DNA from: Nakazawaea peltata | Lineage: Eukaryota > Ascomycota > Pichiomycetes > Alaninales > Pachysolenaceae | Length of the DNA stretch: 64,000 nt | Assembly (NCBI GenBank): GCA_001599355.1 | Contig: BCGQ01000007.1 | Span: forward strand, 745,318-809,317 | Reading direction: 5' to 3' | Shown here: positions 1-64,000 of the stretch, in pieces | Layout: every line of letters begins with the position of its first letter | Position numbering within the stretch: position 1 is the first letter of the stretch | Made by a program: the position numbers and the translations under genes | The notes under the pieces: generated by a model | Told to the model about the DNA's origin: nothing | What the model saw: the letters and a program-made list of their open reading frames with translations, nothing else | Databases searched by the model: none

Positions 1-2786
1 ACGATCCCGACCTTTCTAAAGACAAGAGCGAAGGAAAAATACCCAAATATAAACGGATAGATATCACAGTTTCTCGTCAGATCAAAGTTCCAGACCCAAG
101 ACTCTCCTTCCAAAGGTATCCTGTCTTCCGTATACATCATCGAGACTCGAAGAAGACGTTATATCGAGAGCTTAAACAGAGTAAATTTATTTATGACAAG
201 AACTCGCATGGTCCTCCGCCAGAATGTGAGATTATCATCCATGGATATTCCATCAACACCTCCGAGAACTTGATCAAGAACACTATGAAAGTGTATGGTC
301 AGATTGAAGAGCTTATCAGTGTATCTGACCCTGATACTGGGGCTCCCTTGGGTATTTGTAGAATCAAGTTTGCCGGTTCTCCAGATAAGGCTTCTTTAAT
401 TGCTCGTAAGGCTATTCTGGAGACAGATAGACGTATGAAATTAAATGGAGTCGTAGTGAAGGTGGTCTTGAATGACCATAAAGATGTACTGTTAAACAGG
501 ATTATGGAGCTGAAGATTGGTCTGAAACGTAAACAGATCCAACAGAAAGCTGCCGAAATCGCTCAGGCCAAACCAATTCCAAAACCTGTTCTGCCTGTGG
601 CTCTGAAACCTAAACCTGTATCTGCTAATTTACTTGAGATAGGATCCCCAGATGTCAAAGCATTATTCAAGGAATCCACTCTGGCATCTCAACCTGGAAG
701 AACAAAGACTGTTGTCTCCAAAACAATCACCAATTATATCAGGAATATGGACACTTTCACCATTCCAAGCAATCTTAAAGCATCTATCAATGGGAAACCA
801 TTTTTATTCCTTCCTATTCTGGATGCTCCAACTAATATTAGCTGTTTAAATGAGTATTTCCACAATTACGCATACACCAGGATCTTCCGTGGAGATACTG
901 GTCATTATATAGTTTTCAAATGCTTGAAATTTGCTAACGAATGTTTCAGAGCAGAGTTTGGAAAAGAGGTAAAATTGGAAGATGGTCAAAGACGTTCGGT
1001 CTGTCGTTTAATGATGCGTCTTGTTGTTTCTCCTAAATGGGAGGATCTTTTCACCGGTTCAGAGATCATTTCTAGCTCTAGAAAATTCTTGTTAAATGAC
1101 TTTAAATCGAAGTTGGTTAAAGATGTATGGGATGATCTTAATTCTCTGGTTATTGAGATGTTGGATCCAAAGAATTTCCCAGAAGCTGCTGCTAAATTGA
1201 AGGAGGCCAATGAACGGAAGAAGAAAGAAGAACTGGCAATCAGACCATCTCAACTGGAAGGAGCCCGTGCTGTTCATGCTTTTGCTAAACCTGCAAGTAC
1301 TGATATATATTCTATTAATGGTCAAGTTAGCAAGACTGTCAAGTTACCATCGATTAAGAAAACGAGTCTTAAAAGACCAGGTGATAAGAAAACTTCTGCA
1401 AGAAGAAGGGCTCTTGATATTGTTCCTATGACTCACGCTTTGAACTACAGTAATGAAGATGATAGTAAGACTGTGACACCTGAGGAGACACCGGCTCCAA
1501 TCTCGGAATCTGAATCTGAAGATGAGGAACTGGAGGTTGAACAGAAGCCTATCAAAGTCAAGAAACCAAAGAAACAGAAGGTCAAGAGTGAAGAAGAGGA
1601 AGATGAGGAAGATGAGGAAGAAGAAGAGGAAGAAGAAGAGGAAGAAGAAGAGGAAGAAGAAGAGGAAGAAGAAGAGGAAGAAGAAGAGGAAGAAGATGTA
1701 GAAATGAAAGATCTGTCTTCTGAACCAACCTCTCCTGAAGAACATGAGTCCAAAATTGAGAGAGATGATTCTAATATTAATCCTCTCTATAGACCAAGTA
1801 CGGAACTTCCAGCACCTGTTTATCCATATTATCATGATAAACTCCAGTATTTCAACTCGATTTTCTCTATTATCAAAGACGAAGAAGATTTCAAATTACT
1901 GAAAGAGCTTTGTTCCAATATTGCTCCAACTTCAAATATCAAGAATTTACAATATTGGGCTTGGAAACAAAGACAGGATTACGAGATGGCCGAGAAATTC
2001 AAACTCATCAACGAAAGAAATGGTAATACTTTCGAGCTTGATTATGATGAACAATTGGATCAATTCTTCGAGAACTCAACTGGGTCATGGAAAAGTGAAG
2101 GGTTCCGGAAGATTCCTGACAACAAAAAAGCTGCCTATTTACCTCATAAGCGTAAGATTCATCAACCTTTGAACATTGTGAAGCATGGAGGAGAAGAGCA
2201 TGTCCAACAGCAACATACATCCAGTAGCAGCAGTAGTAATAATGCCAATAATTCTCGTGTCAATCGTGCAAATAACAGAAGATTTGCAGCAGATATCAAG
2301 TCGATTGGTACCGAGACCGATATTTTGGAATTAAACCAGTTGGCTAAACGTAAGAAGCCTGTTTCCTTCGCCAGAAGTGCTATTCATAACTGGGGATTAT
2401 ACGCTTTGGAACCAATTTCCGCTGGTGAAATGATTATCGAGTATGTTGGTGATAGAATTCGTCAACAGGTGGCAGAATTAAGAGAGAAGAAGTATTTGAA
2501 GTCAGGTATTGGATCATCTTACCTTTTCCGTGTGGATGAAAATACCGTTATCGATGCCACTAAAAAAGGTGGAATTGCTCGTTTCATCAACCATTGTTGT
2601 GATCCAAGTTGTACAGCTAAGATTATCAAAGTAGAAGGTAAGAAGAGAATTGTCATTTATGCTTTGAGGGATATTGGGTGTAATGAAGAATTGACTTATG
2701 ATTACAAATTTGAGAGGGAAACCAATAATGACGAACGTATTCCTTGTTTATGTGGGGCACTGACATGTAAGGGATTTTTGAATTAG
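1..2786 (+). CDS. SET1: Set1 histone H3-lysine-4 methyltransferase, 5' partial
   Basis: Catalytic subunit of COMPASS, which methylates histone H3 lysine 4 on active chromatin. The frame is open from base 3 without an ATG, so the true start lies before the window. Visible parts in order: an RNA-recognition-like region (about bases 250-490), a second RNA-binding region (about 760-1190), a long Glu/Asp tract (about 1590-1705), an n-SET-like region (about 2080-2170), the SET domain (about 2340-2720, with the substrate/AdoMet motif [11 protein letters not shown]) and a post-SET cysteine motif (CLCG...CKGFLN) at the very end. Order and C terminus match yeast Set1. The sixth-last residues include a CTG (2760-2762) between the last cysteines, where fungal Set1 often has Ala or Pro. 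Identification is secure; the N terminus is not seen. Confidence 0.96.
1618..1695 (+). repeat. 12-bp coding minisatellite (GAAGAAGAGGAA)
   Basis: Inside SET1, about six near-perfect copies of a 12-bp unit encode an unbroken run of glutamates. The identical nucleotide unit, not just the identical amino acid, indicates tandem slippage or unequal exchange, so the length is probably variable between strains. Confidence 0.9.
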
Positions 2787-2883
2787 TATAATTCGTGTAA
2801 TATAAGAATAGTTAATGTATTATTTGTAAGTATTGATTTTTAGTATAGCTCTATAGCTCTAATTATAGTTGTAAGTATACCTC

Positions 2884-3609
2884 TTAGAAAGGAATCTCTG
2901 TACCATCATAACTAAGGAATTTACCAGTCTCAGTCACATCATCAATAACTTTCAATTGCATTTTAGCACTTTGTTCTGAAGTGATCATAGGAGGAGCACT
3001 AGCCAAAAATGAAAAGATCAGTCTAGTCGAATCTGTCTCTACAACACCAGGATGAATGACACATACAATGGTATCAGGTTCCTCTCTAGCAATTTCCTTC
3101 AGAATGAAATTCAAGTACAGCTTGGAAGCACCATACAGAGAAGATCTGATAGGAATGGTGTCAAAAATTGTAATAGATCCAAGGACAGTAGTCGTAAAGA
3201 TCAATTTCTTAACACTTTTCCATAACTCTTCCTTCTTCTTAAGCTCTTGGTAGAACATAACAGGACCTAAACTGTTGATATTGAAATGGTCGGTGAACTC
3301 AGAAAGAGAGACCTTATCAATATCTTGATAAGCTTCAGGTCTTGAAATCCCGGCATTGAAAAGAATGACGTCAATTTTGTTCACAGTTGAAGCTAACTCT
3401 GAAACAAAGTTGGAAGTACTCTCTTGGTCACCAACTACGAGTTTGCTGATCTTAAGGTTACCTGTTTCTTTCAGCAACTCAGACAAGATTTCTGAATCTT
3501 TCTGGACTGTGGCAATAACAGTTGTATCTTTTCTAGAGGTGAGCTCTTTAATAAGAGAAAACCCAATCCCTCTGCTGGAACCGATAACTAAGTAAGTAGT
3601 GTTAGGCAT
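2884..3609 (-). CDS. Short-chain dehydrogenase/reductase, Irc24/YIR036C-like (copy A)
   Basis: A 241-residue cytosolic NAD(P)-dependent reductase of the classical SDR family. The N-terminal cofactor loop is GSSRGIG (residues about 9-15), the FNAG motif is near residue 87, and the catalytic YGASK tetrad motif is near residue 159. No signal peptide or membrane segment is visible. The closest yeast relatives by pattern are the benzil/diketone reductases Irc24 and YIR036C; the substrate cannot be told. The ATG at 3607-3609 is the first in frame. It lies in tandem with a close paralogue (4463-5212) on the same strand, so a local duplication is likely. Its 5' region carries three copies of CCCCAACAAA. 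Confidence 0.85.
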   Translation of the reverse strand: MPNTTYLVIGSSRGIGFSLIKELTSRKDTTVIATVQKDSEILSELLKETGNLKISKLVVGDQESTSNFVSELASTVNKIDVILFNAGISRPEAYQDIDKVSLSEFTDHFNINSLGPVMFYQELKKKEELWKSVKKLIFTTTVLGSITIFDTIPIRSSLYGASKLYLNFILKEIAREEPDTIVCVIHPGVVETDSTRLIFSFLASAPPMITSEQSAKMQLKVIDDVTETGKFLSYDGTEIPF

Positions 3610-4462
3610 TGTTAAATATTAATGACTTTCTCATCTTCTTCATTTGAGAGGGGAAGTCAACGTTATTTATATCATTAGAGATTCTATTATATTCCAATAT
3701 ATTCCAATGCCATGTAATTTAATCATATACTTAAAACTGATGAATTATTTTAATCCAAAAATAACCCCCCAACAAAACTGGTCCTGGTCCATACTTGGTT
3801 AGTTGGGGTTCATTTGATAATTCAACTTCTTTCGTATAATCCTCCCAAACCACCCCAACAAACTAGTCTAAATCTAAGTTTCAGTTCAGTTGGCATTCAT
3901 ATAAAGCTCAATGATATTCATCCCTCTTCTATCATCTTCCATAATCCTCCACAATAAAACCCCCAACAAAATTTCCATCTTCGCTCACCAAAAAAAGGGG
4001 GCGTTTTCGCTTAAGCAAAAAGATTAAGAAAGAGATCGATGATGACTAATGAGTAAAGCATTTGAGTGACATAGAAGAAAATCGTGTAAGTGAATGAAGG
4101 TAGTCTTCACCTTGGAGTACGCCTCAAATAGTCTGTAGCCTGGACTGAGAATCGGAGGAGGAGGGGAGTAGGAATGTATGATTATAGATGCTACCTAATT
4201 CTTATAGGGTAGGTATGCAGGACCTTAATCACCCCCTAAAACTAAACGTTTATGCAAGACTAAGGAACTAACTACAGCTAACCGGGAATATGGATGGGAC
4301 AAATTAAAAGAATTTCATTCTTATATACAGTGAGTTATCTAGGTGATAGTACAACAATATATAAATAACTTTATAACACAAATTGGCTACCATAGCCCCT
4401 CCTCACCACCCCATCCCCTTACCATAAGAATAGGTATATAATTATTTGTTGAAAATAAGAAC
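3610..4462. promoter_or_regulatory. Intergenic region, SDR copy A promoter, three CCCCAACAAA motifs
   Basis: No gene seen. The 10-mer CCCCAACAAA occurs exactly three times on the plus strand (3767-3776, 3853-3862, 3961-3970), within 360 bp upstream of SDR copy A. CCCCT (STRE-type) cores also occur near 4235 and 4395. The motif is a candidate binding site for a transcription factor; no factor is known to me for it. A related AACCCCCCAACTAG lies upstream of copy B at about 5581. Confidence 0.5.
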
Positions 4463-5212
4463 TCAGAAAGGCAGCTCGGTTCCATCATAAACGAGGAACT
4501 TACCTGTTTCAGTCAGAGCATCAATAACCTTCAATTGCAGTTTAGCACTTTCTTCTGGACTAATAATTGGCGGACCACCTTCTGGGGCTTCACTTGAACC
4601 GGATGCCAAAAATTGGAACACCAGTCTGGCCAGATCAGTGTCAACAACACCGGGATGAATAACACAGACGATAGTATCAGGTTCTTCTGTTGCAATTTCT
4701 TTCAGAATATAGTTCAAATACAGTTTGGAAGCACCGTACAGTGAAGATTTGACAGTGAGTTTATCAAATACAGTGATAGAACCAAGCATTGAGGTGACGA
4801 AGAATAACTTGTTAACAGTTTTCCATAACTCTTCCTTCTTTTTAATCGCTTGGTAAAACATCAAAGGACCCAAACTGTTGATATTGAAATGATCTGAAAA
4901 CTCAGAGAGTGGAACCTTATCAACTTCTTGGTATACTTCAGGTCTGCAAATTCCAGCATTGAAAATGATAGTATCAACCCTTTTCACAGTGGAAGCCAAT
5001 TCAGAAACAAAACTTGATGTACTATCTTGATCACCTACCAAATATTTGAGGATCTTAATGTTACCTCTTTCTTGCAGTAAATCGCTTAAGGTTGGTGAAT
5101 CATTTTTGAGAGTAGCAATAACAGTGGTATCTTTCCGGGAGGTAAGCTCCTTAACGAGAGCGAGGCCAATACCTCTGCTCGCACCAATAACTAAGTAAGT
5201 GGAATTAGACAT
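4463..5212 (-). CDS. Short-chain dehydrogenase/reductase, Irc24/YIR036C-like (copy B)
   Basis: A 249-residue SDR, clearly paralogous to the upstream gene on the same strand: the cofactor loop (GASRGIG), the FNAGIC motif and the YGASK catalytic motif are at matching positions, and most of the rest aligns without gaps. The main difference is an insertion of about eight residues (SGSSEAPEG region) near the C terminus. Cytosolic NAD(P)H-dependent carbonyl reductase is the likely role; substrate unknown. The start ATG is at 5210-5212. The tandem pair probably arose by local duplication. Confidence 0.85.
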   Translation of the reverse strand: MSNSTYLVIGASRGIGLALVKELTSRKDTTVIATLKNDSPTLSDLLQERGNIKILKYLVGDQDSTSSFVSELASTVKRVDTIIFNAGICRPEVYQEVDKVPLSEFSDHFNINSLGPLMFYQAIKKKEELWKTVNKLFFVTSMLGSITVFDKLTVKSSLYGASKLYLNYILKEIATEEPDTIVCVIHPGVVDTDLARLVFQFLASGSSEAPEGGPPIISPEESAKLQLKVIDALTETGKFLVYDGTELPF

Positions 5213-5904
5213 TGAATAAAAAGAATTTTGATTTAGATCGTTGATCGTGTTTTGGTAGATTTCAAAATCTACTTTACAAGCAGATCAATGGAGAGTATAT
5301 ATATCATTACAGAGGGAGCTACGATAGCTCTAGATATTCGGATACCAAGGAACAGAGCTTTATGTTTAATAAACACCTGATGCTTAGTAAATGCTATGTT
5401 TAATTGATAATTTAAACCGCAATATTGGTAGAATATAATACAGCAATAATTTGTCTATATTCCTAGTATAGTTACCTATCTCAAATTACAATTGGCTGAA
5501 GTACTGTTGCTTATCTTGCATGTCGTTAAGAATTGCCCCTGCGCCCTTAGTGTCCCCATCTGCACTCAAATAAACTTAATAACCCCCCAACTAGCAAGGG
5601 GGTGATATTTGTCAGAAAGAGAAAACGAGCAAACTTTAATTTAGTTTCTCTCTATGGAACTAGAAGTCACATTACAGTTAAGAAAACGAAAACGACCAGA
5701 AATGGTTCAGTATTGATCACATGAAGACATTTGCTTTGGACACGACGCCTAAAATTAAAGTCACTAGGTTTATAGGTTGCATCTACTGGTGGGGTCTTCG
5801 TTTAAAACGCCGCAGCGAACTTCTGGCAAAACTTCTCGCAAAACTATCTTAAATTGATCGTGTAGTGTGGGCATTCTATAAAAAAATTTTAAAAAAAAAA
5901 AGAA
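5213..5904. other. Intergenic region, SDR copy B promoter
   Basis: No gene is visible. It holds the promoter of SDR copy B (a TATATAT stretch lies near 5297-5303) and, at its right end, A-rich DNA (5881-5902) that reads as an oligo-T polymerase III terminator for the tRNA on the minus strand. A short inverted arrangement AACCCCCCAACTAG...AAGGGGGT occurs near 5581-5603. Confidence 0.5.
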
Positions 5905-5998
5905 CTTCCCCACCAGGAGTCGAACCTGGAATCTTCTGGTTCCAGAAGTGACTAACGCAAATCGTAGCCAGACGCCGTGACCATTGGGCCATGAGGAA
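5905..5998 (-). tRNA. tRNA-Arg(ACG) with 21-nt intron (copy 1)
   Basis: On the minus strand the sequence folds as a tRNA: acceptor TTCCTCA/TGGGGAA, D arm with GGCCCAATGGTCAC, anticodon stem TCTGG/CCAGA around loop CTACGA-A, T arm CCAGG-TTCGACT-CCTGG, and G73. The mature part resembles S. cerevisiae tRNA-Arg(ACG). A 21-nt insert sits after position 37, the canonical nuclear tRNA intron site, and contains GCGTTAG, which can pair with the anticodon loop. Genomic length is 94, mature 73 before CCA. Oligo-T follows the 3' end. An identical 94-nt copy is at 10972-11065. Confidence 0.93.
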
Positions 5999-6231
5999 CG
6001 AAGTTCATCTAACTTTTTCAATTTCTTACCCTAACAATTCAATAGTAGTGAGAGTATCACCTCCTATGAGCTGAGCAGAATAGTAACAAGACCATGCGCT
6101 CATCTCACCGAGACGCGGTTCTTGCGATGCGCGCGCGAGGCCCTGGAGCGCTGTGAAAAGTCTTTCTCCTATTTAGAGGGGCTTACCAGGGGGTAAAGAC
6201 AGAGCTGAAAAGGTCGAATGCGAAAGTGACA

Positions 6232-9105
6232 ATGATCGGGCTACGAGTACTACGAAGACCAAATCACAGATTCAAAACATTGAGCTGTTCATTGGTCTCT
6301 TGTTCAGCTTCTGTTCGGTACCGATCATCAGTACTGAAGCAAATCGAGTCTCTCTCGATAGATCAACTCCCCACGATCCAAACCACTGCAGTTGATGTCA
6401 AGAAGAGATCGAGAAAAAACAAAGATGATGAGGAAAATCAAGATCAGGCTCCTGACATAGACATAATTGAAGACAGAGGCGCAAAGAAGGCTCAATCCTC
6501 TCTTTTTAAGACAATCAGAGACCTCATGGACAGATATAAAGACTACTGTTTGTTTGTACAGGTGGGAGGGTTTTATGAGCTTTACTTTGAGTGTGCCGAA
6601 AAGTATGGCCCTATTTGTGACCTTAAAGTGGCCCAGCGGTATTATAAAACTACGGGACCAATCCCTTTTGCTGGGTTCCCATTGCATGCAATCAACAAGT
6701 ACTTGAAAATTTTAGTCAATGATCATGGGTATAGTGTTGCGATAGCAGACCAATTTGCGAGCACAGAAGAGACCGGGAAAATAGCTAGGAGAGTGGCTAG
6801 AATTGTGACACCAGGGACATTGATTGACGAGGCTTTAAGGAATTTCCAACAGAACAACTACTTATTGACGATATCGTTCCCTGATGAACCTTGTAAAAGA
6901 GTCGCTAACCCCGACGCAAAAATCGGTCTTGCTTGGACAGATATCGCTTTGGGAGAATTTCATATCCAGGAGACAACATTGCAGAATTTGATGACAGATA
7001 TTTCTCGAATTCGGCCAAGTGAGATTGTGCTCGACGAAATATTAGCTAAAGATCATCTTGATGATGGGAAATGGTATCCGGAACTAGCTGAGTTGAAGAG
7101 ATTTTATATAAAATATCAGAGTTTACCTTCTCAAGGTAGACCAATAACTAACTATTATCGTATGTTCACCGAAACCAGCTCCAGATCACTAGATATTTGT
7201 TTCAACGACATGACCCAGAAGGAATTGAGTGCTACTAATGAGATACTTTTCTATATTTCTGAGCATTTACCGGACTCTGAGCCAAACTTGGCTCTTCCCG
7301 AACGTCAGACCTCTAATAAGTTAGTCCAAATTGATTCTCGAACCCTGGATGCCTTGGAATTGCATAAAACATATAGAGACAACAAACGTGTAGGGTCCTT
7401 ACTAACGAGTATCAAATGTACGGTGACCCTGGCAGGTGCCAGACTCTTGTCAACTTGGATATCTGCCCCTTCCAATGTGGTGTCCGAGATCAAAATGAGG
7501 CAAAAGTTAGTTTCTTTATTCAAGAGAGAAGGGCTGTTAAGGGCAACTGTTATACACCAATTGAAGCTGAGTTCCGATATAAGTCGAATTGTGCAGAGAT
7601 TGTCTCTTGGGAGGGTCGACGTGCTAGATCTTTGTGCCTTATCTAAAACTCTTTATATAGTAGAAGATATCCGAGGAACATTGGAAGAAGCTTCTAAGAA
7701 AACCAAACTGGCCTCTTCTTTATTATCACCTATTATTGCTGGACTCGATCTGCCAACTTCCATTGCAAATGATATTAGGGATACAATTGACGAAGAGGCT
7801 GTAGTCAGACATGTACGTAGACAAGATTTAGAGAGAGAGAAGATGGTGCAAGGAAATGAGGAGTCTGACCTTGAAGATGACGGTCATGCTCTTGATATGG
7901 AGGGTTGGATTGTCAAGAAGGATTCCAATGAAGTATTGAGAAGATGTCATGATGAATATGAATTATTGCTTGATAAGAAGGAGGAATTCTTGGATCATGT
8001 TACAGCTCTATTCAAGGCTAAGTATGGATGTAGAAATGTAGAATTACAATTACATAAGATATATGGTTATGTTGTTTGTGTCACTGGTTCTCGAAAGGCA
8101 TTCGGAGCTATGACAGAAGATCCTCTACCTCAAGATTTCCATCAATTGCATGGCACAAAATTAACTAAACTTTACTATCACAAAGAATGGAAACTGATTG
8201 GGACAGATATTCAGTCCCATGTCGACCGCATAAGACGGGAAGAAGAGTTGATACTTGCGAAGTTGAGGAGAAGAGTCCTTGATAAGACTTTAGAAATTCG
8301 TACCGTAGCTCATTGCCTAGATTATTTAGACGTCTTATCTTCATTTGCAGTATTGGCAATTGATAATAATTTGGTAATGCCCAAAGTTACTACCGGCGTA
8401 GACTTAGATATAAAGGGTGGTAGGCATATTGTTGTTGAGAAGGGACTCAAAGAATCTTCTCAGATGTTCACACCAAACGACTGTTCATTAAATACCGTAG
8501 ATAATGAACGTCTTTGGGTTGTTTCTGGTCCTAATATGGGTGGAAAAAGTACATTCCTTCGACAAAATGCTATTATTGTGATAATGGCTCAAATTGGTTC
8601 ATTTGTGCCTGCCGACGAAGCGACAATTGGTATCGTAGATAAAGTATTTAGTAGGGTTGGCTCGGCAGATGATCTATATAGAGAACTATCCACTTTCATG
8701 GTAGAAATGGTCGAGACAGGTTTCATATTGAAAAATGCCACTAAAAAATCTCTTGCAATATTGGATGAAGTAGGAAGAGGAACAAGTGGTAAAGAAGGTT
8801 TGGCAATTGCCCATGCGACGTTGGTATATTTACTCAATTATAATAAGTGTAGGACGTTATTTGCAACACATTTCGGAACAGAATTACAAGAATTATTGAC
8901 TTCTGAACCAAATGCTGATCAAATCGGATATCGTCATACTTCTATAGAGATGATCGAAGATGGAACTGAAAGGTTCATCTTTAATCATCACTTGGAGAAG
9001 GGTGTCAGTGCCAAATCGTATGCTATCGAGGTCGCACAACTTTCTGGGTTACCCTCAGCGGCAATAGAGATTGCTAAGAAGTCTTTGAAAGTATTAGAGT
9101 CGTGA
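6232..9105 (+). CDS. MSH1: Msh1, mitochondrial MutS homologue
   Basis: DNA mismatch-binding ATPase that maintains mitochondrial DNA. About 957 residues, matching yeast Msh1 (959). An Arg-rich, acid-free N terminus (first about 30 residues) looks like a mitochondrial presequence. The mismatch-recognition motif is GGFYELY near residue 111 (the Phe and Glu that contact mispaired DNA). The core/lever domain is in the middle, and the MutS ATPase near the C terminus has Walker A GPNMGGKST (about 765), Walker B LAILDEVGRGT (about 842) and the ATHF motif after it. The first ATG of this frame is at 6232; the frame is open slightly further upstream without another ATG. It is flanked by a tRNA gene and by convergent NAF1. 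Confidence 0.96.
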   Translation: MIGLRVLRRPNHRFKTLSCSLVSCSASVRYRSSVLKQIESLSIDQLPTIQTTAVDVKKRSRKNKDDEENQDQAPDIDIIEDRGAKKAQSSLFKTIRDLMDRYKDYCLFVQVGGFYELYFECAEKYGPICDLKVAQRYYKTTGPIPFAGFPLHAINKYLKILVNDHGYSVAIADQFASTEETGKIARRVARIVTPGTLIDEALRNFQQNNYLLTISFPDEPCKRVANPDAKIGLAWTDIALGEFHIQETTLQNLMTDISRIRPSEIVLDEILAKDHLDDGKWYPELAELKRFYIKYQSLPSQGRPITNYYRMFTETSSRSLDICFNDMTQKELSATNEILFYISEHLPDSEPNLALPERQTSNKLVQIDSRTLDALELHKTYRDNKRVGSLLTSIKCTVTLAGARLLSTWISAPSNVVSEIKMRQKLVSLFKREGLLRATVIHQLKLSSDISRIVQRLSLGRVDVLDLCALSKTLYIVEDIRGTLEEASKKTKLASSLLSPIIAGLDLPTSIANDIRDTIDEEAVVRHVRRQDLEREKMVQGNEESDLEDDGHALDMEGWIVKKDSNEVLRRCHDEYELLLDKKEEFLDHVTALFKAKYGCRNVELQLHKIYGYVVCVTGSRKAFGAMTEDPLPQDFHQLHGTKLTKLYYHKEWKLIGTDIQSHVDRIRREEELILAKLRRRVLDKTLEIRTVAHCLDYLDVLSSFAVLAIDNNLVMPKVTTGVDLDIKGGRHIVVEKGLKESSQMFTPNDCSLNTVDNERLWVVSGPNMGGKSTFLRQNAIIVIMAQIGSFVPADEATIGIVDKVFSRVGSADDLYRELSTFMVEMVETGFILKNATKKSLAILDEVGRGTSGKEGLAIAHATLVYLLNYNKCRTLFATHFGTELQELLTSEPNADQIGYRHTSIEMIEDGTERFIFNHHLEKGVSAKSYAIEVAQLSGLPSAAIEIAKKSLKVLES

Positions 9106-9170
9106 GGTTATAAACTACAGAATCTCCTTGTATATAAGACAGTATAAATCTAATTGTATTCTATTGTACA

Positions 9171-10865
9171 TCAATAATCAACATCGTTATTCTCTTGGTT
9201 GTTTGTATTGTCCTTCTGGGGTCTATAATATTGCTGCTGTTGCGCTTGTGGCTGTTGTTGAGACAGATGTTGGTGTTGTTGGGTTAATTGCCCTTGGTTT
9301 GTAGAAGCACCGTAATATTGTTGTGGAGGTGGTTGATTATAGTTTTGGTAAACAGGTTGCTGGGGCTGTTGATAGAACTGTTGCTGGTAATTCTGGTAGG
9401 TCGGCTGAGGAGGGTACTGGATCTGGTTAGGTGGTTGATAATATCCTTGTTGGGCATAGTTGGCAGGTGGAGCATTATACTGCTGTTGAGGTGGGTAATT
9501 GTACTGCGGAGGAGGTTGCTGGTACTGTTGGTGTGGTTGGGTTCTCTGCATATTTGGAGGAGGAACAAACAGTCCAGATCTGTTTTTACGAGGTAAGTTT
9601 TGGTTTTGGTTTTGGTTACGAGAAGTATTCTGATCGTGGATCTGCATGAATTTCTGTTGAAGTCTTTTCATCAGTTCAGCTGGATCAGCAGAATTGGATT
9701 CTGTTGGAGCCAGGATCTTGGCCAGAACAACTGGCTGAGGTACAAATGATATAGATGGTGCAGATACAACTGTTGGTACAGACAGAGCTTCTTGTCCTTC
9801 GTTGACCGACTTGTAGTTGCCATACACAGGTTTGTACTGTTGTTGTTTTCTTGGACCATCAGAAGAATCATGAGCTCTCTTCTCTCCCTCATTCTTATTC
9901 TTCTTATTCTTGTTCTTCTTATTTTTCTTAGAGGCAGCCTCTTTCTCATCATCTGAAAACTCTTGTTCGTCTTCTGGGAGTTCTTCATCATTCCAATTAC
10001 TTGCATCGGTACCTTTAATGGCCTTGATAGAGTCTGTGTAGACGAACTCGGAATTTGGAATAACATAGTACACTTTCTGACCAACTTTCTCTTTATATTT
10101 GAGGAATTCTTCTTCAGTATTGAATTTGACTCTGTAAAATGGCGATTGTAATCTGCCAAAGACCTCAAATAAAGGACCAATCAACTGTCTGTCCTCGAAA
10201 CATAAGACAGAGTTTTCCTTCAAGATTCTGAACTCTCCAGAGACATATGCTTTGATGATTACACTTCTTTCTACTGCACTAATTATTTCTCCAATGAGCT
10301 CTAAAGGAGTTTTCTCGTCAATTTTGAAATCCTCAGGTAAAGAGGCAGCTTTTTCATCGACAACTTCATTCTTAGATCTGATTGGACCATCATCATTAAG
10401 ATCATCTTCATCATCCCCAAGATCGTATACTCTATCCGGAAGAGAGTCTGCGTCTGAGTCAGATTCGGATTCTGAGTCAGAATCATCACTTTCCTCGCTA
10501 GAAGAATCGCTACCATCCGACTCACTTTCGTTATCATCTTCCGATTTATTGGTGTCAGCCTCTGCTTCAATCTCCTCATCTGATGAGTAATGATCCAATT
10601 CTTCTTCTTTATTAAGAGCCGCCATAATAGAATCGATATTATTCTCGCCCTTGGATTCCAATTCAGCAGCTTCTTCCATTGCCTGTACCGCTTTCTCTTG
10701 TAACCCATTGACAGCTATACCTTGATCCAAATTCTGTACAGGGTCTTGGAGGTGTTCAGTCGATGTCACATTCTCCTCGGTTTTATTCTCTTCTACTTCG
10801 ACCGTATGTTCAATGGGTTGGTTAGTCTCGATTTTGGCCTTTGTAGGCTCAATTTCCTCGCTCAT
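9171..10865 (-). CDS. NAF1: Naf1, H/ACA snoRNP assembly factor
   Basis: Nuclear chaperone that delivers the Cbf5 module to nascent H/ACA snoRNAs before Gar1 replaces it. About 564 residues. An acidic Ser/Asp/Glu-rich N-terminal third is followed by the Gar1/Naf1 beta-barrel (about residues 185-300; motifs CFEDRQLIGPLFEVFG and SPFYRVKF), a Lys-rich basic stretch (KKNKKNKNKKNKN), and a long Gln/Pro/Asn/Tyr-rich low-complexity tail. The ATG at 10863-10865 is the first in frame. It converges on MSH1 with a 65-bp gap. The upstream region has ribosome-biogenesis type motifs, fitting its role. Confidence 0.93.
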   Translation of the reverse strand: MSEEIEPTKAKIETNQPIEHTVEVEENKTEENVTSTEHLQDPVQNLDQGIAVNGLQEKAVQAMEEAAELESKGENNIDSIMAALNKEEELDHYSSDEEIEAEADTNKSEDDNESESDGSDSSSEESDDSDSESESDSDADSLPDRVYDLGDDEDDLNDDGPIRSKNEVVDEKAASLPEDFKIDEKTPLELIGEIISAVERSVIIKAYVSGEFRILKENSVLCFEDRQLIGPLFEVFGRLQSPFYRVKFNTEEEFLKYKEKVGQKVYYVIPNSEFVYTDSIKAIKGTDASNWNDEELPEDEQEFSDDEKEAASKKNKKNKNKKNKNEGEKRAHDSSDGPRKQQQYKPVYGNYKSVNEGQEALSVPTVVSAPSISFVPQPVVLAKILAPTESNSADPAELMKRLQQKFMQIHDQNTSRNQNQNQNLPRKNRSGLFVPPPNMQRTQPHQQYQQPPPQYNYPPQQQYNAPPANYAQQGYYQPPNQIQYPPQPTYQNYQQQFYQQPQQPVYQNYNQPPPQQYYGASTNQGQLTQQHQHLSQQQPQAQQQQYYRPQKDNTNNQENNDVDY

Positions 10866-10912
10866 GGTGTATATTCTGAACTCTTCTACCACCCGATGAC
10901 CTTCCTTCTTCT

Positions 10913-10956
10913 TAAAAATTTTAACAGGTGAAAAAAAAAAATTTTATGCGATGCGC
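10913..10956 (-). promoter_or_regulatory. RRPE-like and PAC-like elements upstream of NAF1
   Basis: Just 5' of NAF1 there are two A-run/TTTT palindrome-like blocks (10913-10924 and 10930-10946), resembling the ribosomal-RNA-processing element (TGAAAAATTTT), and GCGATGCGC (10948-10956), one or two bases off the PAC element (GCGATGAG). In S. cerevisiae these two elements mark ribosome-biogenesis promoters bound by Stb3 and Dot6/Tod6. That link is inference here. Confidence 0.45.
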
Positions 10957-10971
10957 AAAAAAAATAAGAAA

Positions 10972-11065
10972 CTTCCCCACCAGGAGTCGAACCTGGAATC
11001 TTCTGGTTCCAGAAGTGACTAACGCAAATCGTAGCCAGACGCCGTGACCATTGGGCCATGAGGAA
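10972..11065 (-). tRNA. tRNA-Arg(ACG) with 21-nt intron (copy 2)
   Basis: Identical over all 94 nt, intron included, to the copy at 5905-5998 and on the same strand, but with different flanks. Same fold: acceptor TTCCTCA/TGGGGAA, anticodon stem TCTGG/CCAGA, anticodon ACG, intron after position 37. A-rich DNA lies downstream of the 3' end, though the T-run on the minus strand is interrupted close to the gene. Identity including the intron suggests recent duplication or gene conversion. Confidence 0.93.
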
Positions 11066-11435
11066 TGAAGCTTCTTACTGAAACATACTTTTGGTAGTAC
11101 ATATCTGGATGAGGAAAAATGTGTGGCTTAGAGATAACCTGCATGTAAAGATAACAATCTGAATAAGAATAAGGTCGAAGCGACGATATAATAGACCGGT
11201 CTGACTCATCTTGACCGTTTTATGCACCATCTAATCATCCTCGATCCAATCGTCCAATTGAAAACCTCACCTCCGCCAAGCGTCTGCACCTGCTCCCCCA
11301 TCGATCTCATCGGCTAGAAAGAGAAATATTTCCGCCGCATATTGATAAGGCCTAAAGAGGTTGACGATTTTTCGGTCAAGCTTTTAAAGCGCAAAAAACC
11401 CCCCGATAAGAGTTTCTTGTTGAGAGGGCAGTTGT
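11066..11435. other. Intergenic region, VPS70 promoter
   Basis: No gene seen. It holds the upstream region of the tRNA (minus) and the promoter of the VPS70-like gene. A run of AAAAACCCCCCGATAAG lies about 25-40 bp before the ATG; its role is unknown. Confidence 0.4.
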
Positions 11436-13880
11436 ATGGTAAAGGTCAAAATGGATACTCAACCGTTATTACCTCAAACTAGACGAATTGTCAAGAAACC
11501 CACGGGCCGTTATGGCTCAACTACCACCAGATTCATTCTGTTTGCTATTGTTGGGTTCTTATTCTTGCATGGACTCGGGTTTGTTAGGAAGGAGATTTCC
11601 TCTAGCAAGTATTATCCGTCGAATAGAATTGCCAAAGAGGAATTGTTTGAAGCATACTTGAAAACCTTGAAAGAGGATAACTTTGCAGGTAATTGGTCTG
11701 AAATTTATACCAGTGTCCCTCATCTTGCTGGTCAGGGATATGAACTTGTTGAATTCACTGAGCAAAAATTCAAAGAGTACGGGTTTAAGACTTCGATTAA
11801 CTCATATGATTGTTATTTAAATACCCCAAAAGATCATGGATTGAACTTGATTGACGCTGAAGGAGGCGTCGTGTACTCTCCAAGCTTGAAAGAAGATGAG
11901 TTAGAAGACGACCCAACTACTAAAGGTGATAACTTGATTCCTACTTTCCATGGATATTCAGCCAATGGAAATGTCACAGCCGAATTCATTTATGTCAATT
12001 ATGGTCGTAAAGAGGATTTCGACAACTTGGTCGCTGCTGGTGTCGATGTTAAGGGAAAGATCTGTATTGCCAGATACGGAGAGATTTACCGTGGATTGAA
12101 AGTCAAATTTGCCCAAGAAAATGGTGCCGTTGGTGTATTAATCTACTCTGATCCTGCTGATGACCATGGAATCACTATTGAGAATGGTTATAAAGCTTAT
12201 CCTGAAGGACCAGCTAGAAACCCATCTTCTGTCCAAAGAGGTTCAGTTCTTTTCCTCTCTCAAACTCCAGGTGATCCAACTACTCCTGGCTACGCTTCAT
12301 TGCCTGGTGTTGAAAGACTGGATCCTCATCATTCTACTCCTACTATTCCATCTTTACCTATCAGTTACAGAGAAGTATTACCAATTTTGAAGAAATTGAA
12401 CGGTTTTGGATTATCAGGTGATCAAGTTGACAAGAGTTTCACCGGAGGTTTGACTGGTTTCGATTACCATGTTGGACCAAACCCAGGATTCACTTTGAAT
12501 TTGATGAACGAACAAAACTATAATATTACTCCTGTTTATAATGTCATTGCCGAGTTAGAAGGTCATATCAAAGATGAAGCAATCATTATCGGTAACCATA
12601 GAGATTCTTGGATCGTTGGAGGAGCTGCTGATCCTAACTCTGGTTCTGCTTCTATCTTGGAGATGGCCAGAGCTTTCAAGACCTTGATCGATATGGGCTA
12701 CAAGCCATTGAGAACTATCATCTTTGCCTCTTGGGATGGTGAAGAAATCGGTTTAGTTGGTTCTACCGAGTATGTCGAGGATCATATGTCATTCTTACAA
12801 AAAGAAGTCGTAGCTTACTTGAACCTTGATAGTTCTGTCTCTGGTACTCATTTGGAATTGGACTCGTCTCCATCTTTATACCAATTATTGAAAGAATGTC
12901 TGAAGTTAGTTGACTATCCAAAGGGTGGATCACTTTATGAACACTTCGACGAAGAAAAAGGTTGGAATATCGATCCAATGGGTTCTGGTTCCGATTACTG
13001 TCCGTTCTTAGACCATGCTGGTGTCCCATCTTTGAATATGGGTTTTGCCGGTGATACTACAGACCCTGTATACCATTACCATTCGAACTACGACTCTTTC
13101 CATTGGATGAGTACCTTGACTGACCCTGGTTTCATTTATCATAACCGTATTTCTCAATATTTGGGTTTGGTCGCCTTGCAATTGTCCGAGAAAGAGGTAT
13201 TGGATATCAAAGTTGATGATTACGCCAGTCAAATCAAGAAATACTTCAAAGAAATCGAGCAATTAGTTCCAAAATCTTGGGATTCCAAGTATGTCTATGA
13301 ATTTGATTTGTCCAATGACGTCAATTACAAGCAACTCTTGAAGAAGATCACCAAGACATACAAAAGTTTCAACTGGAACCAATTGTCAGGTAAATTCCAC
13401 GACTTGATCGACAAATTAAGAGGCAACGATTTAGTTCATGCTGTCAAGAGATCGGATAACACCAAACATCCAAACTCGAAGTTGACTATGAAGGAACTTC
13501 TTGAGATGATCGAAGAAGAATTAGACAACTTCCATGTAAAGATGGTCAAGTACAACAAATATTTGGACTCGTTACAGAAGAAAATTAACGCCAATGACTT
13601 GTCTTTGTTCCAAAAAATTAAATTGGTCACCATTATTAAATTCAATAATCTCAGATTGAAATTTTTCGAGAGAAATTTCTTACATGTTGATGGATTAGTT
13701 GGTAGATCATGGTACAAACATATGATGTTTGCATCTGGTAGATATACTGGATACGCTGGACAGTCGTTACCGGGTATTAGAGAAGCTATTGAGGATGAGG
13801 ACTTTGAATCTACAGTTAAGTGGATCAATTTGTTGTACAAGGCTGTTAAAAGAATTGAGATCACATTGAGTGAGTATTAG
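11436..13880 (+). CDS. VPS70: Vps70-like membrane-anchored M28B peptidase (transferrin receptor/PSMA family)
   Basis: An 814-residue type II membrane protein; yeast Vps70 is 811 and the relatives Tre1/Tre2 are similar. One transmembrane helix is at about residues 28-48 after a short basic cytosolic tail. Then come a PA domain (about 150-270), the M28 peptidase core (about 380-590) and the TFR-like dimerisation domain (about 690-810). The zinc-site residues look intact: HRDSW (about 388), ADPNSG (about 397), GEEIG (about 434), NLDSS (about 465) and YHYHSNY (about 547), unlike true transferrin receptors, which have lost them. It is therefore probably an active glutamate-carboxypeptidase-type enzyme of the endosome/vacuole route. 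The Vps70 versus Tre1/2 assignment is by overall pattern and is less sure than the family. Confidence 0.82.
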   Translation: MVKVKMDTQPLLPQTRRIVKKPTGRYGSTTTRFILFAIVGFLFLHGLGFVRKEISSSKYYPSNRIAKEELFEAYLKTLKEDNFAGNWSEIYTSVPHLAGQGYELVEFTEQKFKEYGFKTSINSYDCYLNTPKDHGLNLIDAEGGVVYSPSLKEDELEDDPTTKGDNLIPTFHGYSANGNVTAEFIYVNYGRKEDFDNLVAAGVDVKGKICIARYGEIYRGLKVKFAQENGAVGVLIYSDPADDHGITIENGYKAYPEGPARNPSSVQRGSVLFLSQTPGDPTTPGYASLPGVERLDPHHSTPTIPSLPISYREVLPILKKLNGFGLSGDQVDKSFTGGLTGFDYHVGPNPGFTLNLMNEQNYNITPVYNVIAELEGHIKDEAIIIGNHRDSWIVGGAADPNSGSASILEMARAFKTLIDMGYKPLRTIIFASWDGEEIGLVGSTEYVEDHMSFLQKEVVAYLNLDSSVSGTHLELDSSPSLYQLLKECLKLVDYPKGGSLYEHFDEEKGWNIDPMGSGSDYCPFLDHAGVPSLNMGFAGDTTDPVYHYHSNYDSFHWMSTLTDPGFIYHNRISQYLGLVALQLSEKEVLDIKVDDYASQIKKYFKEIEQLVPKSWDSKYVYEFDLSNDVNYKQLLKKITKTYKSFNWNQLSGKFHDLIDKLRGNDLVHAVKRSDNTKHPNSKLTMKELLEMIEEELDNFHVKMVKYNKYLDSLQKKINANDLSLFQKIKLVTIIKFNNLRLKFFERNFLHVDGLVGRSWYKHMMFASGRYTGYAGQSLPGIREAIEDEDFESTVKWINLLYKAVKRIEITLSEY

Positions 13881-14260
13881 GATAATTTAATCGATTGATC
13901 ATATACCTTAATTTATGTAGTTGATGATTTGGTTATAGCCTTATTTTCCTTATTTTCCCTTTAAGTCCCCTTATTATTTTCTTTATTTCCCCTTACTATT
14001 TCCTTTACTCTCCTTATTTTCCCTTTACTACCCCTTCTCTTTCCCCCTTTTCCCCCTTTTCCCCCTTTTCCCCCTTTTCCTCCCTATTTCTCCTAATTTC
14101 TCTCCTATTTTCTCTCATATTTTCTCATTTATTGCCCATTTGTTGTGCGCTTTCCTTTTCCGGACTTCTAACAGCGCTAACTAAAAAAGGGATACCTTAC
14201 ACAAACACAAATAACACCATTGGTATTTGTTGAATATTCGAGTTGAAATTGTTAATTGAG
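13881..14260 (+). promoter_or_regulatory. Pyrimidine-rich spacer with TTTTCCCCC repeats and an MSE-like site
   Basis: About 13930-14130 is almost pure pyrimidine on the plus strand, including four tandem TTTTCCCCC units near 14038-14080. Such tracts in yeast are often nucleosome-poor. At 14204-14212 the sequence AACACAAAT fits the middle sporulation element consensus DNCRCAAAW, the binding site of Ndt80, 49 bp before the ATG of an NDT80-family gene. Confidence 0.5.
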
Positions 14261-15919
14261 ATGGAAGGCTCAAGTCACGATCTGCTGGATAATAAAAAAA
14301 GATTAGCTCCAAGATCAGGACTGCAATTCAAAGTAGGTCCAGATTTCTCCCCTACCATTCATCATGCTCAAATTATTTGTTCTAATGGAAATGTTATAGA
14401 TCCATTGATTTCTGGAAGATTAGATAGAGGTTTTGAGATGGAAGGAGATACTTGGATCGCTTATAAAAGGAATTATTTCACTTTAGTTTGTGCTTTCTGT
14501 TTTGAAAATATGACTTTAGATCGATTCTTACAGTATCGTTTTTACTATTATGATGATAGGGGGGTTAGATCCGAGATTCGATATTTCAAGTTGGGAATCG
14601 AATCTTATTGCCCAGAAACTGGTCAAACAGTGAAATTAATCCAGCATACTGCAAAGAGAGATAAAGGCCCTCAGCTTACTCCTCTGGAGTTTCCAGCAGT
14701 TCCGGGAGATTTACCACCCCATGATGTTATACGAGATTCTTCAAATATTAGAAATGAAGCCAAGATGAAGAAACTCAATCTGATTTTACATTTGGATACC
14801 GAGAAATTCAATGTCGAAGGAGATGGAATAATTAGAAATTACTCAGTTTCACCTATCAGCAGAGTAGCCCGATATGAAAGATTACAAGTAGCATCTTCTA
14901 TTACCAGTAGAAGGCCTGGAGATGAAACTCGTCATTTCAAGATTAAAGTCATTCTTTTTGGTGTTTTGTCAACTGGCAGCAAAGTAACACTTGCAAGTAC
15001 TGAGACCCTTCCTTTAATTGTAAGAGGTAGATCACCATCTAACTATCAACGAGTGACGACGACTCAGAAAGAGCCAGAGAGACCACCGATTAAGACTGTC
15101 CCAGAGATTGTATTATCATTTAAATATATGATTCCACCACCACTGGAGCCATTGGAGCCGTTAGAATCGTCGCAGCCATTAGATCCTCTGGAGTCAATGG
15201 AACTTGCTGTAGACCCAACAATCCAAGAATTATCAAAACAAGAGAAATCCGATGAGTTATCTCAATTGAAACTCAGTGAACTTTCTCAAGATGACCAGGA
15301 TTGGGATCAATTTCATCATCTGAAATCTTTATCACAAGAAAGCCATCAACAATTAGATGAAGACGAAAATTCAGAGGCATCCTCTGGATCAACTACTTCC
15401 ACTTACTCTGACTCATTTATCCAAGATATCCAACAAAGAATCGTCGACACCGACCTTAAAAAGATCATAGAGTACAAAAAAGAACCAGAATATGTCGAAT
15501 ATTATAAATCCCAATTCTATAACAAGAGTTACAGAAAGCCTCTGTATTTGATGAGCGAAGAATTACCAAAGCTCGAGTCACTCATCCAAAACAATGGAGA
15601 CGATTATGATGATTTACTCAAATCTTGTGAAAACTTTCTCTCTTATTATATTGCATCTAGCCCCCCTTCAGAAAGAATGCACTACAATTATAAACCGAAA
15701 TATTGTCCTATTGCCAAAGATACAGAAGCGACATATTTACTCAATGAAGTGTTTACAGGATTACCACGGCTTCCAAATTCTGTATTTCAATCAAAAGGTC
15801 GAACAAGATTTCCTATAAAAGACGACATGGTACCCCCTAAATCTCGTAGTATAGCGATAGAGCTTCGAGCAGATAACGAAATTGAGATTCCCGATAACGA
15901 GACTGAATATTGGTATTAG
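14261..15919 (+). CDS. Ndt80-family (PhoG-like) transcription factor
   Basis: About 552 residues. The N-terminal 240 residues form an Ndt80/PhoG DNA-binding domain: an Ig-fold type region with FKVGPDFSP near the start, WIAYKRNYFTLVCAF, and the RVARYERLQVASSI segment near residue 205. The remaining half is acidic and Ser/Gln/Glu-rich, typical of activation regions. Ndt80 drives mid-meiotic genes in S. cerevisiae; other yeasts have several family members with different roles (Candida NDT80, REP1, RON1), so the orthologue cannot be chosen. The first ATG in frame is at 14261. The MSE-like site in its own promoter fits the known Ndt80 autoregulation. Confidence 0.85.
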   Translation: MEGSSHDLLDNKKRLAPRSGLQFKVGPDFSPTIHHAQIICSNGNVIDPLISGRLDRGFEMEGDTWIAYKRNYFTLVCAFCFENMTLDRFLQYRFYYYDDRGVRSEIRYFKLGIESYCPETGQTVKLIQHTAKRDKGPQLTPLEFPAVPGDLPPHDVIRDSSNIRNEAKMKKLNLILHLDTEKFNVEGDGIIRNYSVSPISRVARYERLQVASSITSRRPGDETRHFKIKVILFGVLSTGSKVTLASTETLPLIVRGRSPSNYQRVTTTQKEPERPPIKTVPEIVLSFKYMIPPPLEPLEPLESSQPLDPLESMELAVDPTIQELSKQEKSDELSQLKLSELSQDDQDWDQFHHLKSLSQESHQQLDEDENSEASSGSTTSTYSDSFIQDIQQRIVDTDLKKIIEYKKEPEYVEYYKSQFYNKSYRKPLYLMSEELPKLESLIQNNGDDYDDLLKSCENFLSYYIASSPPSERMHYNYKPKYCPIAKDTEATYLLNEVFTGLPRLPNSVFQSKGRTRFPIKDDMVPPKSRSIAIELRADNEIEIPDNETEYWY

Positions 15920-16224
15920 AATGTGTATTATATAAAGTTAATGGGACATCTGCTTGTGTGGTTGTGTATATTTGGATGCTCCCACTCTCCATTCCCTTCT
16001 CTTCATCTCCTCCATTTCACCTTCTCCCCATCTCTCCCTCTCCCATCTCCCTCTCCCATCTCCATCTCCATCCCTCTTCTCCATCCCTCCTCCTCCATCC
16101 CTTCACCTCATCTCATCCCCTAAGAAAAAATTTCATAGCGAAAAAATTTTACCTAAGAGCCATAAAATTTTTCAGACTCACAACAAGTCAAGAGGTAAGG
16201 TAAAGAACACTGAAGAGATAGATC
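15920..16224 (+). promoter_or_regulatory. KRE33 promoter: polypyrimidine tract and RRPE elements
   Basis: Bases about 15975-16120 are a CT-rich tract with repeated CTCCATCTCC-like units. Closer to the gene are three A/T blocks of RRPE type: 16125-16133, 16140-16150 and 16163-16174; the last is the exact reverse complement of TGAAAAATTTTA. This is the ribosome-biogenesis signature and KRE33 is a ribosome-biogenesis gene. Confidence 0.6.
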
Positions 16225-19200
16225 ATGGTTAAGAAAGCGATTGATTCCCGTATCCCTACCCTCATCAGAAATGGTGTACAGGAGAAACAGAGAAGTTTCT
16301 TCTTTATTGTAGGTGACAAGGCTCGTAATCAGTTACCTAACTTGCACTACTTGATGATGTCAGCTGACTTGAAGATGAACAAGTCGGTTCTCTGGGCATA
16401 TAAGAAGAAGTTGCTCGGGTTCACATCCCACAGAAAGAAGAGAGAGGATAAGATTAAGAAGGAGATCAAAAGAGGTATCAGAGAGGCCAATGAATTGGAT
16501 CCATTCGAGGCCTTCATCTCCAACCAAGATATTGATTACGTTTACTATAAAGAGAGTGAGAGAGTATTGGGTAGAACATATGGTATGTGTATTTTACAAG
16601 ATTTTGAGCTGTTGACACCAAATTTGTTGGCCAGAACTATTGAGACTGTCGAGGGAGGTGGTTTGGTGGTCATTCTTTTGAAATCCATGACCTCTTTAAA
16701 GCAGTTATACACTATGACTATGGATATTCATTCTCGTTATAGAACAGAAGCTCATAATGACGTTGTTGCAAGATTCAATGAGAGATTTTTGTTATCCCTT
16801 GGATCATGTGAGACTTGTCTTGTTGTAGATGACGAACTTAACGTCTTACCTATCTCTGGAGGAAAGAATGTCAAGAGATTACCTCCTAAAGATGACGATG
16901 AATTGAGTGAGAAGGAACAAGAATTGAAAGATCTCAAAGAAAGTTTAGCTGATGTTCAACCGGCTGGATCTTTGGTTTCCTTATCCAAAACAGTCAACCA
17001 AGCTCAAGCTATCTTGACTTTTATCGATGTCATTGCTGAGAAGAATTTGAAAAGCACTATCTCTCTTACTGCCGGAAGAGGTAGAGGTAAATCTGCTGCT
17101 TTAGGTATTGCTATTGCCGCAGCTATTTCTCATGGTTACTCCAATATTTTTGTAACATCCCCATCCCCTGAGAATTTGAAGACTTTATTCGAGTTCATTT
17201 TCAAAGGTTTCGATGCCTTGGGATATACTGAGCATTTGGACTACGATATCATTCAATCGACTAATCCAGAATTGAAGAAAGCTATTGTTAGAGTCGATAT
17301 CAAGAGAGCCCATAGACAGACTATCCAATACATTGCCCCAACCGATTCTCATATGTTGAACCAAGCCGAATTAGTCATTATAGATGAAGCTGCCGCTATC
17401 CCATTACCTGTAGTTAAGAAACTTTTGGGTCCTTACTTAGTATTCATGGCTTCTACTATCAATGGTTATGAAGGTACTGGTAGATCTTTGTCATTAAAAT
17501 TGATCCAACAATTGAGAGACCAATCTGTATCTACTGGTCCTACTGATACTGTGATTGCTTCAAGATCCGATAAGAAGAAATCTGAAGTTGAGCCTGAAAT
17601 TCATGGCCGTTCTTTGAAAGAGGTGGTCTTAGATGAGCCAATTAGATACGCTCCTGGTGACCCTGTAGAAAAATGGTTGAACAAATTGTTATGTCTTGAT
17701 GCCACTTTACTGAAGAACAGTAAATTTGCAACTAAGGGATGTCCTCATCCTTCCGAATGTAATTTGTTCTACGTAAACAGAGATACCTTATTCTCTTACC
17801 ACCCAGTCTCTGAGACTTTCTTACAAAAAATGATGGCTTTGTATGTAGCTTCTCATTATAAGAACTCGCCAAATGACTTGCAATTGATGTCAGATGCTCC
17901 TGCTCATCAGTTGTATGTCTTATTACCTCCTATCGATGACAAGGATAACAGAATCCCAGATCCTTTATGTGTAGTTCAAGTAGCTTTGGAAGGTGAAATC
18001 TCGAAGGAAAGTATTAGAAAATCTCTTGGTAGAGGTGTAAGAGCCGGGGGAGATTTAATTCCTTGGTTAATTTCCCAACAATTCCAAGACGATGAATTTG
18101 GTTCATTGAGTGGAGCAAGAGTTGCCAGAATCGCCACTCATCCTGATTACGTCAGTATGGGTTATGGCTCCAGAGCAATTGAATTGTTGAAAGATTATTT
18201 CGAAGGAAAATTCGCTAATATTTCCGAGAATTATAATGACGATGATTCTAAATATTCATTGAAAAGAGTCAGTGATCTGGAATTGGAGAAGAGTACTTCT
18301 TTGTTGAAGGATGATGTCAAGTTAAGAGACGCTAAAACATTACCCCCATTATTATTAAAATTATCTGAAAAATCACCATATTATTTAGATTATTTGGGGG
18401 TTTCTTATGGATTGACTAAGAATTTACATAAATTCTGGAAGAATAACGGTTTTATTCCTGTCTATTTAAGACAAACAGCCAACGAATTGACCGGTGAACA
18501 CAGTTGTGTGATGTTGAAGACTTTGGAAAACAGACAAGATAAATGGTTGAAAGAATTTGCCAAAGATTTCCATAAAAGATTCCTCTCTTTATTGAGCTAT
18601 AATTTCAGAGATTTCAGCGCAGTTCAAGCTTTAAATATAATTGAGAATGTGAAGGGGGCTAATTTCGATGAGGAAGTTAAACAATTAGATAAGCAAGAAC
18701 TCGACGATAACTTGACTCCATTCGATTTGAAAAGATTGGAATCGTATTCCAATAATTTATTGGACTACCATGTAATTGTGGATATGTTACCATACTTATC
18801 GAGATTGTATTACTTAGGAAAAATCAACTCGTTCAAATTGTCTTCGATTCAAAGTGCCGTTTTATTGGCTTTAGGATTACAACATAAAGATATCGACACT
18901 ATTGCCAAGGAGTTGAATATTGGAAGTAGTCAAACTATTGCTATGTTTGCCAAGACCATTAAGAAACTCTCTAAACATTTGAATGATATTTTGTCACAAG
19001 AAATTTCAAAGAGTTTACCTGATTTGGAAGATGAGGAACTTAAAGAGATGAATGGTGAAGAATTGAACGTTAATCTGGTTGAAGAAATCGAAAGAGAATT
19101 GGCCGAGGATCTTGAGCAAGCCGGAAACGAAGTCGTCAGCGAATTAAAAGAAAAACAAAGAGAATTAATTAACTCCTTGAACTTGGATAAATACACAATC

Positions 19201-19374
19201 AGTGACGACGCAGAGTTCGAGACTAACAAAAAAGCTTTAGATAAGCTGGTTAAAAACAATGGAACCGTCAGTTTGAAGAATGATAAGAAAAAAAGAAAAT
19301 CCACGAGCTCTTCGGAAATTTATGAGGAGGAAATGAAATCATTCAAGAAGAAGTCAAAGAAATCAAAGAAATAA
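16225..19374 (+). CDS. KRE33: Kre33/NAT10 RNA cytidine acetyltransferase
   Basis: Essential nucleolar enzyme that forms N4-acetylcytidine in 18S rRNA and tRNA, with ATP hydrolysis. 1049 residues (yeast 1056). DUF1726/TmcA N-terminal region, RecD-like helicase region with the ATP loop GRGRGKSA (about 282) and DEAAAIP (about 389), GNAT acetyltransferase domain (about 530-760; MGYGSRAIELL acetyl-CoA loop at about 645), tRNA-binding/regulatory region, and a Lys-rich nuclear tail. A CTG at codon 129 (16609-16611) stands where the yeast and human proteins have Ala in the EALTPN motif. The 3' end overlaps NRK1 by 12 bp on the other strand. Confidence 0.97.
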   Translation: MVKKAIDSRIPTLIRNGVQEKQRSFFFIVGDKARNQLPNLHYLMMSADLKMNKSVLWAYKKKLLGFTSHRKKREDKIKKEIKRGIREANELDPFEAFISNQDIDYVYYKESERVLGRTYGMCILQDFELLTPNLLARTIETVEGGGLVVILLKSMTSLKQLYTMTMDIHSRYRTEAHNDVVARFNERFLLSLGSCETCLVVDDELNVLPISGGKNVKRLPPKDDDELSEKEQELKDLKESLADVQPAGSLVSLSKTVNQAQAILTFIDVIAEKNLKSTISLTAGRGRGKSAALGIAIAAAISHGYSNIFVTSPSPENLKTLFEFIFKGFDALGYTEHLDYDIIQSTNPELKKAIVRVDIKRAHRQTIQYIAPTDSHMLNQAELVIIDEAAAIPLPVVKKLLGPYLVFMASTINGYEGTGRSLSLKLIQQLRDQSVSTGPTDTVIASRSDKKKSEVEPEIHGRSLKEVVLDEPIRYAPGDPVEKWLNKLLCLDATLLKNSKFATKGCPHPSECNLFYVNRDTLFSYHPVSETFLQKMMALYVASHYKNSPNDLQLMSDAPAHQLYVLLPPIDDKDNRIPDPLCVVQVALEGEISKESIRKSLGRGVRAGGDLIPWLISQQFQDDEFGSLSGARVARIATHPDYVSMGYGSRAIELLKDYFEGKFANISENYNDDDSKYSLKRVSDLELEKSTSLLKDDVKLRDAKTLPPLLLKLSEKSPYYLDYLGVSYGLTKNLHKFWKNNGFIPVYLRQTANELTGEHSCVMLKTLENRQDKWLKEFAKDFHKRFLSLLSYNFRDFSAVQALNIIENVKGANFDEEVKQLDKQELDDNLTPFDLKRLESYSNNLLDYHVIVDMLPYLSRLYYLGKINSFKLSSIQSAVLLALGLQHKDIDTIAKELNIGSSQTIAMFAKTIKKLSKHLNDILSQEISKSLPDLEDEELKEMNGEELNVNLVEEIERELAEDLEQAGNEVVSELKEKQRELINSLNLDKYTISDDAEFETNKKALDKLVKNNGTVSLKNDKKKRKSTSSSEIYEEEMKSFKKKSKKSKK

Positions 19375-20106
19375 ATTATCGATTATATAATCTAAAGTTT
19401 GTTCTATTAAGTGACCAATTGAAGTATCATTGGAGTTTGTAAATTGGTGTAAACCCAAGTTGATTGCCTTGTCATTAAGAGACCCACCTGTGGTCTTTAC
19501 TGAATCTTCATTATCTCCGTCAATAAATAAATGTTTGTGGTATTTGTAATAGGAAGGCCATACCAATTTGTCGAAATATCCAGGGGGATCGACCCAGAAT
19601 CCTCCAATCACATTGTATCCTTGTCTTGCCTCTCTTCTTTCTTTACATTGCTGATAAGGTGCGCTGAAAAATAACTTTATATCCAAACGATCAAGGACTC
19701 TTTGATCGGTGAATAATAAAAATCCGTCTATTAAGTAGATCTTTCTATTGCCAAGTTTCTCTTTTACCGAAGGGGTCCATTTAGTCTTCTGGAGATCTTC
19801 AATCTTCTCAGGGGTTAATCTGGTCTTACTAGTACTCTCATCGATCTCTAAACTTTCGACATGGTAATTGAAATTGGGGTCTTCATGGATTTTGTTCAAT
19901 GTCTCAATAAATTTGTTGAAATCAATCGATTCTGGTGAATCCCAATTTTGTTCTCCTAATTCTTCGTCGAAAGGGATCTCACTCTCGGGTAAATAAAAGT
20001 CATCTTGATGTATAAGTTGCAGGTTTGGAATCACACTAGCAAGAGCTCTTGCTACTGTCGATTTTCCAGATGACGATAATCCACTGATTCCAATAATTAT
20101 CGACAT
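19363..20106 (-). CDS. NRK1: Nrk1 nicotinamide riboside kinase
   Basis: Phosphorylates nicotinamide riboside (and nicotinic acid riboside) to NMN in NAD+ salvage, in the cytosol. 247 residues from the ATG at 20104-20106 (yeast 240). The P-loop GLSSSGKST is at residues about 7-15, the substrate-site motif HQDDFYLPE follows at about 34, and an EQNWDSPESID motif matches the family. The stop TGA (19363-19365) lies inside the last codons of convergent KRE33. Confidence 0.93.
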   Translation of the reverse strand: MSIIIGISGLSSSGKSTVARALASVIPNLQLIHQDDFYLPESEIPFDEELGEQNWDSPESIDFNKFIETLNKIHEDPNFNYHVESLEIDESTSKTRLTPEKIEDLQKTKWTPSVKEKLGNRKIYLIDGFLLFTDQRVLDRLDIKLFFSAPYQQCKERREARQGYNVIGGFWVDPPGYFDKLVWPSYYKYHKHLFIDGDNEDSVKTTGGSLNDKAINLGLHQFTNSNDTSIGHLIEQTLDYIIDNLFL

Positions 20107-20323
20107 GGTCACCACCCTTGATTTCTTACTATTACCGCCATGTATTCGTTCTTTTATCTTGTGAGCCTTCTAGCATGAGCAAGATAAGAAAAATGAGAGG
20201 CAAACAAATATTCATAAATGCTTAGCATTTAAATCAAATTTTTAATTTTTTAAAGGGGCTCAAAAGGATCGAAAAAAACTCATTTCTGATTAACCGCCAT
20301 AGATAAGACAGTTAGTAAGCAAG

Positions 20324-20950
20324 ATGTCGGATCCTATTAATGCTAATCCAACGATTATAAATGCATCAGAGTTGCCTTCCAGATATGTGGAGAAAGTTGA
20401 GCTGAAAAAAGAGGATGATTTGGATTTGAATAGACTTCTCTCGTTGAGTTTAGTGCCACTGGATTTATTAGTGGATGGCGATGGTGATGTGATGTCGATG
20501 ACCCCACCTCTGTTGACTGATAGTGAGAGTATTGATGAAGATTATGAAGAAGAACTGGAAGATGAATTGGATGCGCAAGAAATTTACGATTTAACAGCTC
20601 ATATTTCTGATCCAGAGCATCCTTTAACTTTAGGACAATTGCTGGTTGTGAATTTGTCAGATATTACCGTCATAAATAAACCGAAGAATGAGATTTCCGA
20701 GGTGATATTGAAGATCACTCCAACTATCACACATTGTTCCTTGGCAACTTTGATCGGTTTGGGTATCAGAGTAAGACTCGAGAGATGCTTACCACCTCGT
20801 TATAGAATCACGATTTTAGTCAAGGAAAAAACTCACCAAAGTGAAAATCAAGTTAATAAACAGTTAAACGACAAAGAAAGAGTCGCTGCTGCATGCGAAA
20901 ATGATCAACTTTTAGGTGTCATTAGTCAGATGTTATCTACATGTAAATAA
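20324..20950 (+). CDS. CIA2: Cia2, cytosolic iron-sulfur assembly targeting factor (MIP18/DUF59)
   Basis: Subunit of the CIA targeting complex that hands Fe-S clusters to apoproteins such as DNA polymerases and helicases. 208 residues (yeast 231). The acidic variable N terminus is followed by the DUF59 core from about residue 85: DPEHPLTLGQL, PTITHCS..TLIGLGI, the LP.RY segment, and NKQLNDKERVAAACEND with the reactive cysteine at about 190. A CTG at codon 107 (20642-20644) falls where fungal relatives commonly read QLAVV. Convergent with MSP1, 25 bp apart. Confidence 0.93.
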   Translation: MSDPINANPTIINASELPSRYVEKVELKKEDDLDLNRLLSLSLVPLDLLVDGDGDVMSMTPPLLTDSESIDEDYEEELEDELDAQEIYDLTAHISDPEHPLTLGQLLVVNLSDITVINKPKNEISEVILKITPTITHCSLATLIGLGIRVRLERCLPPRYRITILVKEKTHQSENQVNKQLNDKERVAAACENDQLLGVISQMLSTCK

Positions 20951-20975
20951 GGGCATTAATATATTTAATATGGGA

Positions 20976-21992
20976 CTATTTATCATTGAAAAAATCTTTA
21001 AATGTAAGTGGCCTTAATTCTATCTTGGAATCGGTCGAGTTTGTATCTTTCAAATTCTGTCTGATGAACTCTCTTGTAGCAGAAAATGCTGCATTTCTTG
21101 ATAATTCTTTCAAATCACTTCCACTGTAACCATCGGTTAATTTGGCAATATCTGTAGTAGTAAAACCTTCCTCCAACTCGACATCCTTCAATAACAAATC
21201 CAAGATTTTAACACGTTGAGACATTATAGGTAATGATATTTGGAATTTCTTTGGTAATCTTCTCAAAAATGCCGAATCGATATCATCTGGTCTATTAGTT
21301 GCTCCTAAAATCATGATACGACCGTTCAGTTTTAAACCGTCCCATAATTGCATGAACTCAGCCTTCAACATAGCGGTGACCTCATGGTCTTGAGATGTTC
21401 TATCTCTCAAAAATGAGTCTATCTCATCGATAAATATAATACAAGGTTGTAATTTGTTCAGCAAGCTGAAAATAGCATCCACTAATTTGTTAGACTCTCC
21501 TACCCATTTGTCCAAGATGGAGGACATTCTGATAGAGATGAAATTTGCCCCACTTTCAACAGCCAACAGTTTCAGTAACATGGTCTTACCGCATCCAGGT
21601 GGCCCGTATAATAAAACTCCCCTTGGCAGTTGTAATAAATTCCCGTACTGAGTGTACAATTCTGGGCAAGTTAAAGGCAATAAGACGCTTTCTTTCAACT
21701 CATCTACAATAGGTTCTAACCCACCAATATCCTTGAAATTGACATTAATCTCATCTGGTGTTATCACTGAGGCCAATAACAGTCTTTCATATTCACTCAA
21801 AGTTGACAGGTCGAAATTTGGATTGGCTGTCTTGAACTTATTCAATGATTCTTTCAATTTCTTCTTGTCCTTTGTGATTGGTGACGTAACTTCATTGAGA
21901 TATGTGTTCAACAAATAGAATACAGAAACACTGGCACCTATGAGGCAAGCCAAATCAACAGCTACCTTCAAATCAAACTTGAATTTAGACAT
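20976..21992 (-). CDS. MSP1: Msp1 (ATAD1) AAA ATPase of the mitochondrial outer membrane
   Basis: Extracts mislocalised tail-anchored proteins from the outer membrane and peroxisome. 338 residues (yeast 362). One N-terminal membrane helix (about residues 9-28), then a single AAA domain: Walker A GPPGCGKT (about 131), Walker B IIFIDEID (about 187), sensor ATNRPDDID (about 230) and the arginine finger FLRRLPKKF (about 240). The CTG at codon 178 (21459-21461) sits in FSL-x-NKLQP, where yeast and human both carry Ala; this is one of the strongest indications of a CUG-Ala code. Confidence 0.95.
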
Positions 21993-22593
21993 CCCAACTC
22001 CGCTTCAATACCTTTCATCATCTAACTGAGAAGGCAAACAAGAAAATTCAAATACGATTATGGAAGTCGTGTATTTTTGACTAATTTAGAACTCACAATT
22101 CTCAGCTCTCTATTAACTATTAACTCTAAGGGAAACGATGTCACTATAGAACTACAGCTAAACTATATCCAAACTACAATATAATCAAAAATGAGGAAAG
22201 TCATATCCATTATTTAGAAGTACAGTCAACATCTTGACAAAATAAAAGAACAAGTAAGAAAACGATGACGAACGAAGAAAATGATATCAGACAGTATCTT
22301 AATTCAGTATCTCAATCAGATGTATATCATCTATTGAAATAAAGCCGATAACCATATAGCTTCATTAAGCTATTCTGCAAGGAGACAGTTCAAAAAAAAA
22401 TAATCAAAATACTTAGATTCATAACGTCGAATCTGGGCGAGAATTATTACCTTAGTTTGATATGGGCACGCCCAAGGAAAAAAAAGGGATAACACTCGGT
22501 TAGAAATAAAGGCCCTCCCCTTTGGGGGGAATCATTTCGAATGAGGCCATAGCGAAAGAATGATGAAAAGTGTTTGAGGAGGCATTACACGTC
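21993..22593. other. Intergenic region between MSP1 promoter and GPI-protein 3' end
   Basis: No gene seen. It serves as MSP1 promoter on the left and 3' UTR of the wall protein gene on the right. A CCCTCCCCTTTGGGGGG motif near 22513-22530 could form a short GC hairpin in the wall-protein transcript. Confidence 0.4.
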
Positions 22594-23421
22594 TTACAAG
22601 GCCAAAAGAGCAATGTAACCGGCAGCAGCGGCAGCGACGTAGGCGGCGATGGAACCAGAAGTGTACTTACCGTAGACTGGACCAGAAGCGGCACCCTCGA
22701 AAGTAGTTACACCACCGGTAGTGGTTGGAACTGGGTAAACGCCGGTAGTGGCACATGGAACAGTGACAGTAGTGGTGACACCGCCAATGACAGTCTCGGT
22801 GGTGGTGTAAAGAGTGTATGGACCAGTAGTTGGGAATGGCTCAGCGGTGCCGGATTCACATGGAACGGTAACGGTAAGAGTCTCGGTACCACTGACAGTT
22901 ACGGTGGTGACAGTGTAACTGGTCATGGAAGCAGAGGAAGAGGAAGAAGAACTGGACTCGATAGTGATGTAATCGGTCAAAGTCCAAGAAGAAACATCTC
23001 TCTTAGCCAAGCTTCCAGATCCCTTGTCAACAGAAACGTAAACGGTGATACCGTAAGTTGGGCCAGAAGAGGTAATTTCGGTGAATAAACCACTGAGGAA
23101 CTCGTCACCACTTGGAGTACCAGTGTAAGTAACAGTGAAAGTGTTACCGGAGGAGCTGAGGTCGGCTCCAGCATCGGAGTAAGTGAAGTCATCGAATTGG
23201 AATTGGTAGTTAGAACCACCGGCAGAGCTGTAAGTCAAAGAGACCCAAGGACCCAATTCAGCTGGAACATGCAAGTACCACAATGGGGAACCATCGTGAA
23301 CTTGGTGAGTCAAGTATGGAATAGCAGTGGTGTTGGTGGTGGTAGAGTTGGTGTACTCGGCAAAGGCGGTGGAAACCAAACCCAAGACAGAAACCAAAGC
23401 GAAAGATCTTAAGAATTGCAT
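22594..23421 (-). CDS. Predicted GPI-anchored cell-wall protein
   Basis: 275 residues with the architecture of a small covalently linked wall protein: cleavable signal peptide (residues 1 to about 21, ending STAFA), a globular N-terminal part rich in Ser/Thr/Tyr/Gly, a possible Kex2 site (LAKR, about residue 142), a Ser run, two related Thr-rich segments each ending TVTVPC, and a hydrophobic C terminus (AAYVAAAAAGYIALLAL) for GPI addition, with the omega site probably near the Gly/Ala before it. I do not recognise the N-terminal domain; the C-terminal segments resemble those of Sed1/Spi1-type wall proteins in style only. A TATATAAG box lies about 85 bp upstream, and usage of preferred codons suggests high expression. 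Confidence 0.8.
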   Translation of the reverse strand: MQFLRSFALVSVLGLVSTAFAEYTNSTTTNTTAIPYLTHQVHDGSPLWYLHVPAELGPWVSLTYSSAGGSNYQFQFDDFTYSDAGADLSSSGNTFTVTYTGTPSGDEFLSGLFTEITSSGPTYGITVYVSVDKGSGSLAKRDVSSWTLTDYITIESSSSSSSSASMTSYTVTTVTVSGTETLTVTVPCESGTAEPFPTTGPYTLYTTTETVIGGVTTTVTVPCATTGVYPVPTTTGGVTTFEGAASGPVYGKYTSGSIAAYVAAAAAGYIALLAL

Positions 23422-25920
23422 TTCTGATTAGCGAAAGTGGAAATAAATATAAATATTATCTTAGATTATACAACGGTTAAAAACTAAAGAAGGGGGATAC
23501 CTTCTTATATAAAGTTCATGTTCCCCTTTTGCTGTGGTACTTTTTTATGTTGAAGGGGGAACAGTTGCTTACTCTGAAATTGTATGCAAAAAAATACTAA
23601 AAATAAATAGAAATCAACTATGGTATGACTGTAAGACGTCAATGTTCTTACCTATTTCGGATATCTGTATTTCATTTAGCTTTTTACTTTGTATTGTCCG
23701 GCGTAATATCTCAAATCAATTGACCCAATCCATAAAAAATTATACCAAATCTTGAATTTTAATACAATTAAAGTTTCAGCTTACATATGTGCCCTTGGGG
23801 TTTGTGCCTTTTTCTTATTGTTTGTGTTCTGTGTGTTTTTTTTACCCACCTATTTGAAGTATTTTTTACTTACTAAAGTGTCAAGCTGTGAGTGAGTGCT
23901 TTTGTTGTTTTGGGTTACTTCTTGACAATAGGGCCCCGGATACGAGAGTGTGTGAGACTGACAGATACTTTCTGGGGTAGAATAACGTGATATCCCCAAG
24001 TCACTGCGAACTGAGATATCTGAGGTTATAGACGCTTTTTAGATTTTATGCTGCTTTGCCCTCTTAGATCAGCAAAAAAAAACGGATATTTGAATCACGA
24101 TGAAGCTCGTGGGCGATCATCACATCTGGATGTCCCTTACAAAATTCATGTGATTGCTTTCTCCGGTAAAACTCGAGATATGCGTATGTCTTCGATTACT
24201 GCATCAATAATTACGACGACTGTGCAAGACAATGCAAAGCAAGGCCAAGAGAGACAACTCTTTCCCCATAAAGAAAACAACCGAAATTTTTGTGTTGTAT
24301 TCTCCGATTTGCCCTCTGCGCTCAGTTTAAATGATAGTTGAAAACTGTGGAAGATAGCCTGTTCATCGAATGAACTGCCGCATCGAGTTTACCTAAGTTG
24401 AAAGTTTTTAATAAAGTTGCTTTTAGTTCCCGTTTTAGATTGAGTTTTGGGAACAATCAACTTAAACTAAACTGTATGTTACACTACACCTTTGAGCTTA
24501 ATCGGACTAAAAGGGGAACACCTACACTATATGTGATTCTTCAAAGAGGGCTACACTAAAAACACGGACTCTAAGCGAAATCCATCGCCAAACACATAGA
24601 ATGCCGTCAGAAGCCTACTACCCGATCAAAAAAGAAACGAACCCTTCGGAAAACTACAGCCAACATTTCATATGAGGTTTGTCAGCAGTCAGGGCACAAT
24701 CTTGGCTTCCTTTGCTATTTACTATTTTTCTAAATTTTTTTAGGGCAGATCTGCGGTGCGCCTTCCTATATAGGATAGTTAATGAAATGAATTGCAGGAA
24801 AAAAGTTGTGGTGTTTACCATCTCTAAGAAATAATTCTACAGATGAGCTAAGAGGTCTGAATTATTATTTAACTCTACAAGATCTCCCTTATATATTATG
24901 GAATCAACGTAATAATTAGATGATGTTTACTACTCCTCTGAATCGTACCATCTAAGCTCCAATAGATAAGGTTACCCGTCAAAAAATGCCCCCGGGCTTT
25001 TCCTTCGGCTGCTAAGGATTATGTGGGTTGTGCGCCATTTCAAAATCCCCTATTGTTTTTCCTTTAGTTATCCCAATATTGCTTTAAAGTAGACTTGAAA
25101 TTTTACTGCTTTACTGTGTCAGGTATAGTGGGAGCCACATAATATGTGCATTTTGGTATGCGATGCACGTTTTTGGCCAGAATTTCTATCAAAACAGTGT
25201 TCCATCGCATGCAAACAATTTGTGCTTTGTAAAAAGAACACCTTTCTCAAGCAGCACAAGTTCGAGTTAACCTCTTTTGTAAACCACTAGCTCAATTTCT
25301 CCTAATTTCAAGATATATCTAATATAATTATATTTTGAACATAGTTATAATGGAGTTCTAAATAAATTGTAATTTGCTCATGAGAATAACCCTTTAGTAG
25401 GGCATTCTTTTTATGAACTCCATAACCTGTCAAAATGTACCAGATATGGTATAACAAATATCCTAAGACAGATTTCTTAAAACCGAGCAATTCTATCAAC
25501 TCAGTACTACAATGTGAAAGGTAGAGACCCTCAGAAATCAATCAAACTACTGTGATGACATTCTTCACCATATCATCATTCCTTCTTCATAGCCTCTGTG
25601 CGTTCTTATCAGTGCGGCTCAAATACCTCTTGTAGCCGAGTATAACTCATCTCTTCTCTCTCCACATGATCAATTTGACTCTATTCCACAAAATAAAGTC
25701 GCTAGGATCTATTCGGAGCAAAACCATCCAAATGACCCTAAATGTCTCAGATGACCTCAATCCTACACCCCTCTCTGCTTTTGTACAAATTAAGCTTTTC
25801 TCTGCCGATGGGGGGAAAAATACTATAAGTTCCCCGGTTTTCCTACGGAAAAATCAAATACGATTTGAAAGAGGGGATCACTAATTGGATCGTAACTTAC
25901 TATAATTAGAATCGTCGAAT
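23422..25920. other. Long divergent intergenic region (2.5 kb)
   Basis: No credible gene on either strand: open frames are short and lack recognisable features. The left end is the promoter of the wall-protein gene (TATATAAAG at 23506-23514, read on the minus strand). The right end is the promoter of the dioxygenase gene. The middle is ordinary mixed sequence with several CTACAC repeats near 24480-24560. Its length is unusual among the otherwise compact spacers, so it may hold distal regulatory sites or a non-coding transcript. Confidence 0.4.
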
Positions 25921-27084
25921 ATGAGTACTACCACTACAGTCACGTCTACTCCAAGTCTCATCTTGAGACCATCTGAAAGCGATGAGTACAAGACTCTTGA
26001 TCAATTGAAGCTGGCCCAGTACAGTGTAAAGCCAAGACTTGTTATCAAGAATCTGAATCTTTATGAAGATGCATCTGCCACCGATAAGGTAGACAAGCAA
26101 ATTATTTACAAGCGTGCTGAGCAATTCTATGGCAAGGCTCCATACAATGACTGGAGAGATGATTTTATTAAGAATGGATATGCTGTGGTCAAGGGTGCTG
26201 TTCCAAAAGACAGAGCTGCTGGCTATGAAAAGCTGTTACATGATTATATGAAATCTTTCAAATGTACCGAGGGATTAGATTTGAATGATAGTTCTACTTG
26301 GTTGGAGAAGAACTTACCTGCTCATAGTCCAAACAATGTCTATAGTATGTATGGATCTTCTCATGAGAAGTTCATGTGGGATCTGAGACAAGAACAAGGT
26401 GTTTTGGATCTGTTCTCCAAGATCTGGGGCACAGATGAATTGATTGTATCATTTGATGGTTTCAATTTCTCCTTACCAAACAGAAAAGATGTACCAAAAA
26501 GTGCTCTGTGGCCTCATGTCGACCAAAGTCCAATGAAGACCAATTTACAATGTGTTCAAGGTATCATCAACTTGAGTAATGCTACAGGAAGCCAAGACGG
26601 AAGTTTGGTTGTTTTCAAAGGATCTCATAAGATTTTGGAAGAATTCTTCGAGACCCAAACGGACAAATCTACATGGAAAGTAAAGGATGGTTTCAATTTC
26701 TCTCCCCTGCAATTGAAATGGTTTGAAGAAAGAGGTTGTGAGATCCTTAGAGTATCACTGGAGCCAGGAGACTTGATCCTTTGGGACTCAAGAACCATTC
26801 ATTACGGTGGTGCCCCAGGTGAAAAGTCGAACCAAATCAGATCGGTTATTTACGCTTCTTACAGTCCAAGGGAGTTTGCCAGTGAAGAAACTTTAAAGAG
26901 AAAGAAGCAAATGTTGGACAAATGGAGTGGTACCACTCATTGGGCTCATGATAACATTGTCGACAGAGATTTCCTCCCACTTACCTATGACCATCAACCT
27001 GATCCAGAAAACAGAGTCGAGCCAAAGACCAAACCAGAAATGACCGATAAGCTTCTCAGATTAGCTGGTGCTCTTCCTTACTGA
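25921..27084 (+). CDS. PhyH-type Fe(II)/2-oxoglutarate dioxygenase
   Basis: 387 residues with a phytanoyl-CoA dioxygenase fold. Iron ligands: His and Asp in WPHVDQSP (about 200-202) and distal His in RTIHYGG (about 296); the 2-oxoglutarate Arg is likely in QIRSVIY (about 306). GTDELIVSFDG precedes the core as in many fungal members. No targeting signal is obvious. Fungal proteins of this type are mostly uncharacterised, so the substrate is unknown. Two CTG codons, 164 (26410-26412, in V-L-D-x-FSKIWGT) and 280 (26758-26760, before EPGDLILWD), lie where I expect Ala in the family. Confidence 0.85.
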   Translation: MSTTTTVTSTPSLILRPSESDEYKTLDQLKLAQYSVKPRLVIKNLNLYEDASATDKVDKQIIYKRAEQFYGKAPYNDWRDDFIKNGYAVVKGAVPKDRAAGYEKLLHDYMKSFKCTEGLDLNDSSTWLEKNLPAHSPNNVYSMYGSSHEKFMWDLRQEQGVLDLFSKIWGTDELIVSFDGFNFSLPNRKDVPKSALWPHVDQSPMKTNLQCVQGIINLSNATGSQDGSLVVFKGSHKILEEFFETQTDKSTWKVKDGFNFSPLQLKWFEERGCEILRVSLEPGDLILWDSRTIHYGGAPGEKSNQIRSVIYASYSPREFASEETLKRKKQMLDKWSGTTHWAHDNIVDRDFLPLTYDHQPDPENRVEPKTKPEMTDKLLRLAGALPY

Positions 27085-27454
27085 AAAGGGGAATTTTCAC
27101 CCGTTATTTAATGCCTTATCTACTCCCCGCTTTTTTGAGGGATTATAAGAAAGCAATTAATTTTTAAAATTGTGTAGAAATTGTAGAAGTGCGTGATCCA
27201 TCCCAAGAAGAAACTAAATTTGTTTCTAGACAGATCAATTGTGTCCTCCATGTAGACCTATCTCCGCCTTTTGAGTAACCTCGGCATTAAACGAATTGCT
27301 TATCCGCCGCATCGCTCAAAGTGGCAATTTAGGGGCTGTCTCAAAATTCGAGGCTCGCGCGCGCTTTAAGAAAATCTCAAAAAGTAAACAAGACACTAAA
27401 AATTTTAATAGCGCTAGCCGAGACAAGGAAGAGAAGCCCATAGACGTAGGCAAG
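27085..27454. other. Intergenic region with open frame but no ATG
   Basis: It follows the dioxygenase gene. From about 27296 the frame of the next gene is already open, but no ATG occurs in it before 27455. It includes a GCGCGCGC stretch near 27357. It probably serves as 5' leader and promoter. Confidence 0.4.
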
Positions 27455-29167
27455 ATGATGCTAGATGATGATATAGCGATGTCTGCGTGGGGTATAGAAG
27501 AGCCCAAAGAGGTTGGGAGTACCCGGACTTTGCGGCTACTGAGCGAAAGTAGTGTAAGTACTGCCGCCGTTTCCAATGATGAGTACGTGCCGCGGAACGA
27601 CAGTTGGTACACCGAGGCAGAGGATACCGAAGAGGGTGCAGAGGTGGATGATGATTCTTTTTTCACAGAGTATAAAGTAATAAGAGAGAATGGTGTTCTT
27701 GCCGGTGATGCTGGCAATGCTATGTTCACAACGACCACAGTATTGGTGCGATCATGGGAGTTATTGATGATGCTTATTCGATCCAAGGCTACGGCGCTAG
27801 AACAGTTCAATTATAACATAATTACCAGCGAGCTTATTACGACTGATTGTAATTTGAGATTGATATGGAAGCGTGGAGTTACTGAGAATGTTTTAAAAGA
27901 TGATTACACAGCACCTATACTCAAACAAAAGAGTTCTCAATTACTTATGTTGTTGATATCTTTAGTGAGGTACATGGACAAGAACCAGTACAAATCAAGT
28001 CATGTGAAATTGTTATACATAGTTATGAATTGTTATTTGGATGTGGAAATGTCCAATTTACAAATGAGACGTTCTTCACTAATGTCAAGGTTGGATAAAT
28101 TTATCAGTCTTAGCTTTGAGATCGACAATAAATTGCTGCAGATGATCAATATGCTGAAAAATGGTCTTGTCACTTATCTGCAACGGGATAATGTGTTCCT
28201 GTTATTGCAATTGACGGTAATTTATTTGAATAATGAGACCCGCAAGTTATTACCAGTATTAGATTTGTCATGCCTTGAGAAATTCTTAAATGTGTACCTG
28301 ATCAGCGATGATTTACAGCAGATGGATTTCATATGGTCAATAAATTCCACAGTGACATTGGAGCATGAAGAATCAACCAAAACAGATGATAAAGAATTGA
28401 TTAGGAGATTCTTATTGATACGGAAATTCTACTGTTGCTGTTTATTGAGCACACTGGCATTTGGTGTTTATGAGAAGTATGAAAATTCGATATTGAGGGG
28501 CAAACTACAAGCAAAATTCAATGTGGATCTTGAAAAATCACAACTGATTGGAACTAATCTGTCATTGGATACTTTGACCACAACTTTAAACAATGTTATC
28601 AAGAGATTTTTACTGTTCAAAGGGGGATTTCCAACAATGAAGAAGACTTCTAATATTGATGTTCTTGAATTTCAACAAAAACCATCTAATGCAGTATTGG
28701 ATAAGTTAATTAACAGAATGGATACCATAAGTACCAATTTAAGAATCATGAGAAGCGGTCAATCATCAATAACATACGACAAGAAAACATATCAAGATTT
28801 GAAAAATTTGGTTGTATTATACTCCACAATCGAAACAATGAATACTGGACAACATAATAGCCGTCGTGCAGTATCTCAACCGGTAGAATTGAGGAAATAT
28901 AATAATAATATTCAAAGCACAAATAGCAGCAGAAGATCAAGCACGGGCTTACAATTTAGCTTACTTAATCTGGTCTTAGAAGACAACAATTATTTGCATG
29001 AGGAGAGAATGGAGGAGGAGGAGTTGGATACAACGGTTGTGTATCACGGGGGCGACATCTCCGGTAACGAATTTAACGAAACTAATGAAGACGATGATGA
29101 CGAGGTCCTAACCCCCCACGATTTGAGGGCTAAATTAGACCACACTCTAAATAAATTGTATAAATGA
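27455..29167 (+). CDS. Uncharacterised protein, possibly Inp2/vezatin-like
   Basis: About 570 residues from the first in-frame ATG (27455; a second follows at once). The N terminus is acidic (DDDIAMSAWGIEE), the middle is Leu/Ile-rich and probably helical (RSWELLMMLIRSK, FNYNIITSELITTD), then there is a Ser/Asn-rich linker, an acidic patch, and a C-terminal DLRAKLDHTLNKLYK helix. No catalytic motif, clear membrane helix or repeat is visible. The segment after RSWELL and the terminal helix vaguely recall the yeast peroxisome-inheritance receptor Inp2 (myosin-binding family), but this is a weak impression, not an identification. Confidence 0.6.
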   Translation: MMLDDDIAMSAWGIEEPKEVGSTRTLRLLSESSVSTAAVSNDEYVPRNDSWYTEAEDTEEGAEVDDDSFFTEYKVIRENGVLAGDAGNAMFTTTTVLVRSWELLMMLIRSKATALEQFNYNIITSELITTDCNLRLIWKRGVTENVLKDDYTAPILKQKSSQLLMLLISLVRYMDKNQYKSSHVKLLYIVMNCYLDVEMSNLQMRRSSLMSRLDKFISLSFEIDNKLLQMINMLKNGLVTYLQRDNVFLLLQLTVIYLNNETRKLLPVLDLSCLEKFLNVYLISDDLQQMDFIWSINSTVTLEHEESTKTDDKELIRRFLLIRKFYCCCLLSTLAFGVYEKYENSILRGKLQAKFNVDLEKSQLIGTNLSLDTLTTTLNNVIKRFLLFKGGFPTMKKTSNIDVLEFQQKPSNAVLDKLINRMDTISTNLRIMRSGQSSITYDKKTYQDLKNLVVLYSTIETMNTGQHNSRRAVSQPVELRKYNNNIQSTNSSRRSSTGLQFSLLNLVLEDNNYLHEERMEEEELDTTVVYHGGDISGNEFNETNEDDDDEVLTPHDLRAKLDHTLNKLYK

Positions 29168-30174
29168 AAAGAAAAGAGAAAATGATTCGAGTTGCCTAAA
29201 TAGGCAATAATTTCACTGGTCAAAATCGGAGCTTAGCTCCATACAGTAGACTGATAATAAACGGTTTGGATATAACAGGCAACAAGAACCACTTGCATGG
29301 AGCAGTTGAATCAGGGGAGCAGATAAGAGGAATGCCAAGTAAAGATGACGTTTATGATGTCAAAAAAAATACCCTGGAGTTGTAAATGGATAAGATAAAA
29401 AAAATAATATGGGGACTAGGTAACAGCAATAAGAAGGATCGAGATTAACAATAAAAGTATACGAAATGTGTCTTGTGAGGAAATCTTGGTTCCTGTACGT
29501 TGAGATGCCCTACGGCAAAGTTATCTCAAATAGGCATCTCTTCTCACCGCATTGCTTAGTGTATGAAATAAATTAGGCCTCGTGGGTCCCTGCTTAGGTA
29601 GCAAAAACACAACTTTAAAGTGAGAGAATTTTTTTCTTGGTAGCAGTTTTTTCTTCCTTTATTGGTGGAACGGTGTGCCGTATGGTAATGCAGGTTGGGA
29701 AAGAACATTGAAAAAAGCTTAAGTTGGAACGTGAAAGAAGGACTCTACTGAGGCGGGAAATGACCAGGGTTTATAGCAACCTATTGAAATTAGGATGCAG
29801 AAACAATCGAATCTTCAATTTTTTCAACGAAAGAATCAGATTGTTCACTGCTGATCATCCTCCTCATCGACTTACCCATCTACTCGACAATCTCCCCACC
29901 TCCCCTCTACAACCATCCTCCTCTTCAGGGCTTATCAAGGTGCACAACAAAGCAAAAAAACAAAGCACATGTGGGACTTCTTTACCCAATTTAAACTTTT
30001 TTTCTCTCTGCATAAAGCGCATAAGCTTACAGAAAATTTCTCGAAGAGTTAGACCCAGATAAGGCCGCACTTTTCTCCGTAGATATATAAGGGGAATGGG
30101 AGTATGTAAATTTGGAATTGAAATTGAAATTTCCTTGTAGACATACACTTGAAAAAAAAAGAGTAACAAACAAA
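29168..30174. promoter_or_regulatory. GIT1-type transporter upstream region (1 kb)
   Basis: No gene seen. A perfect 8-bp inverted repeat GAGATGCC...GGCATCTC sits at 29502-29509 and 29533-29540. AACGTG (reverse of CACGTT, a weak Pho4-type site) is near 29729, and CACATGTG is near 29968. A TATATAA box lies at about 30085-30091. GIT1 of S. cerevisiae is phosphate-regulated through Pho4, so the first site may matter; this is inference. Confidence 0.4.
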
Positions 30175-31815
30175 ATGGCTACTAGAGATTTGCCAGGCTC
30201 CTTCAGCGAGTTCGCTACCGGATGGGTTTCTAAAGCCAGAAAGGAAATGGTCATCTTACATAGAAATGACCCAACCGCTGAACACATTCTGATTCCAGTT
30301 AAGAGTCTGGAGTTGAACGAAGAATCTCAAGCTGTGCTTGAGCACAAGTTCAAGACCGATGTCAAGCTTGAGAGACTGAAGACCAAGAAGTCTAACAGTA
30401 TCCTTACTATTTTCACTGCTGGTGCTGGTTTGTTCAGTGATGGTTACGTTAATAATTCCATTTCTACTGCCTCGACTTGTTTGTCGACTTTGTATCCAGA
30501 AGAATATCTGAATTCTCGTGCTATCTCCAATGTTTCCAGTATTGCCTTCGTCGGTACTGTTGTCGGTCAATTGACTTTTGGTTATGTTGCTGATTACCAT
30601 TCCAGAAAGGTTGCTATGTTGGTTTCGACTGTAATTTTGATTCTTTTCCTGATTCTTTGTTCTGGTTCTTGGGGAGCTGGTGGCTCCGTCCAAGGTTTAT
30701 TACTGCTGTTAACCCTGTATAGATTCTTCCTTGGTATTGGTATTGGTGGTGAGTACCCAGCTGGTTCTGTTCTGTGTCTGGAGCTGTCCCTGTTAATGCC
30801 AGCTGGTCACAGAAACAGATACTTCTGTTGGTTTACCAACTTTATGATTGACTGGGGATTCGTCATCAGTTCTTTCGTTCCAATGGTCATGTTGTGGATT
30901 TGTACTCCAAAGCATTTGACTCCAGTTTGGAGAGTCACTTTAGGTTTGGGTCTGATTCCTCCAATTTCTCTTTTCTTCTTACGTTTGAGATATGACGAAG
31001 GTGAACAATTCCAAAAATACAGATTCAAGAAGGTCCGTGTTCCATACTGGACTGTTATCAAGTACTATTGGTTCAGATTGGCTGTTGTTTCCATTATCTG
31101 GTTTCTTTATGATTTCAGTGTCTATGCCTTTGGTTTGTATTCTTCTAACATTTTGAATGTTATCATTCCAGATGGTGATTTATACAAGACTTTTGGTTGG
31201 AACGTTGTCTTAAACTTGTTCTACATTCCAGGTGCTTTCTTGGGTGCCATTGGAGCCGATTACTTGGGTCCAAGAGTTTGTACCCTGGTTGGTGTTGGTT
31301 TACAACTGATCATTGGTTTCATCATGGCTGGTTGTTTGGAAAGTTTGGAGAAGCACATTGCTGGTTTCGTTGTTGTTTATGGTATTTTCCTTACCCTTGG
31401 AGAGTTTGGTCCAGGTGACAACATTGGTTGTTTGGCTTCCAAGACAGCTGCTACCCCAATTAGAGGTCAATATTACGGTATTGCTGCTGCCTTTGGTAAG
31501 ATTGGTGCCTTTGTTGGTACTTATATTTTCCCAATTGTTGAGAAGAATGCTGGTGGTGCTGATACCATTCCAGGTCTTCAACTGCCATTCTGGGTTGCTT
31601 CATCTTTATGTGTTTTCAGTTGTTTCTTGGCCTTGTTCTGTTTACCAGCTGTTGACCAAGAGCTGGTTGAAAGAGAAGATCATATGTTCTTGGAATACTT
31701 GGCTTCTACTGGATTTGACATTAACCTTTTGGGAGATGAGTTCCAAGCAAGTACTGATGATTCATCTGATGATATTGTCAGAACTGACTCTGTTACTAGT
31801 GCTGGTAAGTACTAA
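30175..31815 (+). CDS. GIT1: Git1-type glycerophosphodiester/phosphate transporter (MFS)
   Basis: Proton symporter of the plasma membrane that imports glycerophosphoinositol and related phosphodiesters. 546 residues with about 12 membrane helices; the MFS signature RFFLGIGIGGEYPAGS is at about residues 183-198 and the loop-2 motif GYVADYHSRKVAM at about 138-150. The ATG at 30175 is preceded by CAAA, typical of yeast starts. The stretch after GEYPAGS contains four CTG codons within seven (30772-30792); read as Ala these give a V-A-C-A-E-A-S pattern that fits the family much better than Leu. Several fungi have multiple Git1-like genes, so exact substrate is uncertain. Confidence 0.88.
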   Translation: MATRDLPGSFSEFATGWVSKARKEMVILHRNDPTAEHILIPVKSLELNEESQAVLEHKFKTDVKLERLKTKKSNSILTIFTAGAGLFSDGYVNNSISTASTCLSTLYPEEYLNSRAISNVSSIAFVGTVVGQLTFGYVADYHSRKVAMLVSTVILILFLILCSGSWGAGGSVQGLLLLLTLYRFFLGIGIGGEYPAGSVLCLELSLLMPAGHRNRYFCWFTNFMIDWGFVISSFVPMVMLWICTPKHLTPVWRVTLGLGLIPPISLFFLRLRYDEGEQFQKYRFKKVRVPYWTVIKYYWFRLAVVSIIWFLYDFSVYAFGLYSSNILNVIIPDGDLYKTFGWNVVLNLFYIPGAFLGAIGADYLGPRVCTLVGVGLQLIIGFIMAGCLESLEKHIAGFVVVYGIFLTLGEFGPGDNIGCLASKTAATPIRGQYYGIAAAFGKIGAFVGTYIFPIVEKNAGGADTIPGLQLPFWVASSLCVFSCFLALFCLPAVDQELVEREDHMFLEYLASTGFDINLLGDEFQASTDDSSDDIVRTDSVTSAGKY

Positions 31816-31852
31816 TGTTTATAATTATTTAAATACATGTTTGATTTATTGA

Positions 31853-32106
31853 GGTATAGTAGTATAGTATGAGTGCAACCCGTAAGCATAGTAGTAGAGT
31901 AGTAGTATAGTAGTAGTAATAGTAGAGTAGTAGTAGTGTATAGTAGCAGAATAGTAAACTATAGTATAGTATAGTATAGTAGAGTAGTAGAGTAGTAGAG
32001 TATAGTATAGTATAGTATAGTATAGTATAGTAGTAGAGTAGTAGAGTAGTATAGTATAGTAGTAGAGTAGTAGAGTAGTAGAGTAGTAGAGTAGAGTAGA
32101 GTAGGT
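31853..32106. repeat. TAGTA/GAGTAGTA microsatellite
   Basis: About 250 bp of interleaved short repeats of AGTAT, AGTAG and GAGTAGTA, directly downstream of the transporter gene. Long open frames through it on the minus strand are repeat artefacts. It is likely length-polymorphic. Confidence 0.9.
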
Positions 32107-32500
32107 TATGTGCATGATATCTGTAGAATATCTGCATATTATGTGCCTGCTACCCTCCTTAGTAAAGACTCAAACCCGCTTAAACTTTGCGCAGCCTCAA
32201 ATCCTCAAAACTCCAGGACATGCAACGGAGATGCAATGGAGAGCCTTTATGTAAGCTGAGGAACCCCTCCTTAAGAAAAACAGAAAACGTAAGAAAAAAC
32301 TTTGTAGCAAAAAAACTCCCCTTAACAGTGAAAAAAAATTAGGGGGGAGATTTGGAAAACTGCGCGGTTCAGTCAGCTTTTCATTAAAACGCGTTAATAA
32401 AAATAAACAATCAGGAGAAAGAGAAAGAGAAAGAGATAAAGAGAGATAGAGATAGAGGGAGATCCAGAGCGGATAGAAATAGGTACACGAATCATCGATA
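32107..32500. other. Intergenic region, ASK1 promoter, with GA-rich tract
   Basis: No gene seen. ACGCGTTA near 32390-32397 contains ACGCGT, the MluI cell-cycle box bound by MBF in yeast, about 105 bp before the ASK1 ATG. A GAGAAA/GATAGA purine tract follows at 32413-32462. Confidence 0.45.
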
Positions 32501-33541
32501 ATGTCAAGGCAGAGTAATACAAATAATAGAAAATCATTAGTATACACTTCAAGATCCACTTTAGTGGGGAACGCCTTGGATGAAGATGACGTTGATTTCA
32601 ATCAACAACAAACGATGGAGTTGGAGAAATTGGAACAAGAGATCACATTGACATTACAAGACATGGATAGGAATTTGGGTAAATGTAATAAGATAATCAA
32701 TGATAATTTGATTCCGGTAATACAGGAGTATTCTAGGAACTCTAAGAAGTTATGGTCAGGGGCTCGTTTTTGGAAGAATTTCTTTGAAGATTCAGCTAAT
32801 GTTCAATTTAGTGGTGTTGAAGAAGTGAATCTGGGAGAGAATGACCAAGGAGGGGTTGTAGAGCTGGCTGAAGATCAAGATATGGATGATATAGAAGAAT
32901 CTACCACTACTGGAGGACAGAGTATTATAAACAGATATTATAATGAGGTCAATAATAATAATACCACACAGGAATCATCACTGATAGTGAAATCGACTCC
33001 AAAGAGACCGGCAAGAAATCCTCCATCCTCTCCGCCCATTCAATACCATCAAGATGGACCTGTAACGACTACATCAATTTTCACAGCCGATAGACAAAAC
33101 CCTGAAGAAATCAATTTACATGAACTGTACAAGATCACATTGACACCTAATAAAAGACAGAAGCCAGCTAAAAAGAGCATTTTCGAAGACAGTCCTGAAC
33201 TTGAACCACCAAAGATCACTTCTTTATCGCCAGTAAGGCTGAGTTCCGAACATATGGCAGAAGGTGGTGATGAAGAATCTGTTTCGATCCATTTGTCCCC
33301 TCCCAAAACTTTACAATTCCTGAAAGCTCAAAGGAAACAAGATCAAACTCCTTCCAGAGTCATACTGCAGTCAAAGACCAACGATCTCAAAGATATAATC
33401 GGACTGAATGACTCCTCCTCTTTCCAACAGATACCACAACCTCAATTTTCTTTACAACATCCCGCACCTGTACAACTGGTGTCTGAACAGAATCCTTTCC
33501 AATTGACAGAGGACTCCACTAAGCGTCAATCCCCTAAATAA
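32501..33541 (+). CDS. ASK1: Ask1, DASH/Dam1 complex subunit
   Basis: Outer-kinetochore protein of the DASH ring that couples kinetochores to microtubules. 346 residues (yeast 292). The family signature is at the N terminus (about 37-105): a helical segment LEQEITLTLQDMDRN, then NDNLIPVIQEYSRNSK and FWKNFFEDSANV. The rest is disordered, with many SP/TP sites (TPKRP, SPPKT, TPSR, SPK at the end), as expected for a Cdk1 target. A putative MluI box upstream would fit G1/S expression. Confidence 0.93.
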   Translation: MSRQSNTNNRKSLVYTSRSTLVGNALDEDDVDFNQQQTMELEKLEQEITLTLQDMDRNLGKCNKIINDNLIPVIQEYSRNSKKLWSGARFWKNFFEDSANVQFSGVEEVNLGENDQGGVVELAEDQDMDDIEESTTTGGQSIINRYYNEVNNNNTTQESSLIVKSTPKRPARNPPSSPPIQYHQDGPVTTTSIFTADRQNPEEINLHELYKITLTPNKRQKPAKKSIFEDSPELEPPKITSLSPVRLSSEHMAEGGDEESVSIHLSPPKTLQFLKAQRKQDQTPSRVILQSKTNDLKDIIGLNDSSSFQQIPQPQFSLQHPAPVQLVSEQNPFQLTEDSTKRQSPK

Positions 33542-33703
33542 TTCATGTATAATTAAGGTTATGTTTGCAATGGTAACGAAGCGTAGCAAATTATCAAATT
33601 TGAGAAATAAAGGAGAGAAAATTCCGGCGGAAGGATCAATGAAAAGGAGTGAGCCTTCAACCAGGAAGATCTTCAGATATTCAGTGGGAGTTTGAGTTGA
33701 ATA

Positions 33704-34165
33704 ATGGGAAACGCGATGTCGAATAGTTTTGCACCTGAATGTACACCTTTGAAACTGAAGTATGACGACTGTTTCAACGGCTGGTATACTGAAAGTACGT
33801 ATAGAACAAGACTCAGAACAAGGGGTTAATATGGCACATACTAACAGAAGACAGAGTTCTTAAAGGGTAAAAGTGTAAGTTTTCAAGTTATGACAATTTA
33901 AGGAAAGAGACTAACGTATTTAGCTCACTAATGAGTGTGAAGATTTATGGTTTGAATACAGACAATGTATTGAGGTAAGTGATTCTACAGCAGCTATTCG
34001 GCTTCAGGTACTATTTAGCTCAAGTCATCTAAATAATGCCTGACATACTAACCATTCCAGAACCATTTAATTAGCAAAGGAATCAAACCAATGTTAGAAG
34101 AGGCAGAGAAAGACGCTCCTTTCGAAAAAGGAGGTGTCTTGCAAGACAAAGAATCCGACAAATAA
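33704..34165 (+). CDS. MDM35: Mdm35, twin CX9C intermembrane-space protein; four exons
   Basis: Partner of the lipid-transfer proteins Ups1/Ups2 in the mitochondrial intermembrane space. Exons: 33704-33794, 33855-33874, 33924-33974, 34061-34165; joined they give 88 residues (yeast 86). Introns of 60, 49 and 86 nt have GTACGT/GTAAGT donors, TACTAAC or GACTAAC branch sites and AG acceptors. The two CX9C motifs are CTPLKLKYDDC (exon 1) and CEDLWFEYRQC (exon 3); SFAPEC, FLKGKS and the PFEKGG tail match the family. Exon 2 is only 20 nt. No single reading frame shows this gene, so it is easily missed. The reading frame closes exactly, which makes the model convincing. Confidence 0.92.
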
Positions 34166-34294
34166 TTCGTCTTTCTGCCCCTTGTCTGTATATAGAATTT
34201 TTGCCCTCTTGACTGAGGGAAATAGAAAAGCGAAAAAAATTTGCCTTTATTGATTTGTAGATATATTTGGAATTGGTGTGGGAGTAGAGTTGTC

Positions 34295-34918
34295 ATGTCA
34301 CTTGTGGAAGAGATTGGTAGTACTCGTGGTAGTAAAAGAGCGTACTATACGACAGTATTAGAACCTATTGGGGGAGCTCCTGCGCCGGAGCAACCTGCTA
34401 CCAAATCTCAACTGAGATCATCCAGATTTGGGGCAAATTCCACTAAGAAGAAGATCAATTATAACTTTGCCCTGTTGGAACTGCTGGCTCTTGGATTGAA
34501 TAATGGAGAATCATTTGAAGGTGAAGAGGAACTGGTGTCGAAAGAAGAGAAGAAGCTGTTAAAGAGATTCCAAGAGTTGGATAGAGAGAATTACAACGAA
34601 CAATATAACGCCAAATTTGATCTTCCGAAGTTTGCTTTGAAGAACAAAGAGAAACAAACGCTGACAGTGAGAAGGATTCTCGCGTCTCGTAAGCAATTGG
34701 TGAACTATTTAGATGAGAACGAGTCTCAGAACATGAAGAAGTTATGGCCTAGACTCGAAACAAAATTGGATAAAGACAAGCTGCGGGTCAAATTGTCACT
34801 TTGTTCAATCTGTGGGAATAGCTCCAAGTATTCGTGTGTCAGATGTCATACGAGATTCTGCTCGTCAAAATGCGGTAATCTTCATAACGAAACAAGATGC
34901 TCATCCTACATGGGATGA
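34295..34918 (+). CDS. VPS71: Vps71/Swc6, SWR1 complex subunit with HIT zinc finger
   Basis: Subunit of the SWR1 remodeller that deposits histone H2A.Z. 207 residues from the first ATG of the frame (yeast 280). The C terminus is a HIT-type zinc finger (from about residue 168: CSICGN, YSCVRCHTRFCSSKC, NLH, C), with the spacing of the family. The N-terminal part is basic and helical, used for binding Arp6. The first half has several CTG codons whose reading as Leu or Ala changes its predicted helicity. Confidence 0.88.
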   Translation: MSLVEEIGSTRGSKRAYYTTVLEPIGGAPAPEQPATKSQLRSSRFGANSTKKKINYNFALLELLALGLNNGESFEGEEELVSKEEKKLLKRFQELDRENYNEQYNAKFDLPKFALKNKEKQTLTVRRILASRKQLVNYLDENESQNMKKLWPRLETKLDKDKLRVKLSLCSICGNSSKYSCVRCHTRFCSSKCGNLHNETRCSSYMG

Positions 34919-35063
34919 ACAAAATCTACGACTTTGTATTCTATATAGACTAAAAGGAATATTTTTGATTTATTTCATATCTCTTATATCTAATAGGAGT
35001 ATATAACTTTCGTGATAGTGTTTTTGAAGGATTCATTAAAAACGTATGGTGTAATTGATTTGC

Positions 35064-35426
35064 TTAGTGCTCCTTGTGGTGTCTCAAGTGGAAGTAGTAT
35101 TCTAATCCGTAACCCATGAACAAGACACCAAAGGCAATGTGCAAAACTGGGATACCACTGGCATTGTCACCGTCAAAGTACTTGTTCTTGTATTTACCCC
35201 ATGGACCGGACAGCTTTGGGAAGCTGGCTTGGCCTTGTGGCAACTTCTTGTAGAAGGAAACAACTTGCTCCATTCTCTTAGCAGTTGGGTTGGAGCCCAA
35301 GTTCTGGTGAAAAAATTGTTAGTAAACAGCATGGTTTCAATACATCCAAATCATCAAACTTACCTTAGCAGAAGCGATCTTTGGTGGGATCAAAGTGGAC
35401 AAGGAACGTCTAGCAACGAAGGACAT
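35064..35426 (-). CDS. ATP17: Atp17, subunit f of mitochondrial F1Fo ATP synthase; two exons
   Basis: Membrane subunit of the ATP synthase Fo sector. Exon 1 is 35364-35426 (21 codons: presequence-like [16 protein letters not shown]), exon 2 is 35064-35303; the 60-nt intron has GTAAGT, TACTAAC and CAG. The joined protein has 100 residues (yeast 101). STLIPPK, the FYKKLPQG motif, [10 protein letters not shown] and the C-terminal [10 protein letters not shown] match yeast almost exactly; one membrane helix covers about residues 73-90. Codon 52 is CTG (35211-35213), aligned with Ala of yeast Atp17 without gaps. A CCAAT box lies upstream. Confidence 0.95.
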
Positions 35427-35808
35427 CTCTGATAATGATTCAATTGATTGATATCTCGATAGATTCAATTCTATTACTTTATTTACAGCGGCTGTTCTTT
35501 TTTTTTTTGCGTTTTTGTTCAATCTCATTTTTCCTCAAATTTTTTTAAGGGATTCAATTGGCTTGAATTATTGACACGGGAAAAGATAATGACAGATTTT
35601 AGGTAGAGCTATATAGTTAGGGAGGATACTTAAGGGGGGAAGAGGGGGAGGTGTGAAGGGGTAAGGAGGGATGCGGCCAGAAGGAATGGGGCAGATCCGA
35701 GCAAGATCAGTGACGATCTGGTACCTGCTCACTTTGGTAAGCTGAAAATTTGCAGGTGTTACGCACTACACAATCTTATCATACATTTAATCACGCTTTA
35801 TTAGTACA
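35427..35808 (-). promoter_or_regulatory. ATP17 promoter and LSM6 3' region
   Basis: No gene seen. A CCAAT box (plus-strand ATTGG at about 35558-35562), the Hap2/3/4/5 site used by respiratory genes, is about 130 bp upstream of the ATP17 start. Bases 35620-35690 are G/A-rich (runs of GGGGG). The right part is 3' flank of LSM6. Confidence 0.45.
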
Positions 35809-36095
35809 TTATATCGTAGCTTCGCTTATATACAATACATTATTTCCTCTGATGAAAACATCACCGTAATCTCTAATCTTTTCCTTTTCAAAGTACTCCT
35901 TTGTACTTTCCAAAACAATGTTCATATAACCATCTATACTTTGTAACAGACCTAATATATGTTAGTACTCTAATACATAAGCTGACTGACCTTGTAGAAC
36001 GTCTACTTACCATGATATTCAATTCCACTTCTCAACTTAACAATCACTTGACTACCTTTGATTCCTTCTAAAAAGGAACTTGGATCAGATGACAT
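35809..36095 (-). CDS. LSM6: Lsm6, Sm-like protein of Lsm1-7/Lsm2-8 rings; two exons
   Basis: Part of the ring that binds U6 snRNA in the nucleus and deadenylated mRNA in P-bodies. Exon 1 is 36011-36095, exon 2 is 35809-35951; the 59-nt intron has GTAAGT, TACTAAC and TAG, splitting the Gly codon after IEYHG. The joined protein has 75 residues (yeast 86; other eukaryotes about 80). Sm1 motif: VIVKLRSGIEYHG, SIDGYMNIVLE; Sm2 motif: GDVFIRGNNVLYIS. The match to Lsm6 is clear from FIRGNNVLYIS. Too short and split to appear as one open frame. Confidence 0.93.
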
Positions 36096-36200
36096 CTTTG
36101 ACTCTTTGATTACTCTCACCGTTCAATGGGTTCTGTGTCTTCAACGATGTTCCATCATTTTTTCTACGGCACTTTTCGTGTGAGGAAAATTGATATTATG

Positions 36201-37010
36201 CTAAAGTTTATTCTTTATGTACAAGATGAGGGATTGTAATTTGGTGGCCATCTCCAGGGGTCCTGTGATGGTCAATAATTCAGCTTCAAGGTTGGGATTC
36301 ACAATGGAATCATAAAGATCAACGTCGATATCAAGTTGACAGAGGTAATTTTTGGTGAGATGCGAAAATTGGACTGGTCTTTCATCGATAAGAGTCTTTA
36401 ACTGCTGTTTTGTGATTGGAATTTTGATCTGGTGCAAATCTTTGTCTGTGAGTAAGAAAGGATTTTGTTTTTCGTCTCCTAATTGAGTCAAATGTTTATA
36501 ACCACTCTCGAAATATCTCCATGTAGACACAGAGTTCAGTAAAGTGAATTCTAAAAATGCAGATACATCATCCTTTCCGTCTAATCTCCATAATTCAAAC
36601 GGCACCTTTGGGAATCTATATATGGACAAATCTTTATAATTTGATTGGAATTTTGTAACAGCCTCGGCAGAATCTAATCTCCAATGCTTAACTTTAAGAT
36701 TCCACGGGATAACAAACATTGGTTTAAAGACTTTATCAAGACCTCTAACCACATTCGATTTGAATTCCGGTAATTTTGGATCGATGAAGTATCCATGGTT
36801 CAGAAAATTGAAGATTCTCTTGTATGCGGCATGAACATTACATGGGTGTCCCTTTACTGTGAGTAATCCATTAGGTATAGAAGACAGAGGTAAGTCATAA
36901 AATTTCAACTTTGTGCCTATTTGGTCTTTAAAATAGTCGATAACTTGCTCATTCTGTAACTTTGATTGAATATTCTTCGGGATTACCGAAGTGAGACGTA
37001 TTTTTGGCAT
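36201..37010 (-). CDS. Uncharacterised protein with KH-like ends
   Basis: 269 residues, not recognised. No signal peptide or membrane helix. Both ends look like KH-type alpha-beta segments: LTVKGHPCNVHAAYKRIFNFL (about 50-70) and LLTITGPLEMATKLQSLI (about 245-262), each a beta strand, a G-containing loop and a helix, as in the end of a KH domain. The centre (about 85-180) is rich in Trp, Phe and Tyr. RNA binding is therefore possible. It is similar in length to meiotic splicing factor Mer1, but I see no decisive shared motif. The ATG at 37008-37010 and stop are clear, and codon use is ordinary, so the gene is probably real. Confidence 0.65.
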   Translation of the reverse strand: MPKIRLTSVIPKNIQSKLQNEQVIDYFKDQIGTKLKFYDLPLSSIPNGLLTVKGHPCNVHAAYKRIFNFLNHGYFIDPKLPEFKSNVVRGLDKVFKPMFVIPWNLKVKHWRLDSAEAVTKFQSNYKDLSIYRFPKVPFELWRLDGKDDVSAFLEFTLLNSVSTWRYFESGYKHLTQLGDEKQNPFLLTDKDLHQIKIPITKQQLKTLIDERPVQFSHLTKNYLCQLDIDVDLYDSIVNPNLEAELLTITGPLEMATKLQSLILYIKNKL

Positions 37011-37860
37011 GGTGTCAACTCAGTTCTCTATAGGGTTTTTAATAAGGCTGAAGTTCTCTTAGTTTTTCTTAGATGACGCTAAGGAACCCCACGAAGGAAT
37101 TAGTCGTGTATTAAATACCAAATAAATTCTAGGCTTTGGCAGTGCGCTTCGGCAGTGCGCTTAGCAGTGCGCTTGGCTCGGTGCTCGGCTTCACTGTGCC
37201 TCGGCTTCACTTCACTGCTCTCGGCTTCGCTCTCCTTATTGTTCACAGAACAAATTATTCTAATAGACCCTATTGACAACGGTATACACCAGACGGAAAT
37301 ACTAACCCCACACAACTCAAGCGCAAAGACACCACCACCATCATCACGAACCAGAACCCTGCTCTCGATTACCCCATACCAACTCCTCCATAGTCCATTT
37401 GTTCCCCTTATCTATTGTAATGATCTAGATTCGTTAAATGCACATTATGTAATGTGATGCAGCTAGGCAATACGACAATTTTTTTAAAGGCGTTGTGAAG
37501 GTGTGAGCGACCCCTTACAAAGAATTGTTCCTAATTGGGAAATCAATTTACACTTACAGGCGAGACAGCTCAGATTGAGCTTAGTGCATCCTCGCGTACT
37601 GCTCGTCCATTACTCGCCCACTTCTCCAATCCTTGCCCTTCTGTTCTCACTAGCCCTCCCCGCGCCTCTCACTTCTCACCTCAAACCTCCATACATAATT
37701 AAAACATCCCCTCACCCCTCCCATCAAACACCCCTCCTTTGCATCCCCTCCCCTTCGCTCCCGCAAATATCGTGCGTCAAAAAAAGCTCCCAATTGAAAA
37801 AATCACTTCTTATTAATATTTTTTTCTTAGTCTAAATATAGCGAGTGATCCGGTTCGAAC
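37011..37860. other. Intergenic region between KH-like gene and RGA
   Basis: No gene seen. It includes three direct copies of GCAGTGCGCTT (37139-37149, 37152-37162, 37164-37174), followed by degenerate CTCGGCTTC units to about 37230. Bases 37600-37770 are C-rich (many CCCCTC runs). AT-rich DNA precedes the RGA start. Confidence 0.5.
37139..37230. repeat. GCAGTGCGCTT direct repeats and CTCGGCTTC repeats
   Basis: Three exact 11-bp units at 12-13 bp spacing, then three or four imperfect CTCGGCTTC units. Located about 130 bp upstream of the KH-like gene on the minus strand. It may be a tandem-slippage product or clustered factor sites; GTGCGC recurs in the repeat cluster near 52.7 kb. Confidence 0.75.
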
Positions 37861-40719
37861 ATGGGATCACATTCTGTGCTAAGTGAGAGAATACCACTTG
37901 GGAAATCTGATATGTTGATGACTGCGTCTGATCCAAGAGGCGGGTCCAAATTCGAGCTAGAAGAAGTGTCCGATTATGACGAGTCCGAAGGCATTCTTGA
38001 AGACGAAGATATAATCGATGCTATTTATAACGATGCCAGATATAATGTGAGTTACGTGTCGGATGAAGAAGAAGTCGACGACGATGATGACGAAGACGAC
38101 GATGAGGATCTCCTGTCAAGTTTATGTAAAAAATGTAACTTACCAATCAATGAAGGTCACGCGTATGAATTGGGAGAAGATCATTGGCATACTTACTGTT
38201 TTAAATGTTCGAAGTGTGATACGTTGTTGGGGGTTCAGAGCAATTTTTTGGTTTTAGGGACAGGTGCCCTTGTTTGCTCCAACTGCTCATACAGTTGTAA
38301 GAATTGTGGGAAGAAGATCGATGATTTGGCGATTTTGACAGGAGATCAACTGTATTGTTCGACGTGTTTCTGTTGTAGATCATGTAAGAAGAGGATTGAA
38401 GATTTGAGATATGCTCGGACTTCCAAGGGGTTGTTTTGTATGCCATGTCATGAGAGATTGAGTGAGAAGAAGAAGAGACAAGACGCGCTGAGGAAACAAC
38501 AACTTGGGCTGCTGCTGAGACCTTCATCTAGGGGATCAAAGACGAGTCTGACGGTGGATAAAAATTTACCCGAGATACCTGTTCTGTCGCAGCTGACTCA
38601 ACAATCTCCTCTGTCTGGAGTGTCGGGAGTTTCCGGAATGTCGGGAATGTCGGGAAATTCCCTGTCTGCCCTGCCGGAATCCCAAAACATTAACGTCATA
38701 TTGGATATCCCTCCTCGATCTCCTCAAAGATCTCCAGCGGTACTCTCCCAATCTCCAAATTTAGCTCCTCCGGTAGCTATTGCCCCATCTCCTCAAATCC
38801 CACCACCTTACGAAAACACTAATAGTATCGATCTGAAAGTATCACAACCTTCAAATAGAAATGCTCATGTGATTGAATCTTCAAACTCCTCCGGTTCATC
38901 TACTAAGAAATACTCTACACCTTCTGGACTGATCACAGAATCTGAAAGTTTCATCGATTTAGTAACTACAACATCGGCAAGTCTCACATCTTTACTGCCT
39001 CCTCCCCCACCTCCACCTCCTCCACCTCCAGGTTCGACCAATTTCTCGGCTTCTAATGTAGCTAGAGGATTGAATATTGAAAATGTGAATTTCCAGCAAC
39101 AACCGCAACCTCAGTCACAACCACAGCAAACAGACGACTTCATTTCCACTCCAAATAAAAACAAGTTCAAATTCGGTAGTGGTGGAACTCCAAAATCTCC
39201 AACAAGAGATAAAATAAGTCAAGGTATTTCTAGATCAATGTCTATAAGATCACCAAAGAATTTCTTCCATCGTCATAAGAGAGATCAAAGTGGATCTGTC
39301 GACTTGACCACTTCTGCATCTGCTACTCCAAAGCAAGAGTCATCACTTCATACTCTGCTGTATAGAACCCCTCCAATTCCTACAGAAACTCTGTTTGGAT
39401 TATCTCCTAAGGCTGGTCATACACGAGCTATATCTGAGACTTCCACTTTGGATTTTAATAATCTTCAACACCAGACCGATTTAGAATTGAGAAGTTTGAA
39501 GCTGGAAGTTTATAATTTGACTTCGACTAAAGCTCACATGAAGCTGGAAATCGAGCAAATGAGACAAGAAAGAGAGAAATTGGCCCTGGAAATCACCGAG
39601 GAACGTAAAATCATCGAATTGTTGAAACTGGAGAAAGCTTCTTTGTATAGTGATAAGCCAAGCTCCTCATCTAGTTTGATGGTTAATGAGAATGGAGAGT
39701 CGAGATTCCGTGCCGATTCGACTGCGTCACTGAAGGCCTCACAAAGAGGACTTCATTCCAATATCAGTTTACAATCTAATGCCACCAGTGGAGCCACACA
39801 GATTTCAGCACCAATTCCTATCTCTCTGGTTGGAAAATCATCGTCTTCACATGCTCTTGCCGATGAAATCGTAAATGTAGAAGACGTGGTACTGCTGAAA
39901 CCTAAACAAAAGGCTAGATTCTGGAGAAAACCAAAGATCACCAAGGCAATCATTTCGTCTCCTTCGATCTCAAATATTCAACATCATGTTTCTGATGAGT
40001 CTAATTTCGTCACTAATTTGGAAGACACCACTGGTAAATTGGGATTAAAACTTTTCAACGGTAACTCTTCCTCATCTACATCTTCTTCCCCACAAAGACC
40101 TAAATTGGATCCTAGAGATTTGTTCGGAGTCCCATTGGAAATGAGATGCTCTTATGAGAAGCGTAATATTCCTTATATCATCACCAAATGTGTAGAAGAG
40201 ATCGAACAATATGGCTTACAAACAGAAGGTATATATAGATTGAGTGGAGGGACCTTACTTATTGAGAAATTGGAGAACAGTTTCAAGGAGTTGGACGTGA
40301 CTAATGCCCATCAAGAACAACTGTTGAATGAGTTAATGTCCCAAGATATCCATCTGGTCACCAATGTGTTGAAAAGGTACTTGAGAAAGTTACCTAATCC
40401 GATTATTCCTTACGACTTTTACCACCAGTTTATTGAGTTGAACAGTGTTGATAATGCCAGTTTGAAACTCAATGACCTGAAATCGTTGGTCAAATCCTTA
40501 CCAGATTTAAATAGACTGGTACTCTTATTGTTGTTGGAACATTTATTGAAGATTTTCCAGAACTCTGTGAAGAACAAGATGACATTGAAGAATATTTCGG
40601 TCGTCTTTGGACCTACTTTAATCAGAGATATCAATCCTGAGAAGGAGATTATTGATATGGGGTCTAGGACCCTGGTACTTGAATATGTTTTAGAACATTA
40701 TGAAGATATTTGCAAATAA
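37861..40719 (+). CDS. RGA2: Rga1/Rga2-type LIM-RhoGAP protein for Cdc42
   Basis: GTPase-activating protein for Cdc42 in polarity and septin assembly. 952 residues (yeast Rga1 and Rga2 about 1007). Acidic N terminus (DDDDEDDDED at about 74-84), two LIM zinc-binding domains (about 89-205, CKKCNLPI... and CKNCGKKI...), a long Ser/Pro-rich disordered middle with a poly-Pro run (about 380-392), a coiled coil (about 540-600) and the RhoGAP domain (about 757-945) with the arginine finger in GIYRLSGG (about 790) and LKRYLRKLPNP. Which of the two yeast paralogues it matches cannot be decided, since that pair comes from the Saccharomyces genome duplication. Confidence 0.92.
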   Translation: MGSHSVLSERIPLGKSDMLMTASDPRGGSKFELEEVSDYDESEGILEDEDIIDAIYNDARYNVSYVSDEEEVDDDDDEDDDEDLLSSLCKKCNLPINEGHAYELGEDHWHTYCFKCSKCDTLLGVQSNFLVLGTGALVCSNCSYSCKNCGKKIDDLAILTGDQLYCSTCFCCRSCKKRIEDLRYARTSKGLFCMPCHERLSEKKKRQDALRKQQLGLLLRPSSRGSKTSLTVDKNLPEIPVLSQLTQQSPLSGVSGVSGMSGMSGNSLSALPESQNINVILDIPPRSPQRSPAVLSQSPNLAPPVAIAPSPQIPPPYENTNSIDLKVSQPSNRNAHVIESSNSSGSSTKKYSTPSGLITESESFIDLVTTTSASLTSLLPPPPPPPPPPPGSTNFSASNVARGLNIENVNFQQQPQPQSQPQQTDDFISTPNKNKFKFGSGGTPKSPTRDKISQGISRSMSIRSPKNFFHRHKRDQSGSVDLTTSASATPKQESSLHTLLYRTPPIPTETLFGLSPKAGHTRAISETSTLDFNNLQHQTDLELRSLKLEVYNLTSTKAHMKLEIEQMRQEREKLALEITEERKIIELLKLEKASLYSDKPSSSSSLMVNENGESRFRADSTASLKASQRGLHSNISLQSNATSGATQISAPIPISLVGKSSSSHALADEIVNVEDVVLLKPKQKARFWRKPKITKAIISSPSISNIQHHVSDESNFVTNLEDTTGKLGLKLFNGNSSSSTSSSPQRPKLDPRDLFGVPLEMRCSYEKRNIPYIITKCVEEIEQYGLQTEGIYRLSGGTLLIEKLENSFKELDVTNAHQEQLLNELMSQDIHLVTNVLKRYLRKLPNPIIPYDFYHQFIELNSVDNASLKLNDLKSLVKSLPDLNRLVLLLLLEHLLKIFQNSVKNKMTLKNISVVFGPTLIRDINPEKEIIDMGSRTLVLEYVLEHYEDICK

Positions 40720-40874
40720 ATTTATTATATGTACAAGTTGTAGGAATAGCCTGTTATGAGGTTGTAGATTTTGTTTGGGCTAGATGGTTGTGCGTGGAGA
40801 TTTTCGTAATGAGGATGATCCGTATTGGTCTTGAGTGCATGGGTGGTCTGGCTTTGCCTTACCCGGCCTGTACT

Positions 40875-40954
40875 CACCTCACCTGCCCTCACCTCATCTG
40901 CCCTGCCCTCACTCCTGGGTTCCTAACTCTGGGTTCATAACTCTGGGTTCCTAA
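40875..40954. repeat. CCTCACCTGCC and CTCTGGGTTCCTAA tandem repeats
   Basis: Degenerate CCTCACCT/CTGCCCT units (40875-40913) run into three units of CTC(C)TGGGTTC(C/A)TAA (40912-40954). The last unit contains the stop codon of SDH6 (40951-40953, minus strand), so the repeat forms the start of its 3' UTR. Confidence 0.75.
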
Positions 40955-41245
40955 TTCACATCACGAATCTCAGGACTAGAATACATCTCATACCTCCTAT
41001 ATCCAACCCTCAAAAGATATTCAATAGTCGCAAACTCCTTCTTCGATAACTTACGCCCCTTGGCAAACTCCCCATGTACAAATCTTAACCAATTCTGACG
41101 ATTTTCCTAGATGAGTTAGTAAGCGCCGAATACCATCACACTCAACTGAGCCACTTCCACTTACCTTAGGCTTCAGATAAGCCGACCGGATACATGCTCG
41201 GTAGAGATTTAGCACCTCCTTCTGTAATCCTGATAATCTTGCCAT
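40951..41245 (-). CDS. SDH6: Sdh6 (SDHAF1), LYR-motif assembly factor of succinate dehydrogenase; two exons
   Basis: Matrix chaperone for Fe-S cluster insertion into Sdh2. Exon 1 is 41165-41245 and exon 2 is 40951-41106; the 58-nt intron has GTAAGT, TACTAAC and TAG. The joined protein has 78 residues (yeast 79). RLSGLQKEVLNLYR near the N terminus holds the LYR motif, AYLKPKEN spans the splice site, and KKEFATIEYLLRVG matches yeast closely. The upstream in-frame MRQR extension is not needed; the ATG at 41243-41245 gives the family start. Confidence 0.94.
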
Positions 41246-41439
41246 CCTTGCTCTCTGTCTCAAAATAACGATCAGAGCCTATTTGATTTTCAACTTGTCA
41301 ATTTTTTCCCTTTTCCGGCTCCATCTCGGAGCCTACAGAAGAAGCGCATACTAAAAATTGGGGGTTTATTATAATCTGCTCAGGTAGATCATTAGCATCG
41401 TAAGGTCATATTAAAAGTATATATATATATAAGTCCATA

Positions 41440-43869
41440 TTAGATATTTCTATTCCAGTATTCTACCAAGTCCCTTCCTCTCCAANCAATTGCCCAGCCG
41501 GTCAGTTCTTCCAGATCTTTTATCGTTTGTAAGATGATCCGTTGTTCGATCTCTTGACACATTAATTTTCCAGCTATCCAGAATGGTTGAATCATATTAA
41601 TCCAGGCACCTGGATCTCTATTTGTGACTGAAATTCCGATAATTTGCTTCAGATGAGTTACCATTGATCTATGGATCATTGAGAATTTATTCCCCGCTGG
41701 ACTCAATGGGAATTTGAATAATCTTGGTTTATTCTGGATCATTAAAATCACAGCCATATGGAACATTTGATTACCGGAAATCAGGGGGGAGTTGGTATAC
41801 AAAACGGTTGGGAAATGGCTGTTAGGGATGAATTTATCGGTGTTCCCGTTAATTGAACCACTGAAACATGAGGAATCAGGGTATGAAATTATTGGAAGCA
41901 TTTCAGACGGTCTATTGAGTTCCCAATCTTTTAATTCATTCCACAATTTCTCCCATTCAACGTCATATCTCAGATCCAAACCTTCATCGGCGTTGAATAA
42001 CAAATTCATGACCCGAGAACATAAGAAAACCATGTAATTCAGATACATATCAGTCGTACAAAATTTTGGGTCGGTGAATTTGTCAAGTAAATTGTACTCG
42101 CTCCAACCTTTAGGAAGCCATAATTTGAAGGGGATAATTGTTGGTTGTTCCGAGATAATCGATGAACAAATATCCATTCTGGCAAAACACCAAAACATGG
42201 CTCTTGCAAATTTGTCTTCACTAAATCCATTGATATTACAAGAAAGGAATAAAGCAAAACATCCTTCCAAATGTCTTCTCCAATTCATTGGTGAAGATGA
42301 CATCATTTCCAAGCAGCAAAGCAATTCACAGGCACAAACTATCTTCAAATCTATGGTCGATTGTTTGATCGTTGGAATCAACTGTTGCAAAGAGTATCTG
42401 TAGAATTCCACCAGTCTTCCTCTTGGATTATTTTTAGGGTCTACTCTTTCCAAATGTTTGGCTGAGTAAGCTAACATGGCATACATTAACAGAGGACAAT
42501 CTGCTGCTAATTGAGGAACTGTACGAGAGAAATGTTTGTCGGCATCGAACATATCCAAAGTTGGGGCGACACTCATGGCGAAATTACGGATCAACTTCAA
42601 TCTGTCAAGTTCGCTGATAATCGGTTCTCCGATTTCGGCAGTTGAATGAACATCGATCAAATCTTCAAGAGTACGGATATCATCTGGTAAAGAGAAGAAA
42701 TCCGAAGTGGAATCAGTGGTCATCGAGTCCTCTTCATTGGGCTTGTTATTCTTCAAATACATGAAATCTNTTAATATGTTATGCAAGTCGTTATAATCAT
42801 TCGACTCGGTGGTAGAGATATCGGTATTAATATTCAAAAAGAAGTCATCCAATGAATTAGGGGTGGTAGTTTCGTTAAAAGTGGATTTAGAAGAGACATC
42901 TTGTTGGGTGGAGGTAAGGGGATTAGTTTGGTTGGTTTTACCCAAAAATGGGGGTGAAGAATTCTGTTTTTGAGACTCTGTTGGCGAACTTTCCGATCCA
43001 TTCAACAAACTAGGTAAGTCCATTTTAGAGTTATTGTTCTCCGTGTTATAAGGCAGGAGACTTATTGCCTGTAAATTATCAGAATACTTATTTAACAGAT
43101 TAGTGGTTGTATCGATAGTACGGGTAGTTGTGGAATTTTCGTCATTTACCGACATGACTGTAACGGTATTTCTTGGACGTTGCTGTTGTGGGTTTGGTCT
43201 GTTGCTTGGGAATAATTGTAATCTCAAATTATCAGGGCTACCAGCATTGGTCATTCCTGTAAATTCGGAATTTGCTCTCTTTGGTTGGAAAGTGAACATG
43301 TCATCATTTACCATTTCGGAATCTGCATTCACCGGACCCGCTGGTGGTACATTCCCGATTACCCCCAAAGACAAACTTCTTTGTCTATGGTAATATTCAT
43401 CCAGAATTTGCACCGGTTGTTCGATGGTTCCAAGAATGTTCTCCTGCAGAATAGTCGACAATATTCTGTCGCCAATTCTGTTCCCCTTCTTGCGACCACC
43501 ATAACTAGTGAAATTGGCACTCCCCTTAGAATCACCTGCCGGGAAATCTCCCAGTGAATTATTGACAAATATTCCACTCTTTACAGGCCATACACATTCG
43601 AACCCCTTCTGTTGGCAACTAAAGCATTTTGGGTGCTGCTCATCACATTTCCGGTGTCTTTTACGACAAGTCAAGCAACCGGTCTTGACTCTTTTTTTCT
43701 TTGGTTGAGAATCGGTTCCCAGCTTTTGTTGTTGCGGGATCTCCGATTTAGGCTCTTTCTTCAATTTAGTTCTATCACCAAAATCAGGAGAGTCGATTTT
43801 CATTACCGACTTCTCATTTTGGACTACGAAAGAATCCATAGAGCGTATTCCGATCATGTCTTGAGTCAT
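41440..43869 (-). CDS. Zn2Cys6 transcription factor with Fungal_trans_2-type domain
   Basis: About 809 residues. The binuclear zinc cluster near the N terminus (about 64-91) has the six cysteines in order CLTC-RKRHRKC-DEQHPKC-FSC-...C, preceded by a basic KKKRVK stretch. A long Asn/Ser/Thr-rich middle follows, then a helical fungal-specific regulatory domain (from about 395; RTVPQLAADCPLLMYAMLAYSAKHL). This middle-homology type occurs in Uga3/Lys14/Aro80-like regulators; the target pathway is not visible. The first ATG of the frame is at 43867-43869. Two ambiguous bases (N at 41486 and 42770) leave one unknown residue each. Confidence 0.85.
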   Translation of the reverse strand: MTQDMIGIRSMDSFVVQNEKSVMKIDSPDFGDRTKLKKEPKSEIPQQQKLGTDSQPKKKRVKTGCLTCRKRHRKCDEQHPKCFSCQQKGFECVWPVKSGIFVNNSLGDFPAGDSKGSANFTSYGGRKKGNRIGDRILSTILQENILGTIEQPVQILDEYYHRQRSLSLGVIGNVPPAGPVNADSEMVNDDMFTFQPKRANSEFTGMTNAGSPDNLRLQLFPSNRPNPQQQRPRNTVTVMSVNDENSTTTRTIDTTTNLLNKYSDNLQAISLLPYNTENNNSKMDLPSLLNGSESSPTESQKQNSSPPFLGKTNQTNPLTSTQQDVSSKSTFNETTTPNSLDDFFLNINTDISTTESNDYNDLHNILXDFMYLKNNKPNEEDSMTTDSTSDFFSLPDDIRTLEDLIDVHSTAEIGEPIISELDRLKLIRNFAMSVAPTLDMFDADKHFSRTVPQLAADCPLLMYAMLAYSAKHLERVDPKNNPRGRLVEFYRYSLQQLIPTIKQSTIDLKIVCACELLCCLEMMSSSPMNWRRHLEGCFALFLSCNINGFSEDKFARAMFWCFARMDICSSIISEQPTIIPFKLWLPKGWSEYNLLDKFTDPKFCTTDMYLNYMVFLCSRVMNLLFNADEGLDLRYDVEWEKLWNELKDWELNRPSEMLPIISYPDSSCFSGSINGNTDKFIPNSHFPTVLYTNSPLISGNQMFHMAVILMIQNKPRLFKFPLSPAGNKFSMIHRSMVTHLKQIIGISVTNRDPGAWINMIQPFWIAGKLMCQEIEQRIILQTIKDLEELTGWAIXWRGRDLVEYWNRNI

Positions 43870-45197
43870 TGAGTACCTCGGCAAAAAAAAATTACAAAGT
43901 TGCTATAACAGTTTAATAATAGAAAAGAAGATCCAAAAGAGACTACGGGGTAGAATCTTTGAAATATATATAAGAGGTGGAAGGGAAGTGGTATTGGTGA
44001 AAGGAGTGGATAAGATCTTCAAAAAAAAATTGAATTCCTGCATAATTGGAGAAGTCCCAACTTACATTGCCTTGGAAGGTCATTAATTCCTAATCTAAAA
44101 CAGAAAATTATATCTTTCCCATCGCCCACAGAATACATGAAAAGTTACGGTGGAGACCCCTTGTTTTCCCCGTCAAATCACACATTTTCTCTCGATTTTT
44201 TTTACTCCGGTCTTCTTTTTCTGTACGTGCATGCATCAAAATGCACTTCCCCACAATTCAACTTTAAATGTGCCGCAAGGACGAAAACCTGGGGATATTT
44301 TCTGAGCTGATCCGAGACTATTGTTACTCCATGATTGGTGGGGGTAGCGGGGGTGAATAGGTTGGGTTCCGCTTTTACCGGAGTCCCATTGGGTCCGATC
44401 TAATAAGAGATATTATTTAGTTCTATGTACGATTTAATTTGGGCACATAAATGTACACGTCAAAATATGTTAAGCACTCTTGAAAGCAGGGTCAAGTGAG
44501 GAGACAGGGAAAAGTCATTTAATCACTTTAAGATTTTGGTTTCTTTATATAAAAACGGGAAAGATCCCGTTCTATTTTAAGAATACGGCAACCTGTGTCC
44601 CACTTCATCCCTCATCCCGCATTCTTTGCTACGAACCATGTTCCTCTTTGGTTATCCCCTCTTCTCAGAAGGAGCCTGTTCGCTTCTTCATTTTTGTAGG
44701 CTAAAATTTCCGTTTTCGGACTCCTCTCAACTTCACCTGACATTTATTATTGTTTCGTTTTCTGCTTTTTGTTTCCTCTCACCCCGGGATTAACAGCAAT
44801 CATCTTCGGTGAAGACATCGATAGTCATTCACACTCAAATCTGGTAATTAGTTCCGCTGCAAACGTGATCTCCCCTGACATATAAAGTGGGTCTTTCGAA
44901 GAGGCGGGGTCAGATGACATCTGTTATCGAATTTCTCTTCCAGATCATAATAATGCTCGGAAGGTTAATTACTAGATCGTATCATGTTTTGTGGGGACGA
45001 TGATCCTCCTTCTATCCTATTCTTGTCCCTTCGTAAACCCATACTGTCCCCATGCTAACCCCTCTTAAAGTAGTGCACAAGACCCAATTTAGCAAACAAA
45101 AGAAAAAAAACACATAGACCCTTGAAAAACAGAGAAATTACCTACTTTTAAGCAGACTCTGGTTAGTTTGGAGTCCATTAAATCCATCTTTTTACGC
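43870..45197. other. Divergent intergenic region of the Zn2Cys6 factor and DFM1
   Basis: No gene seen in 1.3 kb. ATATATATAAG at about 43965-43975 is a TATA box for the zinc-cluster gene on the minus strand. GTGCAT...ATGCAC near 44227-44247 is a short inverted repeat. Several C-rich patches occur. Regulator genes often have long promoters, so this length fits. Confidence 0.4.
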
Positions 45198-46142
45198 ATG
45201 TCCGAATTAAGCCAGTAAGTATATATAAAGTTTGAATGGTATAAAATTTATTACTGACATTTTTTCAACAGATTTGTCGCTCAAATCCCTCCAATTACAA
45301 GGGTACTTGTATTAACATCATTGTCGATAGCTGGATTATTTGCAACTGATATCATCAATCCTGTACATTTGATATGTTATTGGCCATATATTGTGGAGAG
45401 ATTTCAAATATGGAGGATTTTCACCCTGTTCTTTGTATGCAATATACATGATCAGCCCATGCAATCACTTATGGATATATATATGATATATTCTTATGCC
45501 AGAGGTTTAGAGGAGTCTAAATTCATGAATATTGTCGATTGCTTATATTATTATGTGGTGATTATACCTATTATATTGCTGACGACATGGATTACCAATG
45601 CATTATCATTGCAAAGTGCTTTACTTTGTGCATTAACTTATACTTGGTCCATCTCACATAGAAACCAACAAGTCAATTTCTATTTCATCACAATGAAGGC
45701 TGGTATACTTCCTGTGGTTTCTTTAGGGTTCAGATTATTATTGAATGGTAAGAAAGAGTTTTTGGAACTGCTGCTGGGAATGTTATCGGGATATATTTAT
45801 AACTGCCTTGAGACCAGATCTATGGGTCCATTAATGAGCATATTCGACAAGAGTGAACAGCCTGTCACTAACAGAGTTGGGACATTGAATTCTTTAGCCA
45901 GTCAAAGTACCGCGGAAGAGATGTATTATGATGGATATTTACCACTGCCAAGTTGGTTCCGTAGATTAATCACCGGAAGTGCCAATGTCGCCTATGAAAG
46001 ACCAAGAAACAATTTCGTCCATCATGGTACCAATACCAGTTTCAGTGCAGGCTCTACAGCAGTCAAATCATCCGGATCTTCCACTTCAACTCAATATACA
46101 TCTGGAGCATTCAAAGGAAGAGGACATAGGTTAGGAAATTAA
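45198..46142 (+). CDS. DFM1: Dfm1, derlin-family ERAD factor; two exons
   Basis: ER membrane rhomboid pseudoprotease that retrotranslocates membrane proteins and recruits Cdc48. Exon 1 is 45198-45214 (five codons plus two bases, MSELS then split Gln), intron 45215-45271 (57 nt; GTAAGT, TACTGAC, CAG), exon 2 is 45272-46142; 295 residues. Derlin features: IPPITRVL near the N terminus, YWPYIVERFQIWRIFT, four to six hydrophobic helices. The C terminus ends FKGRGHRLG, an SHP box (FxGxGxxL) that binds Cdc48; this feature distinguishes Dfm1 (341 in yeast) from Der1. The branch point is TACTGAC, not the common TACTAAC. Confidence 0.92.
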
Positions 46143-46165
46143 TATAGAATAGATTAAATGATTTA

Positions 46166-48133
46166 TTAAAACTCTGTCTCGAATGCAATTAACTCACAAC
46201 TAAAATTCAACCACTCGGTCAACCAACAATTAAATATCCACCAGTTATTGAAATTCATGCTAAGTTGTGGATCTCTCACCACTTCATCGGTGATACTAGT
46301 TATGAGTTTTGATAAGTTAAGTATTAGATAACGTAAATTTTTGGACTCAAATTTCTTCAATTCATTCACCAAGAACTCGACAAATTTCTCCATGATGATT
46401 TGGTTCTCATTTCTCACCATAGATGAGATGAAATTCTCCGTCTCCAGATTGTGATCTATTAAATTTGGTATCCCCAATAGGAAGTTGCCCAAATTTTTGA
46501 AAAAGTCTATAAATAAAGTTCGATCGTCTGGATCATCGATGTCCATGCTGATGATATTGGGGATGTTGACTTTTTGTAAATTATCATGCAATTCTACGTG
46601 GTAGTCTTGCAAAGTATTGGAAATGCTTAATGAACATCTCGACAGTTTGATCAATCTGCTTAAAATCAACAAGAAGAATTTGGTACATCTGATTTCTTCC
46701 AGAGATAATTGGGGAGAATTGAAATCATTGGCATTAAGACTGATAAAGTTCAAGCTGTTTAATACCGAACTCTCACCTAATTTGAATGACATCGGTGATA
46801 AATAAAGTAATTCTCGGAAATAAATGTCTGCTAAGTCGATATCTTTACTTAAATGTTGGATAAATTCTACAAGTTGAGACGGGTTTCCTGTTGTTAGCAC
46901 ATTGTAAAGTGAAGAAGTGACTATTGTGTCCAGCTCAGGTTCAAGATCTGTCAATTGGAAGTCTTTAGGGAAGGTATGTGAAGAATGGATTAATGAGTTT
47001 TTGGGTCTGTCGTTGTTAGACAGTGGTACTTTATTTGTTTGTCTCTTCCTTCTTTGTTGGTGTCTTGGAGAAGTTGAAGTTGAAGTTGAAGTGGGTGGTT
47101 CCAACTCTTGAGAATATTTGAGTTGATGTAAATTTGTCAATTTTCTCTGTTGATAAGCTTCACAAATTTCTTTAATTCCAGGTTTAGGAGACATTCCAAC
47201 GTAATGATATTTGGAATGTCCTCTATTTCCAAGTCTTTTAGTTGTTAATGATGGGAACAGAAGTCGGATCAATTTCCCAATTGCTGATTGACCTATACAT
47301 TCGACATCACACAAATCACAAAGAAATACATAACTTAAATAGGTTAGAAGTCTTGGAGTGATTCCTTGTTCTGAATCAGATTCTCCAGGCGTAGTGATGG
47401 GTGGAGCCGTGGGCTCGTCACCAGTGGGAAGATTTTCCACAATGACTTTAGATCGAAATTGTGGAATCTCAATATATGATGATACAAAACATTCATAAAG
47501 ACATCTCAATGCAAATACACTACGATCCCTTTCTCTTTCATGTATCAGTTTAGTTCCTGGACTCTTTTTCAAGAAATCTGCGAATTCGGAACGTGTGATT
47601 TTCAATTGGTTCAGGAAATCCTGAATCTCAATTTGATCCTCCAAAGATTTCAATGCATAGTCCATGATGTATTTCTCATTATTAGACAATTCTTTACGTT
47701 CGATTTTCAGTCTCTTGGTAGGACTTTCTTCGATTCCATGATCGAATGGAGCATCAGAAGAAGAGCCTTCATCTTTTAATTGTATAAAATTCAACCCACT
47801 GCTTATACTCAAATTCTCGATATGTTTTTTGTGTCGCCTGACATTGGGTGGTGAATTTGGTCTCTTTGGAGATCGCACGGGCAACAAACTGGATGACGAT
47901 GGTAATGGAGAAGTCGAAGGGTCTCCAAAATAATACTGATTCCATGGTTGCAAAATTGCTGTGGAAGTATCAAAATCGATGGGATCATGTTCTAATTTGA
48001 TATCGGGGACAGGATCGTGATCCAAATGATGCTGTTGTAGCACAGGTGTAGTATACAGGTCATGAGACCGAGCATCATCAGGTTGCTGAAAATTATCCGC
48101 CTCTTTAAAACGTTCATCCTCTCCCGATGACAT
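46166..48133 (-). CDS. RFX1: RFX-family transcription factor (Rfx1/Crt1)
   Basis: 655 residues. The winged-helix RFX DNA-binding domain lies at about 205-320, ending in KRLGNRGHSKYHYVG, the hallmark of the family. N- and C-terminal parts are Ser/Pro and Asn-rich or helical. In S. cerevisiae Crt1 represses ribonucleotide reductase and DNA-damage genes with Tup1-Ssn6. An insertion (TGDEPTAPPITTPGESDSEQG) within the DNA-binding region separates two blocks of it, as also occurs in some yeast RFX proteins. It is convergent with DFM1, with only 23 bp between stops. Confidence 0.9.
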   Translation of the reverse strand: MSSGEDERFKEADNFQQPDDARSHDLYTTPVLQQHHLDHDPVPDIKLEHDPIDFDTSTAILQPWNQYYFGDPSTSPLPSSSSLLPVRSPKRPNSPPNVRRHKKHIENLSISSGLNFIQLKDEGSSSDAPFDHGIEESPTKRLKIERKELSNNEKYIMDYALKSLEDQIEIQDFLNQLKITRSEFADFLKKSPGTKLIHERERDRSVFALRCLYECFVSSYIEIPQFRSKVIVENLPTGDEPTAPPITTPGESDSEQGITPRLLTYLSYVFLCDLCDVECIGQSAIGKLIRLLFPSLTTKRLGNRGHSKYHYVGMSPKPGIKEICEAYQQRKLTNLHQLKYSQELEPPTSTSTSTSPRHQQRRKRQTNKVPLSNNDRPKNSLIHSSHTFPKDFQLTDLEPELDTIVTSSLYNVLTTGNPSQLVEFIQHLSKDIDLADIYFRELLYLSPMSFKLGESSVLNSLNFISLNANDFNSPQLSLEEIRCTKFFLLILSRLIKLSRCSLSISNTLQDYHVELHDNLQKVNIPNIISMDIDDPDDRTLFIDFFKNLGNFLLGIPNLIDHNLETENFISSMVRNENQIIMEKFVEFLVNELKKFESKNLRYLILNLSKLITSITDEVVRDPQLSMNFNNWWIFNCWLTEWLNFSCELIAFETEF

Positions 48134-48525
48134 GTTTTTTTATATGCAATTCTCTTCCACCCCCTAACTCAGCCGATGAGGTATGCAGGTTGAAATAAAA
48201 AAATCGAAGCAATCTTTCTATCCAATCGAGAGTGAAGGGAAGAGGGTCGAATAACCTTAATTTGGTGGCATATACCTACTAATATATATATCCGAATATA
48301 TTTTTTGCTATTTAACGCTGATTGATCCAGAAACCTCTAACTACAGGTCTAATTTTTTTTTCTTTTTCGATTTTTTCCTTCTTTTAGAATTGTGTTCTAG
48401 ATTCTCCTCCTGATAAATTTCATGTCTGTATGAGTGGAAAACGTAACAATGTCCATGTAGGTACGAAGAAAAGGGGAGTGAAAAATCTTCTATTGCAGAG
48501 CAGGGAAATTATTGTGCATGAAAAT
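48134..48525. other. Intergenic region, RFX1 promoter
   Basis: No gene seen. TATATATAT near 48284-48292 may be the RFX1 TATA box (minus strand). The right part is the 3' flank of the secreted-protein gene. Poly-T runs at 48352-48376 are unremarkable. Confidence 0.4.
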
Positions 48526-49215
48526 TTAGTTAGGGGGAAAATTCTCGGCGAGTGGGAAGGAGATGGAGGGGATTGGGATACCACAGAGGGCGTGGGAATC
48601 GGTTCTGCAACTGAACATGGGTGAAACGGCACTTGGCACTTGAACGAGGTAAGGGGTTGACCAATCTGAAGTTGAGATTGGGGTTTCATTGGAATCGGAA
48701 TAAATCGTTCGATGTTGAATCGTTCCTACTATGGCAAATGGCAGAGCCCAAATTTGACCTCTAGAGCCTTTAGGAATCTTGCATGAATAACTCGAGGTTA
48801 TGCTTAAACTTGTTGTCACGTCAAAACTTGTACTAAGGGTGAAAACATTAAGTATAGGTACAGCTAAACCTATGCTAATTGAAGTATCCAATGATAACCC
48901 CACAGATAAACTAAAGCTTATTTCCCCACCACTACCATTGCTACTATCGTGACATGAACTAATTGGCACCAGTCCGAGAATTTGGGCGTGTACCGATTCG
49001 GCATCTACTAATCGTACCTCGTAATGTTTCCCGAATTCGTCAACTTTCTGCAGTTCTGTTAAATTTGACGTAAACTTTAAATCTTCAGCCGTGTCTTGTA
49101 ATGGGAACTTTTCACTAAACGAGCTCAATTGTACCAGGATGGCATTACCCAACATCCATAACAACAACATAAGATTCATCTTGGCAATATAATTTTCAAC
49201 ACTTAATACCATCAT
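48526..49215 (-). CDS. Putative secreted protein of unknown function
   Basis: 229 residues. The N terminus has a hydrophobic stretch (MNLMLLLWMLGNAILVQLSS, from residue 13) that fits a signal peptide; the start could be Met1 or Met13. There is one NxT glycosylation site (NLT), a central beta-like region with alternating polar/hydrophobic residues (SLSVGLSLDTSISIGLAV, then TTSLSITSSYSCKIPKGSRGQIW), and about six cysteines. The YSC-x-IPKG-x-x-GQIW pattern after a Ser/Thr/Val strand region recalls a family of uncharacterised secreted ascomycete proteins, from memory only. No GPI signal. Function unknown. It sits between RFX1 and DGK1 and is divergent from DGK1. Confidence 0.7.
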   Translation of the reverse strand: MMVLSVENYIAKMNLMLLLWMLGNAILVQLSSFSEKFPLQDTAEDLKFTSNLTELQKVDEFGKHYEVRLVDAESVHAQILGLVPISSCHDSSNGSGGEISFSLSVGLSLDTSISIGLAVPILNVFTLSTSFDVTTSLSITSSYSCKIPKGSRGQIWALPFAIVGTIQHRTIYSDSNETPISTSDWSTPYLVQVPSAVSPMFSCRTDSHALCGIPIPSISFPLAENFPPN

Positions 49216-49479
49216 GTTTCAAAACATTGATACTTGATCACCTTTCAAATACCATTGACCCCAGACCATCTTAATTCTCTGCTATGGTACCCCCTTCTTT
49301 AAATACCCCTTCCCTGAAACTGAAATTACCCCTTTCAGTAATACCCAAATCAAGTAATCAAATCATATGAACAACGGGACTTACAAAATTTTTTTTGTAA
49401 ACAAAAGCTTAGAGGCAACACTCATTTATCGCTTCCGCTGCATGTGTTAGATTGGATTGATCTATTGGATAGGGTGAAG

Positions 49480-50313
49480 ATGGCCGAAGATAAGAAAGAA
49501 ATAGATATATTGGAAGAGGATGAGGACTACGACTCAAGTAATGATCCCGATTATAGTATTGGAGACAACACCCAAGTACCAGATGAAACTACTTTTATAG
49601 ATGATGAGGAAGATTTAATAGACGTTGATGATGATACTGAGGAGTTGATTATCATGAGTAAACAGTTGACACAGAACTCTGGTAAGTTGAGTATGTCACA
49701 GAGAATAAGAAAATACGAGATACCTAGGAAGCTGTTCCATTCAAGTATAGGATTTATCACGCTTTATTTATATTCAAAAGGGTTTGAAACTTCGGATGTG
49801 AACAAACCTTTAACTTATGCATTAGTCATTATTACTTTATTGGATCTTATCAGGTTCAGAAGTCGCAGATTCAATAGACTGTACATCAAGGTAGTTGGGA
49901 TTTTGATGAGGGAGAAGGAGCTGAAGGATTGGAATGGTGTTATTTTTTATATCGCTGGTTTACTCAGTGTATTTTATTTCTATCCTAAAGATATTTGCAT
50001 GATCAGTGTCATGTTTTTAAGTTTCTGTGACACTGCCGCTAGTGCCTTTGGTAGAAAATTCGGCAAATATACCCCTAGAATCGCCAATGGGAAATCTGTA
50101 GCCGGTTCTTTAGGTGCCGCATTCACTGGTGCTTTACTGTACTGGTTTTTTTACACGCAAGTCGAGTCTGTCAAAGTTAGTGTTCAAGATTTAGTTGCTA
50201 GTGGCTTAATTGCTGCAATTAGTGAAGGGATTGAAGTTGGAATCGATGATAATTTCACCATTCCATTCTTCACTGCTCTTCTATTATCGGTATATAGAAA
50301 GATAATGAACTAA
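49480..50313 (+). CDS. DGK1: Dgk1, CTP-dependent diacylglycerol kinase
   Basis: ER/nuclear-envelope enzyme that makes phosphatidate from diacylglycerol using CTP, counteracting the Pah1 phosphatase. 277 residues (yeast 290). The acidic N terminus is cytosolic; then come PRK-x-FHSSIGFITLYLY, several membrane helices, the CTP-transferase motif FCDTAASAFGRKFGKYTP (about 180-197), the GKSVAGS motif, and SEGIEVGIDDNFTIP near the C terminus. All match yeast Dgk1. The first ATG of the frame is at 49480; a minimal upstream ORF (ATG TGT TAG, 49442-49450) precedes it. Confidence 0.94.
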   Translation: MAEDKKEIDILEEDEDYDSSNDPDYSIGDNTQVPDETTFIDDEEDLIDVDDDTEELIIMSKQLTQNSGKLSMSQRIRKYEIPRKLFHSSIGFITLYLYSKGFETSDVNKPLTYALVIITLLDLIRFRSRRFNRLYIKVVGILMREKELKDWNGVIFYIAGLLSVFYFYPKDICMISVMFLSFCDTAASAFGRKFGKYTPRIANGKSVAGSLGAAFTGALLYWFFYTQVESVKVSVQDLVASGLIAAISEGIEVGIDDNFTIPFFTALLLSVYRKIMN

Positions 50314-50527
50314 GATAGTTTACTTTAAGGGAGTGTAGTCAAGGATTGATCAGTGGTGATCAAGCTGGAGATAGAGATGCATTTGGTGTAACGATGTTTG
50401 TGAATCGTTTTGCGCGGTCTTGCCTAGTTTGGTCGTGTATTTTTCCCCATTTCCAACTCGCCATAAATTCATTTTTCTTCGTTCTTTGGCGTTTAAACAA
50501 ACAAATAGATCAGTTAGTAGAAGAGAG

Positions 50528-52186
50528 ATGCTGGCTAAGAGAAAAGGAGGTTCACTGGCAGCCGCTGCACTAAAGAAAGTGAAAGTCGAGACTCCAGTCA
50601 ATGTTGATTGGATCCCCGATGTATTGCTGGAAGTTGTCAAGTTAGAGGACTCCGAGGGTAATAACGTGACTAAAGAGTTTCTCAAGTTACCTTCGAAGAA
50701 AGTTTACCCTGAATATTATGAGGAAATTGAGGAACCAATCTCGATTAATGAGATCAAATCGAAGAGTAATAGTGGCCAATACAAAAATGGTAAGGAATTT
50801 CTTCTGGATTTCCAATTGATGTATGATAATGCTGTTAAATTCAATACCGCCGACAGTGTAATCGCTCAAGATTGTAAATTGATCCTTGATTTTGTCAAGT
50901 CAAAAGTTGCTGCTAATACCCAGGTTGATTATCATGAGGCAATGAAAAACTTACTTGATCAGCTTTTAAATTTCAAACCTCATAAAAGGAAGATTATGGC
51001 CCCATTCATGGATGATGTCGATGGGAAGTTGTATCCAGATTATTATGAAGTGATCGAGAAGGGGATGTCTATGAACAAGATGATCAAGAATATCGATAAT
51101 TACAAGACCAAGGAAGATTTCCCCAAATTTTTGGAAGATATGAACCTTATTTGGGGGAATGCTCAAATTTACAATGACGAGGACAGTTTGTTATATCAAG
51201 ATAGTGTTAAGATTTGTAGATTTTTTTATAAAAAAATTGGTGAATGGGTTGAACTGGAAGGGATCGAACTTGATTATGAGATGCCAGAACCTCTTTCCAA
51301 ACCACCTCAGCAAAAGCTTCGCGAAATGCAACAAGAAATTGTTCTGCCAAAGAGAAAGAGAGGAAGACCTAGATTGTATCCTCCAGGAGAAGCACCATCC
51401 TATAAGAATCATGGTCCTAGACGTGTAGTTGAATCAGAGGATGAAGGTTTGGATCTGACAGAAGAGCCTGAAGAATTCGAGGAAATTGAAGAGCCTGAAC
51501 TCAAAGTGAAGGCTTTGGAACCTCTCGATATTGAAAAGTTGAATAATTTACCATTAACTAATGCTTCAAATAAGTTCATTGGTTATAAATTACAACAAAC
51601 AACATACCCTAATAAGCAATTCAATAATTTCATAAAATCGATCTCGGTGTCGACTACTAAGAAATTCTTTAGAAAGACAAAGCTTCAAAATTCGTCCGTT
51701 GGTAAGTTTATCAGCGAATTTGAACTGTCAAAACCTGATCATGAAAAATTCTTCCCACCTTCTCAAGATCAACTTTATGAGTATCAATTTTATGGAGAAG
51801 ACTTATCTGCCAAAGATCATACATTGAATTTGAGATCGGTCAATAACGTTAAGATCAATACAATGTTGAATATGGCCAAAATTGGAACCCAAAAATTCGA
51901 GCAACTGTTCTTCTTCAACGGTGAAAAGATGAACCCATCTCCAGGAGTTTACACTTACGATGTAGATGAACCAGAAGAAAGTTCAAGAGACAAGATGTCA
52001 CTCTCCAAATTCGACGTGACACTATTACCAGGATTAAACTCATTAGAATTCGTCTGTAAAGTTGGTCCTATCATCTTACTCGACAAGAACGGCAAATTAC
52101 CTTCCAGACATGCTACTAATCCTCATAATGAGAACAACTACATCACCGAAAGATGTCGTATCTGGGTCAACGTTGACCAATTCTGA
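50528..52186 (+). CDS. RSC4: Rsc4, double-bromodomain subunit of the RSC remodeller
   Basis: 552 residues (yeast 625). Two consecutive bromodomains: the first at about residues 20-125 (YPEYYEEIEEPISI, LMYDNAVKFN), the second at about 135-245 (YPDYYEVIEKGMSM, IWGNAQIYND). An AT-hook-like KRKRGRPRLYP follows at about 275, then an acidic linker and a C-terminal Rsc4 domain ending CRIWVNVDQF. RSC4 binds acetylated H3K14. The CTG at codon 93 (50804-50806) precedes DFQLMYDNA, where bromodomains often have Ala. The first ATG in frame is at 50528. Confidence 0.92.
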   Translation: MLAKRKGGSLAAAALKKVKVETPVNVDWIPDVLLEVVKLEDSEGNNVTKEFLKLPSKKVYPEYYEEIEEPISINEIKSKSNSGQYKNGKEFLLDFQLMYDNAVKFNTADSVIAQDCKLILDFVKSKVAANTQVDYHEAMKNLLDQLLNFKPHKRKIMAPFMDDVDGKLYPDYYEVIEKGMSMNKMIKNIDNYKTKEDFPKFLEDMNLIWGNAQIYNDEDSLLYQDSVKICRFFYKKIGEWVELEGIELDYEMPEPLSKPPQQKLREMQQEIVLPKRKRGRPRLYPPGEAPSYKNHGPRRVVESEDEGLDLTEEPEEFEEIEEPELKVKALEPLDIEKLNNLPLTNASNKFIGYKLQQTTYPNKQFNNFIKSISVSTTKKFFRKTKLQNSSVGKFISEFELSKPDHEKFFPPSQDQLYEYQFYGEDLSAKDHTLNLRSVNNVKINTMLNMAKIGTQKFEQLFFFNGEKMNPSPGVYTYDVDEPEESSRDKMSLSKFDVTLLPGLNSLEFVCKVGPIILLDKNGKLPSRHATNPHNENNYITERCRIWVNVDQF

Positions 52187-52222
52187 TCTATTGTAACATA
52201 TATATAAGTAATGAAATTTTTT

Positions 52223-52618
52223 TCAATTCGAAATTAACTGACTTTCTATCTGCAGATACAACTTGGTTTCTCCGTTCTTTATTACGGGCTTAATTTGCTG
52301 AACAGTTTCATCGTCAAGTTGGTCATCGCCGAGCTCGGTCTCACTAGTTATCTTCTTCACCACTCTGGGTAAGTTCCCATTCATTATTGAAGCTTGACTC
52401 AGATCCATGTATAAGTTGTTGCTATCTATTAAAGCGTCAGTTGTTGACCCGATAATCTTCTCCAACTGCCCAATTCTGGCTGCTCTGTACAGTTCTTCAC
52501 GTTCTAATAAGCTTTGTTGTTTCTGTTGTAGCACTTGATCGGCCAGTAATAAAGGTTGGTTCTCGCCGGTAGGTTCATCGTAGTCCCCAGGACGAATACA
52601 AGATAAGCAGATACCCAT
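52223..52618 (-). CDS. MEH1: Meh1/Ego1, EGO complex anchor (LAMTOR1-like)
   Basis: 131 residues (yeast 184). The N terminus MGICLSC has Gly2 for myristoylation and two nearby cysteines for palmitoylation, as in Meh1/Ego1 and LAMTOR1. An LLLADQ motif and a helical region (QQSLLEREELYRAARIGQLEKII) follow, then a short conserved-looking C terminus. It tethers Gtr1/Gtr2 Rag GTPases and TORC1 to the vacuole membrane. It is convergent with RSC4, with 36 bp between stops. Confidence 0.82.
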   Translation of the reverse strand: MGICLSCIRPGDYDEPTGENQPLLLADQVLQQKQQSLLEREELYRAARIGQLEKIIGSTTDALIDSNNLYMDLSQASIMNGNLPRVVKKITSETELGDDQLDDETVQQIKPVIKNGETKLYLQIESQLISN

Positions 52619-53083
52619 GATTGATTGGTTAGTTAGTGGTAGATTAGTAGTGAGATGGGTGAGAAAATAGAGGAAAATAGGGAGAAATGGCTGGGATTTT
52701 TGTGGTGTTACGGTTAAGAGGAGTGCGCGGGCATGAGTGGTGGTATGGAAATACGGTTAAGAGGGGGATTTTTCTTAAAAGAGTGCGCAGCGCAATCAGT
52801 GAGTACACGGTTAAGGGGGGGATGAGCCGTGGTAGCACTAGGCTAATGTACTGCTATGAGCACTGAAAGTACACGGTTAATAGGGGTGTGTTTGGCTGGG
52901 GGTGTACTGTCTGCTGATGGTCTTAATTCAGCCTTCTGCAAGGCTCCAAGATCTGCAAGTTCTGCAGTCCTATTGCCAGTCTATTGCCAGTCTTTTGTCA
53001 ATCTTCGGTCCCTCTATTGCTCACTATACTGCTCAGTGGTCTACAAACTCTACTAAATTCTCTTAAAATCATTTATTAAATAA
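52619..53083. repeat. Spacer with four ACGGTTAA repeats
   Basis: No gene seen. ACGGTTAA occurs four times in 172 bp (two as TACGGTTAAGAGG at 52709-52721 and 52752-52764, then 52807-52814 and 52873-52880), each followed by a G-run or AGGGG. GAGTGCGC occurs twice (52720-52727 and 52781-52788), and GTGTACT/AGTACAC occurs near the last units. TATTGCCAGTC is directly repeated at about 52971-52992. The block lies between MEH1's start and CAT2's 3' end. The function is unknown: clustered factor sites or remnant of a minisatellite. Confidence 0.65.
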
Positions 53084-54940
53084 TCATAACTTGGCCTTAC
53101 TACTCAAATGTGCCTCAAACATCTCTCTAATTTCATTTGCCAGCTCTAACAAGTAATAATTCAATTTCTCACTGGTATATCCAAATCCATTTTCTTTATA
53201 ACAGGTGATGTTCACGTGGAGGAAATCGTTATTGATCATATAAGCCAACCCATAACCATCTGGAACTACTGGAGCCCAACCATATCCATTGAAATTATTA
53301 GATGACAATTGAGATGTAGAGATAAACCAATGAGAAGAATAAGAGTACATTGGATCATTGTAGAAATCGTGTACTTTCTCTCCAGGTTCGTAAAGTTGCT
53401 TTAAACCAAACAAATGTCTATCACAGCCTTTACCATCAGAAGCCTTTAAGACATACTTCATATGGGATGCTACGGCATCTTTAAATAAGTTATACCTCTG
53501 CTCATTAGTGGCTCCAGCCCAAGAACTGACATATTTAACACTTTCGCTAGAAACAGAACGACAAGTCTCGGTTCTACCTTTGAAATACTTTCTTGTAGAT
53601 GCAGCCTCATAAGTTGGTTTACAAATACCTGTCATCTTATAATAACCCAACTGCATGAGCATCTGAATGAAGGCATCTGGAGAAACTTTGAAAGTTTTAA
53701 TCTTATTTTTACCTAATCCATAGTATTGGAATACTTTGATATCTAAAGAATTGACGGTCTTATCAAACTCTTTGATCAGATCCAGAATACCAGATTCAAT
53801 TTTTGGGTTGATATCCCAAATAAGTTTAGAAGGAGGATTTACTTGAGAGATATCGGTATTTAATCCATCTAATGAACCATATTTGTTCAATTCAGTGACT
53901 AACCAGTCGTTCATCTTCAAAGTCGGTGTTCCATCCATTTTACTATGTTCTCCAAGGAATCCCGAAGCACCATTCAGAGCAACAAACATTTGAACAGGTT
54001 TATCGAACCAACGATTGGTTCCATTTCCGTGCCAACAATTTCTAGATCTCTCCTCAATGGTAATTGGCGAGTGAGAATCCAAGCAGAGTACAAAGGAAGA
54101 AGATTGGATCTCCTTCAAATTTTGCAAATTCAAGGCACTCTTCTCCAATTCAGCATAATTATCAGACCAAATGTCTCTATTAGAAGAAGTCAAGACACCA
54201 ACTGGAGCCTGTTTCAACAGGGTCTTCGATGTGCTCAACACAACATCTAATAATTGCTGGTAAATTTGCAGCTCATTGAGAGCATTCCCGTTTATGTCAT
54301 GATGATAAACTTTGAAGAATTGATTCTCATAGATAACAATGAAATGTCTATTCTCTTCAGGAGAATAAATGACCGTTTCATCTCTAACAGGCTTAGGAAC
54401 TCTACAATTATTGAACAGAAATTTGAAGGATTCCATGCAGAAAGGATTCCCCTTTATCAATTCGGGCAGCAAGGTTTCATTTTCGATCGATTCCATGAAT
54501 TCCACCACTTTCTTCACTATCAAAGAAGCTTTCAACAATTGATTCGATTCGATCTTGGCATTTCTCAATGGACGATGACTGTAAAAATATGAGACAAACG
54601 GACTTACGGGATCTCTGAAGTCCAAATAAGCATAATTATCCCACCAATTACTCAACCAATTTCTCGATTTCATCAGAGCAAGCCTCAGCTGCAATTTCTC
54701 CAGATCCCCGCCCGGCTTGATGAAATCCTTGATTAAAGTTTCGGTTTTCTTGTACCCCTCTTCATTTTTCCCATACAACGGCTTAACGGAATCCAAATAA
54801 GTCTGCAGGGTCTCGTGGAGCTCGGGGATCGGTAACGATGGCAACGAATCTTGGTACTTGAACAAGTCACCCTTGGCTACAGGGCTAGTGTAGAAAGATC
54901 TCACAGGCATTCTCAAGTTCCCTCTAATCACACGTTTCAT
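53084..54940 (-). CDS. CAT2: Cat2 carnitine O-acetyltransferase
   Basis: Moves acetyl groups between CoA and carnitine in mitochondria and peroxisomes. 618 residues (yeast 670). The N terminus is basic without acids (MKRVIRGNLRMPVRSFYTS), a mitochondrial presequence; the C terminus is AKL, a peroxisomal PTS1. LPSLPIPELHETLQTYL opens the fold, the NWLSNWWD motif follows, and the catalytic His is in GEHSKMDGTP (about 332). The SSEHW-type C-terminal region is present as YSSHWFISTSQLSS. The CTG at codon 322 (53975-53977) lies in F-V-A-x-NGASGF, where Ala would suit the family. A second Met at residue 11 could make a shorter form. Confidence 0.94.
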   Translation of the reverse strand: MKRVIRGNLRMPVRSFYTSPVAKGDLFKYQDSLPSLPIPELHETLQTYLDSVKPLYGKNEEGYKKTETLIKDFIKPGGDLEKLQLRLALMKSRNWLSNWWDNYAYLDFRDPVSPFVSYFYSHRPLRNAKIESNQLLKASLIVKKVVEFMESIENETLLPELIKGNPFCMESFKFLFNNCRVPKPVRDETVIYSPEENRHFIVIYENQFFKVYHHDINGNALNELQIYQQLLDVVLSTSKTLLKQAPVGVLTSSNRDIWSDNYAELEKSALNLQNLKEIQSSSFVLCLDSHSPITIEERSRNCWHGNGTNRWFDKPVQMFVALNGASGFLGEHSKMDGTPTLKMNDWLVTELNKYGSLDGLNTDISQVNPPSKLIWDINPKIESGILDLIKEFDKTVNSLDIKVFQYYGLGKNKIKTFKVSPDAFIQMLMQLGYYKMTGICKPTYEAASTRKYFKGRTETCRSVSSESVKYVSSWAGATNEQRYNLFKDAVASHMKYVLKASDGKGCDRHLFGLKQLYEPGEKVHDFYNDPMYSYSSHWFISTSQLSSNNFNGYGWAPVVPDGYGLAYMINNDFLHVNITCYKENGFGYTSEKLNYYLLELANEIREMFEAHLSSKAKL

Positions 54941-55239
54941 TGATGAATAAGTTTTGAAATCTACAATTTTTCAAAACATGAATATTATCGGTTACAATAT
55001 ATATATAATGTTATCTAGGCTATTTAGGAGCGTCACCCGCAGAGGTCACCCCTTCCTTTTTCCCTTCAACCCCATTTTTTTATGCGTGCTCATGTCTTTT
55101 TTTGTGCATCCTCGGCAAAAAAGGAAATCACATGCAAAGAGGGCGCGCGCGCACACAATGCCGAGGGAACATCTTGTAAAGGGGGTAAAGATTGAAAGTG
55201 GGGAAAGTGCGGAGCATCTGATCGGATCATCTGATCGGA

Positions 55240-56391
55240 TCATTGATGGTCAAGATGTTTCGGAGTAATGAGGATCTTGACATGTTTATCCTTATGGTTG
55301 AACAACTGATCAAATGCTCCATCGATGGCATCTTTCAACAACACTTTGCGGGTAATCATTGAAGCAGCTTTTTTAACACTGATCGATCCATCTTCGAAAC
55401 TTTCAACTACTTTACGGAAATCTTCAAGAGTATAGCACATGCTTCCTGTGGCCATTTTTTCTTGGTAAGTTAAATCCATGACGTAATGTTCGACTGGTTT
55501 ATGAGACCAAACTGCAACATTCACGGCAGTTCCTCTTGGTCTTAAAGCATCAATTGACGTTCTATAAGTGATTGGAAATCCTGAACAATCAAATGAAACA
55601 TCAAAACCTTTACCATCAGGGGACAATTTTTGAAAGTCGGTGGTATCATCCATTGACAGACCCATTGGATCGAAGACTTGAGATCCCAAATCTTCAGCTT
55701 GAGATCTTCTAATTCCCAGTGGTTCTGAGCAAACAATAGCACCAGCTCCTTTTGCTTGTAAACATAAAATTAATCCCAATCCAATTGGACCTGCTCCTAT
55801 GATCAACAGCGACTGGCCTGGCTGAAATCTGGCAACTTCCATAGCATGCCAAGAGACAGCAAGAGGTTGAATCAAAGCAGCAACATCCAATGGTAAATCG
55901 TCTGGGATTTTCATGACATGATCAGCTCCATAAACAACGTAATCAGCTAATCCTCCATTTTCTGAACCTAATCCACAAAGTCCCAAATAGTCACAGATGT
56001 TACTAGATCCTTTTTCACAGGCAACGCACCAATCCTTGAACAGATTTTCTCCCAAAAAGTGGGTATAGTTTGCACGATCTTTACACGACAGAGTTGGTTC
56101 AACGACAACTCTATCCCCTGGCTTTAAATGGGTCACGTTCGCTCCTACTTCCTTAACGATGCCTGACATCTCATGACCCAACAGCATAGGCAGCTTCTTG
56201 CCGGTGATTTCATGCCCTTCATCATCTTTAGGGAAGAAGATAGGACCGTCCGTAATCTCTTTCAAGTCGGAACCACAAATTCCACACCATGATACTTCGA
56301 TTAAAACTTCATCAGGAGTCTCAATTGATGGCTTCGGCAACCCTGTATCGAATCTAATATCCCCTTTACCGTGAAATCTAATTGCATTCAT
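55240..56391 (-). CDS. BDH1: (R,R)-butanediol dehydrogenase type, zinc medium-chain dehydrogenase
   Basis: Cytosolic NAD-dependent oxidation of butanediol or reduction of acetoin/diacetyl. 383 residues (yeast Bdh1 382). Catalytic zinc Cys in CGICGSD (about 33-39), GHEMSG motif (about 68), NAD fold with IIGAGPIG (about 197-204), and the family-specific regions YLGLCG, AALIQPLAVSWHA and TGSMCYTLEDF. Codon 195 is CTG (55807-55809), directly before LIIGAGPIG, where Bdh1 and relatives have Ala. The first ATG of the frame is at 56389-56391. It is divergent from the glutathione transferase gene. Confidence 0.92.
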   Translation of the reverse strand: MNAIRFHGKGDIRFDTGLPKPSIETPDEVLIEVSWCGICGSDLKEITDGPIFFPKDDEGHEITGKKLPMLLGHEMSGIVKEVGANVTHLKPGDRVVVEPTLSCKDRANYTHFLGENLFKDWCVACEKGSSNICDYLGLCGLGSENGGLADYVVYGADHVMKIPDDLPLDVAALIQPLAVSWHAMEVARFQPGQSLLIIGAGPIGLGLILCLQAKGAGAIVCSEPLGIRRSQAEDLGSQVFDPMGLSMDDTTDFQKLSPDGKGFDVSFDCSGFPITYRTSIDALRPRGTAVNVAVWSHKPVEHYVMDLTYQEKMATGSMCYTLEDFRKVVESFEDGSISVKKAASMITRKVLLKDAIDGAFDQLFNHKDKHVKILITPKHLDHQ

Positions 56392-56802
56392 CTCGCTTAC
56401 AGTCTTCACACTATTCTTCTTATCTGACAGCTTTTTCTGCAGCCGGCTTGCTCACTAGGAAATATCACTGGCTCACTGTGTTACCGTTTTGGGCAACCCG
56501 AAGTTGCTGCCCCGTTTGCCTCCGTATTGCTCAGCAAAATATTAATCACGGAAATCTATAGGAATGCGCGGACCTACGTGGCAAGTTCCCCCTCATATGC
56601 GGCGCAATTTGACCAGATCATTAGCAAAATACTATTGATCACGTCATATCACCATAGAATCATCCCCCACTGCGCACCAATTAGGAAAATGAGAAACGGT
56701 GCACACAGTATTAGTAAGCGTTGCCCTAATTGGGCATATATAAATAGGGGTAGATAGGGTCCAATTGATAATGAGAACCCAGCTGAAAAATCACTTACAA
56801 AA
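56392..56802 (+). promoter_or_regulatory. BDH1/GST divergent promoter
   Basis: A TATA box (TATATAAATA, 56737-56746) lies 57 bp upstream of the glutathione transferase ATG. An upstream ATG at 56771 opens a 22-codon frame that overlaps the GST start. A repeated AGCAAAATA/TATTGATCACG-like segment occurs at about 56532-56547 and 56622-56642. Confidence 0.55.
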
Positions 56803-57483
56803 ATGCCTGCTACTTACGTTGACTCAATTGATGAACTAAAGGAGGGTTTGACCCTTCTTACACTGGGTACTCCAAATGGTTACAAAGTTACTATTTTCTT
56901 GGAATTGCTCGGTTTAGATTATTACGTTAAGAAGATCAATTTCTCTGATCTGGTTCTGGATAACAAGAAGGATTGGTTTGTCAAGTACAATCCTAATAGT
57001 AAGATTCCTACCTTGTTGATCAAGCACAAAGATGGTAGTGTTCAGGCTATTGGTGAAAGTGCTGCTATCTTGATATATCTTGCTGATAAGTACGATACCG
57101 AGCACAAATACCATTTGGCCAAGGACGATCCTTTGTATTATGAGGAATTGAACTGGATATTTTTCCAAATGGCTGGTTTAGGTCCAATGCAAGGCCAAAC
57201 CCATCATTTTGTCAGAGCTGCTCCTGAGAAGATTGAATATGGAATTAAAAGATATTGGACCGAGCTGAGCAGAAACTACGATGTCTTGGAACATCGTTTG
57301 AAGCAAGTAGGAACCGGGTATGTAGTTGGTGACCATATCACTCTTGCAGACATTTTGTTGTGGCCATGGATTGCTCGTCATGAGTGGGCAACTATTAGCC
57401 TTGATACTAGACCAAACATTCAAAAGTGGTTCGACAAATTAGGAGAAATCGAAGCTTTCAAGGTGGGCTCCTCAATTCCATAG
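56803..57483 (+). CDS. Ure2-like glutathione transferase (without prion domain)
   Basis: 226 residues. Thioredoxin-like N-terminal domain with GTPNGYKV (about 25-32), PNSKIPTL (about 65-72) and GESAAILIYLA (about 86-96); helical C-terminal domain with GPMQGQTHHF (about 127-136) and TLADILLWPW (about 180-190). These are the marks of the Ure2/YghU group. It lacks both the Asn-rich prion domain and the Ure2 insertion loop, so it is an enzyme-type member (glutathione transferase or disulfide-bond reductase) rather than the nitrogen regulator. The start is supported by the TATA box 57 bp upstream. Confidence 0.87.
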   Translation: MPATYVDSIDELKEGLTLLTLGTPNGYKVTIFLELLGLDYYVKKINFSDLVLDNKKDWFVKYNPNSKIPTLLIKHKDGSVQAIGESAAILIYLADKYDTEHKYHLAKDDPLYYEELNWIFFQMAGLGPMQGQTHHFVRAAPEKIEYGIKRYWTELSRNYDVLEHRLKQVGTGYVVGDHITLADILLWPWIARHEWATISLDTRPNIQKWFDKLGEIEAFKVGSSIP

Positions 57484-59903
57484 AATAATTTAGTTGGATA
57501 TACATTATGTTTGCTTAATTATTTGTAGCTTATAAGTTTAATGCATGAGCTTATTATCTTCAATGCTATCTTTAAATCTCGCATATGTCTCTGTTATCTT
57601 CAATCTTGACCTCATACAAAGCTGTTAAACATTTCTTGGCAAAAAATGCATTTTTTCATCATTTCGATCAGCTACACTTGTTACATTTGAGGGTGCTCTT
57701 TGTGTAAAGTTTCTCAAATAGAAAATCATTCATGAAGAAATGTCGGAATATTCTTTCCTATGTATTGTACATGGTTTCTGTTAATGCCAGCAAGCCTCCC
57801 TTCAATATTTAGATGAAAAATGTGCTTGACATTCTAAAGGTTTATCTGCTGTCACTCAACCTAGAGTCCCAGGGAGAATCTAATGTTAAAAATTGCATGC
57901 GCAATCCCTTGCAACTTATGGGTCACTTTACCTGGCAAGGCACGTTTAGACTCAGAAATGGCAGGACATCAGATACTATGACATTTTATCGTTCTTTTTT
58001 CGGCTACCAGCCTCGGTAAGCTGAGCATCCAATGGCAGTTCTTTCTTTGAATAGCGATTTGTTTCATCAATCAATTTACTATTTCTTTCTTTTAGTTCTT
58101 ATCGGCTTGCTTTTTAGTCAATGCTTGGCATTAAGATGACAACACACTAATAATTATTTCAAGCTCAATTAATGCCATAAACAATACGGGATACAGCGAT
58201 ATATTTTCCGGCTGTAACTTATGCACCAATAGAGTTCACCGAGAAGACAAGGATTTAACTGAATCTAATTGTATCCTATTATAACTGATCATCTTGTGAA
58301 GGGATTATAGAGAGCCTCTCTGAAAGGGAATATACATAATAAGTACGAGCAGAGTAGGAATCGTAGAAAGGGAATCCTCTTAGTTCCATGTGTATTCTTC
58401 CTCTATAAGGAGTTTGGTTTTTTGTAATCAATCCCTCAAATACGTCTGTCATTCGTTTAAACCCCTGTATCGGATTTCGTCATTGGAACAGCACATCAAG
58501 ACCTCGCACCTCCTTTGCAGCTAACTGTCATGAACAAGAATCTCATAATCTACAGTCCATTTATTTTCAGAATGAACCATTTCAAAAGTGAGACAACCAA
58601 CATCAGTCGTCGTAAATTACCAACCGATAATCAATTGGGATTTTGAGTGACATCTGCATTCATGGAGAATTTCGACGCTTGAGCTATTTCGAAGCTGCAG
58701 AAAGCGGTTGCATGATTGCTGTAGGCCATTCCTAGCCGAAAAAGAATCAGGAGGTATTCTCTGATCCTATAACTATGAAATCCCAAACATACTAGTTTAA
58801 ACTGATACAATTGAAATCATCTCGTTTATGTTTTGTTTTCGTTAGTACTGTGGTACAGAAGCGACGAAGTATGCCGTTAAAGGGTGAAATTTAACTAGGT
58901 CTCTTGTTTTTTATCTATTTTCGTCAACGGTGCACATTTTCCGACAGAGAAATGTACGCCCTTTTGCTTGTCTTAAAGTTTACCATCTGTGTTTGTCTTA
59001 TGTTTTCTCAAGAACTGTGTACATAAGAATTTATTTTTCTTTTCTTCGAAAATTAAGTTTGTGCGTGATCGAAGTCCCAAAACGGTCAAAAAAAGCTCCC
59101 AGCGCAGAAAATTAATATGGGAGGTGTGCAATAGGTATGGTAACTCTCTTAGTAATAAGTGTCTCATCGCAAAATAAAACAGCTCAAAACACGTTGCAGC
59201 AGATAAGTGCCACAAAAAACTAATGTTATTTGTCTCATTTTCTTTTCGTGTTCATCTTATCCCAATCAGGTAAAGAAACAGTCTTTAAAAAAAACGCACT
59301 GTTGCATTCATCCGAAAAGGGTTAAATTATGAGCTGGCCAGAATCAACATAAAGTCATTCATAGTTACGGGTGAAGCGTCTGCTCTGATCATTCTCCGCC
59401 CGCCGCCCAATAGCGAAGATCGCCCGAGACACTATCATAAACTATTTTCTAGACGTGATTGATTTCTTTTTTTCTCCTTGCGCAGTTAGCTTATCTAAAA
59501 AGGTAAAAAAACCGTCTTCAAAAAAAAACCCACTCAATGCGTGCTCGAAAAGGGTTAAATTCTCAATGAACCGAACAATATATAAAGGTGTCTTCCCCTT
59601 AGTCAAGTTTCAAGAGTTTTGTTCCACAATCAAGAATCATACCTTGACACCAATATGAATTTGTGAAATGTAAACTGCCAGCCTAACTACTGTCTTAACT
59701 CAAAACAGGATACGCTTTTCACATGAGACCAAGAGGTGGCAGTCATAACTCACCATCGATGTTACTTTCGCTAAAATTGGAGATGTATTGCATTTAGGAT
59801 TGGCTGTCAAGATCATTGATATAAATACAGATGGATGCCCCCATCTCTCGCATCTCTGTTCATCAAAGCAAAAATATTAATTCAAGTTTCAAGTGCTACA
59901 GAT
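57484..59903. other. Long upstream region of the adhesin gene (2.4 kb)
   Basis: No credible gene; frames are short and unrelated to known proteins. It ends with a TATA box (TATAAATA, 59820-59827) 77 bp before the likely adhesin start. AAAGGGTGAAATTTAAC near 58879-58895 resembles the core AAAGGGTTAAATT of a duplicated 60-bp element at 59269-59561. FLO-type genes of other yeasts also have multi-kilobase promoters with many regulators. Confidence 0.5.
59269..59561. repeat. Duplicated 60-bp element upstream of the adhesin
   Basis: Two related 60-bp blocks, 59269-59328 and 59502-59561. Both start GGTAAA(G/A)AAAC(A/C)GTCTT, continue into a poly-A stretch and a CACT motif, and end with the identical CGAAAAGGGTTAAATT. 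Distance start to start is 233 bp. The ends are conserved and the middle is less so, which suggests paired binding sites at fixed spacing. Confidence 0.75.
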
Positions 59904-62900
59904 ATGCCGGAGCTTCAGGTATATCTTAGAGGAATTTTAGTTTTCCTCTTATTCCATGTTCACCTTTCTATGGCTGCTGAGAATTTGAACAACACATTCG
60001 AGTTGGATCACTATGCATGTGTTATTGATGCCACGCCTCTGTATCCTGGATTCAGAGTTACAGCCTATAATTATCCTCTGTCAAATAAAACAGGTGTTAA
60101 CAGCCCTGACTATATGGCTTATGGTTACTTTGACTTGCCAATTGAGGGAGGATACGAAGGACTTTTAGATCCTACTACTGACAATCAGTCAGAAGATGAT
60201 AGAGAAACTGCCACTGATTGGACTACAGAAGTCTACGGTATTACTGTCACTGAACATCACTACCTTGTAGAGATGATTGCCTATTTCTATGCCACAGAGA
60301 CTGGATACTACCAATTCAGGTTTACAAAAATCGATGATGCCGTGATCTTTCTCTTTGGTGAATTTGCCTTCGACTGTTGTACCATGGATGTTGATTCATC
60401 CAATGAAGATGACCTCGAGTATGTGTTCTACAATAGTAATGCAGGCAATTATGTCGATGATCAAGGAGACTCTACTACCAGTGTCTGGTTGGCGTCCGTT
60501 TACTTGGAAGCAGATTACTACTATCCAATGAGAATTGTCTTCCTGAATATTGGAAAGGGATCTTCCTTGCTCTTCACCATGAAAACTCCAAGTGGCGCGC
60601 AAATTGACTGGGCTGACTCTGTATCCATTTTTAATTATACTCAAGACGAGAACATTTGTGGTGAAGTTGCCTTACCGCTTCGTACTACTACTGTTACCGA
60701 ACCTTGGACTGGTGTTGGAACTACAACAACCACTTACACTACAACATATACCTCTGGAAGCTCTATTGGTGAAGTCGTAAGTGTTATTATTGAGACACCA
60801 ACTCACACACCATCAACCGTCACTACCACTGAGCCTTGGACTGGATCAGAGACCTCAACTACTACTACCACAGATTCACAAGGGGATGTGTCAGTTATAG
60901 TCGAGACTCCAACTCATATTCCATCAACCGTCACCACCACTGAACCTTGGAGTGGCTCTTTCACTACTACTACTACCACTACTGATTCACAGGGGGATGT
61001 GTCGGTCATAGTTGAGACACCAACTAGCACGCCATCTACTGTCACTACCACTGAGCCATGGAGTGGAACCTTTACCTCTACTACCACTACTACCGACTCT
61101 CTCGGTGACGTCACCGTCATTGTTGAAACACCAACTATCATGCCATCCACTGTTACCACCACTGAGCCATGGAGTGGATCTTTCACTTCCACTACTACCA
61201 CCACTGGACCAGACGGAGGTGTCACCGAGATTGTTGAGACTCCAAGTGAGATGCCAGCTACCACAACCACTACGGAACCTTGGAGTGGAACGGTGACTTC
61301 TACGACCACCACTACTGGTCCCGATGGCGGTGTCACTATCATTGTTGAGACACCAACTAGCACTCCTTCCACTGTTACCACCACTGAGCCATGGAGTGGA
61401 ACTTTCACTTCCACTACTACCACCACTGGACCAGATGGTGGAGTGACTGAAATTGTTGAAACGCCAACTCACACACCTTCGACTGTTACCACTACCGAGC
61501 CTTGGACCGGAACTACCACTTCATATTCGACAACCACAGCTCCTAATGGAGATGTCACAGTTATCGTTGATACCCCAGCCTCTACTCCATTCACTATTAC
61601 TAGGACTACCCCTTGGAGTGGAACGTTCACCACAACTACCACAACTACAGATTCTCTTGGTGATGTTACTGTGATTGTTGAAACACCAACTGAAATGCCA
61701 TCTACAGTCACAACCACTGAGCCTTGGAGTGGTACCTTCACCTCTACTACCACAACGACAGGTCCAAATGGGGGCGTCACTGTTATTGTTGAGACCCCAT
61801 CCAGTGTTAGAAAAACAGATGGTTTGTTCACTACTACCACAACAGAGCCTTGGAGCGGTACTTTCACAACTACATACACGACACATGGTGATCTTGCGAA
61901 CTTCATCACTGTAGTTGTCGAGACTCCAGAGTCCAGTTCAAGTTCAACTTCACCTAGCTCGAGCCATTCGCCATCAACTATGACTACCACCTCACCTTGG
62001 AGTGGAACTGTGACGTCTACAACCACCACCACTGGTCCAGATGGAGGCGTGACAGAGATTGTTGAGACTCCAACTGACACTCCTTCTACGGTCACTACCA
62101 CTTCACCTTGGAGTGGTACCTTCACATCAACTACTACTACCACTGGCCCAGATGGCGGAGTAACTGAGATTGTTGAGACTCCAACTAACACACCATCCAC
62201 TATCACCACCACTTCACCTTGGAGTGGAACTGTGACATCCACCACTACTACTACCGGTCCAGATGGTGGAGTTACTGAGATTGTGGAGACCCCAACTCAT
62301 ATTCCATCAACCGTTACCACCACTGAACCTTGGAGTGGCACTTTCACCACTACTATTACTAAGACTGCTCCAAACGGAGATGTATCCGTTATCGTCGACA
62401 CTCCAGCTTCAACACCATATACCTTAACGAGAACAAGTGGTTGGAGTGAGTCATTTACAAGCACAACCACCACCACTGGACCAGATGGAGGTGTCACATT
62501 GATCGTCGAGACTCCAACTCATACTCCATCTACAAGCACCACTACTACTCCTTATGACGGTTCTGTTGTTACTACATCTACCTCTACTGAGCCAGATGGA
62601 GGGGCACTTGTTATCATCAAGACTCCAACTCACACTCCATCCACAAGCACTACCACCTCTCCTTATGATGGTTCCGTTGTCACTACGACTACTTCCACAG
62701 AACCAGATGGCGGTGCGCTTGTTATTATCAAGACGCCTACCCATACTCCATCAACAAGTACCACTACCACACCTTATGACGGTTCTGTTGTTACTACATC
62801 TACCTCTACTGAGCCAGATGGAGGGGCACTTGTTATCATCAAGACTCCAACTCACACTCCATCTACCATCACTACTACCACTCCTTGGGATAACTCCTAC

Positions 62901-63662
62901 ACTACCACTGTATCCTCTACCCAACCAGATGGTGATGTTGTCGTTTATGTTGAGACCCCAGTCTCTAAGGGACAGACTATTAGCCTTACAACTCCTTGGG
63001 ACAAGCCATACACTTCTACTTCGTACGCCACTAACCCAGATAATGGAGTAGTCACAGCTATTGTTGAGACTCCAGTCCACACTCACAGCTTGACAGATAC
63101 CTGGAGTGGAGATTACACCAAGACTTTGACCGCCACTAACCCAGATAACGGGGATGTCACTGTTATCGTCGATGTCCCAGGTGCCACTACCACTACCACT
63201 ACTTTGCCTGCTAAGGGAACTATCAGTACCAGAGTCATTACAGTCGAGACTCAAGCCGATGTCACTAACACTGTTGTAGAGCTTATTACCTGTGCTCCAA
63301 GTACTTCCAAGGGCAATGTTGTTACTGTGATTTCGACAATGTGCACATGCACTCTTAATCAAGATGGATCTACTCCAGCTTGTAACGGATCTTCCGGATC
63401 TGGCTCTGGAAACTCTGGTTCATCAGGATGCTCCGGTTCCTCTGGAAACTCCGGTTCTTCTGGAAACTCAGGTAACTCAGGTAGCTCCGGTAATTCTGGA
63501 AACTCTGGTTCTTCCGGTTCTTCTGGAAGCTCTGGCTCTGGTTCTTCTGATTCTGGTTCTGGTTCTGGCTCAGACACAACTATTTACGAAGGTGCCGCCT
63601 CCGCCTTGACTGCCCAATCTGGTCTCTTGGCTGCCTTGATTCTGTTCCTCTTCTTCTACTAG
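59904..63662 (+). CDS. Flocculin-type GPI-anchored adhesin with PA14-like domain
   Basis: About 1252 residues. The start at 59904 gives a good signal peptide (LRGILVFLLFHVHLSMA) and lies 77 bp after a TATA box; an upstream in-frame ATG (59835) is only 8 bp from that box, so it is less likely. The N-terminal domain (about 30-245) is PA14/Flo-like: YFYATETGYYQFRFTKIDDA with a possible calcium-binding Asp-Asp pair, AFDCC, and a late Cys pair partner in DENICG. About 22 flocculin-type Thr-rich repeats follow, then a Cys-containing segment, a Ser/Gly tract (SGNSGSSG) and a hydrophobic GPI signal. It likely acts as a lectin-like cell-surface adhesin. The ligand is unknown. Confidence 0.9.
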   Translation: MPELQVYLRGILVFLLFHVHLSMAAENLNNTFELDHYACVIDATPLYPGFRVTAYNYPLSNKTGVNSPDYMAYGYFDLPIEGGYEGLLDPTTDNQSEDDRETATDWTTEVYGITVTEHHYLVEMIAYFYATETGYYQFRFTKIDDAVIFLFGEFAFDCCTMDVDSSNEDDLEYVFYNSNAGNYVDDQGDSTTSVWLASVYLEADYYYPMRIVFLNIGKGSSLLFTMKTPSGAQIDWADSVSIFNYTQDENICGEVALPLRTTTVTEPWTGVGTTTTTYTTTYTSGSSIGEVVSVIIETPTHTPSTVTTTEPWTGSETSTTTTTDSQGDVSVIVETPTHIPSTVTTTEPWSGSFTTTTTTTDSQGDVSVIVETPTSTPSTVTTTEPWSGTFTSTTTTTDSLGDVTVIVETPTIMPSTVTTTEPWSGSFTSTTTTTGPDGGVTEIVETPSEMPATTTTTEPWSGTVTSTTTTTGPDGGVTIIVETPTSTPSTVTTTEPWSGTFTSTTTTTGPDGGVTEIVETPTHTPSTVTTTEPWTGTTTSYSTTTAPNGDVTVIVDTPASTPFTITRTTPWSGTFTTTTTTTDSLGDVTVIVETPTEMPSTVTTTEPWSGTFTSTTTTTGPNGGVTVIVETPSSVRKTDGLFTTTTTEPWSGTFTTTYTTHGDLANFITVVVETPESSSSSTSPSSSHSPSTMTTTSPWSGTVTSTTTTTGPDGGVTEIVETPTDTPSTVTTTSPWSGTFTSTTTTTGPDGGVTEIVETPTNTPSTITTTSPWSGTVTSTTTTTGPDGGVTEIVETPTHIPSTVTTTEPWSGTFTTTITKTAPNGDVSVIVDTPASTPYTLTRTSGWSESFTSTTTTTGPDGGVTLIVETPTHTPSTSTTTTPYDGSVVTTSTSTEPDGGALVIIKTPTHTPSTSTTTSPYDGSVVTTTTSTEPDGGALVIIKTPTHTPSTSTTTTPYDGSVVTTSTSTEPDGGALVIIKTPTHTPSTITTTTPWDNSYTTTVSSTQPDGDVVVYVETPVSKGQTISLTTPWDKPYTSTSYATNPDNGVVTAIVETPVHTHSLTDTWSGDYTKTLTATNPDNGDVTVIVDVPGATTTTTTLPAKGTISTRVITVETQADVTNTVVELITCAPSTSKGNVVTVISTMCTCTLNQDGSTPACNGSSGSGSGNSGSSGCSGSSGNSGSSGNSGNSGSSGNSGNSGSSGSSGSSGSGSSDSGSGSGSDTTIYEGAASALTAQSGLLAALILFLFFY
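60685..63150 (+). repeat. Flocculin repeat array, about 22 units of about 35 codons
   Basis: Each unit follows the pattern VTTTEPWSGTFTSTTTT, then GPDGGV or DSLGDV, then a VIVETPT linker. The early units read EPWTG/EPWSG, the later ones SPWSG, then PYDGS (three units), PWDN and PWDK variants. Bases 62550-62641 and 62772-62863 are identical over 92 bp, while the unit between them differs, mainly at silent sites. Many Thr codons and almost no CTG in this array. Confidence 0.9.
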
Positions 63663-64000
63663 AAAAAGAGAGCTGATCTACCCCAAAATGCCTACATTGC
63701 TTTGATTGTTTTGTTTAGGCATTGCCCAGCCTCCCCTTTTGATTTTGGTGATAGCGGTGAAGTTATCACCTCCTTTTTTAACGTTAGTACTGCAGAAACG
63801 GCCAAACGGCCAAGGCAATTCAAGTCAATCTTTGTTTGCCTTCACTGTCTGCATTTTTCANCCTTTCTTCTGGAGGCTTATTATTGATTAATAAATTATA
63901 TTGTATTAACTTCTTGTAGTAGTTCATTAAAGAGGAGTCACTAAGTTGTGTGTATTATACTAATTTTCCCTGATAAGGTACAGAAATTTGTAAATTGCAG
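63663..64000. other. Adhesin 3' flank to window end
   Basis: No gene seen. ACGGCCAA is directly repeated at about 63798-63814. One ambiguous base (N) is at 63861. The last bases end AAATTGCAG, which could be an intron acceptor of a gene beyond the window, but nothing supports it. Confidence 0.4.

Follow-up and report, generated by a model that had tools for sequence, protein, structure and literature searches.

Evidence that CUG is assigned to alanine in the nuclear code of a yeast related to Pachysolen

Which amino acid does the codon CTG specify in this yeast? The question is raised by a stretch of nuclear DNA of 64,000 nucleotides (hereafter the window, positions 1 to 64000; G000:C7:745318-809317), in which a reading made from the letters alone noted CTG at positions where familiar proteins carry alanine. 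On this basis, the sequence-only reading proposed that CUG is translated according to NCBI table 26. The whole window is best taken as nuclear yeast DNA in which CTG stands for alanine. The genome containing the window comprises 11.63 Mb in 11 contigs, and the right end of the window is the end of its contig. Protein searches with MSP1, CAT2, and GIT1 from the window returned Pachysolen tannophilus as the nearest named relative in all three cases, with identities of 71%, 65%, and 71%, respectively. Kuraishia follows at 65%, 55%, and 70%. The yeast thus most likely belongs to the order Alaninales, although at these identities it is hardly P. tannophilus itself. Among the matches listed, relatives closer than P. 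tannophilus reach identities of up to 83%, 72%, and 77%.

The papers that announced the CUG-Ala code reportedly date from 2016. In the portion of PMC5951914 that concerns this clade, the code is established for Pachysolen, Nakazawaea, and Peterozyma (clade membership as given there and in the NCBI taxonomy). Parts of PMC8629427 describe a Codetta survey of 462 yeasts that took in the same code, and PMC11540330 uses it to characterize the order Alaninales. The finding for the window and its genome is correct and, since the code is published for these genera, already known in kind.

Two other features of the window are recorded here. Single N bases occur at positions 41486, 42770, and 63861, and two of them lie within one ORF, which we presume to resemble zinc-cluster transcription factors. 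Close to the contig end, an ORF of 1275 codons on the + strand (59835-63662) is rich in Thr and Ser, has a hydrophobic C-terminus and 111-base tandem repeats, and contains only five CTG codons. We take it to be similar to subtelomeric cell-wall adhesins.

CTG codons in conserved proteins of the window

To score CTG against relatives, each CTG codon of MSP1, CAT2, and GIT1 was entered as X before alignment, and log-odds were summed over the sites. The best 120 relatives were listed for each protein, with queries translated using table 26. Eight relatives (three each for MSP1 and CAT2, two for GIT1) are Pachysolen or closest proteins and were excluded from the counts because they possibly had been translated with another code. 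Scores were obtained for 33 of the 36 CTG codons, each with at least 60 aligned letters, whereas three with under 60 were dropped. The sums are +56.9 bits for Ala, −0.2 for Ser, −17.6 for Thr, and −58.7 for Leu. As a control, the standard residue was returned for every one of the 55 other codons that were scored. Among relatives, the most frequent residue is alanine at 19 of the 33 CTG sites and leucine at none of them, and the earlier statement that CTG avoids invariant leucines holds for all 33.

The clearest individual cases are found in MSP1, an AAA ATPase (20976-21992, − strand) with seven CTG codons, four of which have alanine as the commonest residue in relatives. CTG codons 140 (21573-21575) and 142 (21567-21569), whose positions were computed from the ORF start at 21992, fall on invariant alanines directly past the Walker A motif (117 of 117 relatives at both). 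Codon 178 (21459-21461), one of the alanine positions originally named, is Ala in 114 relatives and Gly in three. Codon 122 (21627-21629, also computed from 21992) is Ala in 85, Ser in 30, and Pro in two of 117. Leu appears at the invariant-alanine sites in two relatives, at 142 and 178 in one and at 140, 142, and 178 in the other. Such residues would result if these relatives had CTG codons of their own at the same sites and had been translated with the standard code.

The glycerophosphoinositol transporter GIT1 (30175-31815, + strand) has 17 CTG codons, of which 15 could be aligned, and alanine is commonest at 10 of these. Its codon 181, described earlier as commonly alanine, is indeed Ala in 84 of 118 relatives. 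For the carnitine acetyltransferase CAT2 (53084-54940, − strand), 11 of 12 CTG codons are alignable and alanine is commonest at five. The same description was given of CAT2 322, for which the evidence is weaker: Lys occurs in 52 and Ala in 39 of 117 relatives, and Glu in the solved chain. Other CAT2 sites also fit poorly. Codon 45 is Ala in 36 and Leu in 31 of 117 relatives, with Leu in the solved CrAT chain shown; codon 80 is Gly in 109 of 117; and codon 175 is Met in 116 of 117. The last of these is an odd place for alanine, and CTG there is one base away from ATG.

When only columns conserved to at least 80% among relatives are considered, CTG falls on Ala in eight of 10 cases, with one Gly and one Met. 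At 90% or above, it does so in four of six, again with one Gly and one Met.

Solved structures offer a separate comparison. The structure searches were run with queries in the standard code and therefore carry no bias toward alanine; the alignments were read by hand from the best few shown for each search. The hits give molecule names only, and the species mentioned below are those we take the chains to represent. Solved Msp1 has Ala at positions 122, 140, 142, and 178, Glu at 62, Thr at 71, and Asn at 222. KRE33, an RNA cytidine acetyltransferase (16225-19374, + strand), has five CTG codons. Codon 129 (16609-16611) had been assigned to an alanine shared by yeast and human proteins; Ala is present in the three chains shown of eight matched, and the human chain is not one of the three. 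The alignments shown cover three of the five CTG sites. Besides Ala at 129, they have Ile at 496 and Lys at 685, except that Ala is found at 685 in the chain that is presumably from Chaetomium. In ATP17 (ATP synthase subunit f), whose downstream exon spans approximately 35067-35306 on the − strand, the alanine proposed for CTG 35211-35213 is present in both subunit f chains, which we assume to be the yeast protein.

The remaining structural comparisons are mixed. A BDH1-like dehydrogenase (55240-56409, − strand) contains seven CTG codons, one of which precedes the motif LIIGAGPIG (55807-55809). This codon, numbered 195 at the outset, was expected to match an alanine of yeast Bdh1; alanine is present in the one chain aligned, although that chain is a bacterial-type butanediol dehydrogenase and not yeast Bdh1. 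With ORF numbering, this solved relative has Ala at 201 and 73, Thr at 76, Ser at 231, Phe at 107, and gaps at 123 and 251. Two short-chain dehydrogenase paralogs on the − strand are neighbors, and both are rich in CTG. The first (2884-3609) has five CTG in 241 codons, including two in the motif S-x-YGASK-x, and the second (4463-5212) has nine in 249 codons. Read by hand against a solved relative, the second has Ala at 46, 158, 164, and 224, Leu at 232 and 248, Thr at 170, Met at 194, and Gly at 197. RSC4 93, also listed as commonly alanine, is so in one of five bromodomain alignments of a single chain (A, K, C, E, E). The corresponding claim for CIA2 107 did not hold, as the three chains shown have His, His, and Glu. 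For the PhyH dioxygenase, no solved relative was found by structure search.

All six sites for which positions had been proposed (in MSP1, KRE33, BDH1, ATP17, CIA2, and DGK1) do contain CTG in frame. The codon is likewise present at PhyH 164 and 280 and at CAT2 322, as well as at RSC4 93 and GIT1 181 once both are renumbered from the ATG start.

Pfam bit scores were computed for six proteins translated with three codes and summed by hand over seven chosen domains with CTG (AAA, adh_short, Sugar_tr, ADH_N, ADH_zinc_N, PhyH, and MutS_III), leaving out those families of these proteins that overlap or are unaffected. The totals are 641.9 for Ala, 636.0 for Ser, and 621.1 for Leu, which reject leucine clearly and serine weakly. 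Serine is preferred to alanine by Sugar_tr (107.6 versus 104.2), ADH_zinc_N (70.1 versus 67.7), and, by 0.1 bit, MutS_III, and leucine is preferred to alanine by ADH_N (94.2 versus 93.2). The MFS_1 model, which is outside the sum, favors alanine (64.6, compared with 62.6 for Leu and 58.9 for Ser).

Paralogs across the genome and the frequency of CTG

CTG was also assigned by aligning members of gene families from the same genome. Four families were used, namely AAA ATPases, short-chain dehydrogenases, mitochondrial carriers, and sugar transporters, for a total of 71 sequences (68 stretches and three window proteins). All stretches were retained for the ATPases (20/20), dehydrogenases (19/19), and sugar transporters (9/9), and 20 carrier genes were chosen from 100 domain matches. 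Alignment columns filled in fewer than 60% of rows were dropped. For the 310 CTG sites, alanine scores best whether columns are left unfiltered or are filtered for conservation at 0.4 or 0.6, and control codons are assigned correctly in 55 of 60, 55 of 59, and 53 of 58 cases, respectively.

Conserved columns of the paralogs give a similar picture. CTG falls on Ala at 30 of 34 sites in columns conserved to at least 80% (Gly three times, Lys once) and at 20 of 20 sites in columns conserved to at least 90%, although the sites in either set come from shared columns and so are not independent. When paralogs and relatives are pooled at the 80% threshold, 38 of 44 CTG sites are on Ala, and none is on Leu or Ser. 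In the same data, TTG, TTA, and CTT are mostly on Leu. CTG is thus placed on alanine positions beyond chance, and alanine is the best assignment both against relatives of the three window proteins and among genome paralogs, as the sequence-only reading had concluded.

The distribution of CTG over alanine positions is much like that of GCN codons. The residue profile of the paralogs has an Ala share of 0.224 at CTG sites versus 0.276 at GCN sites, and a Leu share of 0.070 versus 0.061, compared with a Leu share of 0.290 at Leu codons. In relatives, the Leu share is 0.019 at CTG sites and 0.023 at GCN sites. Within the four families, Ala columns conserved to at least 80% hold 30 of 310 CTG, 64 of 601 GCT, 38 of 382 GCC, 21 of 157 GCA, and three of 28 GCG codons. 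For the three window proteins, the fractions in Ala columns are 8/33 for CTG versus 25/76 for GCN at the 80% threshold, and 4/33 versus 22/76 at 90%. It is doubtful that CUG now behaves like any other alanine codon, free of a leucine signature, because CTG in these window proteins lies on conserved alanine less often than GCN does.

The codon is common. It accounts for 214 of 14,477 codons in 26 window ORFs (14.8 per 1000) and for 15.6 per 1000 in window ORFs of at least 200 codons. ORFs from 60 other loci give 17.5 per 1000; 30 of these loci surround tRNAs and the other 30 surround loose pattern matches on contig 1, with stop-to-stop stretches included, and some of them overlap, so that this figure counts some codons twice. 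CTG makes up 16% to 27% of all GCN plus CTG codons in the four paralog families. Eight of the 20 AAA stretches lack CTG entirely, and it is therefore likely that CTG is avoided in some genes, perhaps highly expressed ones. Where PMC5951914 pools the code-changed clades, CUG is described as relatively rare and mostly confined to poorly conserved sites. Compared with that pooled description, the rarity is absent here.

A tRNA(CAG) gene with alanine identity elements

The sequence-only reading called for a search of the full genome for an alanine-identity tRNA whose anticodon is CAG. Genome pattern searches combined with ARAGORN identified a sole tRNA(CAG) gene, which lies outside the window (G000:C4:81426-81498, + strand). 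Its ARAGORN cloverleaf has a short variable loop and displays G3:U70 and A73. The latter two are identity elements for alanyl-tRNA synthetase, and the gene therefore has the alanine identity that was sought. A DNA search with this gene as query matched only itself. The printed tRNA-Leu and tRNA-Ser genes of the genome differ from it in having long variable arms.

No Leu-type tRNA(CAG) was found by the genome pattern searches, which miss genes with long introns and those with GCAGA loops. Similarly, patterns meant to catch Ser types, GCAGA-type loops excepted, revealed no tRNA(CAG) with a long variable arm. The other tRNA-Leu genes found have anticodons AAG, UAG, and UAA (two copies), and those with AAG and UAG remain for the other CUN codons. 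The tRNA-Leu(UAG) gene (G000:C4:804518-804725, − strand), recovered by ARAGORN with introns allowed, has an unusually long intron of 120 bases and was caught by pattern only via its 3′ half.

The published source of the CUG-reading tRNA is tRNA-Ala. Here, whole-gene identity to tRNA(CAG) is 51/72 for Val, 50/72 for Glu, 50/72 for Ala, and 53/83 for the longer tRNA-Leu. Core identity is 0.74 for Val and 0.68 and 0.63 for Ala, and the best between-isotype matches range from 0.68 to 0.83. The core thus resembles tRNA-Val(UAC), tRNA-Glu, and tRNA-Gln at least as much as it resembles tRNA-Ala of the same genome. These similarities are within background. One scenario is that the gene arose from another isotype, for example, from tRNA-Val(CAC), which is one anticodon base away, by gaining an alanine acceptor stem. 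We regard this as a rather weak proposal because the similarities do not exceed background and because the pattern search for tRNA-Val(CAC) may miss real genes: it returned none, and a related pattern overlooked even the tRNA-Val(UAC) gene known to be present.

The search tools differed in yield. Tighter tRNA patterns took the place of a loose one that had produced 421 matches versus 383 in its backward control. An Rfam tRNA search of the genome, in which 63 of 608 candidates were scored, missed many genes, including both tRNA-Arg genes of the window. These two identical tRNA-Arg(ACG) genes (5905-5998 and 10972-11065, − strand) are about 5 kb apart and have a 21-base intron each; ARAGORN run without introns also missed them.

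Code assignment and comparison with other yeasts

These data are best explained if CUG is an alanine codon in the nuclear code (NCBI table 26), and from the alignments and the tRNA gene we put the probability of this assignment at about 98%. CUG would be read by the tRNA(CAG) with G3:U70 and A73. Given these two features and the short variable loop, charging with alanine and reading of CUG are expected. This scheme presumes that alanyl-tRNA synthetase does charge the tRNA and that its gene is expressed, and the arrangement probably descends from a single Leu-to-Ala change in the yeasts now called Alaninales.

If the standard code applied instead, CTG would encode leucine and would meet alanine positions by chance. 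The sum for leucine over the 33 sites, more than 100 bits below that for alanine, the lack of leucine at all 44 conserved-column sites, in data in which TTG, TTA, and CTT mostly meet it, and the failure of pattern searches to find a Leu-type tRNA(CAG) together make this extremely improbable, despite the partly leucine site CAT2 45 (31 of 117 relatives), the second dehydrogenase, in which two of the nine CTG codons meet Leu in a solved relative, and the 1-bit preference of ADH_N. A serine assignment, as in the Candida (Ser1) or the Saccharomycopsis–Ascoidea (Ser2) yeasts, is equally remote. Serine does rank second in both the paralog and the relatives tests, and two Pfam models (Sugar_tr and ADH_zinc_N) prefer it. 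However, it scores 57 bits below alanine at the 33 sites and is absent from the 44 conserved ones, and the tRNA(CAG), with its short variable loop and A73, is unlike the printed tRNA-Ser genes of the genome. Neither CTG codons mostly on conserved Leu or Ser nor a Leu- or Ser-type tRNA(CAG), both named earlier as grounds for abandoning the alanine assignment, turned up in the gene sample and tRNA patterns.

A more subtle possibility is that CUG is mostly alanine and partly leucine, owing to wobble by tRNA-Leu(UAG) or to an undetected tRNA-Leu(CAG) gene with an intron. The tRNA-Leu(UAG) gene with its 120-base intron exists and could in principle wobble to CUG, a CAG gene interrupted by a long intron would not have matched the patterns used, and a few CTG codons do fall on Leu or Met of relatives. 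On the other hand, the excess of Leu at CTG over GCN sites is only +0.010 in paralogs (reached by 173 of 2000 shuffles) and −0.003 in relatives (1180 of 2000). For Leu, Ile, and Met combined, the excess is +0.014 in paralogs (226 of 2000) and +0.024 in relatives (445 of 2000). CTG also stands on invariant alanines of the ATPase, although alignments are blind to a low rate of misreading. Partial leucine decoding is unlikely on balance.

Assignment of CUG to alanine agrees with the code of Pachysolen, Nakazawaea, and Peterozyma, which shares with this genome the placement of CTG on alanine sites and a CAG-anticodon tRNA of alanine type. As in the CUG-Ser1 code of the Candida clade (table 12), CUG has moved off leucine through a new tRNA(CAG). 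It differs from that code in that the new meaning is alanine and the tRNA lacks a long variable arm. In the CUG-Ser2 code of Ascoidea and Saccharomycopsis, the same codon has been reassigned to serine rather than alanine. A further difference is that no tRNA-Leu(CAG) was found here beside the new tRNA, as judged by pattern search only.

Translation of this genome with the standard code would place a wrong residue at ∼1.5% of positions on average, including the helix after Walker A of the ATPase, so that anyone using the genome needs an annotation made with table 26. The abundance of CTG in these genes slightly modifies the account usually given of yeasts with an altered code. Biologically, the genome represents a further, apparently complete case of a known sense-codon reassignment.
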